The notes under the pieces are model-generated. The model was not told where the DNA came from. It did not search any database and saw only the letters and a program-made list of their open reading frames with translations. The translations under genes and the position numbers were made by a program. This document shows positions 1 through 64,000 of a DNA stretch of 64,000 bases, in pieces (position 1 is the first letter of the stretch; every line of letters starts with the position of its first letter). Origin of the DNA: Kalaharituber pfeilii (Eukaryota > Ascomycota > Pezizomycetes > Pezizales > Pezizaceae); the NCBI GenBank assembly GCA_015179045.1, contig WHUZ01000052.1:310001-374000 (forward strand), given 5' to 3'.

Positions 1-3000
1 GCAGTGGGGTACCTGAAGCATTATGGTAAAGGTAGGATACCTGAACGTTGGGGGGAGCTCGGTAGTGGGGCATGTATGGAGGGAGAATATTTTCAAAGAA
101 CAGTGGGAGCTGGGATGGGAAGCGGAGGGGTGGAAGACAAGGGTAGGAGGTGAGTGGAAGACAAGTTCCCACCCAAGTCTGGAAAGGATAGGAGAAGTAG
201 GAGAGAAGAGAGGGGTGGTTGGCTGGGAAAAGAAGGGGAGGCACGGGATGGAAAGAAGGGGGGATAGTAATGTAGCTTGGGGTAGAGTAGGGGAGGTGTG
301 GGTAGGGGGGGTATATGTGGATGGAAACTGGAAAGGGGAAGAATTCGAAGGATGGCTGGAGAAGGTTCTGGAGGTAGAAGGAAACTGCATACTGCTAGGA
401 GACTGGAATGCACACAGTGAGATGTGGAGCTTGGAAGGGACGGGGGAGAATAGCAGAGGGAGGATTCTAAGAGAGAGAATGGAGCAGGCAGGTTTTAGCC
501 TAGCAGGTGAGAGAGTAGGGACATGGAGGAGAGAGGTAGAAGGGAGACTGAGGGAGTCAAGAATAGATCTGGTATGGTACCGAGGGGTGAATGGAGTAGA
601 AGTGGAGTACCTGAATCTAGGCTCGGATCACTCAGCACTGGTGGTAGAGTTTGAGGAGAAGGAGAGAGAGAAAAGGGAAGAGGAGAGGGTACGTATAGAT
701 TGGGATCGGATGGAGAAGGAGGTAGAGGGGTTGAATGGGGAGTGGGGTGAGCAGGAGAAAAAGAAGTGGATAGAGAGAATAGGTGAAGGGGATGCGTACC
801 AGAAGCTCAAGAGATGGAAAAAGTTACTAGAGAGGAAGGTACGAGTAAGCGGAAGGAGCAAGAAGTGGTGGAGTGAGGAGATTGAAGAGTTAAGAAAGGA
901 GGTGAACAGGCTTGCAAGGGGAGGAGTAGGAGCTCGTGCAAGATTGGAAAATGAGGAGAGAGTGAGGGGCTGGAAGGCGGCGGTGCGGAAGATGAAGTGG
1001 AAAATCCGAGAAGAGAAGAGAAGGTGCTGGAGAGATTTCATAGAGGAGGAGGGGATCAGCGATCCGTGGAGGTTAGTGAGAGTAGCAAAGGACCCCTTTT
1101 GGAGAGGAGATAAGATGGGGACTCTTACAGATGACGAGGGGAAAGAGCTGGTAGGAGACTCAGAGAAGGCAGAAGCATTAGTAAAGAGAAATTTTGCCTT
1201 TGAAGAAGAGGAGGGGAGGGAGGAGGTTGGAAGAGAAAAGGAGAGAGGCAGGCGGGACGTGAGCGAGGAGGAGAGAAGGAGAGTGGAGAGAGAGGTGAGA
1301 GAGGCCTTAAGAAGAACAAAGAACACCTCAGCACCAGGTCCGGATGGAATCGGGTACCGCCTCATTAAAGCGGCATTGAAGACGCCATTGGGAGACCAGC
1401 TGGTAGGTGAAATTGCAGAGAAGTGGATCCAGAACTCAACACCCAGAGAGTGGAAGGAGATGAAGGTCGTCATGATACCAAAGCCAGGCAAGGATATCAA
1501 AACGACGAAGGCTTGGAGACCAATCAACCTGATCAACTGCATAGGGAAGATCGGGGAGAAAGTCATGGCAAACAGGCTTCAGAAGGAGACTGGACTTTTC
1601 CATAGACTGCAGCTGGGGGCTAGGAAGGGGAGGAATGCAGTGCAGGCAATGGCAAGGGCAGTGACAAAGACACAAAGGTGCCTGCATAGAGGGGGGGAGT
1701 AGCATGGGTTACGGCGGATGTAAAGGGGGGGTCCAATATTGTCAGAAAGGAGGTGGTGCTGAGGAGAGTAGAAGAAAAGGGGAGCGAGGAGGTAAGAAGG
1801 AAGAGGGAGTGGCTGGAGGACTTCATGGGGATGAGAGAATTTAGTGTAGAGTGGGATGGAAGAGAGAGAGGGAGAGGAAGAGCAAATGTGGGGGTCCCAC
1901 AAGGGTCCCCCCTATCACCGGTGCTCTTCCTGATATTCATGGCACCAACAATGGAGAATATTGAGAGGAGAGTCAGGGGGTAGCAACAGGAGTAGAAGTA
2001 GAGGCTCCATCATATGTGGATGATATAGCTGTAACGGTCCTAGACTGGCATGGCTATTGGGATATGGGGAGGCTGAGAGAGAAGGTAAAAAGGAGGTGAA
2101 GGAGGTGGCAGAGGAGGATCAGATCCCACTGGAAGAGTCGAAGTGGGAGATGATAACGTTTGGCGTAGGAAAGAGGCAGAAGAAGGAGGGGGAGTTTCTG
2201 AAATGGCTGGGGGTCATCTTTGATGAGAATTTGACCTTCACGGCACACTGGAAAAACAGAGTCAGCAGAGCAAGAAGGTTGACCGGAGCACTAGCGGGGT
2301 TGGGAAATAGGGATTGGGGAATAAGCCCGAGGAGCTGGAGACAGATTTATACGGGCATGATTAGAGCGGTAGCCATGTGGGGTAGTGAGATAGGTTGGAG
2401 AGGACAGAAGGAATGGAGAAGAGATATGGAGAGAGTACAGCTGCAAGCATTAAAGAAGGCAGCTGGAGGGGGGAGAGGCACAGGGGTAGAGGGGGTGAAC
2501 GCAGTGTGCGGAGTGGAGGGGGTGGAGGTGATCCTGGACGCAGCACAGGCAAGGGCGATGGTTCGGGAAGTGGAGGTGCCATCGGAGCTTGCAGAACTAT
2601 GCACAGGAGATTTCAGGAGAGGGAATGAGGAGAAGGAGGAGGGGATGAGAAACTGGAAGGACTGGGGGGTGCAGTGGGCCCTGGAAGAGGGGGATGGATA
2701 TGAAAGCGTTTTGGACCGCTGGCAGGGGCAGTGGTCAAGGTTCTCGGAGGAGGGCGAGGAGATCTCATGGGGAGGAGAGTGTGAGAAGGTGAAAGTGGAG
2801 TGCGCAGAGAGGCTAGGTAGAAAGGGGGGAGGGAGAGAAGAGTGGGAGACCTCGGTTGAGGAAGCCGGAAGAGGGAGAGCGGTTCTCTTCTCGGATGGCA
2901 GTAAGGTCGGGGACAGCAAGGTGGGGGCGGGGGTGTGGGGGAGATCAGCGGTGGTGGCGGAGTAGTAGGGAGAACGGCGACGGTTTTTGACGGGGAGGTG

Positions 3001-3826
3001 AGGGGGTGAGAAGGGCGCTGGAGGGTGTACCGGAGGAGGTACCGGTCCTGGTTTGCTTAGACTCTGAAGCTGCTGTCATGGCGATTCAGAAGGCAGGCAG
3101 GGAGGGAAAAGGAAAGACGGAGGATGTGAGAAGGGTGGTGAATGCAGTGGCGAGGAGAAAGAAGAAGGGGGGGGATGCGAAACTGTTGTGGGTAAAAGCT
3201 CATATCGGAATCGCAGGCAACGAGAAGGCGGATGAGTGGGCGAAGAAGGGGACGGTGATGCAGGGAAAGGAGGTGGCCACCGGAAGCGGGGTGCGCCAGA
3301 GGGTGAAGGCGTGGAGGAAGGAGAAGAGAGAAGTGGAGGGCTTTGGAGGAGGAAAGGTCATGGAGGGGAGTAGGATGGCGACATCAAACTTCACTGCATT
3401 GCGACTGGAGCGAGGAAGGTGCGCTAGGTGGTTGAAGAAGCTAGGGGTGGCGGAATCGGATAGGTGCAGGTGTGGGGAGGTGCAAACGGGGGAGCATCTC
3501 GCTTTCCGATGCAGAAGTCAGGAGAACCGCCCAGAAGGTTTTGAGATGTGGAGCGACATGGGAAAGGAGTGGAAAAGAAAGGCGGAGAATGGGGAGGAGT
3601 ATGACGTTTTAGAGAATTTCTTCGCTGGGGTCAAGTTCTAGAAGGTAGGAGAGCGCGGGGTCAAGTTCTAGAAGCTAGGAGAGCGGGGGCGACGGCCGTG
3701 GGGGCCATGTATGTAGAGAGTTAGTTTAGCCTGTCTCCGGGCTATGAGGGCTTGCCCAGGGACCCTGCCATGGCTTAGTGCTACAAGCGGGGTTATGTGA
3801 TTTAAAAAAAAAAAAAAAAAAAAAAA
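1..3826 (+). mobile_element. LINE-A copy 1, 5' end outside window
   Basis: Non-LTR retrotransposon copy. It enters the window just upstream of its ORF2 and ends in 24 A's at 3803-3826. The 3' UTR carries the LINE-A tail: an element running from CCCTGC to GCGGGG that can form a 6-bp stem, then GTTATGTGATTT and poly(A). A short tandem duplication containing GTCAAGTTCTAGAA lies at about 3631-3684 and recurs in copy 2 but not in copy 3. The target duplication cannot be checked because the 5' end lies outside. The coding strand is strikingly purine-rich throughout. Confidence 0.93.
23..3641 (+). pseudogene. LINE-A ORF2 (endonuclease-RT-RNase H), five frameshifts
   Basis: Encodes the LINE polyprotein that nicks target DNA and reverse transcribes the element. 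The ATG at 23 opens an APE-type endonuclease (LGDWNAHSEMW, GSDHSAL). RT follows with APGPDGIGYRL, IPKPGK, WRPINLIN, GVPQGSPLSPVLF and SYVDD. RNase H has FSDGS, a Glu in FDGEVRG, CLDSEA and GNEKADEW, and a C-terminal Cys/His cluster (CRCGEVQTGEHLAFRC) closes the protein. Against copy 2 it lacks one base at about 1697, 1983, 2083, 2963 and 3006, four of them in G runs, so it reads as several open segments. Without these deletions the frame would be continuous. It is either a dead copy or a product of homopolymer base-calling errors. Confidence 0.9.
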
Positions 3827-4677
3827 CCAACTTATCCACTCCCGTGAAGCCCGTATATCTCACGTATCGAGCGTCTCTATCCCTGCATTCAGCTCCTATA
3901 GCTTCGGATTACATTCTCTAATCTCCCATATGCCTTAACGAGCACCTCCCAGGCTTGTAGGTCTACTGCCCACCTGGTGTTTACACTCAATATAAGTATA
4001 TTACGCCTCCAAGGCGGTATGCTTGTGACGGCAGTTGACTGTTATTGAAACGGTATCATCCCTTACGTCCCTGTTGTTATATTATGTAGATCATGATTAA
4101 TACGCGCTTGTTGTTGCTTGTTTCTATTGTTATTTCCGCACTTATCTAAAATGTGCCATATCTGGTATTTACATGTTCAGTCTATTTGTATCTTCACTTG
4201 TGTGCGATTCCTGCGACTCTGCGCTCAATAGACTTAATCATATCGACCTCAGATTCCTTCACCTGAATACATATTGCTCCTGACTGCGTCTACTCCGTAG
4301 GACCTATATCTTTGACAACTGTCTGTACAAGATGCATGAATACATGACGAAACAAGAACGCAGACGAAATAAAATAAATAGCTCTTTGAACCGTTTACTG
4401 CCCTGCCTCCGATATATCCATTATCCACCGTATAATATCAGACACGTATAGAAAAAATGAAAAGAACATGAAAGTAGAAGAAAACTAGAAAAAAATTGAA
4501 CATGTAGATGTGCTCAGAATTGCACTGTCCGCCATTGTTTTTTTCTGCTACACATTTTCGACCTGCTATTTCAGGCCATGTAGTTCAAAACAACCGATCA
4601 ACCTTATGCTAGCAAACATTGGATTAAAGGAGCAAGTTTGCATCTTACCGTGTCTGGTAGGGACAGTTAGACACGAC
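3827..4677. other. Intergenic, no gene seen
   Basis: AT-rich sequence between the LINE-A poly(A) and the stop codon of the zinc-finger gene. I see no ORF with coding character, no repeat and no element boundary. The part from about 4500 to 4677 probably contains the 3' UTR of the minus-strand gene. Confidence 0.5.
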
Positions 4678-5649
4678 CTACAACTCTTCTCCGTCATATC
4701 CGCGACCCAAAGCACGTTTATAGTGATATTCACACTTGGGCCATGGAAATGGAGCGAAGTTGCCACACATATGAGTCGCTGGCGAATCACAATCTTCGCA
4801 CTCAACTTCAGGTTTGGCAACGACTGGAGTTGCAGTCTCCCCCGAGCTCCCAGTTACCGGGGTGTCGTTGGTAAGTTTCTTGTCGGCTACCGATTCCTCA
4901 GCGACCTTGTCTTCAGGTCTGGCCGATGTTTCAGTGACCTTGTTTTCAGATTCTTCCATCTTCGCGTTAGCTACCTTGCGCCTCTCGGCCTTAGCTTTAC
5001 GCGCTTTGGCTCTTCGTGCGCGTTTGGCTTCTGATGCTTTGACGTCTGGAACCTTCTTAACTGGTGGCTTCTCATCAGGCTCTCCGGGGCACTTATGCTT
5101 CGAAAGACGCTTGCGGGATTCGAATTTCTTGCCGCACTCATCACAAGACCGGGATTGTGTTGAACGCCGACATGTATTTGCGAATTTCTCTCTCTCGCGG
5201 AGCCTCTCTCTCTTGGCCGCCCTGGAACGCTTGCGGGCCAATCTTTTCCGTTCTCTGTTCGCGCGGTTGCCTTTCGACTCAACTTCCTTCTTCGAGAAGA
5301 AGTCTTGCTGAGGGCAGCCGTTTAGGATATCAAGAAGGAAATCGAAAAGGGTCGACTTGAGGACCTCAACCGGAGTGGTATCCAGGCCGTGGTGCTTTGC
5401 AACTGCGATCACCGTTTGCAGCAATTGGGAATGGAACACAGGCTCTAGCGTGAGCCAGAACACTTTTCCGTCCTTACCCTTGGCTGCGAGTGTCGTACGG
5501 GCAAGCAACTCCGAAGCTCGAACAAACAGAGCCTTCCCCAAAACCGATAAAACCGTAAGTTTGGAGGCCTCATCTTTCGTTCCGGACCTGAGCTGCGTTT
5601 GTTGTTGTGGCTCTGAAGCGGGGACTTCAGATGCCTGGTTGGAGACCAT
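4678..5649 (-). CDS. Putative nuclear zinc-finger protein, basic/coiled
   Basis: A 323-residue host protein of unknown function. The N-terminal third (from about residue 30) looks globular. It is followed by a strongly basic Arg/Lys/Glu stretch, then a zinc-finger-like motif CDECGKKFESRKRLSKHKC with C-x2-C-x12-H-x-C spacing, shorter at the last ligand than a standard C2H2 finger. A second Ala/Lys/Arg-rich helix and an acidic linker lead to a C-terminal Cys/His cluster (CEDC, THMC, KCEYH) resembling a B-box-like fold. The open frame extends to 5757, but a TATA box lies inside that extension, so the ATG at 5649 (MVSNQ) is chosen. No intron is needed. DNA or RNA binding is inferred only from composition and fingers. 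Confidence 0.7.
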   Translation of the reverse strand: MVSNQASEVPASEPQQQTQLRSGTKDEASKLTVLSVLGKALFVRASELLARTTLAAKGKDGKVFWLTLEPVFHSQLLQTVIAVAKHHGLDTTPVEVLKSTLFDFLLDILNGCPQQDFFSKKEVESKGNRANRERKRLARKRSRAAKRERLREREKFANTCRRSTQSRSCDECGKKFESRKRLSKHKCPGEPDEKPPVKKVPDVKASEAKRARRAKARKAKAERRKVANAKMEESENKVTETSARPEDKVAEESVADKKLTNDTPVTGSSGETATPVVAKPEVECEDCDSPATHMCGNFAPFPWPKCEYHYKRALGRGYDGEEL

Positions 5650-5730
5650 TTCGGGTGTTAAAAAAAAAAACAAACAAAGGTCGTTGCCTGGTGAACTTTC
5701 ATCACAAGTTGGCTTTATAACTACCCCCCT

Positions 5731-5737
5731 TTTATAA
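5731..5737 (-). promoter_or_regulatory. TATA box of the zinc-finger gene
   Basis: On the minus strand the sequence reads GGTTATAAAAGGGG, 82-88 bp upstream of the ATG at 5649. The position is suitable for a fungal core promoter, and it excludes the longer upstream reading of the frame. Confidence 0.5.
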
Positions 5738-5759
5738 CCGATTGCTAGCCGGTGCACAA

Positions 5760-6166
5760 CCCCCTGCGATTATGGCAGCAGGGATTTCGCTTCTGCGAGG
5801 CGGCGGCGCTCCGGGGTCTATGGAGTGTCGCGACAAGCATGACAAGCGTGCCAACACGTCCTGCAGATGCATGCAAGTGTAGAAGCACACTCGGCTGTTG
5901 CTAAACCAAGGGGACTACTCGTTGCCAGCATTTAGTGATGCAGGTGGGGGCCAAGTTACAGGCCGTGTGAGCGGTCTGTGAGCAGGTGAGGCTGAGGTCT
6001 ATACCTGACTATGGAAGCAAAATTGCATGGAAAATACCCGTCAGTAGCAATATCCATTCCCGATCCGGTAGACTTTTCTCGCACGGCTATAACGGCCCTA
6101 CCTGTATCACTAAATACCAGTAATGAGTACTAGGGCAGAGCTGTCCGAGGTGGCACCCTTTCACCT
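5760..6166. other. Intergenic, no gene seen
   Basis: No credible ORF, RNA gene or repeat was recognised here. It presumably includes upstream sequence of the minus-strand zinc-finger gene. Confidence 0.4.
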
Positions 6167-6178
6167 CCCCTCCATGCC

Positions 6179-6234
6179 TATCGCATAGCCCACAGGGCGG
6201 CATGCGATTAATGATATTAAAAAAAAAAAAAAAA
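6179..6234 (+). mobile_element. 56-bp hairpin-only LINE insertion
   Basis: Consists only of the shared type-1 LINE tail: ATCGC, the apical hairpin GCCC-ACA-GGGC, GGCATGCGAT, TAATGATATT and 16 A's. It is flanked by the 12-bp duplication CCCCTCCATGCC at 6167-6178 and 6235-6246. It starts one base before the 5' foot of the stem. Confidence 0.9.
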
Positions 6235-6246
6235 CCCCTCCATGCC

Positions 6247-7660
6247 ACACCGCTCCACCGCATTGCCGTACCCTTTCACCACCCCTCCAAGCCACACTGC
6301 TCCACCGCATTCTCGTAGATTGAGCCTTCCATTCTCCCATTTCTCGTGCCGTTGAAAGGGCCCCACAATAGCTGTCAGATTGAGCTCATATGCATACATC
6401 TCGCGACGTTGAAAGGGACCCGACATACCTGTGAAAATTGACCTCATTCTGCCATTGTGGTGTTGTCGATTGGGCCCTATGGTACGTGTCAGATTCAGCT
6501 CACATTCACACATCTCGCGACGTTGAAAGGGACCCGCCGTACCTGTGTACTGAGCTCACATTGCCACATGGGGGGGAATGCGAAACTGTTGTGGGTTAAG
6601 GCTCACATCGGAATTGCAGGGAATGAGAAGGCGGATGGGTGGACAAAGAAAGGGACGATGGAGAAGGGGAGGGAGGTGGCCACCGGGAGTGGGGTGCGCC
6701 AAAGGATAAAGGCGTGGAGGAAAGAGAAGAGAGAGATAGAGGGGTTCGGAGGAGGAAAGGTCATGGAGTGGAGTAGGGTGGCGACATCAAACTTCACTGC
6801 ATTGCCACTGGAGCGAGGAAGGTGTGCAATATGGTTGAAGAAGCTGGGGGTGGCGGAATCGGATAGGTGCAGGTGTGGGGAGGTGCAAACCGGGGAGCAT
6901 CTCGCTTTCCGATGCAGAAGCCAGAAGAACCGTCCAGAAGGTTTTGAGAGGTGGAGCGACATGGGAAAGAATTGGAAGAGAAAGGCGGAGAATGGGGAGG
7001 AATATGACATTTTAGAGAATTTCTTCGTTCTAGAAGTTAGGAGAGCGGGGGCGACGGCGCGATGGGGCCATGTACGTAGAAATCTATTTTAGCCTGTCTC
7101 CGGCTTGCCCAGGGACCCTGCCATGGCCACGTGCTACAAGCGGGGTTATGTGAATTAAAAAAAAAAAAAAAAAAAAATCACATTGCCACATCTCACACCA
7201 TCGAAAGGCCCTTGCAGTACCTGTCAAGTAAATCTCATGTTGCCATACGTCGTGCTGTCAAGAGAGGCCTACCATACCTGTTGAAACTGAACTCTTCCTG
7301 CCATTCTCGTGCCGTCGAAAGGGCCCTGCAGTACGTGTCAATGTCAGTTTGAGCTCCTGCTCACACAATCTCGCGACTCTGAAAGGGACCCGCCATACCT
7401 GTAAATTCAGCTCACGTTGCCACATCTCACACCGGGCCCTGCGGTACCTGTTAAGTTAAGTTCATGCTCACACATCTCATGATGTTACAAGGGACCCGCC
7501 ATACCTGTGAATTGAACCCACGTTGCCACATCAAGCACCGCGAAATCTCATGTTGCCATATCTCGCACTGTCAAGAGAGGCCTGCCAAACCTGTTAATAG
7601 AGCTCATTCTGCAGCATTTCGTGCTGTCGAGGGAGACCTGCTAATATGTGTGAGTAAGTC
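6247..7660 (+). repeat. Degenerate ~57-bp minisatellite array
   Basis: Imperfect tandem units of about 56-58 bp, each with a CACATCTCGCG-like segment, (G)AAAGGG(A/C)CC(C/T)G, (G/C)TACCTGT and TGAGCTCA. Two kinds of unit tend to alternate: one with GACGTTGAAAGGGACCCG and one with GCCGTCGAAAGGGCCC. This gives a repeat period near 114 bp (for example 6397 to 6511). The array is split by LINE-A copy 3. Inverted relatives occur near 23.8-24.7 kb. Confidence 0.75.
6570..7177 (+). mobile_element. LINE-A copy 3, 5'-truncated (608 bp)
   Basis: Carries the end of ORF2: the last RNase H motif (AHIGIAGNEKAD), the connecting region and the Cys/His cluster CRCGEVQTGEHLAFRC, in an open frame up to about 7030. 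The LINE-A tail and poly(A) follow. The 14-bp duplication TCACATTGCCACAT lies at 6556-6569 and 7178-7191. It inserted into the minisatellite. Its sequence groups with the 3' part of copy 1 rather than that of copy 2. Confidence 0.92.
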
Positions 7661-7830
7661 GTGTGATGTGTGAGTAGGTTGTGCGATGTGTGAGTAGGTT
7701 GCGTGATGTGTGAGTAGGTTGGGCGATGTGTTGCCTCGCCTCGAAGAAGGACGGAGCAGGACGAAGAAGGACGGAGAAGGACGAAGAAGGACGAAGAGGG
7801 ATGAAGGACGAAGAGGGACAAAGAAACTAC
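7648..7830 (+). repeat. Two adjoining short tandem repeats
   Basis: About four copies of a 20-bp unit beginning GTGTGAGTAGGTTG at 7648-7735, followed by a GGACGAAGA-type array with 9-12 bp spacing at about 7743-7825. They lie at the right end of the minisatellite. Confidence 0.8.
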
Positions 7831-8589
7831 ATGTCGGATTGCGCATATTGGAACTCCCATTAACAAAAGCATGTTCCTATTTTTGGATCGTGGGTGATGA
7901 CTCTTTGTTCTTGGTTCTCGCTTTTTTCCGTTTTCAATACTAGCGAAGGTTGTAGGTCATGAGTTTAGTACGTAGTTTCCTTCACGCACTTTAGCCGTGC
8001 GCCAGCAGGCCTACAAACAGGAAATAATCCCTTGAAAATAAATAAATAAATAAATATAACAGAGCTATTTCAGCTGGCTACCGTGCTACTAGCTAATATT
8101 AGCATCGCGCGAGTTTAATACAATACCCTAGGGGCTTGGTACGAGACTATACAGTACCCATAGAACAGGAGCTGGATATAGAGGAGATGCAACTCTCGAA
8201 ATCTCAGCCGGGTAGCTTCACATGGCCTAACGGCAATACTTATAGAAAATGTATTTGGATTCGAACTGGGTCGGTTCCATGCTTGGTTAGCGGGAGCAGG
8301 TTCGAGTCCTCCCACCCCCGGCTATTTTTATTATAACTTTTTTAAATTAGGGTTTTGATGTATACTAGTATAAAGTATAAAAGAAGTGCCAATGCGTTCG
8401 CGAGAAGGATACTGTACTACTACCTGGTTACGAGACTACTGTACTACAGTAAAGTAAATAGGGCACGCGAGTAATGATAAAAAAAGGACATAGGCTAGCA
8501 GCGTGTATGCGCGGTTACGTGACCAAAAAAAGGATTACTGTACAAGTACTACGAGAGGGTTATGCAACCGGTAACGTGCAACTACTGAT
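7831..8589. other. Intergenic, AAAT microsatellite, no gene
   Basis: Contains an (AAAT)n run at about 8037-8060 and isolated pol III B-box-like motifs near 8256 and 8299 that do not fold into a tRNA. No coding sequence was recognised. Confidence 0.5.
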
Positions 8590-9094
8590 GGCTTTTGCAT
8601 CTTGTAACGGACGTAGGAGAGTATAGCAGGATTTTGCGGCAACATAGGCCACTGGAATATCTGGGGACTAGGAGGGTAGCCACACTTGCAGGCATGCTGG
8701 GGAACAAGGGTCTGCGGCAGTGGAGACACCAGAGAGGGAAGGGCGACTCACCGGAGTGTAGGTGGTGCGGCAAAGCCCTCGAGAACTTTGCTTACATTAT
8801 GAATGAATGCGAGGCGTGGAAGAAAAGACTGCCGAGAGGGGAGATGGGGTTGAAGCAGCCAACGAAGACAGAGGGGGAAGGAGACAAGCTGGCGGAGGTC
8901 TTAGATTGGGCGGCAGAGTAATTTCCTTTAATCTCTTATTTCGTTATTCTTCACCCTCCTACCTGTTCATCTTACTTTTCTTTTATTTCCTTATTCTCTA
9001 CCGTTGGACGTATCATGTATCTAACTCCTCGCCATAGCCTATAAGGCGGCATGCGAGTAATGAAATAAAAAAAAAAAAATAAAAAAAATAAAAA
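8590..9094 (+). mobile_element. Truncated LINE (D-like), C-terminal end + tail
   Basis: Encodes only the last ~100 residues of a LINE ORF2, ending in the Cys/His cluster (CRWCGKALENFAYIMNEC, where the usual His position is Tyr) and DWAAE-stop at about 8921. A 3' UTR and the type-1 hairpin follow, with apical stem GCCT-ATA-AGGC, then an interrupted A-rich tail. The 5' boundary is approximate; GATGG on both sides could be a short target duplication. Confidence 0.8.
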
Positions 9095-9114
9095 GATGGG
9101 TCGCGGTAGAGGAG

Positions 9115-9145
<31 letters not shown>

Positions 9146-9487
9146 CATTACTCGCATGCCGCCCTCTGGGCTATGGCGAGGTGCTAAATACATGAAATTG
9201 AATATATAAGGAAAAGTGAAGAAAATGAAGACTGCTCTGTTTCCTATCTCCCTGCCCAATCCATTAGTTCCCACAGCTTGTCTCTGTCTTCGTCCTTGTC
9301 TGTCTTTGGGTGGCGGAGGTCGTCAATGCCTCGGGGGCATTTCTGTTTCCACACCCGGCAGTTTGTCAATATGTGTTGTGTTGTCTCGGCTTCCTCGCCG
9401 CACCATCGGCAATCTGGGCTGTCTGCTGTCCCCACCCTGTGTTTCCACGCCCGTAGGCCCTTGCCTCCTATGATGCCCGCCAGGGTA
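9115..9487 (-). mobile_element. Truncated LINE (D-like), 373 bp
   Basis: Minus-strand 5'-truncated LINE. It encodes the C-terminal Cys/His cluster CRWCGEEAETTQHILTNC and ends MDWAGR-stop, then a 3' UTR, the type-1 hairpin (GCCC-AGA-GGGC) and poly(A), read here as T's at 9115-9140. GGTAGAGGAG at 9105-9114 and 9488-9497 is the target duplication. It interrupts the host-gene remnant that resumes at 9488. Confidence 0.9.
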
Positions 9488-9972
9488 GGTAGAGGAGTTT
9501 CGGAAAGCGCACTCGGGCCGGGGGAAGCCGCTGGCCAACTACAACTCCCACCGGCGCCGCGACCCGCAGCTTAGGGAAGCCGTGTGGCAACTCCTCCCAG
9601 AGGGGTTTAGACTTCGCTATCTGTCCAAGGGGGTCACAGTGGCTCGGGAACGAGCAGCCAGGGCGGCTGAGCATGCTCGGGAACGCGAGGCGGCAGTCGT
9701 GGAATACCGTTCCCAGATTCCCAGGTCACTTTTCAAAATCAACCCCCCTCTGAGCGCCCACAGTTTCCGTGCACCCCGCACCGCGTGACTGCCGCGCCAC
9801 GTCCGGCGCGGTTGTCTGGGGCCAGCTCTACACGGTCATCGCGGGGTTGCAGGCCTGCGGCTTCGACGCGGAGATACCGGGCGCGCTGACAGGGGGTACG
9901 ATCATCCAGCACCAGTACCGGTACCGCTGCGCGGCGAGGGACGGGCGGTGGCGGATTTGGAGGGCGTTGTAA
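9488..9972 (+). pseudogene. Remnant of an unidentified GC-rich host gene
   Basis: Two open stretches in different frames look like real protein: about 9488-9785 (VEEFRKAHSGRGKPLANYNS, later an Arg/Glu/Ala-rich helix and RSQIPRSLFKINPPL) and about 9800-9972 (GAVVWGQLYTVIAGLQACGF, ending RIWRAL-stop). High GC and Arg/Ala-rich composition set them apart from the LINEs. The upstream part is cut by the minus-strand LINE at 9115-9487, and the final stop codon overlaps the start of the foldback element. The family is not recognised. A short intron between the stretches is also possible. Confidence 0.45.
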
Positions 9973-11907
9973 GATAGACAGATAGCATCTACTACTGCCT
10001 TTCGATGGACCGGAGCGGTGAGAACTGGCGGAATGAACGTACGACCAAATGCGAGTGCGAGTGCGAAAGTGTGGGTGCGAAAAGAGGAGAAGAGAAGAGA
10101 AGGTTGTTGATTGTATGCGCTACAGTTCAGAAAGTCTATATATATGATATTGCCTCACGTGCTGCCCTGTACTGTACCACATACACTCAACAACCTTCTC
10201 TTCTCTTCCCTTTTCTTCGTACCCACGCTTTTGCACTCGCACTCGCATTCAGTTTTTTTTTTTTTTTTTTTTTAATATCATTAATCGCTTGCCGCCCTAT
10301 GGGCTATGGCGATGTCCTAGATACATAAGGAAAAATAAAACCATAATGAGTAAGTAAGGTAATTCTCCCCTTGTCGTCCCCTCTGCTACATGAAAGTTCT
10401 GAACTCACTCCCCCAACATTTCTATCAACGCCCTCAGCGGGTCCCCCTCCCCCTCCTTTCCCCGTGGGGGCCTCCTGACATGATCCTCCCCTCCTGGCCA
10501 CCGCCTCCTCCATACCCTACACTCCACTAACAGATGTCTCGTCGTCTCTTCCTCTTCTCCGCACCACCTGCACTCTGGACCATCCCCTTCGCCTACATGC
10601 CACCTCCAGGCCCTCAACCCCTTGCCCCCCAAGAGGCCCGCCAACCGTCCTATCCCCTTGCCGATCCTCTCTAGCGGTCTGTATGTCAATCCCAACCGGT
10701 TCCTCTCCTCTGCTCTCTCTCCTCCCCTTCTGTCTCAGTCCGGCCTCTGTCACCATCTCCGACTTGTACTGCAAGGCAGTACCCGTTCTCGCTGCTTTGT
10801 CAGCCCTCTCGTTGCCGGCAATCCCCCTATGATCCTTCACCCATAAAGCCGCTATGTCCCAGTCTCCTCTCAGGATCCTCTTTTCCCAAGCTTCCCTGAG
10901 CCGCCTCGTCGCCCCGTCGTGAGCGAGGTCCCCCCTTGAGACCGCCGTCATCCTCTAGATCGCATATCTAGAGTCCGTTATGATCAATAGCTCCCCTTCC
11001 ACTCTCTCCATCGCCTCACTAATCGCCATCATTTCCGCATCATTCACTGTAGCCTCCTCCCCTAGATATATTGATGTCGATCTACCCCCCCAAAACATAC
11101 CCGCTCCCGCCTTCTCCTCCCTCATGCTCCCGTCTGTATATACTGGAACCCACCCCTCGTCTGTAACCTCATCTATATGTCTCTCCCACTCCCCCCACTC
11201 CGCATCCCGGTGCAACGTCTGTATGACTGCCAGTGGTAGTTCCCTGTTATGTGTCAACGACCCTCTCAGGTACACTTTCTCCTCGTCCCCTTCTTTCAGC
11301 CGCTCCCCCTCGAACCTCAATGCTCTCGCCTCCACTCGCGTCGCCTCCCATCTCACAAACGTCTCCACCGACTCCAAGTTTGCTAATCCTTCCACCACGT
11401 CCCGCCTCGTCCCCCACGGGGCGTTTGTGATCTCCCTCGCCACCGTGTATTGCCACTTCTCCAACTCCCTCAACTTCTTCTCTCTTGGGGCCCCATGAGC
11501 ATAATCGTGCCATGCCCACGCCCCCTAGGTCGCGATATTGCGTGCGATACTTGTATATAGCTGTCTCCGTTTTGCCGGTACCATTCGAGTGAGGCGTGCC
11601 GCTGTAGCCCATGCTGCCTTCCCTAGGCTCAGCCGATGGGTGTGATGTTCATCAAACTTCATCTCCCAGTCCACCTTCAGTCCCACCAGCCGGTAAGAAG
11701 GCCCTCTGACCCCAACTATCAACGTCTCCTCTTTGTCCGTATCAATCTTGAAGCCCTCCCCTTCCGCGTCTCTCGTCAGCGCCTTCCTATGCCCTCTTAT
11801 CTTTCTCCTCAACCCGTTCATATTCGCATTCAGTTGTACATTCATTCCACTAGTTCTCACTGCTCCCGTCCTTCGAAAGGCAGTAGTAGATGCTATCTGT
11901 CTATCTT
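9971..11907. repeat. Foldback element, ~140-bp arms, split by a LINE
   Basis: The left arm 9971-10111 is an inverted repeat of 10187-10252 plus 11834-11907, with a 75-bp loop at 10112-10186. The outer arm starts AAGATAGACAGATAGC and ends with its complement near 11907; the inner arm shares GCGAGTGCGAGTGCG and GAGAAGGTTGTTGA. LINE-C sits in the right arm and duplicated TCGCATTCAG. Without it the element is about 356 bp and would fold into one long hairpin. No coding sequence and no flanking target duplication were found. Confidence 0.85.
10253..11823 (-). mobile_element. LINE-C, 5'-truncated (1571 bp), degenerate ORF2
   Basis: Read on the minus strand from 11823, it covers the end of RT, the thumb (WQYTVAREITNAPWGTRRDV) and RNase H (VYTDGSM, VNDAEMMAIS, IITDSR, GNERADKAA), then the C-terminal Cys/His cluster in a shifted frame. 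Stops at about 11526 (TAG where LINE-B has Trp) and about 10953, and a frameshift near 10690, inactivate it. The tail is the type-1 hairpin (GCCC-ATA-GGGC) with poly(A). The target duplication TCGCATTCAG lies at 10243-10252 and 11824-11833. Confidence 0.9.
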
Positions 11908-11996
11908 CCAGCACCTGGGGTGAGTGATGTGCCATGAGGATTGTGACCCAAGGGATGTTTGGGTCAGGGCGTCGGCGGTGACCCCCAATGGTGAGA

Positions 11997-12411
11997 TTTT
12001 TTTTTTATATCATTACTCGCATGCCGCCTGATAGGCTATGGCGAGGTTCTTTTAAATATATGTGTAACGGAAATGAAAGGAAATTGAGTGAAAGAAAATA
12101 AGATAGCGAAAACTCGATGATGTCCCGTCCCTATTCCTACTCTTTACTTGCCCAGAACAGGATCATCTGTCAGTGTGTCTCTGTCTCCGTCTGTTTTCGG
12201 GGGTCGTTTCAGGTCCTCCTCCCCCCCTTGCAGTTTCCGTTTACAAACTTCGCATTCTGTCAGGACATGGGCAGAGGTCTCCGGGGCTTTGCCGCACCAC
12301 CTGCACTCCGGACTGCCCGATTTCCCGATTTGGTATCTCCAATTTTTTTTTTTTTTTTTTAGATCATTAATCGCATGCCGCCCTAAGGGCTATGGCGATA
12401 GGTATCTCCAA
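11997..12411 (-). mobile_element. Truncated LINE (D-like), itself hit by a hairpin
   Basis: Minus-strand remnant encoding the C-terminal Cys/His region (SPECRWCGKAPETSAHVLTEC), a 3' UTR and the type-1 hairpin with apical stem GCCT-ATC-AGGC. Its 5' end is near 12411. A 58-bp hairpin-only insertion lies within it at 12343-12400. No clear target duplication was found for the outer copy. Confidence 0.8.
12343..12400 (-). mobile_element. 58-bp hairpin-only LINE insertion, nested
   Basis: 18 T's (poly(A) on the minus strand) plus the AT-class hairpin with loop TTA, starting one base outside ATCGC. The target duplication GGTATCTCCAA lies at 12332-12342 and 12401-12411. It inserted into the coding end of another LINE. 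Confidence 0.92.
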
Positions 12412-12606
12412 TGGCAAATAGTAAAATTAAAGAGTACGGAAGAAAGGCCCATCAGAGTCAGCGCCAATAGCGGTTGCAGAGCCAAATAGCCACAGCTCTA
12501 CAGCACTCTACATCATTCTACAACATTCTGCAATACCTTTCCATGTCGTGATGGATGTTTCTATATCGTCATGTTCAAGTCCATGAAATATTCATGTAAA
12601 GACATA

Positions 12607-12635
12607 TTTCTTTTTTTATCATTACTCGCGTGCCG
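12607..12635 (-). mobile_element. 29-bp LINE micro-insertion
   Basis: Only CGGCACGCGAGTAATGAT and an A-rich tail on the minus strand, flanked by a perfect 14-bp duplication CATGTAAAGACATA at 12593-12606 and 12636-12649. It stops within the 3' strand of the hairpin. It is the shortest insertion in the window. Confidence 0.92.
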
Positions 12636-12757
12636 CATGTAAAGACATAGTCTAGTTGACATAGATGCTTACTCCTGTTCACTCTCTCACATCTATATAC
12701 CTCTCCTACTTGCCTGTATGTAGTCTCCACTGGTCAACGTACGTTCATTCTCTCAAC

Positions 12758-14180
12758 GACAACAACCACCTCAGGACGAGCGTTTGGAAGCGACTCCACA
12801 ACCACAACGTCCCCCCCAGCGAAAATCACATAGATCGATAGCTCTCAGCGAGCTGAGTCTGGTGATCTAACTTTTATCCCCAAACACCCAAAACTACAGT
12901 TTTCACCCGAGGGGAAACTTTCGAGGGAATCTTCAGCTCACCACCTCCGTTGCCCCCACATCAACCTCATCCCTGCCTCTGCCAAGACCCGTCGAGCAGC
13001 CAACCAGAATGCCGAAAATCAAGAAGACAAGCAAAGTCTCCCCGCCGCCGGCCCCCTCTAGGACCCCTTCCCCGCCGCCGTCCCGGAAAAAAAAATCGCT
13101 ATTCGAGATTCAGGGTAGGCTTCACGACGGCCCCATGTCGGTGGACGAGTTAGAGAGAATCATAGCCGACTGCTGCGAGTACTTAGACGAATACGAAGAC
13201 GAAGCGTTGAGACGCGCAGCAGGGGAGACGAAACATATGGCATGGTTCGGCGTGTCAGTCGTGAAGCGACTCCAGCCGCCGCCACCACCACCGCCACAGA
13301 CACTGGGGCTCAGCCCCATCACGTTCACAGACATACAACCGACGGAGAACACCGCCGAAGCCCTTGGCTTCAGCACAATTGACACGGTTCACTCGGAGGA
13401 GCCCTCTCCCGAACCCACAGCCTACACCTCCCCTGAACCCACCTCCCCCCCAGCGGCAACATCCCCGACCGCCGCCCCTACCACCCGAAGCAGAAAGCGC
13501 AAGGGCAAGAAGCCGTCTCCCCAAGACGCGTATGCCATAAAGCGCCAGTTGAGCGACGAGGAGGCAAGGAAGATTGCCTCAGCAACCCCCCCAGCCCCAG
13601 CAGACACACCGGCAGGCAGCACGCCCGCCACCATCCAAGACCCCGGACCGCCGACACCAGCACCAAAACCACCGACACCAACACCCGGACCCCATCCTCG
13701 CCCCCGGACCGCGCCCCAAAGCCCCAAAGCCAGACCCCACCCTCCGACCCGCCCCGACAATATCACTTCGAGACAAGGCATTGTCGTCCACGGCATAGCC
13801 CTAAGGAAAGACCTGGAAAATGTCAAAAGATGGTTGGAGGCGTCCAACAAAGACATAGGCAGAATCACAGGGATCAGATGGCTACGGAAGAAGACAATCC
13901 TGATGGAGGAAGGCAAGCAGACAAGCTCCGTGGTAGTTTACCTGGAAACACCAACGGAAAGCGGGAAAGTTAGACTCGGAGCAAGGTGGTTGCAGACAAG
14001 TGTGTACGAGGCAGAGAGAGGAAGGAAGTAGGAAGGTCACTGGGGTTACTTCTTTGACTTCTCACCCGCATCACGTACGAACACCGCGGGCACAACATGT
14101 ACTTAGCCTTTTATTTTTTCTTTCTTTTAACTTTAATAAAACACCTCGCCATAGCCCATAGGGCGGCATGCGACTAATGA

Positions 14181-14210
<30 letters not shown>
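12758..14210 (+). mobile_element. ORF1-only non-autonomous LINE, copy 1 (1453 bp)
   Basis: Starts GACAACAACCACCTCAGG, shared with the copy at 36.2 kb, and ends in the type-1 hairpin and about 28 A's. It carries one ORF and no endonuclease or RT. A near-perfect 14-bp duplication flanks it: ACGTTCATTCTCTC at 12741-12754 and ACGTTCTTTCTCTC at 14211-14224, with three extra bases (AAC) at the 5' junction. It probably moves by borrowing the RT of LINEs that share its tail. Confidence 0.85.
13009..14031 (+). CDS. ORF1-like protein of the ORF1-only element
   Basis: 340 residues, intact. A short basic N-terminus (KSLFEIQGRLHDGPM) and an acidic helical segment lead into a long Pro/Thr-rich linker with a basic patch (RSRKRKGKKPSPQDAYAIK). 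The C-terminal ~85 residues form a conserved domain (GIVVHGIALRKDLENVKRWL, ITGIRWLRKK, SSVVVYLET, VRLGARWLQT). The C-terminal pattern resembles the RRM-like RNA-binding region of fungal LINE ORF1 proteins; this is judged by eye. No CCHC knuckle is present. The copy at 36421-37446 conserves the C-terminal domain while the linker has diverged, suggesting selection on the domain. The ATG at 13009 aligns with the start of the second copy. Confidence 0.8.
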   Translation: MPKIKKTSKVSPPPAPSRTPSPPPSRKKKSLFEIQGRLHDGPMSVDELERIIADCCEYLDEYEDEALRRAAGETKHMAWFGVSVVKRLQPPPPPPPQTLGLSPITFTDIQPTENTAEALGFSTIDTVHSEEPSPEPTAYTSPEPTSPPAATSPTAAPTTRSRKRKGKKPSPQDAYAIKRQLSDEEARKIASATPPAPADTPAGSTPATIQDPGPPTPAPKPPTPTPGPHPRPRTAPQSPKARPHPPTRPDNITSRQGIVVHGIALRKDLENVKRWLEASNKDIGRITGIRWLRKKTILMEEGKQTSSVVVYLETPTESGKVRLGARWLQTSVYEAERGRK

Positions 14211-14211
<1 letters not shown>

Positions 14212-14224
14212 CGTTCTTTCTCTC

Positions 14225-14619
14225 TTCTAGCGTACCTTCTCTATGAGCGGCTGCCGCCTCGTAGCACCCGCGATTGTTACCTTCGTCTACTTACCCTCAG
14301 CGCCGCTCTTACAGTAAAGGGATCCATTTGCAGAATTGAATGAGTGAAAGTACAAAGTACAATTGGTGGAAGGATATCGGATTTAGAAAATGTTTTGTGT
14401 AGGTGCCCGCAATTGGAGTCTTCTGTAGATTGGGAAATGATTTAGATTCGTGGTGGGATTAAATTACGGGCGGAGAGTGGAGGAGATACCACTCTGTACA
14501 AAAAAAGTGGGGTAAATGTCAATGCTCTATGCCGCGCGAGGGCGGCGCTCCACCGCGCCGCGAACCGTTTTGCCCCAAAAAAGGGTAAGAAATACGTACT
14601 TAGCTGTCTGTCACTCTTT
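14225..14619. other. Intergenic, no gene seen
   Basis: Unique-looking sequence between two LINE insertions. Neither a coding frame nor a repeat was recognised. Confidence 0.4.
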
Positions 14620-14632
14620 AATACACGTGCAT

Positions 14633-14990
14633 GCCGAAGTATCGAGAATAGCGGGCCTTTTAGGAGGGAAGGGATTGAAGGCGTGGAGACACAAGATAGG
14701 AGAGACAGGGGACGCGAGTTGCCGGTGGTGTGGAGAAGGGGACGAAACTTACGCGCACCTGATGGGAGAGTGCAGAACGTGGAAGAGGAAGTGGCCAGGG
14801 GGGGAGGAGGAGTTGAGGAGACCGAAGGAGTCGGGGGACGGGGACCCATTGTAGGTGGTGCTGGACCTCCTAGAGGAGCCGATGTAGGGGAATTCCGTTA
14901 GCTCGTTTGTTATTTTTTTCTTCTTCATGTACGTAAGACATCGCCATAGCCCCCGGGGCGGCAAGCGATTGATGAAATAAACAAAAAAGA
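14633..14990 (+). mobile_element. Truncated LINE, 358 bp
   Basis: Encodes the C-terminal end (IAGLLGGKGLKAW, CRWCGEGDETYAHLMGEC), a 3' UTR and the AT-class hairpin with a GCCC-CCG-GGGC apex. The tail is short and A-rich, interrupted by C and G. The 13-bp duplication AATACACGTGCAT lies at 14620-14632 and 14991-15003. Confidence 0.92.
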
Positions 14991-15317
14991 AATACACGTG
15001 CATTCCTGTTGCCGCGTGCTTGTTGTTACCTGGTGCTTATATTACTTGTGTTACATTTATATGCCAACATTCATAATATAATCGTGTGATTCTTTGCAAC
15101 TCCTCGCGCAAGAAAAGTTAATACATTTATTACATTCAGCGACACAGATCAGCTCTTGTAGCGGAGTCCTCGCTAACGTATAACACTCCGTGTATGCTGG
15201 CGCCAGATATTTTAACAACAGCACATCTGGGTCCTCAGCATCCGAGATCCGACTTAGAATGTCACTAGAATTTAATCCTGTGGAACTGGAGAATTGCAGG
15301 CTATCTGATTTACTTCT

Positions 15318-15380
15318 CGCCATAGCCTATTAGGCGGCACGCGAGTAATGAAATAAAAAAAAAAAAAAAAAAAAAAAAAA
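15318..15380 (+). mobile_element. 63-bp hairpin-only LINE insertion
   Basis: Begins exactly at CGCC of the type-1 stem (apex GCCT-ATT-AGGC) and ends in a poly(A) of over 20. It is flanked by a perfect 16-bp duplication TATCTGATTTACTTCT at 15302-15317 and 15381-15396. Confidence 0.95.
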
Positions 15381-15510
15381 TATCTGATTTACTTCTAAGA
15401 TGCTGGAGAATAAAAGAAGGCAAAAGCAACGTCTCAGTCTCCGTATAAAAGCCAAAAACACCACGGGGTAAAAAAAAACACGCAATGTGAAGCGATCAAC
15501 CCCATCCCCC

Positions 15511-15894
15511 TCAAGTCTGAGTTCCCATCCACACCATGTTCAATTTCCAAGGATCGGCGGTCTCACGCTTCGGATTGAACATTTGCAAACTCATTGACAC
15601 CAAATCCATTTCGGCCACGAAGTCATACCAATGATCTTTTTGCGAGATTTTTAGTCTATATCCGTCCTTGGTTTGTTCTATCCCGTGTATATTACAATCG
15701 TAAATGTTATTTTCATGGTCCTTTCCAGTGAACTGCCAGTATATCGAAACGGGCTGAGAGACGTCGATCGTTTCGTGGAAGATTACCACGATGAGGTCAT
15801 TCAGTCCGACCTTGTACCAATTCATCTTGCCTGCGTAGACGCGGCCTCTACAGGTGTGAAAAGGGTGGGAGCGGAGGTGAATGGGCTTCGCCAT
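15511..15894 (-). CDS. Hypothetical protein, 127 aa
   Basis: A single open frame from the ATG at 15894 (MAKPIHLRSH) to a stop at 15511. The composition is that of a normal globular protein, Trp- and His-rich (MNWYKVGLNDLIVVIF, SIYWQFTGKD, KDHWYDFVAEMD, PWKLNMVWMGTQT), with no signal peptide, membrane segment or recognised motif. The open frame runs a little further upstream without another ATG, so an upstream exon is possible. I do not recognise the family. It sits between hairpin-only insertions and has no obvious partner. Confidence 0.5.
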   Translation of the reverse strand: MAKPIHLRSHPFHTCRGRVYAGKMNWYKVGLNDLIVVIFHETIDVSQPVSIYWQFTGKDHENNIYDCNIHGIEQTKDGYRLKISQKDHWYDFVAEMDLVSMSLQMFNPKRETADPWKLNMVWMGTQT

Positions 15895-16300
15895 GAGGGT
15901 ACCTGGGCTAACATGAGACTTCGCCCTTGCCAAGGGGTCGAATACACACGATGCTCATACCTGATTGCAATTCCGTATTATGGATTCAGGAAACAAGTCC
16001 AATACGAGGACAAGATGTCAACAAGTACAAGGTTTAAAAATAAGGAAAAGATAGAAGTCAGGATTGCTAGCAGGGAAAACGATAACAAGGTACCAGACAG
16101 ATCGATTCAGAGTTCAACAGGCAGGGAGCGACGAAACCATTTACGGGAGCGGAATCCCAGAACTTATATGCCGACTGTACATACTGTCCGATTGGGACAA
16201 TGATGCCAACAACTACAGACCTGCCAGTACACGGAAAAGTGTTGCGGTTGTACAACATCTGTCTTATTTGGCTTATAGCAGTCAACTTGCACAAAAGGTC

Positions 16301-16362
16301 TTTTTTTTTTTTTTTTTTTTTCTTTCATTAATCGCATGCCGCCCTATGGGCTATGGCGATGA
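16301..16362 (-). mobile_element. 62-bp hairpin-only LINE insertion
   Basis: About 20 T's followed by the AT-class hairpin (apex GCCC-ATA-GGGC), starting three bases outside the ATCGC stem on its own strand. The target duplication GCACAAAAGGTC lies at 16289-16300 and 16363-16374. Confidence 0.93.
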
Positions 16363-16374
16363 GCACAAAAGGTC

Positions 16375-17436
16375 AATGGCAAATGTTTCTCCTCCACGCG
16401 ACTCTACAGAAAAGCGGGGTAAAAGAACATTTTATATTATACCCATGTCCTCGCATGGCAGTGTAACCTGCGAAACCTGCGAGCACAAATTGTTTCACTT
16501 TAACTTATCACTCGACCCTTGTGCCGAAGTCCTCGTACCAATCGGGTGCCTAGATGCCTTTTTCGCTTGCAGATGTAGTTGGCATCATAATATAACTTGC
16601 TGCGATACAGCACAAGTCAATCACTACAGACCAGCTGAGCATGATGCACTCAAAGCTTTATGCTGAGCAGCACGTAAACAGGTTTGTCCAAAGGTCTTCA
16701 GGGCTTTCACTAGAGAGGTCCATACAAAAGAAGAACCTTCCTCAAAAGTCTAGAAGTAAAAAAGAAAACTGGCTGCTTGAAATACGCAGAATGGAAGAAA
16801 TGCAGAATGAAAACATCGAGAGCGACTTGTTATGCAATGCTCACCCTTGTCAATAGCCAAGCGTTTCCGAACTCCGTGTACGTAGGAGGGCGCCAAGCGA
16901 GCGGAGGTTTCCAGGCCAGCCTATGAATTATTAGGACGCCGGATGAGATGGATAAATGAGTTCAAGCCAGGATTGTTATCGCACTGGTCACTGCGCCTCC
17001 TGCGCGCACGAGGCTATCGCATGCTATATCATACTGACACGTAACCCCGCTTGCAGCTATTTGCCATGGCAGGGCGCATTTACAGGTCGCCTCTCGTCTG
17101 CGGCACGTTACGTTAAGACACCATTCCTGTCCGGCAATAATTGTCCGAACCGCCCAAGAACGCTATCACGTGCATTGGTAACATACCTCTTGACATCAAG
17201 TATTAATGTAAAATTCAACACCCCGTAAATACAGTACCTTGTTGTGATTGATTTTTTTCAGCGGCCTCTATAGAGTTGTAGGGGAGATATGAACATGTAG
17301 AAGAGGTGATAATCCGGACAGGATGTAAATACGAGAACACTAGCCAATGGCGGGACCTCTGGGCCGAAGTCGTCAATGCTCGGAAGCAAGTAGAAACGCA
17401 AACGCAGAACTATCTATATAACCTCATGTCCGCTCG
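16375..17436. other. Intergenic, no gene supported
   Basis: Several short open frames overlap here, but none has conserved motifs, a promoter or convincing composition. No repeat was recognised. Confidence 0.4.
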
Positions 17437-17796
17437 CCTTCGCGCGGGCCTGGAGGTGGCACTTAGGCGAAGGGGACGGCCCAGAGTGCAGGTGGTGCGG
17501 AGAAGAGGAAGAGACGACGAGACACTTGTTGGGGGAGTGTAGGGTATGGAGGCGGCGGTGGCCAGGAGGGGAGGAGCATATCAGGAGACCACCACGGGGG
17601 AAGGAGGGGGAGGGGGACCCGCTGAGGGCGATGATAGACATGTTGGGGGAGTGAGTTCAGAACGCGGAGAATTATTTCTGTCATGTAGTAGAGGGGATGA
17701 CAAGGGAGGGCTACCTTACTCGTTTCATTATGTATCTAGGACATCGCCATAGCCCATAGGGCGGCAAGCGATTAATGATATTAAAAAAAAAAAAAA
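17437..17796 (+). mobile_element. LINE-C 3' fragment
   Basis: Close relative of the 3' end of LINE-C at 10253-11823. It covers the C-terminal Cys/His coding region, here out of frame, the 3' UTR and the AT-class type-1 hairpin with poly(A) ending at 17796. The flanks share only CTTCGCGC, so the target duplication is uncertain. The 5' boundary is approximate. Confidence 0.75.
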
Positions 17797-18910
17797 TCGC
17801 TTCGCGCTCTATGCCGTTATAGAGAGGAACGGACGACTGTTCGAGGATATCCACCTCTTCGCGATTCTCGTCCACCTTCACCCACTTTCCGCCTTCATAT
17901 CTTTCCACCTTTCCCACCTTTCTGAGTACTCCACTACTTCGCATCTGAAAGGTAGATGTTCCGCCATTTGTCTTTCCCCACACCCACATTCCGCCCCTTC
18001 TCTCTTGCCCATACTCATCTCCCACTCCGTCGCCAGGCCTGCCCCATCCCATGACCTTATCCCCTCCTACCCCATCTCCTTCCTTTCAGCTGCCCTCAGC
18101 TGTCTCTACTTCTGTCTTAGCCCCCCTTCTGTAACCATCGATCTACCCCTTCTTGTCGCCCTCTTGGCCTCCTCATCCGCCTTCTCATTCCCTTCGATGC
18201 CCATGTGCACCTTTCCCCACATAAACTTTACCCTGCAACCTGCCTTCACTCTTCTCCCCTTGGGCCCGATTTCCTTACGGCCAATATCACTGTCTGTGAA
18301 TCCATCAGAATCATGACGGGTGCCTCCGCGGCTTGTTCAAGTCCTTTCCTCATCCCTTTAATTAACCTCTCTATCCCACACTTTGGCCCCTGTTCCCATG
18401 CTCTCTCCCCAGGCCCCGCCGCGTTCCAATACCCTCCACCCACTCTATCATTCTCATTTATGCTCGCATCGGTGTAGACCCTCGCCATACCTTCGTGGCT
18501 CACTTGATGGACGTTTCGCACTCTTCCTTCCCTCCTCCTTTTCTACTCTCTACCTGCACCTCCTCAATGTCAGCCTTCTACACTCAGCATCCCATGACAC
18601 CTCCTCTACACGTTCTGGCATGTTCTGGCATGACGTAACTAACTATGCTCTGCATGCACCCTGCTACTGATGTGACACAAAGCCATTCATTTTCTCTCTT
18701 TCCCATCCTACCCACCGGTCGCTCCAGTCCCGCCCTTTTCCACCTCTTCTGCTTTCCCCCTGAAACCCGCCTCTCCGCATCCTGTTGGATCCCCCAGACT
18801 TTTTACCACGAAGCTCGCCTGTGTGGCACCCAATGCCACCTCCGGGCTTTCGACCCCTGCGCGCGATCCAATTCACCTTCTCCTTCGCTGTACCCTGCAT
18901 CACTCCCATC
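17797..18910 (-). pseudogene. Decayed LINE-F ORF2 (RNase H region)
   Basis: A minus-strand relic. RNase H is visible at 18246-18521 (VYTDASINEND, Glu in GIERLIKG, LMDSQTVILAV) and continues out of frame below 18246 through MWGKVHMGIEGNEKADEEAK. A C-terminal stretch ending near 17830 (EEVDILEQ) resembles the LINE-A C-terminus (EEYDVLENFF). Sequence from 18530 to 18910 is probably its RT thumb, heavily damaged. No tail or duplication was identified. Confidence 0.55.
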
Positions 18911-19270
18911 GCCTTTTTCAGAACTTAGTATTGTCGTTCTCTGCTTCTATCCGCTAATCCTTCTAAGCTCTTCACCAATCTCTGAGTCCCAAGGCACAAT
19001 ATCATACATGTGGCTTTTCGGCTCACATTTTTCCTAGATCTTTTACGCTTGCTTGCCGCGTCCCAAAGACCACCAGATTAATTCATATGCACGTAAAACG
19101 AGAGGAATATAGTCCACAGAAACTTCAATAGATAAGTCTAGAGCGGAAATACGATTTTGCACCTCCTCTTTTCAGCTAACAATTCACAACAGGACAAAGA
19201 TCGCGGTGAGGACGACGACGGAATAGGTAAGTACAGCATAGGGCAAGCTTGGCATGGAAAGCACGTGGAG
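18911..19270. other. Intergenic, no gene seen
   Basis: No coding or repeat signal recognised between the LINE-F relic and the MITE at 19271. Confidence 0.35.
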
Positions 19271-19461
19271 ATGTTCTGGCCCACGGACGAACATTTTTCT
19301 GTTCGCGAATCGGCCAGCCCCGTCAAAACACATGGTGTTTTTCAAGGGGCCAGCCGATTCACGAACACCTGGCCCAGCGGCGAACATGGATGTACCTTGT
19401 ATGTACCTATATATATGCTTGGTTTTGTGAACTACAATGTTCGTCGGTAGGCCAGAACATG
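19271..19461. repeat. MITE-like element with ~25-bp inverted ends
   Basis: The ends ATGTTCTGGCC and GGCCAGAACAT continue as imperfect inverted repeats reaching GACGAACATT. The centre carries further CGAATCGGCCAGCC-type palindromic segments. GAG flanks both ends, so a 3-bp duplication is possible. A diverged relative lies at about 23552-23646. Confidence 0.65.
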
Positions 19462-20091
19462 AGTCATGAATTGGGCCTTAAATAGGTAATAGAGCAGGTG
19501 GTGGTGGAGAGGCAGCAAATTTTATCACTACATGATGGATTCGTATCTGAAGTCAGGGACGATAGGCGCAAATGATAGCTCTACACAAGAACATAATGCT
19601 TCAATAGCCGCTTAATTCTATTGACAATTGATAGAGTTATAAGCCATTCATTTGGAGCCTTAGATATGTGGTGAGGAGGTAGCAATCCTTTATCGCATGA
19701 TGGATTCATACTCAATTTCATGAATTATAGGCTCAAATAATAGCCCTGTGTAGTGAAAATCTAACACTTGATCAATAACTGCTTAATTCTATTTGAAACT
19801 GATAGGGTTATAGATTATTAAACTTAAGTAGAAAAAATGAATAGTATAAATTTAGTCTTTGTTTATATTACAAGTTGCTAATACTTATATATAATAGACA
19901 GTTGCATATATTAAAACTATTTTAACTTTTCGATAAAAACTGATAGTATAGCATAACGTTGAATTTGTTAATATTGTTGCAGAGGAATAAATTTTTGCTT
20001 GCTTAAGGTACATGCTTGGCGCTCGCAGGGATTCTATTAACTGCCGTTTCTGGCATTACAATCATAAAGTTCGATACTTGGCATTAACCTA
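19462..20091. other. AT-rich intergenic, no gene
   Basis: Strongly AT-rich, possibly mutation-degraded repeat. It contains two related segments near 19500-19640 and 19670-19810 (GATGGATTC, TTAATTCTAT), suggesting an old duplication. There is no coding potential. Confidence 0.45.
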
Positions 20092-20671
20092 GCGTGCCCG
20101 AAGTGGTAACGAGCTGCCCCCCTGTAACGATCCACTCTCTTGGCACTCCTCGTCATGCATTCCTTGCCCTATTACCTATTACCGGATATATTGCGACTAC
20201 GGAAATTGCATAGTATTATATCAATTTGATACCGCTGAATCTGAATATACTATCATAATAAGGAAAAAGCCAAAATTCCAATAACTATAACCAAATTCAT
20301 CATTATTTATATGAATTAATCCCTCCCTGCATATAATATAGCTCAATATTCTCAGAATCAGGAAAATAATATAGAAAATGAGTAATAATCATTCGCCTAG
20401 CACTAGTCTTTTCAGTTAAAGTTAATAAATGTATATAGGAATTATATAGGATACACGCACCTTCAAATATATAGAAGAAATTCACATTCTCGAGCTAATC
20501 TCTGTACCTCAATATCATCATCAGTGTCCTCAGAGTCCTCAGGTGATCCAGGAATACTAGGACTTCAAGTAGTGGTAGATGAAGCACTAGAGATAGTAGC
20601 AGTAACTTCGTCTGAGGCATCAGGTATGATAGAAGAGGTCTGTGGCTCGAGATTTACTACTGGAACCTCCT

Positions 20672-22995
20672 TCACCCCCCCCCTAGCAGGTGTTTGGACC
20701 CTCCCACCTCCTGAACCAAAGGCCTTCCTCGGCCCCGGCCTCGCCCGCGAGCTCCCCCACGACCTCTCTTTGCGGCCCGCTCAGCTGCAGCTATTTCTTT
20801 CTGTTCTTGTTTCTCTTTTGCCTTTCTTTCTCGCTCCTCTGCTGCTAGCTGCTTTTTCACTTCAGCAGCTTCTTTCTTATTCTCAGCTATTTTTCGTCGC
20901 TCCTCTGCCTTCTGAATTTTCTCTTCCTCTTTTCTTATCTTCTCTACTGCTTTTTGTTCCTTTTCCAGCCTCTTCCGCTCTTTCTTTTCCTCTGCTTCCA
21001 GTGCTGCTTTGACTTCGGCTTGTCGAGAGGATTCAATATATGCTCGATTAAGAGTCCGAGGGCCTTTAATATGCTTCAAACTACCAGCCGGAGCTTTTTT
21101 GACCATCTTACTATTCCGTAGAGCTTTGAAGGTTGTAGCATTAGGCTCAATTACTGTATATTTTGTTAGCTTTTCCTTCAGAAACAATACATGATCCATC
21201 ACAGTCTTGCGTGTATGTGGAGTCAAAATTTCCTTGTCCAGAGCAGTTCGCAGTACTATTTGCTTTGATGGAGTATCTAATATAGGGAGATCTGAATTGA
21301 CCGTCATTGTCACTTGAACCTGAGGAGGAATAACTTTGTCGGGATCAATAGGCCAGCATCCAGACCCCCGCCATGCACCCAAAATAGTATCGGTAGTAAA
21401 AGTAGATTGTCTGGCACTACAAAGAATTTCCCAGAAGTCAGGTTTGCGCAAAATATCACGAGGCTTTTGATATATCCAATCTTGTAAGCCATTGCGGTAG
21501 TACTACATTGCGGTAGTGTCTTTGGAGAGGAGAGAAACATCCAACATCAAGAGGTTGCATTAAATGAGGTGAATGTGGAGGAAGACAAAGCATTTGAATC
21601 CGGTGATTGAGTGCATATTCAACGACTTGGTAAGCGACATGGGAAGAGTGACCATCAACAATTAAAAGGCGCCAAGGATATTCGGATATATTAGAGGGAG
21701 GTAAGGTCAGTGAATTGCTCGAAATAATTATACTGCGTTTGTCATGTATAGTGCTTGTAGGAAGGCCGGTTGCTATGGGGGTGCCGGCGGTGGAGGCGGT
21801 GGAGGCGGTGGAGGTGGTGGAGGCAGGGGCGGTGGAGGTAGTGGAGGTAGTGGAGGTGGTAGGGTTCACGGGGCGAGTATATGGCTCAAAGTGATATTTT
21901 ATAAACTCAACACCTAGTTCATCATCCATGTATCCACTAGGCGAGCGTCCAAAAGTTGCAGGAAGTTTATGGACACCCTCAGCACCGTAGTAGCCTTCTC
22001 TATGGGTTTTCGCCTGCCAGACAAGGTATGGAGGAATGATGTGACCAGCAGCATTTACTGTCTCTATGACAGTAACAAATTCTCGATTGCCATCAGTAAC
22101 TGCAATTTTTCGCCTTGGACCTGCTCGAACAATACATTTCTGCCTGCCAGTTGCAATGCCCATAATAATACCCTTTTCATCATAGTTCCAGAGGTTGTCA
22201 GGGGTGATCTTAAGTTAGCGCATTGTAGTCCGGAGTGACCAATAAAATGCCTTCTGCGCTGGAATATTTGTCCCTTGCGAATGCCGAATGCGCTCAAGAT
22301 ATTGTACATATTTGCTGTTAACTATGGGATGTCGAAGTAAAAACCTCTCATGCCACCGATCTCATGGAACTGCATTGCTAAACCTCCGCTGCAGAATTAA
22401 AACAGCCATAGATCTCAGCTAGTGAGCGGCACGAGCCGAGCCAGCTCGAGCTCAAACGAGCCAAGATCATGCTTGTGTTTTTCTTGACAGCTCGCTAAAA
22501 TGCTTAGCCAGTGCAAGGTTTCATAAACTGTAAATACCTACTATAGTAATAATTAGAGACTTGGAGCTCATTCTGACCTACCAACAACTTCGAAATGCAC
22601 AATTTAGCTGATAGTAGTGAGAAAGATGAAAATTTAGCTTAGTTTAGTTTAGTTTGTCAATATTATGATCCAGGCTCGAGCTCACCCTCCAGCTCGGCTC
22701 GAGCTAGCTCGTGCCGCTCACTAATCTCAGCATTCGCAAATGAACTGGAAAGCCCATATCACTCATTGTAAGTGCCCAGGCCTCTAATGCATTCTCTTCA
22801 CCTCTAGTAAGCAATTGCTGCCTTTCGCGAGCCTCCTTCCTTCCTTTCTGTACCCCATCGAGTCGTCTACGTAATGTAATAGCTTTTACATCAAAGTAGG
22901 AAGCAATTTTTGGTATTGACTCTTCCCGATGTTTGTATGCATAAGTGATTGCTCGGTTAATGTTTTTAGGCTTACTTTCCTGTCGCATAGCTATT
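20672..22995 (-). pseudogene. pogo-like DDE transposase, disrupted
   Basis: Would cut and rejoin the element's own ends. From about 22995 (MRQESKPKNINRAI) an N-terminal psq/CENP-B-type helix-turn-helix (IPKIASYFDVKAITLRRRL) leads, after the hAT MITE at 22420-22723, into WHERFLLRHPIV, LWNYDEKG (catalytic Asp), IVDGHSSH (second Asp) and LPPHSPHLMQPLDVGCF. The C-terminus has GCWPIDPDKVI, a long Lys/Glu coiled coil and a Gly-Arg tract (GRGRGRGRP). Besides the MITE there are two in-frame stops just downstream (TGA before DRWHERF, TAA before LKIT), both explainable by C-to-T change, and a frame break near 21460. It is not functional. Confidence 0.85.
22420..22723. mobile_element. hAT-type MITE copy 1, 304 bp
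   Basis: Terminal inverted repeats TAGTGAGCGGCACGAGC and GCTCGTGCCGCTCACTA, non-coding interior, 8-bp duplication ATCTCAGC at 22412-22419 and 22724-22731. Eight-base duplications and TAGTG-like ends fit the hAT superfamily. It splits the pogo transposase coding region. Confidence 0.92.
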
Positions 22996-23145
22996 AACTG
23001 CGGGTAAAACGAGTTCAAAATATGTAGAATTCGCTGAGATATGCAGGATAATCGCGGTTGAAAGATGAGGAGCAGGTTGCCGAAGCGGGGGTGAAAATGT
23101 AGGATCGTTACAGGGGGGCAGATCGTTACCACATCGGGCACGTTA

Positions 23146-23551
23146 ATCCTTGTTACTACTACAATACTATTAGAAATAGCGTCTGGATATCTCTATCTAA
23201 AATGATAATACGGCAAAATTTTGCTCGGAGTAAGAAGAATAATAGAAGTATGTTTGTACTCTATTAATAATAATTCAGTTATGGTAATAAATCTATATTC
23301 TTAGCTACTGCAGTCTTAGAAGCACAGCAAAATTTTAATTTGTTGTTCTTTATTATCTTCTAGTATGTGGGTAGGATGTAGAAGCATGCGAGTAATGTAA
23401 GCAACTCATTACCGACAGCAACTTGCAAGTGGCAATGGGGCTGTGCAAGCACACAGTAACTGGCTTATCAATTTCCCTTCGTAGCAGAATGTTTCTCTAT
23501 ACTCAATACTAGCAGTATATAGAGGTACCTACTAGTACTTTTAAAAAAAGT
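23146..23551. other. AT-rich intergenic, no gene
   Basis: No coding or structured feature recognised. Confidence 0.35.
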
Positions 23552-23646
23552 GTTCCCGAATCGGCCAGCCCACCGGCGATTTGGCCAATTCGCGACTGGG
23601 CCTGGCCGGTTCGCGAACTGCAATGTTCGTCGGTAGGCCAGTACAA
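23552..23646. repeat. Relic of the 19271 MITE family
   Basis: Shares CCCGAATCGGCCAGCC and AATGTTCGTCGGTAGGCCAG with the element at 19271-19461. Only one end is clear. Confidence 0.5.
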
Positions 23647-23819
23647 TTACAACATCAGCTGACAACCCACTATAGGATGATAGGCCGTTGATCGGTACAC
23701 TTCCAAGTTGCCGGTTGATACTACTAGGATTACCCCTCATTCTGACATCAAGTTCAGCTGCGACAAGGTTGATGGCCAGGAATAGTACAACGTACTGATG
23801 TGCTGAAACGATGCGAATA

Positions 23820-24706
23820 TTGCAACACATATACAGGTATAGTAGGTCTCTCTCGACCATGCAACATATGGCAGCATGAGACTGTTGACAAGTATGGCAG
23901 ACCCCTCTTGAAAACACGAGATATGGCAACATGCGCTTAATTCAATAGGTATGACAGGTCTACATCCGCAGCGTGAGATATGGCAACGTGAGGTGCATTT
24001 GACAGATATGGCAGGTCACTTCTATAGTGGCAGATGAGGCAGGGTGAGCTCTCGGTCGAAACCCCACAGAAGAACGCAGGCAGCGCGTCTGCCAACACTG
24101 AAGCACCGAAACCACCGACTCCCGCACCCACGCCCACCCCCCGCACCCAGAACTGACTCCCACGCCCCAAAACCAGCCCGCGCGCCCTGACCGGCCCCGA
24201 CAACACCACCCGAAACACGGCCTTGTCATCTACGGCATAGCCCTGACGAAAGGCTTGGGGAATGTCAGAAGATGGTTGGAGGCTTCCAACGGAACCTAGG
24301 AAAGATTGTAGGGATCCGATGGCTGTGGAGGAAACCGATCCTAGTGGAGGAAGGCAAGAAGACTAGTTCTGCGGTGGTATACTTGGAGACACAGACGGAA
24401 ATTGGGAAGGTGAGGCTCGGAGGAAGGTGGTTACGGACGAGCGTGTACGAGCGGGACAGAGGAAGGAAATAGGAAGGTCATGGCCACATGCTGACTCTTG
24501 GTTCAACCCACCCGCATTATCAATGAGCGCCGCGGGCATCACATGCAACTATCTTTGATTCTTTTTCCTTTATTTCCTATGTACCTAAACCCTCGCCATA
24601 GCCCTTAGGGCGGCAAGCGAGTACTGATATAAAAAAAAAAAAGAATTTGACAGGCATGGCAGGCCCTCTGGACGGCGCGGCATATGGCAGAATAAGCTAG
24701 AAACAT
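23820..24706 (-). repeat. Inverted outlier of the ~57-bp repeat, split by a LINE relic
   Basis: Minus-strand units at 23820-24061 and 24643-24706 match the minisatellite at 6.2-7.6 kb (GTTGCCATATCTC, GCCATACTTGTCA). The ORF1-element fragment at 24062-24642 lies between the two parts. Confidence 0.65.
24062..24642 (+). mobile_element. ORF1-only element copy 3, 5'-truncated
   Basis: Covers the end of the Pro-rich linker and the conserved C-terminal domain of the ORF1-like protein, read in parts (IVGIRWLWRKPILVEEGKK, SSAVVYLETQTEIGKVRLGG), then the 3' UTR, the type-1 hairpin (GCCC-TTA-GGGC) and poly(A). The frame is broken near 24297 by a stop. No target duplication was identified and the 5' limit is approximate. 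Confidence 0.8.
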
Positions 24707-24739
24707 TACCTAGACCTGCTACTCCGGCGACCGTCAATA

Positions 24740-25305
24740 CCAGCCCTCATCTTCCGCAGTCTCGGACAGGCGATTGTGGTACATGGAATAGCTTTGAAGA
24801 AGAACCTAGGAGTGGATGGACGCTGCAAATAGGGAAACAGAATTGTGGGAGGGATAGAAAACTAGATTTTCGTTATAGCAAGAGGTGTTTGAGTGTGAAC
24901 GGAATAATTCCTCCGTTCAATTTTCGGTATAGCAAGGTTTTCGCTATAGCGAGTTTCGTTATAGCAAGGGTAGACTGTAGTTCAGTCGTGGGGTACGCAG
25001 AGAAGGAATTGGGCAGCGAGACACCGGTGAGAGTTAGACTACGTGGAGGATGGCATAGATCATGCCTTTATGAACGGGGGTAAACCCTCCCAACGCTCAG
25101 ACACTTGGTTCTTTCCATTCTTTGCCTGCAGTACAAGGGAAACCGTGGACCCCAACGTGACGTTGGTCTTTTCTAGAATTTTGTTTGTTTCCGGCCTACT
25201 CTACTAGTGAGCCTGTGGGTGATGTGAATTTTTCCTATTATCTCCTTTTACTTGATCTCGTCATCGCCCGAGGGCGATATACCCGTAATGTTATATACAA
25301 ATAAA
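24740..25305 (+). mobile_element. Old, decayed ORF1-only element copy 4
   Basis: Weak but ordered similarity: QAIVVHGIALKKNL near 24770, then RVRLRGGWHRSCLYERG near 25033-25083, and a degenerate tail at about 25258-25297. The apical hairpin there has become a 7-bp perfect stem, ATCGCCC-GA-GGGCGAT. A pogo-like MITE fragment interrupts it at about 24857-24977. Confidence 0.55.
24857..24977. repeat. pogo-like MITE fragment
   Basis: Contains three TTCG(T/C/G)TATAGCAAG-type motifs and ends GCAAGGGTAGACTG followed by TA, the pattern of pogo/Tigger-type ends. The left end does not form a matching inverted repeat, so it is incomplete. Confidence 0.5.
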
Positions 25306-25599
25306 AAGGAGCAAATGAGTCGATGGGGATATTTGGATATTTTCTCTTATTGGACAAAACCCGCCAGTTCCAGCCTTATACTATATCACACAGGTTCGAA
25401 TTAAAGCAGTATGCACTGTTCAATGCAGTACCAAACAATGGTTGAATTGGAAAGGTCTCAAATGTTGGCAGCGGGGCCGGACGCCCGGACATGATTATTT
25501 CATACTATTAATATTAGTAGTCCCACCCAACACGGTGCGGGGCAATGAAGTGACACACGTAATTCTCGTTAAAGCGGTGATTTCCCCTCTATGCGTTGA

Positions 25600-25698
25600 C
25601 CTTATATCTGACCTTTGTTTCTTTCCTTATTCTCGTATGTAACTAACCTCGCCGAGCCCGTAGGGCGGCACGCGAGTAATGATTATAAAAAAAAAAAA
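25600..25698 (+). mobile_element. Short LINE 3' UTR insertion
   Basis: A CT-rich LINE-like 3' UTR end, then CTCGCC-GA-GCCC-GTA-GGGC and GGCACGCGAGTAATG, and poly(A) to 25698. The 5' boundary and duplication were not resolved. Confidence 0.65.
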
Positions 25699-25995
25699 CA
25701 ATCAAAAACACGGTCTCCACCGTTGGAAAAATATTATTTTACTTAAATTCTCGAACGAGTTGCGCAATTGCCGGCACCAAGATATCATTACACAAAACGC
25801 GGGAGAGGGCCACCACACAAGTCATTTCAGCTCAGTAAACATTGGGTTACTATCGAATTATTTATTAAAATAAAAAATAAATAAAATTCAATTGATTCAG
25901 TGATAAATGACCCTGGCCTTCTGATCCACACACTGCAAACCACCCCCACCGATTAACGCACAACCGCCTCCAGTCCATAACGTCAATCAACCGAT
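25699..25995. other. Intergenic, probable 3' region of the CFEM-like gene
   Basis: AT-rich sequence without coding signals, likely including the 3' UTR of the minus-strand gene ending at 25996. Confidence 0.4.
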
Positions 25996-26951
25996 CTACA
26001 AAACCACTGCTAAAACACAGACTGCCCCGATCATCATGCTGATCATCGTGACTGACGCGCCTACTCTACCCGTCCCATTCGCTCCATCGTTGTTCCGCCC
26101 TCCGGTTGTAGAATTCCCTCCGGTTGTAGAATTCCCACCGGTAGTCGAGTTCCTAGTCCCCGTGACCTCACCATTGTTCGCTTCCTTTTCCTCCACATCG
26201 TTATCCGTGCTCGACAGTGGTGTCGGTGTGCATGTCCACTCCGGTTCCTTCCATGTCTGATAGCGTTCGTAGTTTGGATCGTTGCTCCCCGTACGCTCTG
26301 GGAACCAAGTGGTTGCAGTCTTCTCAGGGAATACGGAATTAAACTCGTAGTCAAGGGCATCAAGAAATAGGTCCGGAAAGGTCTCTGGTACATTTTTGGC
26401 GCCAGGCTCGTTGGAGAGGCAGAGCTGGTTGAGAAATTCGGGAGGGGGAGGGTAGGTGACGTCGGCTTGTTCATAGCAGAGAGCATAGAAGAGCAAGAAG
26501 TATGAATGAAGGGCAGTTACGTTGTTACCACACTATAGAATCATTGATTCGTGTTAGTACGAGTTGTATGTCTAAGCATGCGGGAGATGTAGGCTTCAAA
26601 GTTACACCTGCCCTGTGGTTACTCAGGTATTAGGAGTCTACATACATGCTGCAAGGCACACTTCGCCCTCTCCGCCACCAACACCTTATCTGTGCAAACG
26701 CAATTATATGCGTTCTTCTCCGACACATCAGACCCATCACCACTTTGGTCCGTGAATGCGCAAAGTGGGATCTTGTCATATGGGATGTCGCCCATGGAGC
26801 AATTATCCTCAGCGCAGGCCGGGGCCATGATAGTATCCAGGTATTCCTTCTCGGAGGGGCTCATCTCTTCCCAGTTTATCTGCCCAGGTGCTGGGGCAGA
26901 GAAGGCTCTGGAGGCCAGCAAAGTGGCGACAAAAATGAATTTGGAAAACAT
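25996..26951 (-). CDS. CFEM-like, GPI-anchored secreted protein
   Basis: Two exons, 26951-26646 and 26532-25996, joined by a 113-bp phase-0 intron with GTATGT donor, TACTAAC branch site and TATAG acceptor; predicted 280 residues. MFSKFIFVATLLASRAFSA is a signal peptide. The mature N-terminus has eight cysteines in a CFEM-like order: PAC-x4-C, LC, NCVC, KC, HC and ALC. A Ser/Thr/Asn/Gly-rich stalk with three repeats of NSTTGG follows, and a hydrophobic end (MISMMIGAVCVLAVVL) fits a GPI signal. Such proteins sit in the fungal membrane or wall; some bind haem or act at host surfaces. Splicing at these sites keeps the frame and supplies two of the cysteines, supporting the model. The CFEM assignment is by pattern only. 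Confidence 0.7.
26533..26645 (-). other. Spliceosomal intron of the CFEM-like gene
   Basis: GTATGT at the 5' end, TACTAAC about 20 bases before the TATAG 3' end. Removing it joins CALQH to CGNNVTALH in frame. Confidence 0.75.
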
Positions 26952-26959
26952 CGTTGTGT

Positions 26960-28690
26960 AAACTGTTGTCTGTAATGTTGCGAGAAAGCAAAAAGAGCGG
27001 ACACCGTTCAAAATCAATTTTCTTTTCGATCGGAATACTAAAACGAGTGACAAGTATCGTTGCCAGTCAACGAGTAAAACGAAGGTAGGATGCAAAAGGA
27101 GGGAACAAGGTTGAAGGTTTTAGGGAAGAAGGCCTCCCTTTGTATAATTTATACAGCAGTCCACTTTATTGCCCAACGCCACGAACAGGGTTTTATGTAA
27201 GTACTACTGTATGTACCGTTTCAATGGCGTGTTTTCCCTAATTGGGAATATGTCATCTTAAGCGTTCTCGGCCCCAACTCGTTGAATAAGTTCTGATTTG
27301 GCCTATCGGAATACGGCACTTCCGACAGGGGAGGTGCTGCACGTGCGTTACATAATGTACATCTTAGGTACAGAGCGGCCGGAAAAGTCGTAGTGCCACA
27401 AGGATTCTGTGACAAGCTATGCCAGCGCCGTGTCGTTGACACGTAAATTTAATTTCATCAACTTGGACCGAAGCTTGTCCCGACGCGAGGGGCATAGTTC
27501 TAGTGTTCTTGTCTGAGTCACACGCAAAATTTCTTGTGTGGCATGGTCGGGCGCGTTCTGCACCTCAGGTTACCTTGTCGCGCGTGAGAATTGCACCACA
27601 AAGAGGTTTAATGGCGCCAAGGCCATGTTTAAATACATGGAAATGAAATTTCGCCACCCCAGCCGCAAATGCCAGCACGTGCACCGATTTTGATTTTTGA
27701 TTTCAAGAATTTCGAACGGCAACGGAGCTGATGTTTGGCTTTCTGGGCGTCGCGCCGCAATCGCACCAGTTGAAAATTTTCGAAATCAACCAGTTGGCAA
27801 GGTAAAATTTGGGGGTACGCTCAAGCAATCAGGCCGAACAAGCAGGGTTCGGACCGATCGATGGACAAGCTTGTTGCCCTGATCCTAGTTCCAAACTTTC
27901 CCAGTCCCTACCGAATTTTGCACACTCAGTTTAGGAAGGCGCTAAATGGAGACAAGGTAGGGAGCGTGCAGTTGAATGTACAGTAGTGCACATGAAGTAA
28001 GACTACAAGAACAGAATTGGAATATTCTGGCGCTTCCCCTCAGGGCAAACTGAAGAAGCGATAGAAACTGCACAACTACAGAATAAATGAATATGTGAAT
28101 TGTGGTATGAAAACACTATACTAGTAGCATCCGATAATGCATGTGAACTAATTTCTGGGATCTAAAACCATTTTCCCTTTAGTACTAATATAAGCGGAAC
28201 AGTAGTACGGAGAGGCGTAGATGCCAACCTTGGTAATTCATGCGCAATGAATTCGAAGAACAAGGGATGTAAAGCAGTGTTTGAGGAAGGGATCACTTAC
28301 TCTTTCTTGGCCACCGCAGCCTCGGTTGAATTTTGTACGTTGACAACGATTCAGCTTAATCAATCTCATCGACGATCCAAAAGTGCGGGACGTCCAATCA
28401 ATCGCATGACTCCATAGATGCTTCTGAAGTACCAGCATCACCAACACTAGAATTGCAGGGGATTTCGCACAAGAAAATAGAGTTGGGGGTTGGTAAGCAA
28501 CATCCCTGAGGGTATCAGGAAATGATTGCTACATTTATCGAATGTGGGGCGAAAACCTCCGATATGCATCAAGCCTCTTACCACAAAAGATCCCACCAAG
28601 CTGCAACCGAATTCCGCGTTTATGGTTGCCTTCGCACGAGCCATAAACAGTGACCGTTACCACACTTTTTTTTATTTATTTGATCACGTA
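26960..28690. other. Long intergenic stretch, no gene recognised
   Basis: Includes upstream sequence of the CFEM-like gene. Scattered short frames are present without motifs. No element ends were recognised. Confidence 0.4.
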
Positions 28691-28703
28691 ACCCCACATA
28701 CAT

Positions 28704-28749
28704 GCTATACCGGCCGAGTAAAAGTCCGGCACCTTTCATCCGGTATAGC
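28704..28749. repeat. Perfect 10-bp inverted repeat, pogo-like motif
   Basis: GCTATACCGG at 28704-28713 and CCGGTATAGC at 28740-28749, followed by AAGGTTCCGGGATAG. The TATAGCAAGGTT wording resembles the pogo-like MITE ends at 24.9 and 29.3 kb. Confidence 0.6.
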
Positions 28750-29194
28750 AAGGTTCCGGGATAGAATAAAATGTTGGCAGCTGTACAAGGGGGATGGCAA
28801 CAAATTTGTATAGAAATTACTAGAGTAGGAAATAAACAAGTGTAGCAAACATTAACTCACTCCAAGTCTATTCAATATTCATCGCTCTCACCATGTAGAA
28901 AAGCATCGAGCCTTGAAGGTTCTTGGGGAGCATCAAACATGCAAGCTTCGTCTAGAGCCAGAACATGCAACTCTGACTGTTTCTCTAAAAGCCTATCAAT
29001 TCACACAGAAAAAAGCTTCAGACTCTACAAGCATAGTTTCAGTTTTCCAGCAGCAGCAGCAGCGACAGCAGTGGTAGCAGTTGGTGACAACAGTTTGGTT
29101 GATGGCAGCAGTGGCAGCATTCAATAGTGGAAACAGTGACGGCAACAGAGTGGTAAACAACCAGACTAAGTGGTAAGTGGGGTAGTCTAAGATG

Positions 29195-29371
29195 TATTAG
29201 ATTAGCCTCTCCTGTATAGCAAATATTATTTGTATGGACAGGGGGGTACTTGTCTGGAGATTTCTGTCCGGTCGGTATTGTTAGGGCGTTCGGTATAGCA
29301 AGTGCAATTTGTATGGGAAACGGTTATCCGAATCAGAGGCCATCTACGTATATATAGCAAGGTTAGACTGT
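29195..29371. repeat. pogo-like MITE relic
   Basis: Several GTATAGCAA motifs, with a right end TATAGCAAGGTTAGACTG followed by TA at about 29371. The left end is weakly matching, so the boundaries are uncertain. A CAG/CAA-rich simple stretch lies just upstream at about 29048-29120. Confidence 0.45.
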
Positions 29372-30345
29372 ACTATGATACAACAATGCAAAAGACCCCT
29401 CCCTGCATCACTTGCTAAATTCAGCTAGTAATTAAAATGAGGCTGTCGACTCGTTCTTATACTAGTATGCACTCTCCTTATCTACGCACATAGTACGACG
29501 GTTAGGCACCGTGTGCCCTTCGGGTGTCCGCTCTGTTTTCATATCCCTTTTTAGATCTTTTTCAATGCAGTTATTGCGCTCAAGTGCGCTTGTAAGTTTT
29601 CTAAATATATTATCTGTGTGGTATGCAATTGTCTATGCAAGGCGGCTACGATAGATGAAAAAAAGCACCAAGACCTGACACAATAGGGCATTGAGCCCGG
29701 GAACAGGAATACGTTGAGTCACGATTCTATGAAAAGCGACAAGCATGGGGAAGCAGAACTATGTGCTATGAACAACGGCCGTTGATTTAGCTCCTCGGCA
29801 AGGCACACAGAAAATTCTGTTCTGGTGGCCGAGACCTCGGTCGTCGGTTTTTATGGAAACATGTGCGTCCGACGGTGTGCATAAGGGATATATGAGGTAT
29901 GCAAAGGACTAGCAAGCATCGGTAGTCAATTGTATTTTCGCTCAGGTGGCTAGTAGAAAGTCACGCTCTGTCCTTACCACCTCCGCCGCTATATGAACCA
30001 CAGAGGTTACTAGTCTAATATCTTTTTACGTTAGTACAAAGTAACCAGCTTGCTATCCCCGATATAGCACCTGCAGTGTATTCTATTCTGCTGCTATTAT
30101 TATTAAACACTATCATGTACAGTAGTTGATGGAGTCAGCAGAAATCAAGAGTTTTGGCCTAGTGCATAATAGCCGGCTTCGCAGATTTAATTACTTAACT
30201 TCACAGGGAGTACACTCTATAATGCGAACCTTTCTTCTTCTAATTTATATGAGATTAGTTAGCAGTAAAGAAGTAAAAGAATTATTACAGTTGTTATGGA
30301 TACACATTGGCCTGAAACACCTCCTTGAACACCTGCTCGGCTAAC
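29372..30345. other. Intergenic, no gene seen
   Basis: No coding or repeat signal that I can support. Confidence 0.35.
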
Positions 30346-30359
30346 ACCCGCCTTTAGGT

Positions 30360-30424
30360 ACCCTGCCATGGCCAAGTGCTACAAGCGGGGTTATGTGATT
30401 AAAAAAAAAAAAAAAAAAAAAAAA
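30360..30424 (+). mobile_element. 65-bp LINE-A tail-only insertion
   Basis: Begins one base before CCCTGC of the LINE-A (type-2) stem, runs through GCGGGG and GTTATGTGATT, then poly(A). A perfect 14-bp duplication ACCCGCCTTTAGGT lies at 30346-30359 and 30425-30438. It is the LINE-A counterpart of the type-1 hairpin-only insertions. Confidence 0.93.
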
Positions 30425-30643
30425 ACCCGCCTTTAGGTCCACCACTTTTGCTAGACTTCCCACACAACGATCTAGGCTGCCACGGCATTACCCTTACATA
30501 GTGGAGTCTCTACTGGGTTGGGCATTGGAAAGGAAGACATTCTGAGCTATGACTATGGTCAGCAGTCCTACTTTATCGATAACCCCCCCCACCCCCTCCC
30601 ACCCCCACCGACCCCTGCACACAGACCAATACCACCTCACATA

Positions 30644-30908
30644 CTTGGGTATGGCATGTTTAAGTGGAAAGTGGCGACTTAGTGCATAATATTGCTAGAA
30701 TACCAAACCTTCCCCAAGAGCCTAAAATTTGTCTCGTATTTTTCATTTTATCGTCAGGGTTCTTCTGCTCCATCATCATTACTAGCAAGGGTATAACCCA
30801 CTGGCGTTCTATAGAACCAGCCGGCTCCTCTGTTAACTCAGTCAGTACACTTACTAAACCTCCTCCACTCTAAATCGCCGCTTTCCACTTAAACATGCCA
30901 TACCCAAG
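30644..30908. repeat. MITE, 265 bp, ~35-bp inverted ends, TA duplication
   Basis: Ends start CTTGGGTATGGCATGTTTAA and are complementary with one mismatch over about 33 bases, including AAGTGGAAAG(T/C)GGCGA. TA flanks both sides, fitting a Tc1/mariner-type MITE. The interior is non-coding. Confidence 0.85.
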
Positions 30909-31074
30909 TACCTTGCCAACTCCAATACCCCACTTTCGCACTATTGAAGCACCTAGACCAAGTGGAGAAAGTATATGAAAGTATTAAGACCATAGGGGAA
31001 AAAGAATTAGTTTTCTTTTCTCCAAAATTTGGTGATGCGCTTCTGAGACTTAGTCCGCTTCAGCCTCGTATATA

Positions 31075-31216
31075 CAGATGATCCTGGCTATAGTGAAGGG
31101 ATGGGTGAGCTTCTTTGTCTACACAGGTAAAGAAAGTGCCCTCGCTATAATGAAAACTGGTTATAGTGAAGAAAATCGGTCAGATTCTTGGCCTTCATTA
31201 TAGCCAGGTTCACCTG
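31075..31216. repeat. pogo-like MITE, 142 bp, TA duplication
   Basis: Inverted ends CAGATGATCCTGGCTATAGT and the complement of CAGGTGAACCTGGCTATAAT, with internal repeats of CTATA(G/A)TGAA. TA lies on both sides. The end pattern is typical of pogo/Tigger-derived MITEs. Confidence 0.85.
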
Positions 31217-31260
31217 TAGTATCAGTCCACATCGACACTGTCAGATTCAAGCTCAGGTTC

Positions 31261-31870
31261 TTTTTTTTTTTTTTTAATATCAGTACTCGCATGCCGCTAT
31301 GGCGAGGTTTAGCTGTATGAAAATTAAAGAGAAAGTAAGGGAGATTTAAAAGGGAAAATGGCAGTAGTGCGAATAATCAAAACAACCAAAGGTTCCCAAT
31401 AAGCATATAACCGAATATATTGCCCCGCCCATTCCAGGCTGTCTACCAATGCTTCTTTGTCATCCTTCTGATCGCCCTTTGGGGGTCTATTCAGGTCCGC
31501 CTCCCCTCTGGGCCATCTCTTCTTCCGTACCTTGCACGGTGCTAGTATTTTTTTATTTTTTTATTTCATTACTCGCATGCTGCCCTATGGGCTATGGCGA
31601 GGTATAAGTAAACTAGCTAATTACAGGTATAAAGGATAAAAGAAATGCTAATAATCACTCCTGCCCTGCCCATTCCAGTATCTCCCCGATATTCGTATCC
31701 TTGTCTGGTTGTCTTAATCCTCCCGCTCCGTCTTTCATCTTACGGTGCTAGTATGTGGGAGGTGGTCTCCTCCTCCTCCCCGCGCCACTGGCACTCCGGG
31801 CTGTCTGATTTGCCTATCTCATGTCTGCATCGTCTTAGGCCTTTGCCCCTAATCAAGCTCAGATGTCACA
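31261..31870 (-). mobile_element. Truncated LINE (D-like) with a nested LINE
   Basis: A minus-strand LINE end. Poly(A) is read as T's at 31261. The hairpin has lost its apical loop (GCC-ATA-GCGGC) but keeps the CTCGC/GCGAG base. The remains of the Cys/His coding region extend to about 31870. It is interrupted at 31548-31741 by a second minus-strand LINE end. Confidence 0.8.
31548..31741 (-). mobile_element. 194-bp LINE end nested in the previous copy
   Basis: A T-rich tail, type-1 hairpin (GCCC-ATA-GGGC, one stem base changed) and the last codons of ORF2. The 12-bp duplication ACGGTGCTAGTA lies at 31536-31547 and 31742-31753. Confidence 0.92.
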
Positions 31871-32394
31871 ACAGGCGTTTTTCCTTTTGGTAGGTCCTTT
31901 TAGGGACGGCCCGGATATCTAATCTTTCCGCATGTAGAGTCAGGTGAAACGTTAAAATCATTTCAGCGCCGCATGTCATTTGCGTTTGAGGATGAGAGAA
32001 GTGTTCTGGCGTCAGCGGAAGAGTGCGAGGGAGCCCAGGTTCCAGTGAAAGTGGGTCACTGAAATTACTTTTTGGGGGCGAGCAATATGTCATCGCAGCT
32101 CAATGTTTTCCATTGGGCTACGATTTACGGAATCCTAAGGTGACACGACATGGGTTCACTTGGGTTCTTATGCCACCAATGTTGCTTTTTTTGTCAGGAT
32201 CTCATAGACCAACCACATTCATATCAACGTAACAAACTTTGGTGTTCTTGCGTTTAATTACTCGCAATAGATAACCTATACATAAATGCCGGAGAAGTCT
32301 CCAACGCTAATAAACAAAAAATATGAAATGCAAAGCAATTAAATTCAGATTGTTATGGAAGTTAGAAACCACGTACTCACCATAGGCATTATCA
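31871..32394. other. Intergenic, downstream of F-box gene 1
   Basis: No coding signal seen; presumably includes the 3' UTR of the minus-strand F-box gene. Confidence 0.35.
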
Positions 32395-34684
32395 TCAATC
32401 GAACCAGACGAGAACGGTCTGATATGGTGATAAACGGTGTCTACGACGCCACTGATACACCAGCCACCCGTCTCCCACACCGCGTAGCCTGATTGGGCCC
32501 CGTATAGTACATGGCAGCTCTGAATTGCCACGGCTCATGCTCAAAGTCACATACCACGGGTTCACTGTCGCCATCGGAATTGCAGTTTCGCTCCAGGCGG
32601 CTCGGAGCTCGGCGCGGGCTTCGTAGTGCTCAAGCTCATCAGGGCCTGCAGATGAGAATTCGGTCGACCAGCGGCCAGTGGAACTCGGATGACTCACGTT
32701 TGGGGAACAAAAGACGGGCATCTGAAGGGTGGCCTGCGAGGGGGCGAGCGACCTTCCAATTCGTAGGAAGCGCATCAGGCCAAGTGAAAGGTGTTGAGGA
32801 TATGAGGTAAGGCCTTCCACGGAGAACCACCTATGAAGCTCAGTGATCGGTAGTGGGCATGCACTCCCCACAGCCGTCTCAGTGGACATGACTATACCAT
32901 GCGGGCGTTTTTCGAGTGCAGGAGTGCACTGCGGGGAATACCAAGTGTACTCGGGTGGGTATGCTAGTAGCACTGCATATCCATCTGCATCTGGCCGCAA
33001 TGACCAGATCCCAGTATCCCTCTCTGCCACCTGGGAAAGGAACGCAACGAGGTCCTCCTCGGTAGATGGCAGTGTGTAAGTGGTAGTAACAAGGGCGTGA
33101 CTGACGGATTCACTGGGATCATGGCTGGATCTGCTGACCGAAAAGGCCAAGCTGAAAGTAACGAAGCTGTTTTGGGATGGGCGCTTCAAATGTGGAGGCA
33201 AGCTGAACCGAGCGGACCACACCTGGGGTGTGCAAAGTTGTGGGATTGGATGCTCTGGTGCAATCTGAGTTTCACGTTTATTGTCAGCAATGAGTTAGAT
33301 AGCCGGGAAGAAGGCGGAGTAATGGCGAGAATCGACATTTGAAAGGTGAACGAACATTACTGGGTAGCGTGCTTGAGTGGTAATGCATCCCATACAGCGG
33401 GATACTGGCAATCATCGTGGGCTGGAGAGATGCTTGACCAGGTGAAAGCTGTGAACTGAACTGAGCAAGCCTGTAAACATTTATATGCATTCCTTGTGGA
33501 TTGAGAACACCATAGAAAATTAGCTTTCCCTCATGGTCGGTACCTACTGCGGTGAGGGCACTTCCTCTGGGCACTTTTGAGGTCTTGGTCCAGGACACTC
33601 CAGGGAGCTGCTGCACGTGAGAGCCCCAGGGCCCGAGGTTATGAATTTGTGCTTGTTGTAAAGTGGCGATGGAATCCAAAAGTGGAAGCACAACAACTTG
33701 TTCGCTGGCTAGAAGGTCACGCGACGATGGATCTGGACTTTGGAACCAGCCGAGATTCTTGTAGACAACGTAGTGGGCGTTTACATCCAAGGGTTGCATG
33801 TGTGCGGAGTCCAGTTGCCATATTGGTGGGACGTATGACTCCAATTTGACTGAACGATGACCCAAACCTTTCAAAAACAGTTCCTGAGGTTCCCAGACAT
33901 ACTGGAGCGGGAACGAGTCTAGGTTTTCCGCACTGCTTGGAACACTTCGGTTTCTAAGTTCAGCCAGATCTAGAACAGCCAGGATTGTCGGCTTTATATA
34001 ATGTTGAGATGCGCAAACCGCGATCTTGCCATGTCTTGCAATAAGAACGTCAGTGGGTGTGGCAGTCATGTCAGTAGAGAGGTGCTCTAAATTGCATGCA
34101 TTGCGTTCACCTTGGGATTGGGCAGATTGGCTGGCGTTTTGCGGTTGGGTAATTGTAATCCGCTCCGCCAGTACTCGAACAAGTTTGTTCTCAAAATCGA
34201 CATAAACATGCAGCACTGTCTCCCGCTGGGTATCATCACCTTCTAACCAATACACCATAAAGCTGCCCCACTGTTCTGCTACAGAGCGTTGCTTGCTTCC
34301 TATCAACAGCACTGCATTCCCAAGTGCATCTGTCCCAAAGCACTGTGCGCGGCTGTGACTCTTAAATGGGGGTTCTAGCTTGTAGAATCTAGTAAAGTTG
34401 CCACGTCGCTGATTGTCCCGACGGCGACATACTTGGTCGAAGAGGAGGCGTGTTTGAGGAGTACACCCTTCGGCTTGGACATTAGCTTCATCTGGACGAG
34501 AGCTAGAATGCCATGGCTCTCCAAAGAAGATGCGCAGCGCGGTGCGGCATATGACCTCGCTTGTGAAGAGGGAATAGTGAGCTCTATTCACACGCCGGAG
34601 GATAATGACATCCCGGGGGTTCAGGTAGCGCAGGACGTGCAGGGTGATGTCAAGGGGTCGACCATCGAAGAGACGCGACGTCAT
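32395..34684 (-). pseudogene. F-box protein paralogue 1, one frameshift
   Basis: First of three tandem F-box genes. The ATG at 34684 starts a clear F-box (RPLDITLHVLRYLNPRDVII then LRRVNRAHYSLF), which in family members binds Skp1 in SCF ubiquitin ligases. The rest, about 700 residues, is a target-side domain shared with the two paralogues, conserved at PPHLKRPS, SLRPDADGYAVLL and the C-terminal VGDGWLVYQW / VLVWFD. The frame breaks near 33290, between LLPGYLT and IADNKRE, where one extra base is present relative to paralogue 2. Otherwise the length (~760 codons) and sequence match. It may be a recent pseudogene or a base-calling error. Confidence 0.8.
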
Positions 34685-34744
34685 TTACAATTTCAATCGT
34701 GCGACCTGATTGTGGCGAGAAGAGGGGAGGGGGGAGAGGGGGAG

Positions 34745-34752
34745 ATATATAG
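34745..34752 (-). promoter_or_regulatory. TATA-like box of F-box gene 1
   Basis: CTATATAT on the minus strand, about 61 bp upstream of the ATG at 34684. Confidence 0.35.
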
Positions 34753-34859
34753 GGGAGCCTCCCTGATGCAGAAACCGGAAGAACCGTCCGGAAGTTTGTG
34801 GAATCAGGTTTCTAGAAGGGGAGAGAGGGGCGTGGAACGGGGATGTAAATAGAAGTTTC

Positions 34860-35733
34860 TTTGTTGTGGAATCGCAACCGTATCGTAGACGCAATCGAGG
34901 GAGTTACACGTGGCGGCTTGGCACCTGCGTGTTCAAAGATTTTCAATGCTTCGACCAAAATTAACGGGGCGGGCAATAACTGGTAGTTTAGGAATGTACT
35001 TCTACTGCCTGCACCTGCACCTGCGCCCCAGTTAGAAACGGCTCAGTAATCTGCAGTATATGTCATGCTCGAGTACAAAACGCAGCCCATGTGACGAGGT
35101 AGCCGTTCTGGTCCCGTGGTGCCAAGAAGGATACAGAGCCTCAACTACTAGTACTTCAGATTCATGCAAGTTTATTACGCTGCATGCGCTAGAGTCACGT
35201 GCACCATATGCTGCCCCGCCCCAATGGGTCCTGGTGAACGACGAAGGATATGCGAGTAATGTGGCGCTCGAATTGATCATAAAATGCCGGGGAGATTTCG
35301 AAGCAAGTGTGGGCTGGGGGAATTGGCCCGCTGGTTCTCCAACGTCAAAGAAAATCAAATGAATACTCGAATTTGTTACACATTACACGCTTGCCATTGG
35401 AGAATTGTGTTCCTTCTTAAGTTGTGTAACATGTTTCCAGAAGATAAACTGTAATTCTGCGGGTCTAGCCTCTAATGGAATCGTGGCAAGCTGATTTATA
35501 TGTTCGCTTTTTTAATTTATTTTTACTTCACGGTCGAACAAGCTCAGATGGGACCAAGCGGAGTGACCATGATATCTATACACTGGAGTAGCATTCAATG
35601 ACTGAAGCTGCCCAGTTGTGAAGGGCGGGCGAGCCATTCAACGCTGGACGGGCCAATCCTCAGTGAGCAGGCCAGTCACTTATCTGGGCCAGTTATTTGC
35701 CCATGGCCATTTATGAAGAGGAGTGGTACTTTC
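34860..35733. other. Intergenic, no gene supported
   Basis: Upstream of F-box gene 1. Overlapping open frames at 35032-35362 lack a good start and any motif. Confidence 0.4.
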
Positions 35734-35741
35734 CTGGGCCG

Positions 35742-36035
35742 TAGTGAGCGGCACGAGCCGAGCCAGCTCGAGCCAGCTCGAGCTCAAACGAGCCAAGATC
35801 ATGCTTGTGTTTTTTCTTGACAGCTCGCTAAAATGCTTAGCCAGTGCAAGGTTTCATAAACTGTAAATATCTAATAATTAGAGAGTGGGAGCTCATTCTG
35901 ACCTACCAACAACTTCGAAATGCACAATTTAGCTGATAGTACTGAGAAAGATGAAAATTTGGCTTAGTTTAGTTTAGTTTGTCAATATTATGTATATAAT
36001 CAATCCAGGCTCGAGCTAGCTCGTGCCGCTCACTA
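35742..36035. mobile_element. hAT-type MITE copy 2, 294 bp
   Basis: Same ends and interior as copy 1 at 22420-22723, with a perfect 8-bp duplication CTGGGCCG at 35734-35741 and 36036-36043. Differences from copy 1 are a handful of substitutions and small indels, suggesting fairly recent movement. Confidence 0.94.
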
Positions 36036-36125
36036 CTGGGCCGAAAGATGAAGATAGGTCCTTGACGCGGCAAGGCTGCAATGCAACTTGTGCTTGCATC
36101 AATACATGCCTTGTGGCTGATTTTT

Positions 36126-37622
36126 ACCCCGCCGTAGCCTACCAGGCGGCACGCGAGTAATGAACCAGGGACAACAACCACCTCAGGACGAGCGTTTGGA
36201 AGCGACTCCACAACCACAACGTCCTACCCGCTGAAACCTACATAGATCGAAGGCTCTCGGTGAGCTGAGCACTTTGATCTAATTTTCTTTCCCAAATACC
36301 CAACACTGCGGTTTTCCCCCGAGGGGTTAAATCGCGAGGAATTCTCAGCTCAACACCTCGTTGCCACCACATCAACCACATCCCTGTCTCTGCCAAGAAG
36401 CGACCCAGACGCCCAATAGAATGTCGAAGAAGCCACAGACAGCCGCACCACCACCGCCTCTTCCCCCGCCTTACGAATGGGAATGGGAAGAAATGGCGGC
36501 AAGACTGAGAGCGGCCAAAATTTCATCGAGCAGAATCTTCCGGGCATTATGGCAGTTCGTAGCGCAGCAGGCAGACGTGCCGGAAGACGCGATACTACTA
36601 ATCCAGGAGCTCAGAGGGGGGCAGCAGACCTTCAGAGCTCTGAAAGCGGGGGACCCGCCTCCCCCAGACTTCAAGCCTCCGGCGCCACCGCCACCACCAC
36701 AGACATTGGGGTTCAGCCCCATCACGTGGGTGGAGACGCCTCCGGCAGACACAACCCCGGCACCATCGCCACCACCGCCACAGACTCCGGGTTCCAGCCC
36801 CGTCACGAGGTTGGAGACGCCCCTGGCAGACGCACCTCCGGCACCCCCACACCCCATCCCCGCTCGGACAAAGAAGAGAAAGGGGAAGACTCCAGCTCCC
36901 AATCAACCATACGAGATCAAACGCCAACTCAGCGGTGAGGAGGCCAAGAAGATCGCGTCCACGGGAGTACCACCGATGCAGACATCACCGCCGCCATCAC
37001 CGATGCCGGCACCACCGTCACCACCACCGCCAAAACCCTCCACCACCAGAAAGGGCAAGGGAAAGCTTCCGAGCCAAGAGGAGGCCTTCAAGCGCCACAT
37101 GGCAACCACCAAGAAGGGCCCCTCTCCCCGCCCCGGGAACACCGCCACCTCTCCACCAACCACTCCCGATGCCACCACCAAAGGAAAAACCGGCATCGTA
37201 ATACACGGGATCGCCCTACGGAAGGACCTAGGGAAGGTCAGACAATGGTTGGAGGCCGCGAACAAGGAATTGGGAAAGATATCGGGGATTCGCTGGCTGA
37301 GGAAGAGGACCACGCTGGTTGAGGAGGGGAAGAAAACCAGCTCGGCGGTTGTATACTTGGAAAAGGAGACGGATGTTGAGAGGGTGAGGCTCGGGGGACG
37401 TTGGCTCAGATCGGTCCGGTACGAGTCGGAGAGGGGACGGAAGTAGGAGATACCGGGACCGGGACTGCCACCCGCATCATGGAGAAGTTTCGCGGGCACT
37501 ACATGTAGTTAGGAGTAGATAGTTTGGGGTTCGACTTCTTTTTTCACTTTTAATAAAACCTCGCCATAGCCCTTTGGGCGGCATGCGAGTATTGATATAA
37601 AAAAAAAAAAAAAAAAAAAAAA
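36126..37622 (+). mobile_element. ORF1-only LINE copy 2 with an extra hairpin at its 5' end
   Basis: Flanked by a perfect 13-bp duplication GTGGCTGATTTTT at 36113-36125 and 37623-37635. Inside the duplication, 36126-36162 is a type-1 tail hairpin without poly(A) (GCCGTA-GCCT-ACC-AGGC, then GGCACGCGAGTAATGA). The element proper follows from about 36167 (GACAACAACCACCTCAGG), with ORF1 and its own hairpin (GCCC-TTT-GGGC) and poly(A). Both parts therefore entered in one event. Confidence 0.88.
36421..37446 (+). CDS. ORF1-like protein of the ORF1-only element, copy 2
   Basis: 341 residues, intact. The N-terminus (YEWEWEEMAARLRAAKISSS) differs from copy 1. A Pro-rich linker carries two near-repeats of PPPPQT(L/P)G(F/S)SP(I/V)T and a basic patch (RTKKRKGKTPAPNQPYEIK). 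The C-terminal domain (GIVIHGIALRKDLGKVRQWL, ISGIRWLRKRT, SSAVVYLEKET, VRLGGRWLRS) closely matches copy 1. An RNA-binding, RRM-like role is inferred from its place in LINE ORF1 proteins. The ATG at 36421 aligns with that of copy 1; the longer open frame upstream has no equivalent there. Confidence 0.8.
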   Translation: MSKKPQTAAPPPPLPPPYEWEWEEMAARLRAAKISSSRIFRALWQFVAQQADVPEDAILLIQELRGGQQTFRALKAGDPPPPDFKPPAPPPPPQTLGFSPITWVETPPADTTPAPSPPPPQTPGSSPVTRLETPLADAPPAPPHPIPARTKKRKGKTPAPNQPYEIKRQLSGEEAKKIASTGVPPMQTSPPPSPMPAPPSPPPPKPSTTRKGKGKLPSQEEAFKRHMATTKKGPSPRPGNTATSPPTTPDATTKGKTGIVIHGIALRKDLGKVRQWLEAANKELGKISGIRWLRKRTTLVEEGKKTSSAVVYLEKETDVERVRLGGRWLRSVRYESERGRK

Positions 37623-37635
37623 GTGGCTGATTTTT

Positions 37636-38309
37636 GGTACATACCTAGTTGGGGCTGGTAAGCACATTTTACAATCGTAGGTTTTGTCATGCTTTCCGAG
37701 TAATAACTGTTTTATATATGCTGATACTTGTGGGCACTCATCACACATACAACACTAAATAGGGCGGCAACTACAGCTGTCAGAAAGTCGATACGAGGGC
37801 TGTTCGGTAGTGAACTTGTAGGGCCAGCTATAGGCAGGTAGGAGCGAAATAAATGCTTGCTTGAAGAATTAACTGACAGGATGACAGGCATTAAAATACA
37901 GGAACCCATGAAGTGCAGGAATATCGTAGCGCGCAATTTCTCCCAACAGGAACGAGTGAGATGGAAGCATTCACCGGATGTAGCAAGTGCCAAAATAGAG
38001 GGATAGCGCAGGATGTGACACGTCTGAATTCCTTGATAATACATGTCAAGGCTTCCACAGCAATACATATATAAAAAATATATAACACGAAGTTGCATAC
38101 AAAACCATGAACCACAATAGCTAAGTATTCGGTCTGCCAAGTATGGAGAGTGCACGGCCCGCCTCATGGTTCCCCACTGACATCCGATCAGATCGACAAT
38201 CATGTCCGACTGGTCATTGTCGTAGATCTATCCGACTGCCAGGGTGCGGTCCATATACCTTAGCTAGTCAGTGACGGTTTCCAACAGACCCGAAACGAAC
38301 GTAGTTTCG

Positions 38310-38340
<31 letters not shown>

Positions 38341-38541
38341 CTTTGGCGGGAGGTCCTTCAGCCTTGGTGTGCAACCTGCAATGGCAAAGTTATGAACCGG
38401 CCACCGACCTGCAGGGAAAATGAAATCCAATCAAACTCCTCAAATCTCTGAATGTGCAATAATTCATTTCGAAACCCTCGCCAGCTCGGACGCGGATTGA
38501 AAGTCATAGTTTGAAAGCAAGGATCCAGTGAAAAGCTATCA
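37636..38541. other. Intergenic with an isolated T29 run
   Basis: No supported gene; a 163-codon hydrophobic frame at 37712-38203 (minus) is likely chance. A run of 29 T's at 38312-38340 has no recognisable LINE tail beside it and no target duplication. Confidence 0.4.
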
Positions 38542-40824
38542 TCAATCGAACCAGACTAGAACAGTGCGGTATTGTGCCCCAGTTCGTGGTCGCGACTTCG
38601 TCCACTGATATACCAACCACCCGTCTCCTACAGCGCGTACCTGGACCATGCCCTTTGTAGAAAACGGCAGCTGTGGGTTGCCATGCCTCAGCTTCAGAGT
38701 TACATACCAGGGGCTCAGTGTGGCCATGTGGGTTGTCCTTTCACCTCGGACACGCCTCCGCCGGGGTTCCCCCTCTCGCTCTTCAGTGGGCTCAAATGCG
38801 AGTTCGGTCCACGGGCGGGCAGTTGAACTCTCATCCAAGCCTGTAGAGCAAAAAACGGGCATCTGAAGTGCAACGAGTGGCCGAGTGGCCGATGTATTGT
38901 GGGAGGGCACCAGAGCATGATGCTCAGGATATGAGGTAAGTCCTGCCACGGAAAACCATTTGTGAAGTTCAGTGATTGGTGGCCGTGGGTGTGCAATAGC
39001 CATGGAAGCCTCGGGCATGGACATATCTTCACCACGCGTATCTAGCCCAGCTGCAGCTGGCTGCTCACAGTACCAAGTGCACTCGGGTGGGTTAGCTAGG
39101 AGCACTGCATATCCATCTGCATCTGGACGCAATGACCACACCCCATCGATCTGCTCGCCTGGCAGCTGGGACAGAAACATGACAAGGTCCATCTCGGTAG
39201 ACGGCAACGTGTAATTTGTGGTCACAAGGGCGTAATCCATTGTTTCGCTATACCAAGAATGTTTCCGCCTCACTGAAAGCGACAAGCTGAAAGTGATAGA
39301 ACGGTCCCGGGACGGGCGTTTTAAATGGGGAGGCAAGGTAAACGACGCGGCCCAGACATGAGTTTGGTGGTGGAATAGTGTTTCCGATGATACTAGCTGA
39401 GATTCGTATTCATCGTTAGCGATGTAGTTATAAAGCAGGGGAGAAAGACGAAGTGGGAGCAGCAAGATTCGGCGGTTTACAGGTGGACGAACATTATTGG
39501 GCAGTCTGGTTATGTCGTTATGCATCCCATACAGAGGTACACTAGCAATCATCGTCGGCTGGAGCGGCGCTTGGTTGGGGGTCAAAAGCTCTAAACTGAA
39601 TTGCGCAAGCCTATAAACCTCGATACGCATGCCTTTTCGATCGACATAGCCAGCGCCGAAGAGACCGTAGAAAAATAATTTTCCCTCACGGTCGGCCCCT
39701 ACTGCGCTGTTGCTTTCGATGGTCACCGAAGCGTAGGAGGGCTCAATCCAAGTGGCACCAGGGTGACGCTTGACAAGAGAGCTCCAAGCTCTGTGGTTGG
39801 GAAGCACCAAATCTTGTGAAGTAGTGACGGAATCTACAATTGGAAGCACGACGAGTTGTTCACTTGCTAGAAGGGCATCCAATGGTAAATCTGGAAGTGG
39901 TGACCAGTAGACATCTTTGTACAGAACATAGTATGCGTTGACGTCCACAGCCTGCATGTGCGTGTTGTTCGGTCCATTTCCTGGTGGGGAATAGGAGTGC
40001 AAACTGAGCGAACCATTGCCTAAAGCCTCCAAAAATAGTTCCTGAGGGCTCCAGACATACTTGAGAGGGAATGCAGAGCCCACGTCGTCCTGATTATTGG
40101 AAATGGCGTGGGCACTGATTTCAGCCAGGTCCAGAACAGCCCAAGTTGCGGGTGTACCTGAAATTGTACAAACCACTATCTTGCCACATTGTGCAGCGAC
40201 AACGCCTGTGGGTGAGGCAGTGTGGGTGCAACGTCGCTTTGCACCTTCCTTCTTTTTGGTTCGGTGTTTGCTGCCTTCCGCTTGATGCGAGTGGGTAATT
40301 GCAATCTGGTCCGCCGCTGCTCGGACAAGTTTGTTCTCATAATCGACATAGACATGCAGTATTGAGCCTCGTTGTGAAACATCACCCTCTAACCAATAAA
40401 CTGTGAAGCTGCCCCACTGTCCTTCCTCGCTGGACAACAACCTACTACCGATCACTAACACTGCGTAGCCAGCTGCATCTGTTCCAAGGCATAGTGCATG
40501 ATTGTTGGGCTCCGATAAGTGCTGCAGCTCATGGAATCTAGTGAAGTTTCCCTGTCGCTGATTGGCGCGGCGGCGACAGACCTGATCAAAGAGGATGCGA
40601 GGGCAAGAGGCACCCGTTGGGATATGAGCGTCATCTGGGGGAAGCCCAGATTGCCATGGTTGCCCAAAGAAGATGCGCAGTGCAGTGTGGCATATGACAT
40701 CACTTGTAAAGAGGGAATAGTGGGCTTTATTGATGCGACGGAGGATAATGACGTCCCACGGGGTCAGGTAGTTCAGGATTAGAATCGTTATGTCAAGGGG
40801 TAAACGGTCGAAGAGGCGCGCCAT
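38542..40824 (-). CDS. F-box protein paralogue 2 (intact)
   Basis: 760 residues in one exon, from the ATG at 40824. Residues ~4-55 are the F-box (RLPLDITILILNYLTPWDVI then LRRINKAHYSLFTSDVICH), the Skp1-binding part of SCF ubiquitin ligases in known members. The remainder is not a recognised repeat domain (no WD or LRR pattern) but is shared with the two neighbours, including LPPHLKRPSRDR, SLRPDADGYAVLLANPPECT and a C-terminal VGDGWLVYQW / VLVWFD. A nuclear or cytoplasmic adaptor role is inferred from the F-box alone. Tandem duplication with paralogues 1 and 3 on the same strand suggests a lineage-specific expansion. Confidence 0.82.
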   Translation of the reverse strand: MARLFDRLPLDITILILNYLTPWDVIILRRINKAHYSLFTSDVICHTALRIFFGQPWQSGLPPDDAHIPTGASCPRILFDQVCRRRANQRQGNFTRFHELQHLSEPNNHALCLGTDAAGYAVLVIGSRLLSSEEGQWGSFTVYWLEGDVSQRGSILHVYVDYENKLVRAAADQIAITHSHQAEGSKHRTKKKEGAKRRCTHTASPTGVVAAQCGKIVVCTISGTPATWAVLDLAEISAHAISNNQDDVGSAFPLKYVWSPQELFLEALGNGSLSLHSYSPPGNGPNNTHMQAVDVNAYYVLYKDVYWSPLPDLPLDALLASEQLVVLPIVDSVTTSQDLVLPNHRAWSSLVKRHPGATWIEPSYASVTIESNSAVGADREGKLFFYGLFGAGYVDRKGMRIEVYRLAQFSLELLTPNQAPLQPTMIASVPLYGMHNDITRLPNNVRPPVNRRILLLPLRLSPLLYNYIANDEYESQLVSSETLFHHQTHVWAASFTLPPHLKRPSRDRSITFSLSLSVRRKHSWYSETMDYALVTTNYTLPSTEMDLVMFLSQLPGEQIDGVWSLRPDADGYAVLLANPPECTWYCEQPAAAGLDTRGEDMSMPEASMAIAHPRPPITELHKWFSVAGLTSYPEHHALVPSHNTSATRPLVALQMPVFCSTGLDESSTARPWTELAFEPTEEREGEPRRRRVRGERTTHMATLSPWYVTLKLRHGNPQLPFSTKGMVQVRAVGDGWLVYQWTKSRPRTGAQYRTVLVWFD

Positions 40825-40869
40825 AATTGCTATGGGGTTGCTATATGTTGGTATCGCGGCTTATTGGGG

Positions 40870-40877
40870 TTTATATC
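40870..40877 (-). promoter_or_regulatory. TATA-like box of F-box gene 2
   Basis: GATATAAA on the minus strand, about 46-53 bp upstream of the ATG at 40824. Confidence 0.35.
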
Positions 40878-41295
40878 GATCACGAGTGCGATGGAACAAG
40901 ATCTGGATTCCGCGTGTGGCTGAACTACACGTGATGGCTTGTGTGATCACATCCAATTCAAGACGGGTTACCGAACGCCAATCACTGACGGCAGTCTTGG
41001 CAGCAGTCGCATGACTTCATAGCCAAGAGATCAGAAGCGCGCTAACATACATAGGGATACCTAACGCCAAACGAGTTTGAAAGCGAAGATCGTTACGTTT
41101 ATCGTGCGCTTGAAAATCTTGGTGGCTTGTCTCTTAATAATGGGTACCAGCAGCTTACTACCAACACCTTGTAACCTTTCGCTTGACACTTAGTCAGCAG
41201 TATTATTCTTTTTTTTCCTCCATTGATGTCGCGTACGGTGCGGTATAGATTACTAACCACACCACAAACTCCTTGACATAGCCTGGAATGCACAC

Positions 41296-41373
41296 GTGCC
41301 TGTCTCCCGGCCATAAGGACTTCGGTCTAGGGACCCTGCCATGGCGAACAGCTGCAAGCGGGGTTAAGTGACA

Positions 41374-41401
<28 letters not shown>
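41296..41401 (+). mobile_element. LINE-A tail fragment
   Basis: Type-2 tail only: CTAGGGACCCTGCCATGGC, a diverged loop (GAACAGCTGCAA), GCGGGGTTAAGTGAC and about 30 A's. The match to LINE-A starts at or slightly before 41296. No clear target duplication was found. It lies between F-box genes 2 and 3. Confidence 0.8.
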
Positions 41402-41404
<3 letters not shown>

Positions 41405-42349
41405 CCTGAGAGTGACATCGAAACATATACCACACAGCTGCATATCATCGAAACGATGCGCGATGTACCTCATCTACATATGTCACCCTGTCCGACAAGC
41501 CACAATCGCCAACTACTTTTCTCTTTCCTAGACTGCCTGATGTTCATACTTCCTCATAGACTATGTATTTTTTGTTTCCCTTCATCCTGTCTTAGAAGAT
41601 CATGTAGACTATATAGAAACTCTCCGCTCAATAAATCTCTGTTACGGTATAATTGCCCTTACTGGATCAGTCCTCCAGTCCAAACCTGATCCAGTACGAG
41701 AGTTTTTTGTATCATGGCAGAGCTTAGCCTGTAGGGATCCCATTAACCTTCTGTAGTGCGCCAAAACATAGTTTGTAAGAGGTCACTACAATGATGTGTG
41801 AAGCAAAATGTCATTGGGGATTGTACTCCACGGCACTGAACGGAACGCAAGTACAGCAGGTTGTATGCAAGGTTCTGCTACGAGAGGGTCAACCCTATGT
41901 CTCACAGGTACCAATTTTTCATTCTTTCCGACCATGGGGTTGTCTAGCTTTGGCCCACATTCTCCCAATGTTTAACAAGGATGGTCAACCCAGTTGTCGC
42001 AGATGCTAAAGGCAGTATCCCGAGCGACGTAGGCATTAAGAACAGAGACCAGATACTTGGAAAACGAACTACAGGAGTGATTGAGATTAAGTACACGGGT
42101 ACAAGAATGTTACGTTGGGTACTTCCCTGGAACAGGAATGCGCGACAAGGCAGAAATCGCATGAGAATTTGCCGCGAAAGCGGCTTTGAGTAAAGAACCA
42201 GATCCCATTAACTTGAAATTGGGGAACACTCCTCTGCGCAGGTGTCGGGTCCGGGCTCAGGCACAAGTGGACAGTGTGGAGACGAGCAGGAGACCTAATG
42301 TGTTGGGAAGTCATAGTTTAAGGCCTCGTACCGCCCAAAGCTGAGATCA
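41402..42349. other. Intergenic between F-box genes
   Basis: Short frames only, none supported. The part near 42200-42349 is probably the 3' UTR of F-box gene 3. Confidence 0.4.
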
Positions 42350-44647
42350 TTAATCGAACCAGACCAGCACGGTCCAGTAGTACTGGGATCTTCGCTCTTC
42401 ACTCCACTGATACACCAACCACCCGTCTCCTACAGCCCGTATCCAGGGTATGCCCTCTTTAGAAAATGGAAGTTTTGACGTGCCATTATCAAGGCTGAGT
42501 GTCATGTACCACGGGCTCACCGTGTGAGTTTTCATCGCCGTCGCGGCCTGCCTCATTTCTGCCTGATCAGTGCCCGCAAGTGGGCAGAGGGAGGTGGAGC
42601 TCCGGTTCATGCGGGTAGAACAAAATACAGGTATCCGAAGGCCGACTGGCGAAGGGGTAACCTTTTTGGGGAGAGCCGAAAAGTCGATCGCATAGTGCGC
42701 AGGCTGATAGGTAAGGCCACCCACAGAGAACCACGTATGAAGTTCGGTGCTAGGAAGTGGGCACGCATGGCCCAGCGCGTTCTCCGTCCTGCGCATAAGC
42801 ACCCTATGCTGTGCAGTTGGCAGGTGGATGTACCAAGTGCACTGTGGCGGGTCCTCTAGAAGCAAAGCATATCCATCGGCATCTGGCCGCAGTGACCACT
42901 CCTGGTCCATATGCCCGGGCATCCAGGAGCGAGCTGATGCTGCTCCTCGCTGGCATGCGCTGTGGTCGCCTGCCGCCTGGGAGAGGAATGTAATGAGCTC
43001 TATCTCGGTAGAGGGTAGTGTGTAGCTGTTGGTCACAAGGGCATGCTGCATTGGCTTACTGGGGCTGTCCGGCATAAGGGCTACGCTGACAGTAACGTAG
43101 CGGTCTCGGGACGGACGCTTCAAATGCGGAGGAAAAGTAACTGAAACGGACCACACGCGAGCGGTTGGAAGGGTTTGTGTTGGATTCTGTGGATCTCTAT
43201 GGATTTCATCTGTATCATTAGCAATGAGTTGTATAGCTGAGGAGAAAAACACGAGGGAACCGCAAAATTCGCCCATTGAAGGATAGACAAACATAACGGG
43301 GAACCTAGTGACATAATGGGGGGAAGGTGTCCAAGGTAAGAGATGATACACGTCCTCCAGGGGGATACTGGCAATCATCACGGGTTTAACTGAAGCCTGG
43401 CCAGACCGAGGCTTTGAACCAAACTCAGCAAGGCGGTAAATCTGTATACGCGTTCCTTTTGGGTTCAAGTATTCATCAGAGCCGACCGCACAGTAGAAAA
43501 ACAGCTTTCCCTCACGGTCTGCCCCAACCGCGGTGATATTATATTGAGATAAGTGATACCTAGGCTTCCATGTAATACCGGATAGACGCTGCGCGCATGA
43601 AGTCCAGAGTCTGAGGTCGACAAGTGTTTTCGAAACTGTGGTGACTGAAGCTGAAATTGGGAGGACAACAACTTCTTCGCTCACCACACAGCCTCTTGAG
43701 GACTTATCTGGATTTTCTACCATGCAGATATCTTTGTAAAGAATGTAGTAGGCATTTACATCCACACTCTGCAGGTGCGACCTGTGCTCGAAAAATCCTG
43801 GCGGTAAATATTTCTTGAAAATGGACGGTTGGTTGGCTGAGTTTTTCAAAAACAGTTCCTCAGGGTCCCAGACATACTGGAGAGGGAACGGGAAATCCTC
43901 ATGTTCCAGATCACTGGAAATGCTGCGGGCCCTGAGTTCTTCCAGGTCTAGGACAGCCAGCCGTGTACATTCGCCGGGTAAATATTCGCGAACCACAATT
44001 TTGCCACACTGTGCTGCAAGAACCGCGGTAGATGAGGTGGAGTGAGGAAAACCCCGCGTCGTGCTTGCTTCCTTTTCGCTTGGGCATTTGCTGGCGTCGG
44101 GTTGGTGCGCTTGGGTAACTGTCACGTGGTCTGCCAGCACTCGAATGACTCGGTTCTCACAATCGAGATACACCCGCAGCATCGAGTCTCGCAGGGTCTC
44201 ACCACCCTCCAACCAATGAACTGTGAAACTGCCCCGACTTTCCATGTCACCAGATGGTACAGCATGACCAGTCACTAATACTGCATTCCCACTCGCATCG
44301 GTCCCAAAGCGCCTGCGACGAATTTCCGTCTGTGAGTGTTGCAGCTCTAGTTGATGAAATTTAGTGAAGTGTCCACGCCTCTGATTGTCACAGCGGTGAA
44401 TGATTTGGTCAAAGAGGAGGCGAGCAGAAGAGGGATTTGTTTGGACATGAACCTGTTCTGAGTGGGGCCCAGATGGCCACAGTTGCCCAAAGAAGATGCG
44501 CAGTGCAGTGCGGCAAATGAGGTCGCTTATGAAAAGGGAATGGTGAGCCTTATTGACGCGACGGAGGGTAACGATGTCCCGTGGATTCAGGAAGCACAGG
44601 ATGTGCAAGGTGATTTCAAGGGGTAAACGGTCGAAGAGTTGTGCCAT
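42350..44647 (-). CDS. F-box protein paralogue 3 (intact)
   Basis: 765 residues from the ATG at 44647 (MAQLFDRLPLEITLHILCFL); codons further upstream in frame lack an ATG. The N-terminal F-box continues NPRDIVTLRRVNKAHHSLF. The C-terminal ~700 residues are collinear with paralogue 2 but more diverged, sharing FPPHLKRPSRDRYVT, SLRPDADGYALLLEDPPQCT and VGDGWLVYQW / VLVWFD. A small insertion (GAASARSWMPGHMDQEW region) distinguishes it. No intron is required. It is probably an SCF adaptor like its neighbours; the target is unknown. Confidence 0.82.
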   Translation of the reverse strand: MAQLFDRLPLEITLHILCFLNPRDIVTLRRVNKAHHSLFISDLICRTALRIFFGQLWPSGPHSEQVHVQTNPSSARLLFDQIIHRCDNQRRGHFTKFHQLELQHSQTEIRRRRFGTDASGNAVLVTGHAVPSGDMESRGSFTVHWLEGGETLRDSMLRVYLDCENRVIRVLADHVTVTQAHQPDASKCPSEKEASTTRGFPHSTSSTAVLAAQCGKIVVREYLPGECTRLAVLDLEELRARSISSDLEHEDFPFPLQYVWDPEELFLKNSANQPSIFKKYLPPGFFEHRSHLQSVDVNAYYILYKDICMVENPDKSSRGCVVSEEVVVLPISASVTTVSKTLVDLRLWTSCAQRLSGITWKPRYHLSQYNITAVGADREGKLFFYCAVGSDEYLNPKGTRIQIYRLAEFGSKPRSGQASVKPVMIASIPLEDVYHLLPWTPSPHYVTRFPVMFVYPSMGEFCGSLVFFSSAIQLIANDTDEIHRDPQNPTQTLPTARVWSVSVTFPPHLKRPSRDRYVTVSVALMPDSPSKPMQHALVTNSYTLPSTEIELITFLSQAAGDHSACQRGAASARSWMPGHMDQEWSLRPDADGYALLLEDPPQCTWYIHLPTAQHRVLMRRTENALGHACPLPSTELHTWFSVGGLTYQPAHYAIDFSALPKKVTPSPVGLRIPVFCSTRMNRSSTSLCPLAGTDQAEMRQAATAMKTHTVSPWYMTLSLDNGTSKLPFSKEGIPWIRAVGDGWLVYQWSEERRSQYYWTVLVWFD

Positions 44648-44689
44648 CACTGTTGAGACGTTTCTATATCTTGGAGTGTGATGGAACAA

Positions 44690-45023
44690 TTAGGATGTGA
44701 TCTGCAACGGTGGAACTTGAGAGGTACTCGGCGTGCGGTGCAAGTAAGTAGACGTGGCGGCTTGGCGCCATCTCCAGCTAGGCAAGCAGTGCTCCAGAGT
44801 GGCGGTACTGATGGCAAGAATAAGGCTAAACGCGGCCCGAAACACTAATTGTCGGTAGGGACATATGGTGATGCATACATATATTGAGGAGGCGAGTTTA
44901 TATTTTAGAAGCGAGATGTGGATGTATAGGTTTCAGTTGGAATGCGGAGTGGTCTATCAATTGTATGCAGACAGGACTGTAGTGGTTGGAAGGAGATATC
45001 AGACAGACATGGACACGCAGAGA
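44690..45023. other. Intergenic, no gene seen
   Basis: Upstream region of F-box gene 3; nothing else recognised. Confidence 0.35.
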
Positions 45024-45720
45024 TTTTTTTTTTTTTTTCTTTTAAACAGTAATAGCATGCCGCCCTATGGGCTATGGCGAGGTTTAATTACATTAAATAT
45101 GGAAAATAACGCGAAGTATAACACTAGATGTAATGCCTGAATAAAAATAACCCTAATGTATTTGCCTGAATGAAAATAAAGGTCAGAGATAAGGTCCCGT
45201 CTGCTAACCTCTTTCCGCCTATTCCATTAGCTCTACTAGTTTGTCTCTTTCCCCTTCTGATTTCGGGGGTGTCTTTAGGTCTGAGTATCCTCCTGGCCAT
45301 TTTCACTTCCATACTTTGCACTCGTTGAGTATGTGGGCGGTGTTTTCCATTCCCTTGCCGCACCACCTGCGCTCTGGGCTGTCTGCTTTCTCGATCTGGT
45401 GTCTCCATTGTCGTAGGCCTTTATTGCCCAGGATGCCGGCGAGGGTGGTGGTGGCCTTCCTAGAGCCTAGGCGTTGTAGTGGACAGTAGTCTAGCTGAAG
45501 TCTATTGCGTTCGCTTGCTCTTCGCGATCTCACGCACTGGCGCATGCCCCCTTCCGTGACTACCTCATCTTGGTATTGTAGAGCAGTTCCGACTTTGACT
45601 GCCGTTTCTGCTGTGGTGTTGCCTTTTATGCCGATGTGGGATTTCACCCACATTATTGCCACGTCCAAGTCGCCATGTTTTGCTCTTATGAACACAGAGA
45701 GAGACCAGGCAGACCAGACA
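45024..45720 (-). mobile_element. Truncated LINE (D-like), RNase H end
   Basis: A minus-strand copy with the last RNase H motif (IMWVKSHIGIKGNTTAETA, where the usual final Asp region has changed) and the C-terminal cluster (SPERRWCGKGMENTAHILNEC, first Cys replaced by Arg). The type-1 hairpin follows (GCCC-ATA-GGGC, with GCTAT at the base breaking the lower stem) and poly(A). The 5' limit is approximate. CACAGAGAGA near 45690 resembles CACGCAGAGA beside the poly(T), an imperfect target duplication at best. Confidence 0.8.
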
Positions 45721-46014
45721 ATACTACAGGTTACATATATCATATCTTTCTTTCACTTGACCATTGAGACCGTCCTTGAGACCTCATTCCGCCACCTCTA
45801 GATACCAGTATCGCAAGACAATGGATGCTGTTGAGCCTTCATTATACCAGTTATATATAAATGCACTTCCTTGCTCCTTTTTGATTTCGTTCTTTTTCTG
45901 TCTACATTAAGTATTTCCGATAGTGGGAAGATACGACGGAGTTTGTATAAGTAGTAGTAATTGATCTGCATAGCTGGGACACTCTTAAGGAAAGTTACTA
46001 AAGGGGACAAATTT
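45721..46014. other. Intergenic, no gene seen
   Basis: AT-rich, no supported feature. Confidence 0.3.
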
Positions 46015-46290
46015 TAGTGAGCGGCACGAGCTAGCTCGAGCTAAGCTGGAGGGTGAGCTCGAGCCAGCTCATGAGTAAGTGAGCTTGGCTCGAGCCGGGC
46101 TTGTCAAATAGAAGATGAGCTTGAGCCAGCGAGCCTTAATTACACGATATAATTAATAACTAATCTAAACTATTCTACAGCTTCATCTTCCTTACTACTA
46201 TCCACTAAATTTAGTATTCCTTCTACATTTATTCCTGCTGCAAGTTCCTCTACAGCTTCCTTCAGCTTATCAACATTGAACTAAGACTAA
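46015..46290 (-). mobile_element. One end of a longer hAT-like element
   Basis: Starts TAGTGAGCGGCACGAGCTAG like the two MITEs but then differs. On the minus strand 46285-46174 reads as a plausible protein end (VDKLKEAVEELAAGINVEGI, ending DSSKEDEAVE-stop), which could be the C-terminus of the family's transposase. The other end was not found, so extent and autonomy are unknown. Confidence 0.5.
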
Positions 46291-48079
46291 CAACCACTTT
46301 TACAGAATGAGTATTTGGAAGAAAATAACCTTTCCAGTATATCTGGAAGTTAAAAGTTACATCAAAGTGAAGCTCGGGACCACTTGAGAAAGAATATTAC
46401 CTTTATTTTATAAAATCCAGAAGATATCGAGTTGTTTTCTGAAGGTCAAGTTTTCAGAGTTTTTTTCTTAAAGCTCTCCTATACAAATTTAAAAAAGCAG
46501 GATAGTTGCATCTAATTGGTATGAGTGCAGCCTCTGTAGTATTGACTGATCTACTAGTTTCACGAAGAATTGGTTTAGTGGCAGTAGAGAGAACTCAAAA
46601 AGGAATAAAGTAATTCAGAAGTTCCGACTCAGAGTCAGATCAGCAATGCCTTTCAAAAACAGCAAAGTATAACTTCTATAGTAGTGACATACCAGATTGA
46701 GTAGGGACAGAAGTAGAAGGCAAGAGAAAATAGAAAAAGAGTTAAGAAGAATAGAAAGAATATTAGTAGAAGAGGATCCAAGAATGAAATTCTTAGAACC
46801 AGTAGAAACAGATTAGACAGAAATAGGTTACATTATAGACAAGAACTATATATAGAGTATTAATGTAAAGAATGAGTAAGGGCCGGGGTCGAGATACATG
46901 GTAGGCAGCGGGTGCCAGGGAGGCAGCGGAGTTCACGGCGGGTAGAGACAGTCGGCGCTATATGATGTAGAGAGATGTATGCAGAGTTACGTACAGCCTG
47001 AGGGTGGATACAAGTTGTTACGTGAGGAGCAGAGAGGGACGTGGGGATGAGCCTCCTTTATGGAGAGCCCAGGAATCTTGGCAGAAGAACATTCTAGATA
47101 CAGGAGAATCAAACAAGCCCAGAAACTTGGCAGAAGAACAAACTAGCGCGCGGGAGAAACTTCGAGCTAATGCAGGAGAACATTCTGGACGAATCATGAA
47201 TGCAAGAGAATATGCAGGAACATACGGGCAGCGACCGGGATGCAAGCGGCTGCTGTGCGTAAGGACTCAGGGCTGGCGGCGAGGGTCGGAGCTTTCAGGC
47301 ACTGCCGCTACGCGGCGGCTCGGCAGGAGTTCGGGCTGTGGCAGGGTCTCGGGGCCTCGGGTGTCATGTGCAGGAGGAGTATTTCGGCCGTGGTGAAGGT
47401 TGGTTCGTTACAATTAAAGATATTTATATCTAAAAGAGATAGAATTGATAACTAGCATAATTAGAAGAGAAAGAGGATATTATTATAGTTAAAGAAAGAA
47501 TTAAAAGGGTATATAACAAAAAAAAGAATATAATAAGAAGCTAAACATGATTAAAGTAATAAAAAAAAATAGTAGAGACAAAAGAGCTAAGAAAAACTTC
47601 TAATATAATATAAATAAGTATAGAAGAGCTAATACCCTATCTTATTTGATTATGCTGACCTATGAGTAATTTCTGATCAAGATATCTAGATATCTTCAGG
47701 ATTGTAGATTGCTAGCATAAAATTACTATACTTAAGCTTATTACTAGCAGTAAAGTGTTACGGCTAGGGTGGAAACTTACCCACCACTGTGGCAAGGGGC
47801 AAGGGTTCCACTACTAACTAGCTGTCACGGCTAAGGTGAAGACTTACCCGCCAAGGGGATAACGCTTACCCTGTAATCGAACATAAGACCAATGCTGACT
47901 GACCGGACTGATCACCCGTTAGGCTTGGCTGTTGATTCTCGCATCGTTTAGATAGGGTAGTACTACGGAAGGGTGTGTCATTCGGAATGCAGCTTGATGC
48001 ATACACTCGATTTACGGAAGCTTTATTAATATACGCACATGCATTAGTACATTCGTTATCTTTGTCCCGTACTATTTTT
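46291..48079. other. AT-rich degraded repeat region
   Basis: Low-GC sequence with fragments resembling an LTR-retrotransposon gag (RELRRIERILVEEDPRMKFL near 46740-46800), a GC-richer island at about 47000-47400 without a supported gene, and two 28-bp imperfect direct repeats TGTYACGGCTARGGTG at 47757 and 47822 that look like LTR starts. Too decayed to classify. Confidence 0.35.
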
Positions 48080-48761
48080 GCCTACCACTAGCCATCCTAC
48101 CAGCGCTACCTGCGGACGCAGACAAGCTCGAGTTCGAGAATGCCATAGCCAATGCCGAGGATGAGGGGTGGAACTCCGTCTACACTGACGGGAGCAGGAT
48201 AGATTACAAGACAGGCCTAGGCACCTACGCAAAAGACACCTCTACTTCCACATACCTAGGGGAACAGACTACTGTCAATGATGCAGAACTCATTGCCATG
48301 AGCGAAGCATTACGCAATCAAGCTGGGGAACTCCTGATCATAACCGACTCTAAGGTATCGATATCCAAGCTCCGAAAGATCGCTCAGGGAGAGCCCACCC
48401 ACAAAGGACCGGCAAAACTGGTTAGAGACGCCTGGAAAGCGAGAACAGACAGAGGTGACTGGGACGTTGCAGTGATGTGGGTCAAGTCCCATATAGGAGT
48501 CAAAGGAAACACCGAGGCAGACACAGCTGCGAAAATAGGCACATGCCTCCCCTACCAAGATGAAACCATAACGGAAGATGGGATACGACAAACCTCGAGA
48601 CATCAGCGCGCCACAGAGAGAAACCGGCTAGGGCTCAGCTACCGTCCCTTGACAACACTTGGAAGTCGACACATAGCCACACTAGCAGGAATACTGGGCG
48701 GCAAGTTACTACGGAAATGGCAGTACGAAATCGGGAAAGCAGACAGCCCAGAATGTCGAAG
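48080..48761 (+). mobile_element. LINE-B fragment (RNase H)
   Basis: Nearly identical to the RNase H part of the LINE-B at 52628-59635, but on the plus strand. It begins within the thumb (ALPADADKLEFENAI), runs through VYTDGSRIDYKTGLGTYAKD, VNDAELIAMS, IITDSK and GNTEADTAAK, and is cut at SPECR by the start of LINE-A copy 2. It lacks its own 3' end. Confidence 0.88.
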
Positions 48762-48779
48762 CGGCACAGAGGAGGGGGG

Positions 48780-51265
48780 TACCGGAAGTTACGTGGATAG
48801 AGACGGAGAAGCTGACAGACATCTCGGAGGTAGGGAGACTAGTCAAGCCTTGGAGCAAGGATGCTGCGATCTTTAGACAGTATCAGGATGGAAAGGATGG
48901 GATCGCAGTAGAAAAAGAGGTAGAAGTTTTAGAGAATGCTACTAAGGAGTGTATTGTGGTAAGAAAGGGACCACTGGTAGTTTTTCATAGGCAGCAGGTA
49001 ACTCCAAGAACAACGAGGGTTATGATGAGTTGGGGAAGGAGAGAGGAGAGAGAGAGAGATAGAAGCGCATCTCCATGTGCAGGAAGAGAAAGAGGGGGTA
49101 GGAGGAGGGAGGGGCAGTGGGAGGTAGGGGACTCCCAGCTGGACTTAGAGCTGGTAGTACCAGCTCTCCCACCAATAGTAGAGAAAGAACAAGAAGAACA
49201 AGGGATAGGGGAAGCAGAAGAAGGAGAGAGTGAGGACGAAGAAGAGGATGAAGAAATGGGGGATGAAGCAGAGGGAGTGGAGGAGGAGGAGAAAGAAGAA
49301 GAGGAGGAGGAGGAGGAGGAGGAAGGGAGTAAGAGGGATGAAGAAGAACTAGGAGAGGAAGAGAAGGAGGTTATAGCACTCGTGCATGCAGCACAGGTCC
49401 TAGATAAGAGAAGGAATGAGCTGAAGGAGAAGGGAAAGAAGGGAGAAGCAAGATCGGTAGAGGCAGTAGGAATGCAGGTGGCAGCAATTCTGGGGACAAC
49501 GGTTTTTGAGGAAGGTTGGAAAAATCTGAGGAAGAGAGCAGGGGAGAGGAAGAGAGTGACAGAATATAAAAGAGTAATCAGAATGACAGGAGAGGAGGTG
49601 AAGAAGTGGAAGGAGGAAGCGAGGGAGGCTTGGAGAGGAAGGAGAAGGGCAAAGGAGACGGAGATGGAAGAGAGAATGGGAGCCCTAGAAGGGATAGTGA
49701 GGGAAATACATGTAGCAATGGGTCTCGCATCCGGGAAGGAGGAGAAGGCACTGGAAAGGGAAAAGAAGAAGAGGGAGGAGGAAAAGAGAGAGGAGGAGAA
49801 AAAGAGGAAAAGAGAGGCAGAGATCCGAGAAATCCGAAAAATGCAGGAAGAGGGGGAAAGAAAGAGGAAGAGAGAGGAGGAGAAGAGGAAGGAGGCAGAA
49901 GAAATAAGTAAAAAGAAGATTACAGAGGAGAGGAAGAAGGCAATGCAGAGGGTGGAGGTTCTAAAGAAGGTAGCAGAGGCAATGGAGACGCCGGGGACCT
50001 CACAGGAGGAGGTGGCAGCTTTGGAGGAGAGAGAAAGGAAGCTGAGAGAGGAAGCAGAGAAAGCAGCAGCAGAAGCAGAGAAGAGGATTGAGGGGGAGAC
50101 CTGGACAATTGTGAGGGGAAAGAAGTTGTTGAAGAGAACACTGAGGACGGTACATAAGAAACAGGTACCATATGGAAGGGAGGGGCTTGAGGAGAGGGAA
50201 ATTTTATTGAAGATGTGTGAGTCCCTCTGGGAGACATCGGCGAAGGTAGAAGGAGAAAAGGGGTGGAAGGTAGCACAGGTGTCACGGAATCCAGCGGCAT
50301 CAAAATTTGAGAGGACATGGCTCCTAGTGGATATCAGGGAGGAGGAGAAGGCGAAGGAGGTCATGGAGAAGTTCGGAGCATGGATGCGTCTAATTTTTGG
50401 GGAGGATCTTCTAAAGGTGGAGGTCTATAACAAGGATGCAGTCCCCCTGGTGATGAAGGGGGCAGACTACAAGGATGGGAGATTTTTTTTTTTTTTTTTA
50501 ATTTCATTACTCGCATAAGGATGGGAGAGGAGACATGGAGGTAATGAAAAAGAAGTTGAAAGAGGAGAACCCAGACATTAAGTTTGGATCCAGGCCACCA
50601 GTACGTTTTGGAGTGGTGCCACTTATGGGTCCTCCACGGGTATCGCAGTTGAAGTTTGAAGTGGTGAATGCGGAGGAGGCAGTGAAGGTGCTGAAGAAAG
50701 GTTTAATATGGGGAGGAGAGAGGAAGGTGGTAGAGAAATATAAGCCAGGAGCGCACATGCAGGGAGATGTGCGAGTAAGTTATGCTAATATAGCAGCAGC
50801 AGGAGTGGAGCAGCCACAGCAGCAGCAGCAGCAACAAAGAATAGGGGGAGGAGTAATAAACGTACCCCCGGCATATTTCCAAGGGGGCAACAGGCGCAGG
50901 TAGCAGGTACGCAGGAAAGCAGCCAGAGGAGTCAGGGGACAGGTTGTTTCAAGTGCGGGAAGAAAGGACATCTGGCGAGGGAGTGCAGGTTTCAGAGGGG
51001 CCAGATGGCATGTTATGCGTGTGGCAAGTGGGGCCATATTGCTAGAATCTGTCCAGAGAGACCTAAGCCGGTAGTTCCAAACCAGAGTCAGAAGAGAGAA
51101 AGAGTAGAGGAGACACCAATGAAGAAGAAGCAGGAGGAGGGAAGTAAGGCAGCAAAGGTAGTGGATAAGGGGAAGGGGAAGGAAGTAGAAAAGGAGACCG
51201 GAGTCAGGTTCTCATTAGAAAACTGGGATGAGGAGGCAGCAAGGTTAGGGTTGGGGGTTTTTTGA
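48780..51265 (+). pseudogene. LINE-A ORF1 (Gag-like), truncated and interrupted
   Basis: The nucleic-acid-binding protein of LINE-A. The frame is open from the truncated start (VPEVTWIETEKLTDISEVGR); the first in-frame ATG is at 49022. A very acidic stretch (poly-Glu near 49280-49330) is followed by a long Lys/Glu/Arg coiled coil to about 50090, an RRM-like globular part (SKFERTWLLVDIREEEKAKE, FGSRPPVRFGVV), a Gln run, and two CCHC zinc knuckles (CFKCGKKGHLARECR and CYACGKWGHIARIC). The 34-bp insertion plus its 12-bp duplication shift the frame at 50483, and a further one-base shift lies between 50903 and the first knuckle. Confidence 0.85.
50483..50516 (-). mobile_element. 34-bp LINE micro-insertion in LINE-A ORF1
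   Basis: 18 T's and AATTTCATTACTCGCAT, that is the last 15 or so bases of the type-1 tail with poly(A). The perfect 12-bp duplication AAGGATGGGAGA lies at 50471-50482 and 50517-50528. It frameshifts ORF1 (ADYKDGR continues as GDMEVMKKK after it). Confidence 0.95.
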
Positions 51266-52756
51266 GAGAGAGAAAGGGGGGAGAGAGAATGGAGATTGAC
51301 TCAAGAAGTGATATGGAGGGATCAATACATCGACCCACCATCAAGCTGGGAGACCTGTTTGGGAGAGCGCCTCAGGATGGGTGGGAGGCTGAGAGCAGTG
51401 GAGTACCAGACGCATTATGGTGAAGGTAGGATACCTGAACGTAGGAGGGGTAGTGTGGTAGGCCATGTATGGAGGGAGAATATTTTCAAGGAAGGGTGGG
51501 ACTTGGGTTTTGAGGGAGAAGTTTGGAAGAGGAAGGAGGAGTCAGGGTGGAAGACAGGAACTCACCCAGGGCTAAAGAGAAGAGGGGAAGTAGGGGCGGG
51601 GACCAGGGTAGTAGGATGGGAAAGAGGAGGGAGAAGGTATGGGGAGGGGAGAAGGGGGGGGACAATGTTGTGTGGGATAGAGTGGGTGATGTGGTAGTGG
51701 GGGGGGTATATGTAGATGGGAATTGGCGGGGAGAGGAGTTTGAAGGGTGGCTAGAGAGGGTGCTGGAAGTGGAAGGAGACTGTGTGATACTAGGTGACTG
51801 GAATGCACATAGTGAGATGTGGAGCTTGGAGGGGACAGGAGAGAATAGCAGAGGAAAGATCTTGAGGGAGAAAATGGAGGGGGCGGGATTTAGCCTGGCT
51901 GGGGAGAGAGTAGGAACATGGAGGAGAGAGGTAGAAGGGCGACTGAAAGAATCAAGGATTGATCTGGTTTGGTACCGAGGGGTGAGGGGGGTAGAGGTGG
52001 AGTATCTAGATTTAGGTTCGGACCATTCAGCACTGGTAGTGGAGTTCGAGGAGAAGAAAAGAGAGGGAGAGGAAGAAGAGGTAAGGGTACGTATAGACTG
52101 GGAGCGGATGGAGAAAGAAATTGAGGGGTTGAATGGAGAGTGGGGAGAGCAGGAGAGAAAAGAGTGGGTGGAGAGAATAGGTGAGGGGGATGCATACCAG
52201 AAACTCAAGAGGTGGAAGAGATCACTTGAGAAGAAGGTCAGAGTGAGCGGAAAAAGCAAGAAGTGGTGGAGCGAGGAGATTGAGGAGCTGAGAAAGGAGG
52301 TAAACAGGCTTGCAAGAGGAGGCGTGGGAGCTCGTGCGAGACTGGCAAATGAGGAAAGAGTGAGGGGTTGGAAGGCAGCGATACAGAAAATGAAGTGGAA
52401 GATCCGGGAGGAGAAAAGAAGGTGTTGGAGAGAGTTCATAGAAGAGGAGGGAGTCAGTGATCCATGGAGGTTAGTGAGGGTGGCGAAGAACCCCTTTGGG
52501 AGAGGAGAAAAGATGGGGACTCTCATGGATGAGGAGGGGAGGGAGCTGGAAGGGGATGTAGAAAAGGCGGAAGCTCTGGTGAAGAGGAACTTCGCCTTCA
52601 AAGAGGAAGAGGAGGAGACTCAGGAGATTTTTTTTTTTTTTTTTTTTTATATCATTACTCGCGTGCCGCCCTGGGGGCTATGGCGAGATTAGTTACATGA
52701 GATTAGATACATATGAAGGTAGAAGAAAAGGAATAAGAAAAGATCCTGTGTGTCTC

Positions 52757-55700
52757 CTATGCCCCTGCCCACTCCAAGATGTCTCTAAGTGGGTCTGTGT
52801 CCTTGCTCTTCGGAGGAGTGACCAAGTCTTGCATGCCTCCTGGCCACTTTCGTTTCCATGTCCTGCACCTAGTGAGCACATGTTCAGTAGTCTCCTCCTC
52901 CTCCCCACACCATCGACATTCTGGGCTGTCTGCTTTCCCGATTTCGTACTGCCATTTCCGTAGTAACTTGCCGCCCAGTATTCCTGCTAGTGTGGCTATG
53001 TGTCGACTTCCAAGTCTTGTCAAGGGACGGTAGCTGAGCCCTAGCCGGTTTCTCTCTGTGGCGCGCTGATGTCTCGAGGTTTGTCGTATCCCATCTTCTG
53101 TTATGGTTTCATCTTGGTAGGGGAGGCATGTGCCTATTTTCGCAGCTGTGTCTGCCTCGGTGTTCCCTTTGACTCCTATATGGGACTTGACCCACATCAC
53201 TGCAACGTCCCAGTCACCTCGGTCTGTTCTCGCTTTCCAGGCGTCTCTAACCAGTTTTGCCGGTCCTTTGTGGGTGGGCTCTCCCTGGGCGATCTTTAGG
53301 AGCTTGGATATCGATACCTTAGAGTCGGTTATGATCAGGAGTTCCCCAGCTTGATTGCGTAATGCTTCGCTCATGGCAATGAGTTCTGCATCATTGACAG
53401 TAGTCTGTTCCCCTAGGTATGTGGAAGTAGAGGTGTCTTTTGCGTAGGTGCCTAGGCCTGTCTTGTAATCTATCCTGCTCCCGTCAGTGTAGACGGAGTT
53501 CCACCCCTCGTCCTCGGCATTGGCTATGGCATTCTCGAACTCGAGCTTGTCTGCGTCCGCAGGTAGTGCTGCTAGGATGGCTAGTGGTAGGGGGTTGTTG
53601 TGTGAGAGAGACCCCCGTAGGTACCTGCACTCATTATCCCTGTTTTGAATTATCTCATCGTGGAACCGTAGGGCCCTGGCTTCTACCCTCTGGCGTTCTC
53701 CTTCTAGGAATGTTTGGGCTGATTCTAGGTTGGCTATTCCTTCGACTACGTCTCGCCTGGTACCCCACGGGGCTGCAGTAATCTTCTGTGCTACTGTGTA
53801 TTGCCATTTTTCTATGTCTTTGATCTTGGTTGCTGGTGGAGACTGTCTTGAGTAGTCCTGCCATGCCCAGCATCCCCATGTGGCGATTGTGCGTGCGATG
53901 CTTGTATATATCTGTCGTTTCTTGCCTGGTGTGAGGCGAGTTAGTCTCGATGCCACTCCCCATGCTGCCTTCCCGAGAAGTAGTCTCTTCTTATGATGTC
54001 GAGTAAATTTTAGCTCCCAATCTACCGTCAATCCGGTTAGCCTATAGTCAGGGCCTTTTACCCCAATTATTAGTGTCTCGGACTTGTTTGGGTCAATTTC
54101 GAATCCATGCTCTGCTGCTGTTTCGGTGATTTTTGCCCTGTGTATCTTTATGGCTTGTCGGAGTTTTAGGAGTGACGGATGTGAGATTACACTGTGGAAA
54201 TCATCGACATATGACCTGGTGAAGTTGTGTTGGTCTACCTTCTCTGCCACAGGTGCTACACCTATCAGGAATAGTACCGGGATAGTGGAGATCCTTGCGG
54301 TGTACCATCTGTCATCCTCCCTGTAGCTCTCCTTTTGCCATCCCATGTCATGTTGTAGTTGGTCGGCATCATAAAAGCTTCTACAAAGCTCGCTAGGTTA
54401 TGGTCTGTTTGTCTTATTCGAGCAACCACCTTGTCCCTTCGAAGAAAGTTAAAAGCTGACTTGATATCGTCTCCTACTAGGGCTACCCATTCTTTCTTCT
54501 GTAGCCTCTTCTCTGTCTCCTTCAGCACTTGTCGCTGTAGATCCTCTGCACCTCGATGGCGTCTTCCTCCAAGCTGAGTGTCTCTGAAAAGGTCGTCTTT
54601 TCTTTGTAGCAGGTCTGCGATGACTTTTTGACCTAGCTTCGCTACTGTGTTCAGAAGCGTTATGGGTCTCCAACTCCCTACCTGATCTCTGGGTTTCCCT
54701 TTCTTGAGTATCATAACCACCTCAAAGCCTCTGGCAAAGTCGTAGTCACCGTTTATATACTCTACAATTCTCTCTCTTACAGCAGTCCATAGAGTCGTAC
54801 CCTTCAGAAGCTTCAGTAAGCCATATTGTATGCCATCGGGTCCCGGTGCTGATCTTGGTTTAGCTTTTGTTAGTGCCTTTTCTATCATCATCCTGGCTTG
54901 ATCTTTTTCGACGGTGAGTCCTGTTGGTCTGATAGTAGTGGTCGTAGTTTCTTGTCCTTGTGATATGAAGTTGCGCTCAATCAATACCTTAGCTATCTCC
55001 TCGTCTGAGCCTGGTATCCCCATGAGGTCTCTTTGGCGGAAAGGGTCTCTTGCTAGCCTGAAAATATCCCATGGTGAGGTGATTCTGTCCTCTTCTAAGA
55101 AGCCTTCCCAGTATTCCTTCTTCTTATCTCTTATTATCTCCCTAAGTAGTCTTCTCGCTCTTGTTTTCTCTGTGTGGCTAGCCCCGCTCTTTAGAATGGT
55201 TCTGGTCATTTGTCGTGCCTCTTTTACCTCCTTGTCGAACCATCGTTTCGTGCGTCTGGTGATGTATGCATCTTTTGTAAACTTTTGGCTTAATTCACAT
55301 AGTAGTTCATACCCATCAATACCTTCGGCTAGTTTTCTGTTGCCATATTTATCAACAAATTCTTCCCATTTGTCCCAGTCTGTTACTTTGATGGTTTTGG
55401 CCTCTGTCTTCTTTCTGGTATCCAATGTTCCGATAATCATCACATGGTCTGTACCAGAAATCCATGTTGTCTTTGTTGTTTTCCATTCCCTGGGCCTTGC
55501 GAATACCAGGTCCAAGAGTGCCGTTCTTATCTGTCCATTGATTGTCCGTGTCCATGTGATAGTATTTCTATCTATCTGTTGGAGTAGTCCTCGTGCTTGG
55601 AGGGTGTCTTTTAATAGTATGCCTCTAGTATCTTGTTTCGGAGACCAGTCATAGTGATGGCTGTTGCAGTCCCCTATTACCATATCCGTTACTCCTATCT

Positions 55701-56025
55701 CTTCCAATTCCTTCTCAATATCGGTGTCTCTGTTCCAGTACACTCCAGTAATCATTCGGTCGTCTAATTGTACTGTGATGTGGTTGGCTTTGCCGTCTAT
55801 TTTCATGCTCATTATTCTGTCCTTCCTTACGTAGGCTGTTATTGCTCCGCTTTTTATAGGAGAATGTACGTTCGTATAGCTTGGATGAAATGTAGTTCCT
55901 CCCCTTGGTGCTCTCCAGCATTCCCCTATAAAAAGTATATCTATTTTCTTGTCTGCTGCTTCCTGTAGGGCTAGGTCCGTCCCCAGTATTGACCTGCCAA
56001 CGTTCTGGTATGCGACCTTAATCAT
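52757..56025 (-). pseudogene. LINE-B ORF2 (endonuclease-RT-RNase H), one frameshift
   Basis: Starts at the ATG at 56025. APE endonuclease: NVGRS, FIGECW, VIGDCNSHHYDW, GTDHVMI. RT: APGPDGIQYGLLK, VVMILKKGK, WRPITLLN, VGDDIKSAFNFL, GTPQGSPLS, then SYVDDFHSVI. RNase H: VYTDGSRIDY, VNDAELIAMSEAL, IITDSKVS, GNTEADTAAK. The C-terminus has CRWCGEEEETTEHVLTRC, C-x2-C-x8-H-x4-C. One C appears to be missing in a short C run near 54270, just after GTPQGSPLS, so the product reads as 586 and ~500 residue parts. All catalytic motifs are present. Confidence 0.92.
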
Positions 56026-59000
56026 AGTCTTATTTGTCGATACCCTGGTGCCCTATATGGGGTCGCTTTCTCCTGTGCTGCTCTCGCTCGTTCACACCCT
56101 TCCTCGTGTCCGCCTTTCTTTCGACAAGCCTGGCATGACTTTGCAAATGGAGTTTCATTGAGGTCGACTGGGTCTTCGTAGTCTCGCCTTGCTGGTGAGC
56201 TCTTCAGATGTTCTGGAAGGTTGCGTTGTCTGGGGAGCCACTCGATTACCTGTCCCACTACGAAATGTCGGCAGTATCCATCTGGAGCAGTGTACCTATA
56301 TCTTCTGGCTTTATTCGAGGTCTCCTTTCCTAGATCCTGTCTTAGGTATAGCTTTATTCTATCACCTCTGAAGAGTAAGCCTGATTTTAGGGTCTCGACT
56401 ACTCCATCAGTCACAAAAATGGATAGTGCCTTGTTTCCTTGTGTTGGGACCTGTTTGTTAGTTAATCTGCGTACTGATCTATTGGCCAATACTCCTGGAT
56501 TGTCAGCTCTCAATTCTCTCTCCACCCTGCTCGGAGCCTCATTGGTTCCTATGTTGAAAGTTACTAGCTCAACCATTCTGTGATCCCAGTCGACTTTTAG
56601 ATGTTGGTGTCCATTGCATGTTGCTTTCTCTAGGGGGCCTAGAGACCTAAGTCCTTTCTTATACTGAGTATCTGCCATGATTAAGATTCTTTCGTGGGGG
56701 TATTCTGGGTCCAGGGCAACGAATCTCACTTGGTACTCTGCTTCCGTTCCTAGGTTTCGATTGATCCTGTCTCTCATGGCCTTTTTGTGCTCGAACACTG
56801 AGTGTGATCTTGGATCCTCACTAATACTCTGCCAGTTTTGCGCCCCAAAGACTCTCGCCTGCCACAGTTTCTCCTTGGGTATTACTTCTTCCTCACCCTT
56901 CTGTGCTGGCCCCTTGAGTAGTGTCCGCTTTTCCTCTTGTCTCTGAGTTGGGGTTCCTGCTTGGGGTTTGTCTTCTCTTGTGAGTTTGGCTTCTTTTACT
57001 GCCGTAGCATATGATTTCCTTTTCTCAGTGGATTGGGAGCGTTTTGTCTCATTCTCTGGTGTCCTCTCCTTGCTTTTCTCTCCTTTATGTGTCGGTATGT
57101 TGGGAGTACTACTTGTGCCTCTCGTCTCGGCCCCCTTCTTGTTGTCCAGTTTCTCAGTGGTAGGAGCACCCTCACTGGTGGCTGTTTTGTTAGTATTATT
57201 TCTAGCTATTCTATTGGTAGCTGCTCCCTTTCGTCCATCTCCTTGGGGCTTGGATCCACCTCGTGATGTCTTAGGAAGCTGTACTGTAGTTGTAGACTTT
57301 ATCACAGGTTCTTGCGCCGGGCTTGAGTTTGTTGGTATGCTGTTGGACATGTGTATGGTACTCGACATGTCTGTGTTGTCTCGCATGGCTATGTCTCTGT
57401 CAATTTCGATTGCGTGCTTGCTGTCTTTGAGGTTCGTATTGGTGAGCTCATAATCCATACTATCTCCTCCTTCTTCTGTAGTCTTCCGGGCAGGTACCGA
57501 GGAGCTTCTCTTTCCTACCGGCCTTCGTATCATTCCTGTGAGGGGCGATGGTATTGTCTTGAGCCTGACCGCGTGCCTGCTATCCTCAAGTTTCACGTTT
57601 GTATAAGTTCTGTCCATTTGGTCCCCTCCTTCTTCAGTAGTTAGTTTGTTATTTGGCATGGGTGATGCGCTAGGCGTGCTGAGGTCAATTAATGTAGGCG
57701 TCTTTGTCTCCAAGGGTGTGGCCGTTGCTGTCAATTCGGGCGTGTTTGCTCCTGAGGTAAGGTCATTCCAGTTTGTTGTATGTGTCAGTGTGAGTTCTGG
57801 TTCCATTTCGATTCTGCCTGGCGTGACTACCCCGAGTCTTCTTCTTAGGTCATCCAGGATATTGCTGTGGTATTGTAAGGCGTCTAGGATAATCCTCACC
57901 CAACTGTCGTCCCGCTCTCTGAGGGTGTCTCGGTTGAATATCTCGTATAGTATTTCGTCCTTGATTTTCTTTCTTTCGACTGCCATCTGGTTGAGCATGA
58001 AGTGGCGAATGCCCTCGTGGTGTGTTTCTAAGCACACTCTCGTGTGCTGTTTTAGGTCTTGTTGTGCCTCTTCTAGTTCCCGGCTTATGTCAGTATGGAT
58101 ACTATCCGTTCCTGCTGCTTGCTCGTTCCTCCAGGCCCAGTATTTATCAGCCATATCCCTCGTCCATCTTTTAAGGTCATTATCCACTTCTCTTTCCCAC
58201 CTGCCTAGTCCGAATCGTTTCTCTAGTCCCCGTAGGGCTTCTGCTGCTGAAGCTCCCATATATCTGGCAGTCTCTTGTTTCATACGGCCCTGAGTCATCT
58301 TGGTTTCCCAGGAGCGTGCCTGCCTCGCTGCGGCTATTGCTGTATCCAGCATGAATTGCTCCTCATAGGCACTCTCATCCATGTCCGGGGTTCGGGGTCT
58401 GTCCGGAGTTGGTGGCCGAGTGCTGGAAGTTGCCGGTATATATATTACTGTGTCGTCTGATGACTCGCTTTGTGTGTCGTCTGATGACTCGCTTTGTGTG
58501 TCATCATCTTTAATGGGCATGTGTGCTCCGGCGTGAGGCACCGGGGTGTACCCTTCATTGTCACTAAAGTCTGGGTCCTTGTATAGGGGGAGGGACGTGG
58601 TCTTGCTTGTGGATGCAGGTTCCTCCTGTGAATCCGGGACCTCTGACTCATTGTCATATGTCGCCGGAATCGTAGTTCTTAATTCTGGTGGTCTCACCAT
58701 GATCATTTCTTCCATCTTGTCGTAGGTATTAGGGGCGGGTGGCTTTACTACAATTGTCTCCTCCATCTGGTCTTCGGGTGGGCGGGAGTCCATGGCCTTG
58801 CTTCTTTCGATGAACTCAATTATTTGCTGGGTCAGAACCCTGCCTGCCTGTATGTCGTCGATAGTTATTGTCCTAACAGGGACCTCAATGTCCTCCTCGT
58901 CTGCGAATACGCCTCGCCCCACCGCTAGGGTGGTTGCATTTTCCATTCTTTCTGCCTTTTCCGGTTCTCCCTTTCTGGTGTGTTGGATAATGTCAGCAAA

Positions 59001-59195
59001 CTTATGAAGGGTCCATTGCTGGTCTTCGGCGATAAATGTCATGTCTTCATGCGCCTTCCAGTCCTTCACCATATAAAACTCTATGTTATTTACCCTTGGG
59101 CGGCGCTTTGCCGTCCGTGTGGCGCTTTTGGCTTGCCGAAGAGGGTCGGCCCGGCTGTTGGTTCGGCCTCTTGTGGCTTTCGTGGCTGGAGCCAT
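56022..59195 (-). CDS. LINE-B ORF1 protein, 1057 aa, intact
   Basis: The RNA-binding partner of the LINE-B polyprotein. Residues ~1-250 are mixed with acidic Ser/Asp-rich stretches, including a short repeat (TQSESSDD twice). A helical middle (residues ~285-470) and a long polar, disordered Thr/Lys/Glu-rich section follow. A globular C-terminal part (VRFVALDPEYPHERILIMAD, VDWDHRMVELVTFNIG) ends in one CCHC-like knuckle CQACRKKGGHEEGC. It starts MAPATKATRGRTNSRADPLR. Its TGA stop overlaps the ORF2 start as ATGA, suggesting coupled translation. It is much longer than the ~340-aa ORF1-like protein of the ORF1-only elements and not clearly related to it. Confidence 0.85.
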   Translation of the reverse strand: MAPATKATRGRTNSRADPLRQAKSATRTAKRRPRVNNIEFYMVKDWKAHEDMTFIAEDQQWTLHKFADIIQHTRKGEPEKAERMENATTLAVGRGVFADEEDIEVPVRTITIDDIQAGRVLTQQIIEFIERSKAMDSRPPEDQMEETIVVKPPAPNTYDKMEEMIMVRPPELRTTIPATYDNESEVPDSQEEPASTSKTTSLPLYKDPDFSDNEGYTPVPHAGAHMPIKDDDTQSESSDDTQSESSDDTVIYIPATSSTRPPTPDRPRTPDMDESAYEEQFMLDTAIAAARQARSWETKMTQGRMKQETARYMGASAAEALRGLEKRFGLGRWEREVDNDLKRWTRDMADKYWAWRNEQAAGTDSIHTDISRELEEAQQDLKQHTRVCLETHHEGIRHFMLNQMAVERKKIKDEILYEIFNRDTLRERDDSWVRIILDALQYHSNILDDLRRRLGVVTPGRIEMEPELTLTHTTNWNDLTSGANTPELTATATPLETKTPTLIDLSTPSASPMPNNKLTTEEGGDQMDRTYTNVKLEDSRHAVRLKTIPSPLTGMIRRPVGKRSSSVPARKTTEEGGDSMDYELTNTNLKDSKHAIEIDRDIAMRDNTDMSSTIHMSNSIPTNSSPAQEPVIKSTTTVQLPKTSRGGSKPQGDGRKGAATNRIARNNTNKTATSEGAPTTEKLDNKKGAETRGTSSTPNIPTHKGEKSKERTPENETKRSQSTEKRKSYATAVKEAKLTREDKPQAGTPTQRQEEKRTLLKGPAQKGEEEVIPKEKLWQARVFGAQNWQSISEDPRSHSVFEHKKAMRDRINRNLGTEAEYQVRFVALDPEYPHERILIMADTQYKKGLRSLGPLEKATCNGHQHLKVDWDHRMVELVTFNIGTNEAPSRVERELRADNPGVLANRSVRRLTNKQVPTQGNKALSIFVTDGVVETLKSGLLFRGDRIKLYLRQDLGKETSNKARRYRYTAPDGYCRHFVVGQVIEWLPRQRNLPEHLKSSPARRDYEDPVDLNETPFAKSCQACRKKGGHEEGCERARAAQEKATPYRAPGYRQIRL

Positions 59196-62100
59196 CGGTG
59201 GCTGGTGGGTTGTACGCTACTGGTCTTAGTATGTTGGGTGGCGTTTGGGTGGCAAGGGGTGTGTGTAGCTAGTGGATGTGAGTGGCGAATAGTGGGTGGC
59301 AAATACTGTCCTTATCTGGGTTGCGTATTTTCGTAGTGGTGGGGAGGCCGCTGATGGGGTCTCGGGGTGCCCCCGCCGTCAAGGCGACTGTACGAGCTGA
59401 AGGTGGGTTGGGGGGTTGGTGGAGGTTCTGGGGGCGTTCCCAGAGCGTTGATGGCTGTTTCTTTGGGGAAGGTGTCTAAATGTTCGTTTTTGGTAGATTT
59501 TTAGAGGTCCCCGCGACCTTCGGGCCGAGGGGCGTCGTCTGTCGTTGTCCGCTTGTCGCTAGCTGTCCTGTGGGTCGAGATACGGGCTCGGTCACGTGAT
59601 CTTGGACGTGGCCCGAGGAGGTTGTAGAGGTGTGTGGAGACTCAGGAGAGCGGAGAGGTAGAGGGAGGGAGAGAGGATAGAGACAGACAATGGAGGGGCG
59701 TGGAGGAAAGAAGAAGAGTAGAGGAGGAGGTGAAAGCGGCCCTAAGAAGCACAAAAAACACATCAGCGCCAGGTCCAGATGGAATTGGATATCGCCTTAT
59801 CAAAGCGGCATTGAAGACACCATTCGGAGACCAGCTGGTGAACGAGGTTGCAGAGAAGTGGATGCAGAACCAGATTCCCAAGGAGTGGAAGGAAATGAAG
59901 GTTGTTATGATACCGAAACCAGGCAAGGATATTAGAACAACGAAGGCCTGGAGACCGATCAACCTGATAAACTGTATAGGCAAGATCGGAGAGAAGGTAA
60001 TGGCGAACCGGCTCCAGAGGGAAACAGGACTCTTCCATAAACTGCAGCTGGGTGCGAGGAAGGGCAGAAATGCAGTGCAAGCAATGGCGAGGGCGGTGAC
60101 AAAGGCACAGAGGTGCCTGCACAGAGGGGGGAGGGCAGCATGGGTCACAGCAGATGTAAAGGGGGGGTTCAACATTGTTAGAAAGGAGGTGGTATTGAGA
60201 AGGATAGAGGAGAAGGGGAGCGTGGAGGTAAGAAAGAAGAGGAGGTGGCTGGAGAACTTCATGGGGATGAGAGAATTCGGTGTGGAGTGGGATGGAAGAG
60301 TGAGAGGAAGAGGGAAGGCGAATGTAGGGGTCCCACAGGGGTCCCCACTGTCACCAGTTCTCTTCTTGATTTTTATGGCACCAACAATGGAGAAGATTGA
60401 GAAGAGAGTAAGGGGGGTAGCGACAGGAGTGGAGGTTGAGGCGCCTTCGTATGTGGACGATATAGCAGTGACGGTCCTAGACTGGCATGGCTATTGGGAT
60501 ATGGGGAGGCTGCGAGAGAAGGTAAAGAAGGAGGTGAAGGAGGTGGCAGAGGAGGATCAGATCCCACTGGAAGAGTCGAAGTGGGAGATGATAACGTTTG
60601 GCGTAGGAAAGAGGCAGAAGAAGGAGGGGGAGTTTCTGAAGTGGCTGGGGGTCATCTTTGATGAAAATTTGACCTTCACGGCACACTGGAGAAACAGAGT
60701 CAGCAGAGCAAGAAGGTTGACCGGAGCACTAGCGGGGTTGGGAAATAGGGATTGGGGAATAAGCCCGAGGAGCTGGAGACAGATTTATACGGGCATGATT
60801 AGAGCGGTAGCCATGTGGGGTAGTGAGATAGGTTGGAGAGGACAGAAGGAGTGGAGAAGAGAAATGGAGAGAGTACAGCTGCAAGCATTAAAGAAGGCAG
60901 CTGGAGGGGGGAGAGGCACAGGGGTAGAGGGGGTGAACGCAGTGTGCGGAGTGGAGGGGGTGGAGGTGATCCTGGACGCAGCACAGGCAAGGGCGATGGT
61001 TCGGGAAGTGGAGGTGCCATCGGAGCTTGCAGAACTATGCACAGGAGATTTCAGGAGAGGGAATGAGGAGAAGGAGGAGGGGATGAGAAACTGGAAGGAC
61101 TGGGGGGTGCAGTGGGCCCTGGAAGAGGGGGATGGATATGAAAGCGTTTTGGACCGCTGGCAGGGGCAGTGGTCAAGGTTCTCGGAGGAGGGCGAGGAGA
61201 TCTCATGGGGAGGAGAGTGTGAGAAGGTGAAAGTGGAGTGCGCAGAGAGGCTAGGTAGAAAGGGGGGTGGGAGAGAAGAGTGGGAGACCTCGGTTGAGGA
61301 AGCCGGAAGAGGGAGAGCGGTTCTCTTCTCGGATGGCAGTAAGGTCGGGGACAGCAAGGTGGGGGCGGGGGTGTGGGGGAGATCAGCGGTGGTGGCGGAG
61401 GTAGTAGGGAGAACGGCGACGGTTTTTGACGGGGAGGTGAGGGGGGTGAGAAGGGCGCTGGAGGGTGTACCGGAGGAGGTACCGGTCCTGGTTTGCTTAG
61501 ACTCTGAAGCTGCTGTCATGGCGATTCAGAAGGCAGGCAGGGAGGGAAAGGGAAAGACGGAGGATGTGAGAAGGGTGGTGAATGCAGTGGCGAGGAGAAA
61601 GAAGAAGGGGGGGGATGCGAAACTGTTGTGGGTAAAAGCTCATATCGGAATCGCAGGCAACGAGAAGGCGGATGAGTGGGCGAAGAAGGGGACGGTGATG
61701 CAGGGGAAGGAGGTGGCCACCGGAAGTGGGGTGCGCCAGAGGGTGAAGGCGTGGAGGAAGGAGAAGAGAGAAGTGGAGGGCTTTGGAGGAGGAAAGGTCA
61801 TGGAGTGGAATAGGATAGCAGTATCCAATTTCACTGCCTTGCGCCTGAAGAGAGGGAGGTGTGCAGTGTGGTTGAAGAGGATAGGGGCGGCTGAGTCGGA
61901 TAAGTGCAGGTGCGGGGAGGTGCAAACCGGGGAGCACCTCGCTTTCCGATGCAGAAACCAGAAGAACCGTCCAGAAGGCTTTGAGAGGCGGGGCGACATG
62001 GAAAAGAATTGGAAGAGAAAGGCGGAGGATGGAGAGGAGTATGATATTTTAGAGAATTTCTTTTCCAAGGTCAAGTTCTAGAAGGTAGGAGAATGCGGGG

Positions 62101-62267
62101 TCAAGTTCTAGAAGCTAGGAGAGCGGGGGCGACGGCGCGTGGGGGCCATGTACGTAGAGAGTTAGTTTAGCCTGTCTCCGGGCTATGAGGGCTTGCCTAG
62201 GGACCCTGCCATGGCTTAGTGCTACAAGCGGGGTTATGTGATTAAAAAAAAAAAAAAAAAAAAAAAA

Positions 62268-62953
62268 TAGGATTGGCAAGAGTGACGGACCGGAGTGCCG
62301 ATGGTGCGGGGAGCGAGAGGAAACGACGAGCCACCTATTAGACGAATGCCGGGTGTGAAAGGAAAGGGTATGGCAAGGAGGAAGGGAGGAAATAGCTAGA
62401 CCCAAGGAGGACGAGGGCAGGAATCCACTAATGCGCCTCATGGAACACTTTGAGGAGATGGACTGAACTGACTGAACTTCAACTTTCATTCCAGGGACGG
62501 GGATTCTTTTTTAGTTTATCTCTTATGAACTGTTACTTTCACCAAAGGGACGGGGTTTCTTTAGTTTATCTCTTATGTAGTTAAGATCTCGCCATAGCCC
62601 ATAGGGCGGCACGATGGCAGGTGTGTGGGGAAGGAGCACCGGCATCCACCAAAGCCAGAGAACTCGAGGCATGGCAATACACAGTCGCCCAAATCACTAG
62701 GGCCCCATGGGGCTCAAGAACAGATATAGTGAAGGGACTCGCTAATTTGGAGTCAATACAGACCTTCTTAGAAGGGGAGTGCCAGAGAGTCGAGGCACGC
62801 ACCTTACATTTTACCGATGAACCCTTACGAAGGGAGGATCCAGAAAGCAGGTACCTCCAAGGATCGCTACACTACCGAGAGACCCTCCCACTGGTAACCC
62901 TACCCAGCATTCCAGCAGAAGTATTGATATAAAAAAAAAATAAAAAAAAATCT
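62268..62953 (+). mobile_element. LINE (C-like) end with its tail split by a LINE interior piece
   Basis: 62268-62466 encodes the C-terminal cluster (IGKSDGPECRWCGEREETTS, one stop after ECRV) and ends MEHFEEMD-stop. The 3' UTR contains a repeated GGGACGGGG-TTTAGTTTATCTCTTATG unit. The hairpin at 62588-62613 stops at GGCGGCACG. An interior piece of a LINE thumb domain (62614-62926: WQYTVAQITRAPWGSRTDIV, ESIQTFLEGECQRVEARTL) is then followed directly by GTATTGATAT and poly(A), the normal end of the tail. Confidence 0.78.
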
Positions 62954-63410
62954 CGGATACCTGCACCTCCTTCCCGTCCGCGTTGCCATCCACCCTCCAC
63001 GTAGTGCCTCATTTGTCCTTGTAAAACTTCCGCATCTGCGCCAGCTCAAGCATATAATTAGCTAAGTTCTCATTGTCCCTACTGTTGGAGGAAGGACAAA
63101 GTTTATTTATTAAAGTTCAATCTACGTGCAGAAGGAAGTTCGAGACCTATTAATTGAGATGTCGAGTACAAAAAGAATGTAGATATTTCCAGATAAGGAA
63201 TGAAAAAGCAAGTCACGTGTATGTAACGTGCTGCTCACATGACTGTAGAAATATCTAGAAGTGTCAAGAGTAGAGCCAGTATACATGATGATGTATGAAA
63301 AATGCATACATGACGTATAAGAGAAAACTAGAAAGTACTAGAATATTAGAGAATGATATAGAAGAAATAGAAAGAACAGAACGCGGTGGAAAGACTGAAC
63401 GTTGTACTAT
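62954..63410. other. Intergenic, possible coding trace
   Basis: On the minus strand 63062-62958 reads MLELAQMRKFYKDK, a stop, then GTTWRVDGNADGKEVQVSE. It could be a damaged exon. The rest is AT-rich with nothing recognised. Confidence 0.3.
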
Positions 63411-63416
63411 GCCATT

Positions 63417-63985
63417 TTCAACACCCACCACCCCCAACCTCCTCGCTCTCCGCCTCCCTTATCTTCTTCGGACTGAAATACACCGGTTCGTCCTCCCGCC
63501 AGGTCACCACCTGAACCGGTTTACCGGTCCAGCCCCCCAAGATCCACGAGCCACTTCCCCCCGGTATACTCCCCACCACCGTCGCCCTCATCCCTCTTCA
63601 TCGCAAACCTCCTCTCCTCTACATACCCTACCATCATTGCCACCTGCACCCTTCTTGGTATCCCGCAACGCTCCACCTCGTTCTCCTGCATCGTCCACAC
63701 GACCTTCCGCGGCGGATGCATCCTCAGAACCCCGTGGATTACCGCTGCAGACGTCGTCGGCGCGGTCTTCGAGGTCGCATAGGTCATGTCCACCGAGGGC
63801 AGCCGTCCGGATCGGGGCAACGGCACTCGCAGCCCCGGAACGAGCTGATCGATCGGCGGGGGGCTCACACCCGCGTGGATGGCGAAGTTAGTCGTCCGGA
63901 TTGCGGTGCTGGGCGCACCGATGGCCAGCCGGGGTTCGTAATCCATGATCATCGGGTCCAGCTCCGCGGCGGGAGGCAACGACAT
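63417..63985 (-). pseudogene. Unidentified GC-rich gene, frameshift in a G run
   Basis: Starts at the ATG at 63985 (MSLPPAAELDPMIMDYEPRL) or continues an exon from beyond the window edge. It is open for 154 residues, including VVWTMQENEVERCGIPRRVQ and VAMMVGYVEERRFAM, to a stop at 63521. A run of six G's near 63537 appears one base too long: in the next frame the sequence continues sensibly as WTGKPVQVVTWREDEPVYFS and PKKIREAESEEV, to a stop near 63417. It may therefore be a recent pseudogene, a sequencing error, or a gene with an intron here. I recognise no family. Codon usage is GC-rich, as in the remnant at 9488-9972. Confidence 0.45.
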
Positions 63986-64000
63986 CGGAAGATCAAAGAG

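Follow-up and report, generated by a model that had tools for sequence, protein, structure and literature searches.

A covarying 3' hairpin shared by LINE-A, a partner without reverse transcriptase and minimal insertions in the Kalaharituber pfeilii genome

Introduction

Kalaharituber pfeilii is a desert truffle, and non-LTR 'I' elements are abundant in Ascomycota (PMC7550596, excerpt). A 64-kb stretch of its genome, referred to here as the window, holds about twenty insertions of very different length that share one 3' hairpin followed by poly(A). The question raised by this locus is what has kept the hairpin at their ends. In stringent-type LINEs (eel UnaL2, zebrafish ZfL2-1 and ZfL2-2, Bombyx R2 and SART1) a conserved 3' stem-loop or 3' UTR is used by the element's own protein, and tail-dependent LINEs include the Tad1 clade (PMC4176376, excerpt). 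Fungal LINE/SINE pairs include Mg-SINE with MgL in Magnaporthe and SINE2-1_BG with Tad1-24_BG in Blumeria, and compensatory changes are described in the stem of a 3' hairpin shared by plant L1 elements and monocot SINEs (PMC3747384, excerpt). The original prediction for the window was that the two closing pairs of the hairpin covary and that such compensatory change indicates selection on RNA structure, most simply through recognition by the LINE RT. The hairpin was present where it had been predicted.

Results

Hairpin structure and copies in the window

The consensus of the window copies was N-TCGC / CATA / GCCY-nnn-RGGC / GGCAY / GCGA-N', followed by TAATGAtat and poly(A). The architecture is a basal stem of 5 bp, an internal loop of 4/5 nt, an apical stem of 4 bp and a triloop, with TAATGATAT and poly(A) 3' of the hairpin. 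The RNA hairpin is about 30 letters long. Copy lengths differ because the copies are LINE-A or class C elements (both described below) cut at various 5' points, or the hairpin alone. The copies were as follows, with closing pairs given as basal / apical.

6180..6208, plus strand: hairpin with one base deleted, basal A-T; hairpin-only insertion, TSD CCCCTCCATGCC at 6167 and 6235
9028..9057, plus strand: hairpin, C-G / T-A; LINE-A ORF remnant upstream
9151..9180, minus strand: hairpin, C-G / C-G; LINE-A remnant with 308 nt upstream of the hairpin, TSD present
10284..10313, minus strand: hairpin, A-T / C-G; LINE-A remnant
12016..12045, minus strand: hairpin, C-G / T-A; LINE-A remnant
12370..12399, minus strand: hairpin, A-T / C-G; hairpin-only insertion, TSD GGTATCTCCAA (plus strand) at 12332 and 12401
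14145..14174, plus strand: hairpin, basal mismatch C.C; class C tail
14940..14969, plus strand: hairpin, A-T / C-G; LINE-A remnant of 308 nt, TSD present
15316..15345, plus strand: hairpin, C-G / T-A; hairpin-only insertion, TSD TATCTGATTTACTTC at 15302 and 15381
16331..16360, minus strand: hairpin, A-T / C-G; hairpin-only insertion, TSD GCACAAAAGGTC (plus strand) at 16289 and 16363
17743..17772, plus strand: hairpin, A-T / C-G; LINE-A remnant
24592..24621, plus strand: hairpin, C-G / C-G; class C tail, ORF remnant 24162-24469
25648..25676, plus strand: hairpin, C-G / C-G, one base deleted
31286..31306, minus strand: hairpin with the apical stem deleted, basal C-G retained
31572..31601, minus strand: hairpin, C-G / C-G; insertion with 141 nt upstream of the hairpin, TSD present
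45052..45081, minus strand: hairpin with two broken basal pairs; LINE-A remnant

The window alignment consisted of 18 copies in 17 distinct rows. Left out were the copies at 31305 on the minus strand (apical stem deleted), 62589 on the plus strand (3' arm cut off) and 12653 on the minus strand (3' half only), together with an old copy at 25263. Across the 17 distinct rows the basal closing pair was C-G in 10, A-T in 5 (with one further, identical A-T row) and other in 2; about ten C-G and six A-T copies had been predicted. The apical closing pair was C-G in 13 and T-A in 4, compared to predicted counts of about fifteen and four, and the T-A copies were those originally named (9033, 11997, 15318 and 36126). 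The triloop was variable, in agreement with the claim that loops vary freely, and the remaining stem positions were almost invariant. Among the copies described as exceptions to basal pairing, 14150 has a C.C closing pair and 45024 has its closing and third pairs broken. The copy at 36126 is an exception of another kind, as its closing pair is intact and its second pair is broken (C.A). The perfect stem ascribed to the old copy at 25263 was found in its apical part, which is perfect and extended; its basal part has 3 of 5 pairs by sequence reading. The copy at 31261 has the basal C-G pair reported for it and lacks the apical stem.

Single-sequence folding of 6 window copies was only modestly better than that of shuffled sequence (z -1.1 to -1.9). 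No match at the gathering score was found in Rfam 15 across the whole window, and further Rfam comparison gave matches only far under gathering scores.

LINE-A and LINE-B

The host LINE clade of the hairpin is LINE-A. A full-length copy is nested in an element of a second lineage, LINE-B.

52628..59635, minus strand: full-length LINE-A with EN, RT and RNase H domains, nested in LINE-B; TSD GGAGACTCAGGAGA at 52614 and 59636
56022..59216, minus strand: LINE-A ORF1, 1064 aa, no Pfam match
54265..56052, minus strand: LINE-A ORF2 part 1, endonuclease and reverse transcriptase
52757..54397, minus strand: LINE-A ORF2 part 2, RNase H and C-terminal zinc finger region, ending 73 nt before the hairpin
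52658..52687, minus strand: LINE-A 3' hairpin, basal C-G, apical C-G, loop CCA, then TAATGATAT and poly(A)
62161..62267, plus strand: LINE-B 3' tail, given for comparison and unrelated to the hairpin; LINE-B RT ORF at 59628-62081 (plus strand)

The ORF2 domains (Exo_endo_phos_2, RVT_1 and RNase_H) are the domain set of an APE-type LINE of the I/Tad1 group. ORF2 of the window copy is split over two overlapping frames, and other copies are open for up to 1098 aa across the RNase H part. All 13 of 13 relatives of the LINE-A RNase H were annotated as Kalaharituber pfeilii in a protein search in which the 7996 best word-sharing candidates were scored. A protein search for the name of the LINE-A clade, with about 8000 best word-sharing candidates scored, gave two weak unnamed matches. 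Target sites had weak biases only and no clear motif (48 sites).

Of the 70 distinct LINE-A copies that extend to the end of the ORF, 69 have the hairpin 56-143 nt downstream of it. The hairpin was present in 51 of 52 LINE-A copies fetched by ORF, a count that excludes the window, hairpin-fetched loci and one LINE-B-fetched locus. The exception, L102, has no hairpin within 330 nt. LINE-A proteins diverge to about 50% identity within the genome, yet the hairpin is kept.

LINE-B is 29% identical to LINE-A in the best stretch. Its own tail was found in 20 of the 21 copies aligned, and the last copy, L056, is truncated within it. Hairpins also lie farther out in the flanks of four LINE-B loci. That of L041 is a hairpin-only insertion with its own TSD, those of L040 and L055 are class C tails and that of L056 is preceded by a LINE-A remnant. 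Tails and RT lineages go together in these counts, and a single tail for all LINEs of the genome is ruled out by the different tail of LINE-B.

Genome-wide counts

The genome searched was 78 Mb in 360 contigs. The hairpin pattern with up to 2 mismatches occurred at 7974 places (4030 + 3944), and the reversed control gave 0. An exact 28-nt core was present in 4473 copies. The basal closing pair of these was C-G in 2885, A-T in 1337, C·T in 20, A·G in 43 and other in 188, so that the half-changed states (C·T and A·G) account for 63 of 4285. The apical closing pair was C-G in 3597, T-A in 727 and other in 149. A chance origin of the motif is ruled out by the reversed-pattern controls, which gave 0 for the 2-mismatch pattern, the exact core and the closing-pair patterns. 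The exact core had 0 occurrences in GTDB genome contigs and 0 in IMG/VR.

Covariation of the closing pairs

The covariation set was comprised of 132 distinct hairpins (97 distinct rows) from the window and all fetched loci, a sample in which pattern loci L009-L038 were taken in order from contig C1 (its first 30) and not at random, and LINE-A loci L059-L088 are mostly of one subfamily. A G-test with average-product correction was compared to 200 alignments simulated along a FastTree tree. This null is a simplified home-made version of the R-scape idea, in which the tree was built from the hairpins themselves and column pairs at least 3 apart were tested. Only column pairs 6-35 and 18-22, which are the two closing pairs, exceeded the tree null (0 exceedances in 200), and the next pair had an E of 0.3. 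The predicted covariation of both closing pairs is therefore significant in the larger alignment. A third pair, 10-31, was T-A in three copies among the 132 hairpins and was non-significant. Just two of the nine pairs vary enough for testing, and the others vary little or through decay. Since the paired letters change together, the folded shape itself is preserved.

A maximum-likelihood LINE-A tree was constructed from 34 C-terminal proteins (30 different) over 301 columns. It omits copies with fewer than 125 of 267 columns, LINE-A1 copies beyond six, hairpin-less copies (score below 20) and seven named copies. The basal pair underwent at least six state changes on this tree, two of which were decay to mismatch. 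The apical pair underwent four, with no apical mismatch among the rows. Each closing pair switched independently at least four times. Concordance was simulated with 20 tips and four changes per site after 14 of the 34 tree rows had been dropped (two with mismatch decay and 12 near-identical), and the chance of complete two-arm agreement was about 1e-4 for each pair. A sign test on independent pairs alone gave 4/4 at most (p 0.125), which is too few pairs.

All four basal by apical state combinations were present among the tree rows. The hairpins of L099 and L100 (C-G) differ from that of L106 (A-T) at the two closing bases only, with loop, internal loop and trailing TAATGAAAT identical. An origin of the paired variants from just two source copies, which would have spoken against the original prediction, is ruled out by the at least four independent double changes per pair on the LINE-A tree. 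The variant pairs appear to come from repeated compensatory change, at least four times each, and the proposed selection on RNA structure is supported by the covariation test and the tree.

Class C elements

Class C is a 1.4-kb element with a single ORF of about 370-390 aa, no RT and the same hairpin tail. The window contains the following class C features.

12755..14211, plus strand: class C element, no RT, ORF 12871-14031; TSD CGTTC[A/T]TTCTCTC at 12742 and 14212, one mismatch
36126..37622, plus strand: class C element with a hairpin at each end, ORF 36331-37446; TSD GTGGCTGATTTTT at 36113 and 37623
36128..36157, plus strand: hairpin at the class C 5' end, no poly(A) following
37560..37589, plus strand: 3' hairpin of the element at 36126..37622, C-G / C-G

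LINE-A coding sequence lies upstream of 20 of the 60 hairpins from the window and the pattern loci. Of the rest, 9 are hairpin-only and 31 are neither, and class C accounts for part of these 31. Both ends are visible in three class C copies, namely the two window elements and L024 (TSD of 10 nt). The basal pair of 12 class C or class-C-tailed hairpins was C-G in ten, A-T in one (L071) and a mismatch in one. Class C elements and hairpin-only insertions are non-autonomous partners with the same 3' tail.

The hairpin at 36126 had been taken for the 3' end of an insertion with a tail. It instead forms the 5' terminus of a class C element, where it is joined to the class C 5' end within the TSD and lacks poly(A). 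As the element at 12755-14211 starts about where the class C part of the 36126 copy begins, the extra hairpin of this one case looks like a template switch onto hairpin RNA.

All 19 of 19 matches to the class C ORF were in Kalaharituber pfeilii (protein search, 7983 candidates scored). No Pfam match was found for this ORF, and hhalign to two other window ORFs gave nothing useful. The structure model had a pLDDT of 61, which is low confidence overall, and only residues ~285-364 were usable. The C-terminal 80 residues have a predicted beta-alpha-beta-beta fold that is RRM-like and weakly similar to human L1 ORF1p, with weak fold matches; a Foldseek search with the model gave no match at E 0.001 or better. 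Mammalian HAL1-type elements have a single ORF1-like gene and depend on a LINE RT. Class C is similar in having one ORF and no RT, but the likeness of its ORF to LINE-A ORF1 was only a weak match in profile comparison (E 0.14). An ORF1-like role for the class C protein is a guess based on the predicted fold.

Hairpin-only insertions

Confident TSDs dated 49 of the 132 hairpins, leaving 83 without. Sixteen of the 49 confidently dated insertions start between -1 and +8 nt from the first T of the stem, compared to 0.12 in a shuffled-flank control. In a second scan for 5' ends the 3' half of the hairpin was scored alone, so that truncations within the hairpin were detectable. The 27 dated insertions with a 5' end between -30 and +320 comprised 14 at -2 to 5, 1 at 8, 3 inside the hairpin, 0 at 9-50 and 9 farther up. 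Hairpin-edge starts were thus 15 of 27. Shuffled flanks gave 0.075 in the -2 to 5 bin compared to the 14 seen, and a uniform spread of 5' ends was rejected (p ~3e-16). The hairpin with poly(A) recurs as a minimal insertion.

At most a few nt lie between the TSD and the hairpin in these insertions, and no RNA-gene-derived SINE head is found there. Their TSD and tail lengths were no different from those of longer insertions, which suggests that the same machinery probably made both. A single master SINE as their source is ruled out by the diversity of their loops and trailing sequences, as several types occur and some correspond to different LINE-A subfamilies. A-T enrichment in hairpin-only copies was also rejected (8/16 compared to 12/33, p 0.54, with the 6180 copy, which has one base deleted, not counted as A-T).

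Discussion

The hairpin is very probably the 3' recognition element of the LINE-A RT, in a stringent type of retrotransposition that would also operate in trans. The LINE-A protein would pick an RNA ending in the stem-loop and poly(A), nick the target and begin target-primed reverse transcription at the hairpin/poly(A) end. Selection would act on the paired shape, with the closing pairs drifting by compensation, the loop drifting freely and the other stem positions and most of the internal loop near-fixed. Class C and the hairpin and poly(A) insertions would use the hairpin in trans. Recognition of the hairpin by the LINE-A RT is the best reading of the hairpin's position, conservation, covariation, lineage specificity and shared use, and of the minimal insertions with TSDs. 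Some of the recognition could rest on the poly(A) tail.

The paired variants could also have arisen by exchange of entire 3' tails among LINE subfamilies, through recombination or template switching, which would change both arms in one event. The tails are modular and common to class C and LINE-A, and this together with the extra 5' hairpin of one class C element indicates that template switching near hairpins probably happens. As the origin of the paired variants such exchange is nevertheless unlikely. Block exchange predicts further columns that covary with the basal pair, and none did so significantly; all four basal/apical combinations are found. L099 and L100 differ from L106 in the hairpin at two closing bases only, and the arms flank the apical stem, so recombination within the hairpin would break pairs. 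It is very unlikely that the hairpin instead serves LINE-A transcripts as a signal for 3'-end processing or polyadenylation, or as a stabilizing RNA element. Its place directly before the poly(A), with the A-rich TAATGAAAT stretch, would suit such a signal, as would a TGTAnnTA motif found upstream in 79 of 116 longer copies compared to 0.9% of background 30-mers. However, the different tail of LINE-B indicates that the hairpin is no general requirement for a poly(A) end, and the upstream motif is missing in 15 of 16 hairpin-only insertions.

The hairpin-only insertions suggest, as a tentative reading that falls short of probable, that the hairpin with poly(A), about 60 nt, is a complete natural retrotransposition substrate. 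LINE-A RNAs would be degraded from the 5' end to the hairpin edge, the hairpin would be protected by the RT and the leftover RNA-protein complex would still insert. It is possible, if rather doubtful, that these insertions are aborts of reverse transcription, in which the RT copies the poly(A) and hairpin and drops off at the 5' edge of the stem while still anchored. Clustering of the 5' ends a few nt or less from the stem base is in keeping with this, as RT anchoring would set a boundary there. An anchored RT should, however, stall on entering the 3' side of the hairpin and leave poly(A)-only insertions or half hairpins, and ends inside the hairpin were just 3 of 27. The added 5' hairpin of the 36126 element also starts at the stem base, as though there had been a free RNA beginning at that point. 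RNA trimming is slightly favored over RT abort for both of these reasons.

LINE-A is like the stringent-type LINEs in having a conserved 3'-terminal stem-loop common to mobilised partners (PMC4176376, excerpt). The LINE-A hairpin is unlike the tails of UnaL2, ZfL2, R2 and SART1 in sequence and ends in poly(A). Its shape, two stems with a 4/5 internal loop, also differs from those tails. As in the Magnaporthe and Blumeria pairs, a fungal LINE has a non-autonomous partner with a common 3' tail; the partners there are listed as tRNA-derived SINEs (PMC3747384, excerpt), whereas here they are an RT-less ORF-bearing element and hairpin-only insertions. The plant L1/SINE hairpin described in the same excerpt has a variable stem with conserved loop and flank, while in LINE-A the triloop varies and the stem, like most of the internal loop, is near-fixed.

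Stringent-type LINE tails, also in the fungal Tad1 clade, and compensatory change in a plant LINE/SINE hairpin were already known (PMC4176376, PMC3747384, excerpts). As far as the literature was searched, what is new is this family of hairpins and its scale, a partner that bears an ORF but no RT, and the peak of insertions made of the hairpin only. A keyword search of the open-access literature for hairpin-only or tail-only insertions, which does not prove absence, found nothing on point.

For the covariation argument on LINE tail recognition, a single genome here supplies thousands of copies and many RT subfamilies. Tail specificity can be put directly to the test, with two LINE lineages that differ in their tails, and an ORF-bearing partner with no RT, in one nucleus. 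The hairpin-only insertions amount to a natural deletion experiment that bears on which RNA a LINE RT needs and on why the 5' truncation points of LINE copies lie where they do. If the proposed reading is true, these minimal insertions (16 of 49 dated) would be a large class that records the footprint of the RT on its RNA.

Motif upstream of the hairpin

The motif TGTAnnTA was found at most 30 nt upstream of the LINE-A 3' hairpin in 79 of the 116 longer copies (those other than insertions of hairpin and poly(A) only), compared to 0.9% of background 30-mers. It is located in LINE-A 3' UTRs, such as those of loci L089-L107. Its UGUA is similar to a cleavage-factor site.

Variant copies and the LINE-B tail

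Hairpin variants, LINE-B tails and other repeats (window positions unless a locus is named)
36126-37622: class C element (1.4 kb, one ORF, no RT), hairpin at each end, both within one target-site duplication (TSD) pair
62589-62930: hairpin truncated at the 3' arm, directly followed by internal LINE-A fragment 62615-62923
31286-31306: hairpin without apical stem-loop, basal stem intact
50538, minus strand: insertion starting within the hairpin (3' part only), TSD
12653, minus strand: same type, TSD by eye
L085 4087, plus strand: same type, TSD
L087 3519, plus strand: same type, TSD
3720-3826, 62161-62267 and loci L039-L058: GC-rich tail of LINE-B, the second LINE lineage, AGCCTGTCTCCGGGCTATGAGGGCTTGCCCAGGGACCC...CAAGCGGGGTTATGTGATT then poly(A)
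6341-7745: diverged ~90-nt repeats (GAAAGGGACCCGCCATACCTGT...) and a 20-nt tandem repeat

The 5' hairpin of the class C element has no poly(A); it seems to have been added by a template switch. The copy at 62589-62930 is rearranged; its LINE-A fragment terminates in TATTGATAT and poly(A), with no hairpin. Loss of the apical stem-loop at 31286-31306 is possibly due to RT skipping over the apical hairpin. Except for 12653, TSDs of the 3'-part insertions came from a 5'-end scan.

Sequence resembling the 6341-7745 repeats is present in the flanks of L039 and L046. The string GGGGTTATGTGA from the LINE-B tail was also found at 7142 and 30387. The GC-rich tail is the LINE-B lineage's own, and is possibly a second recognition structure.
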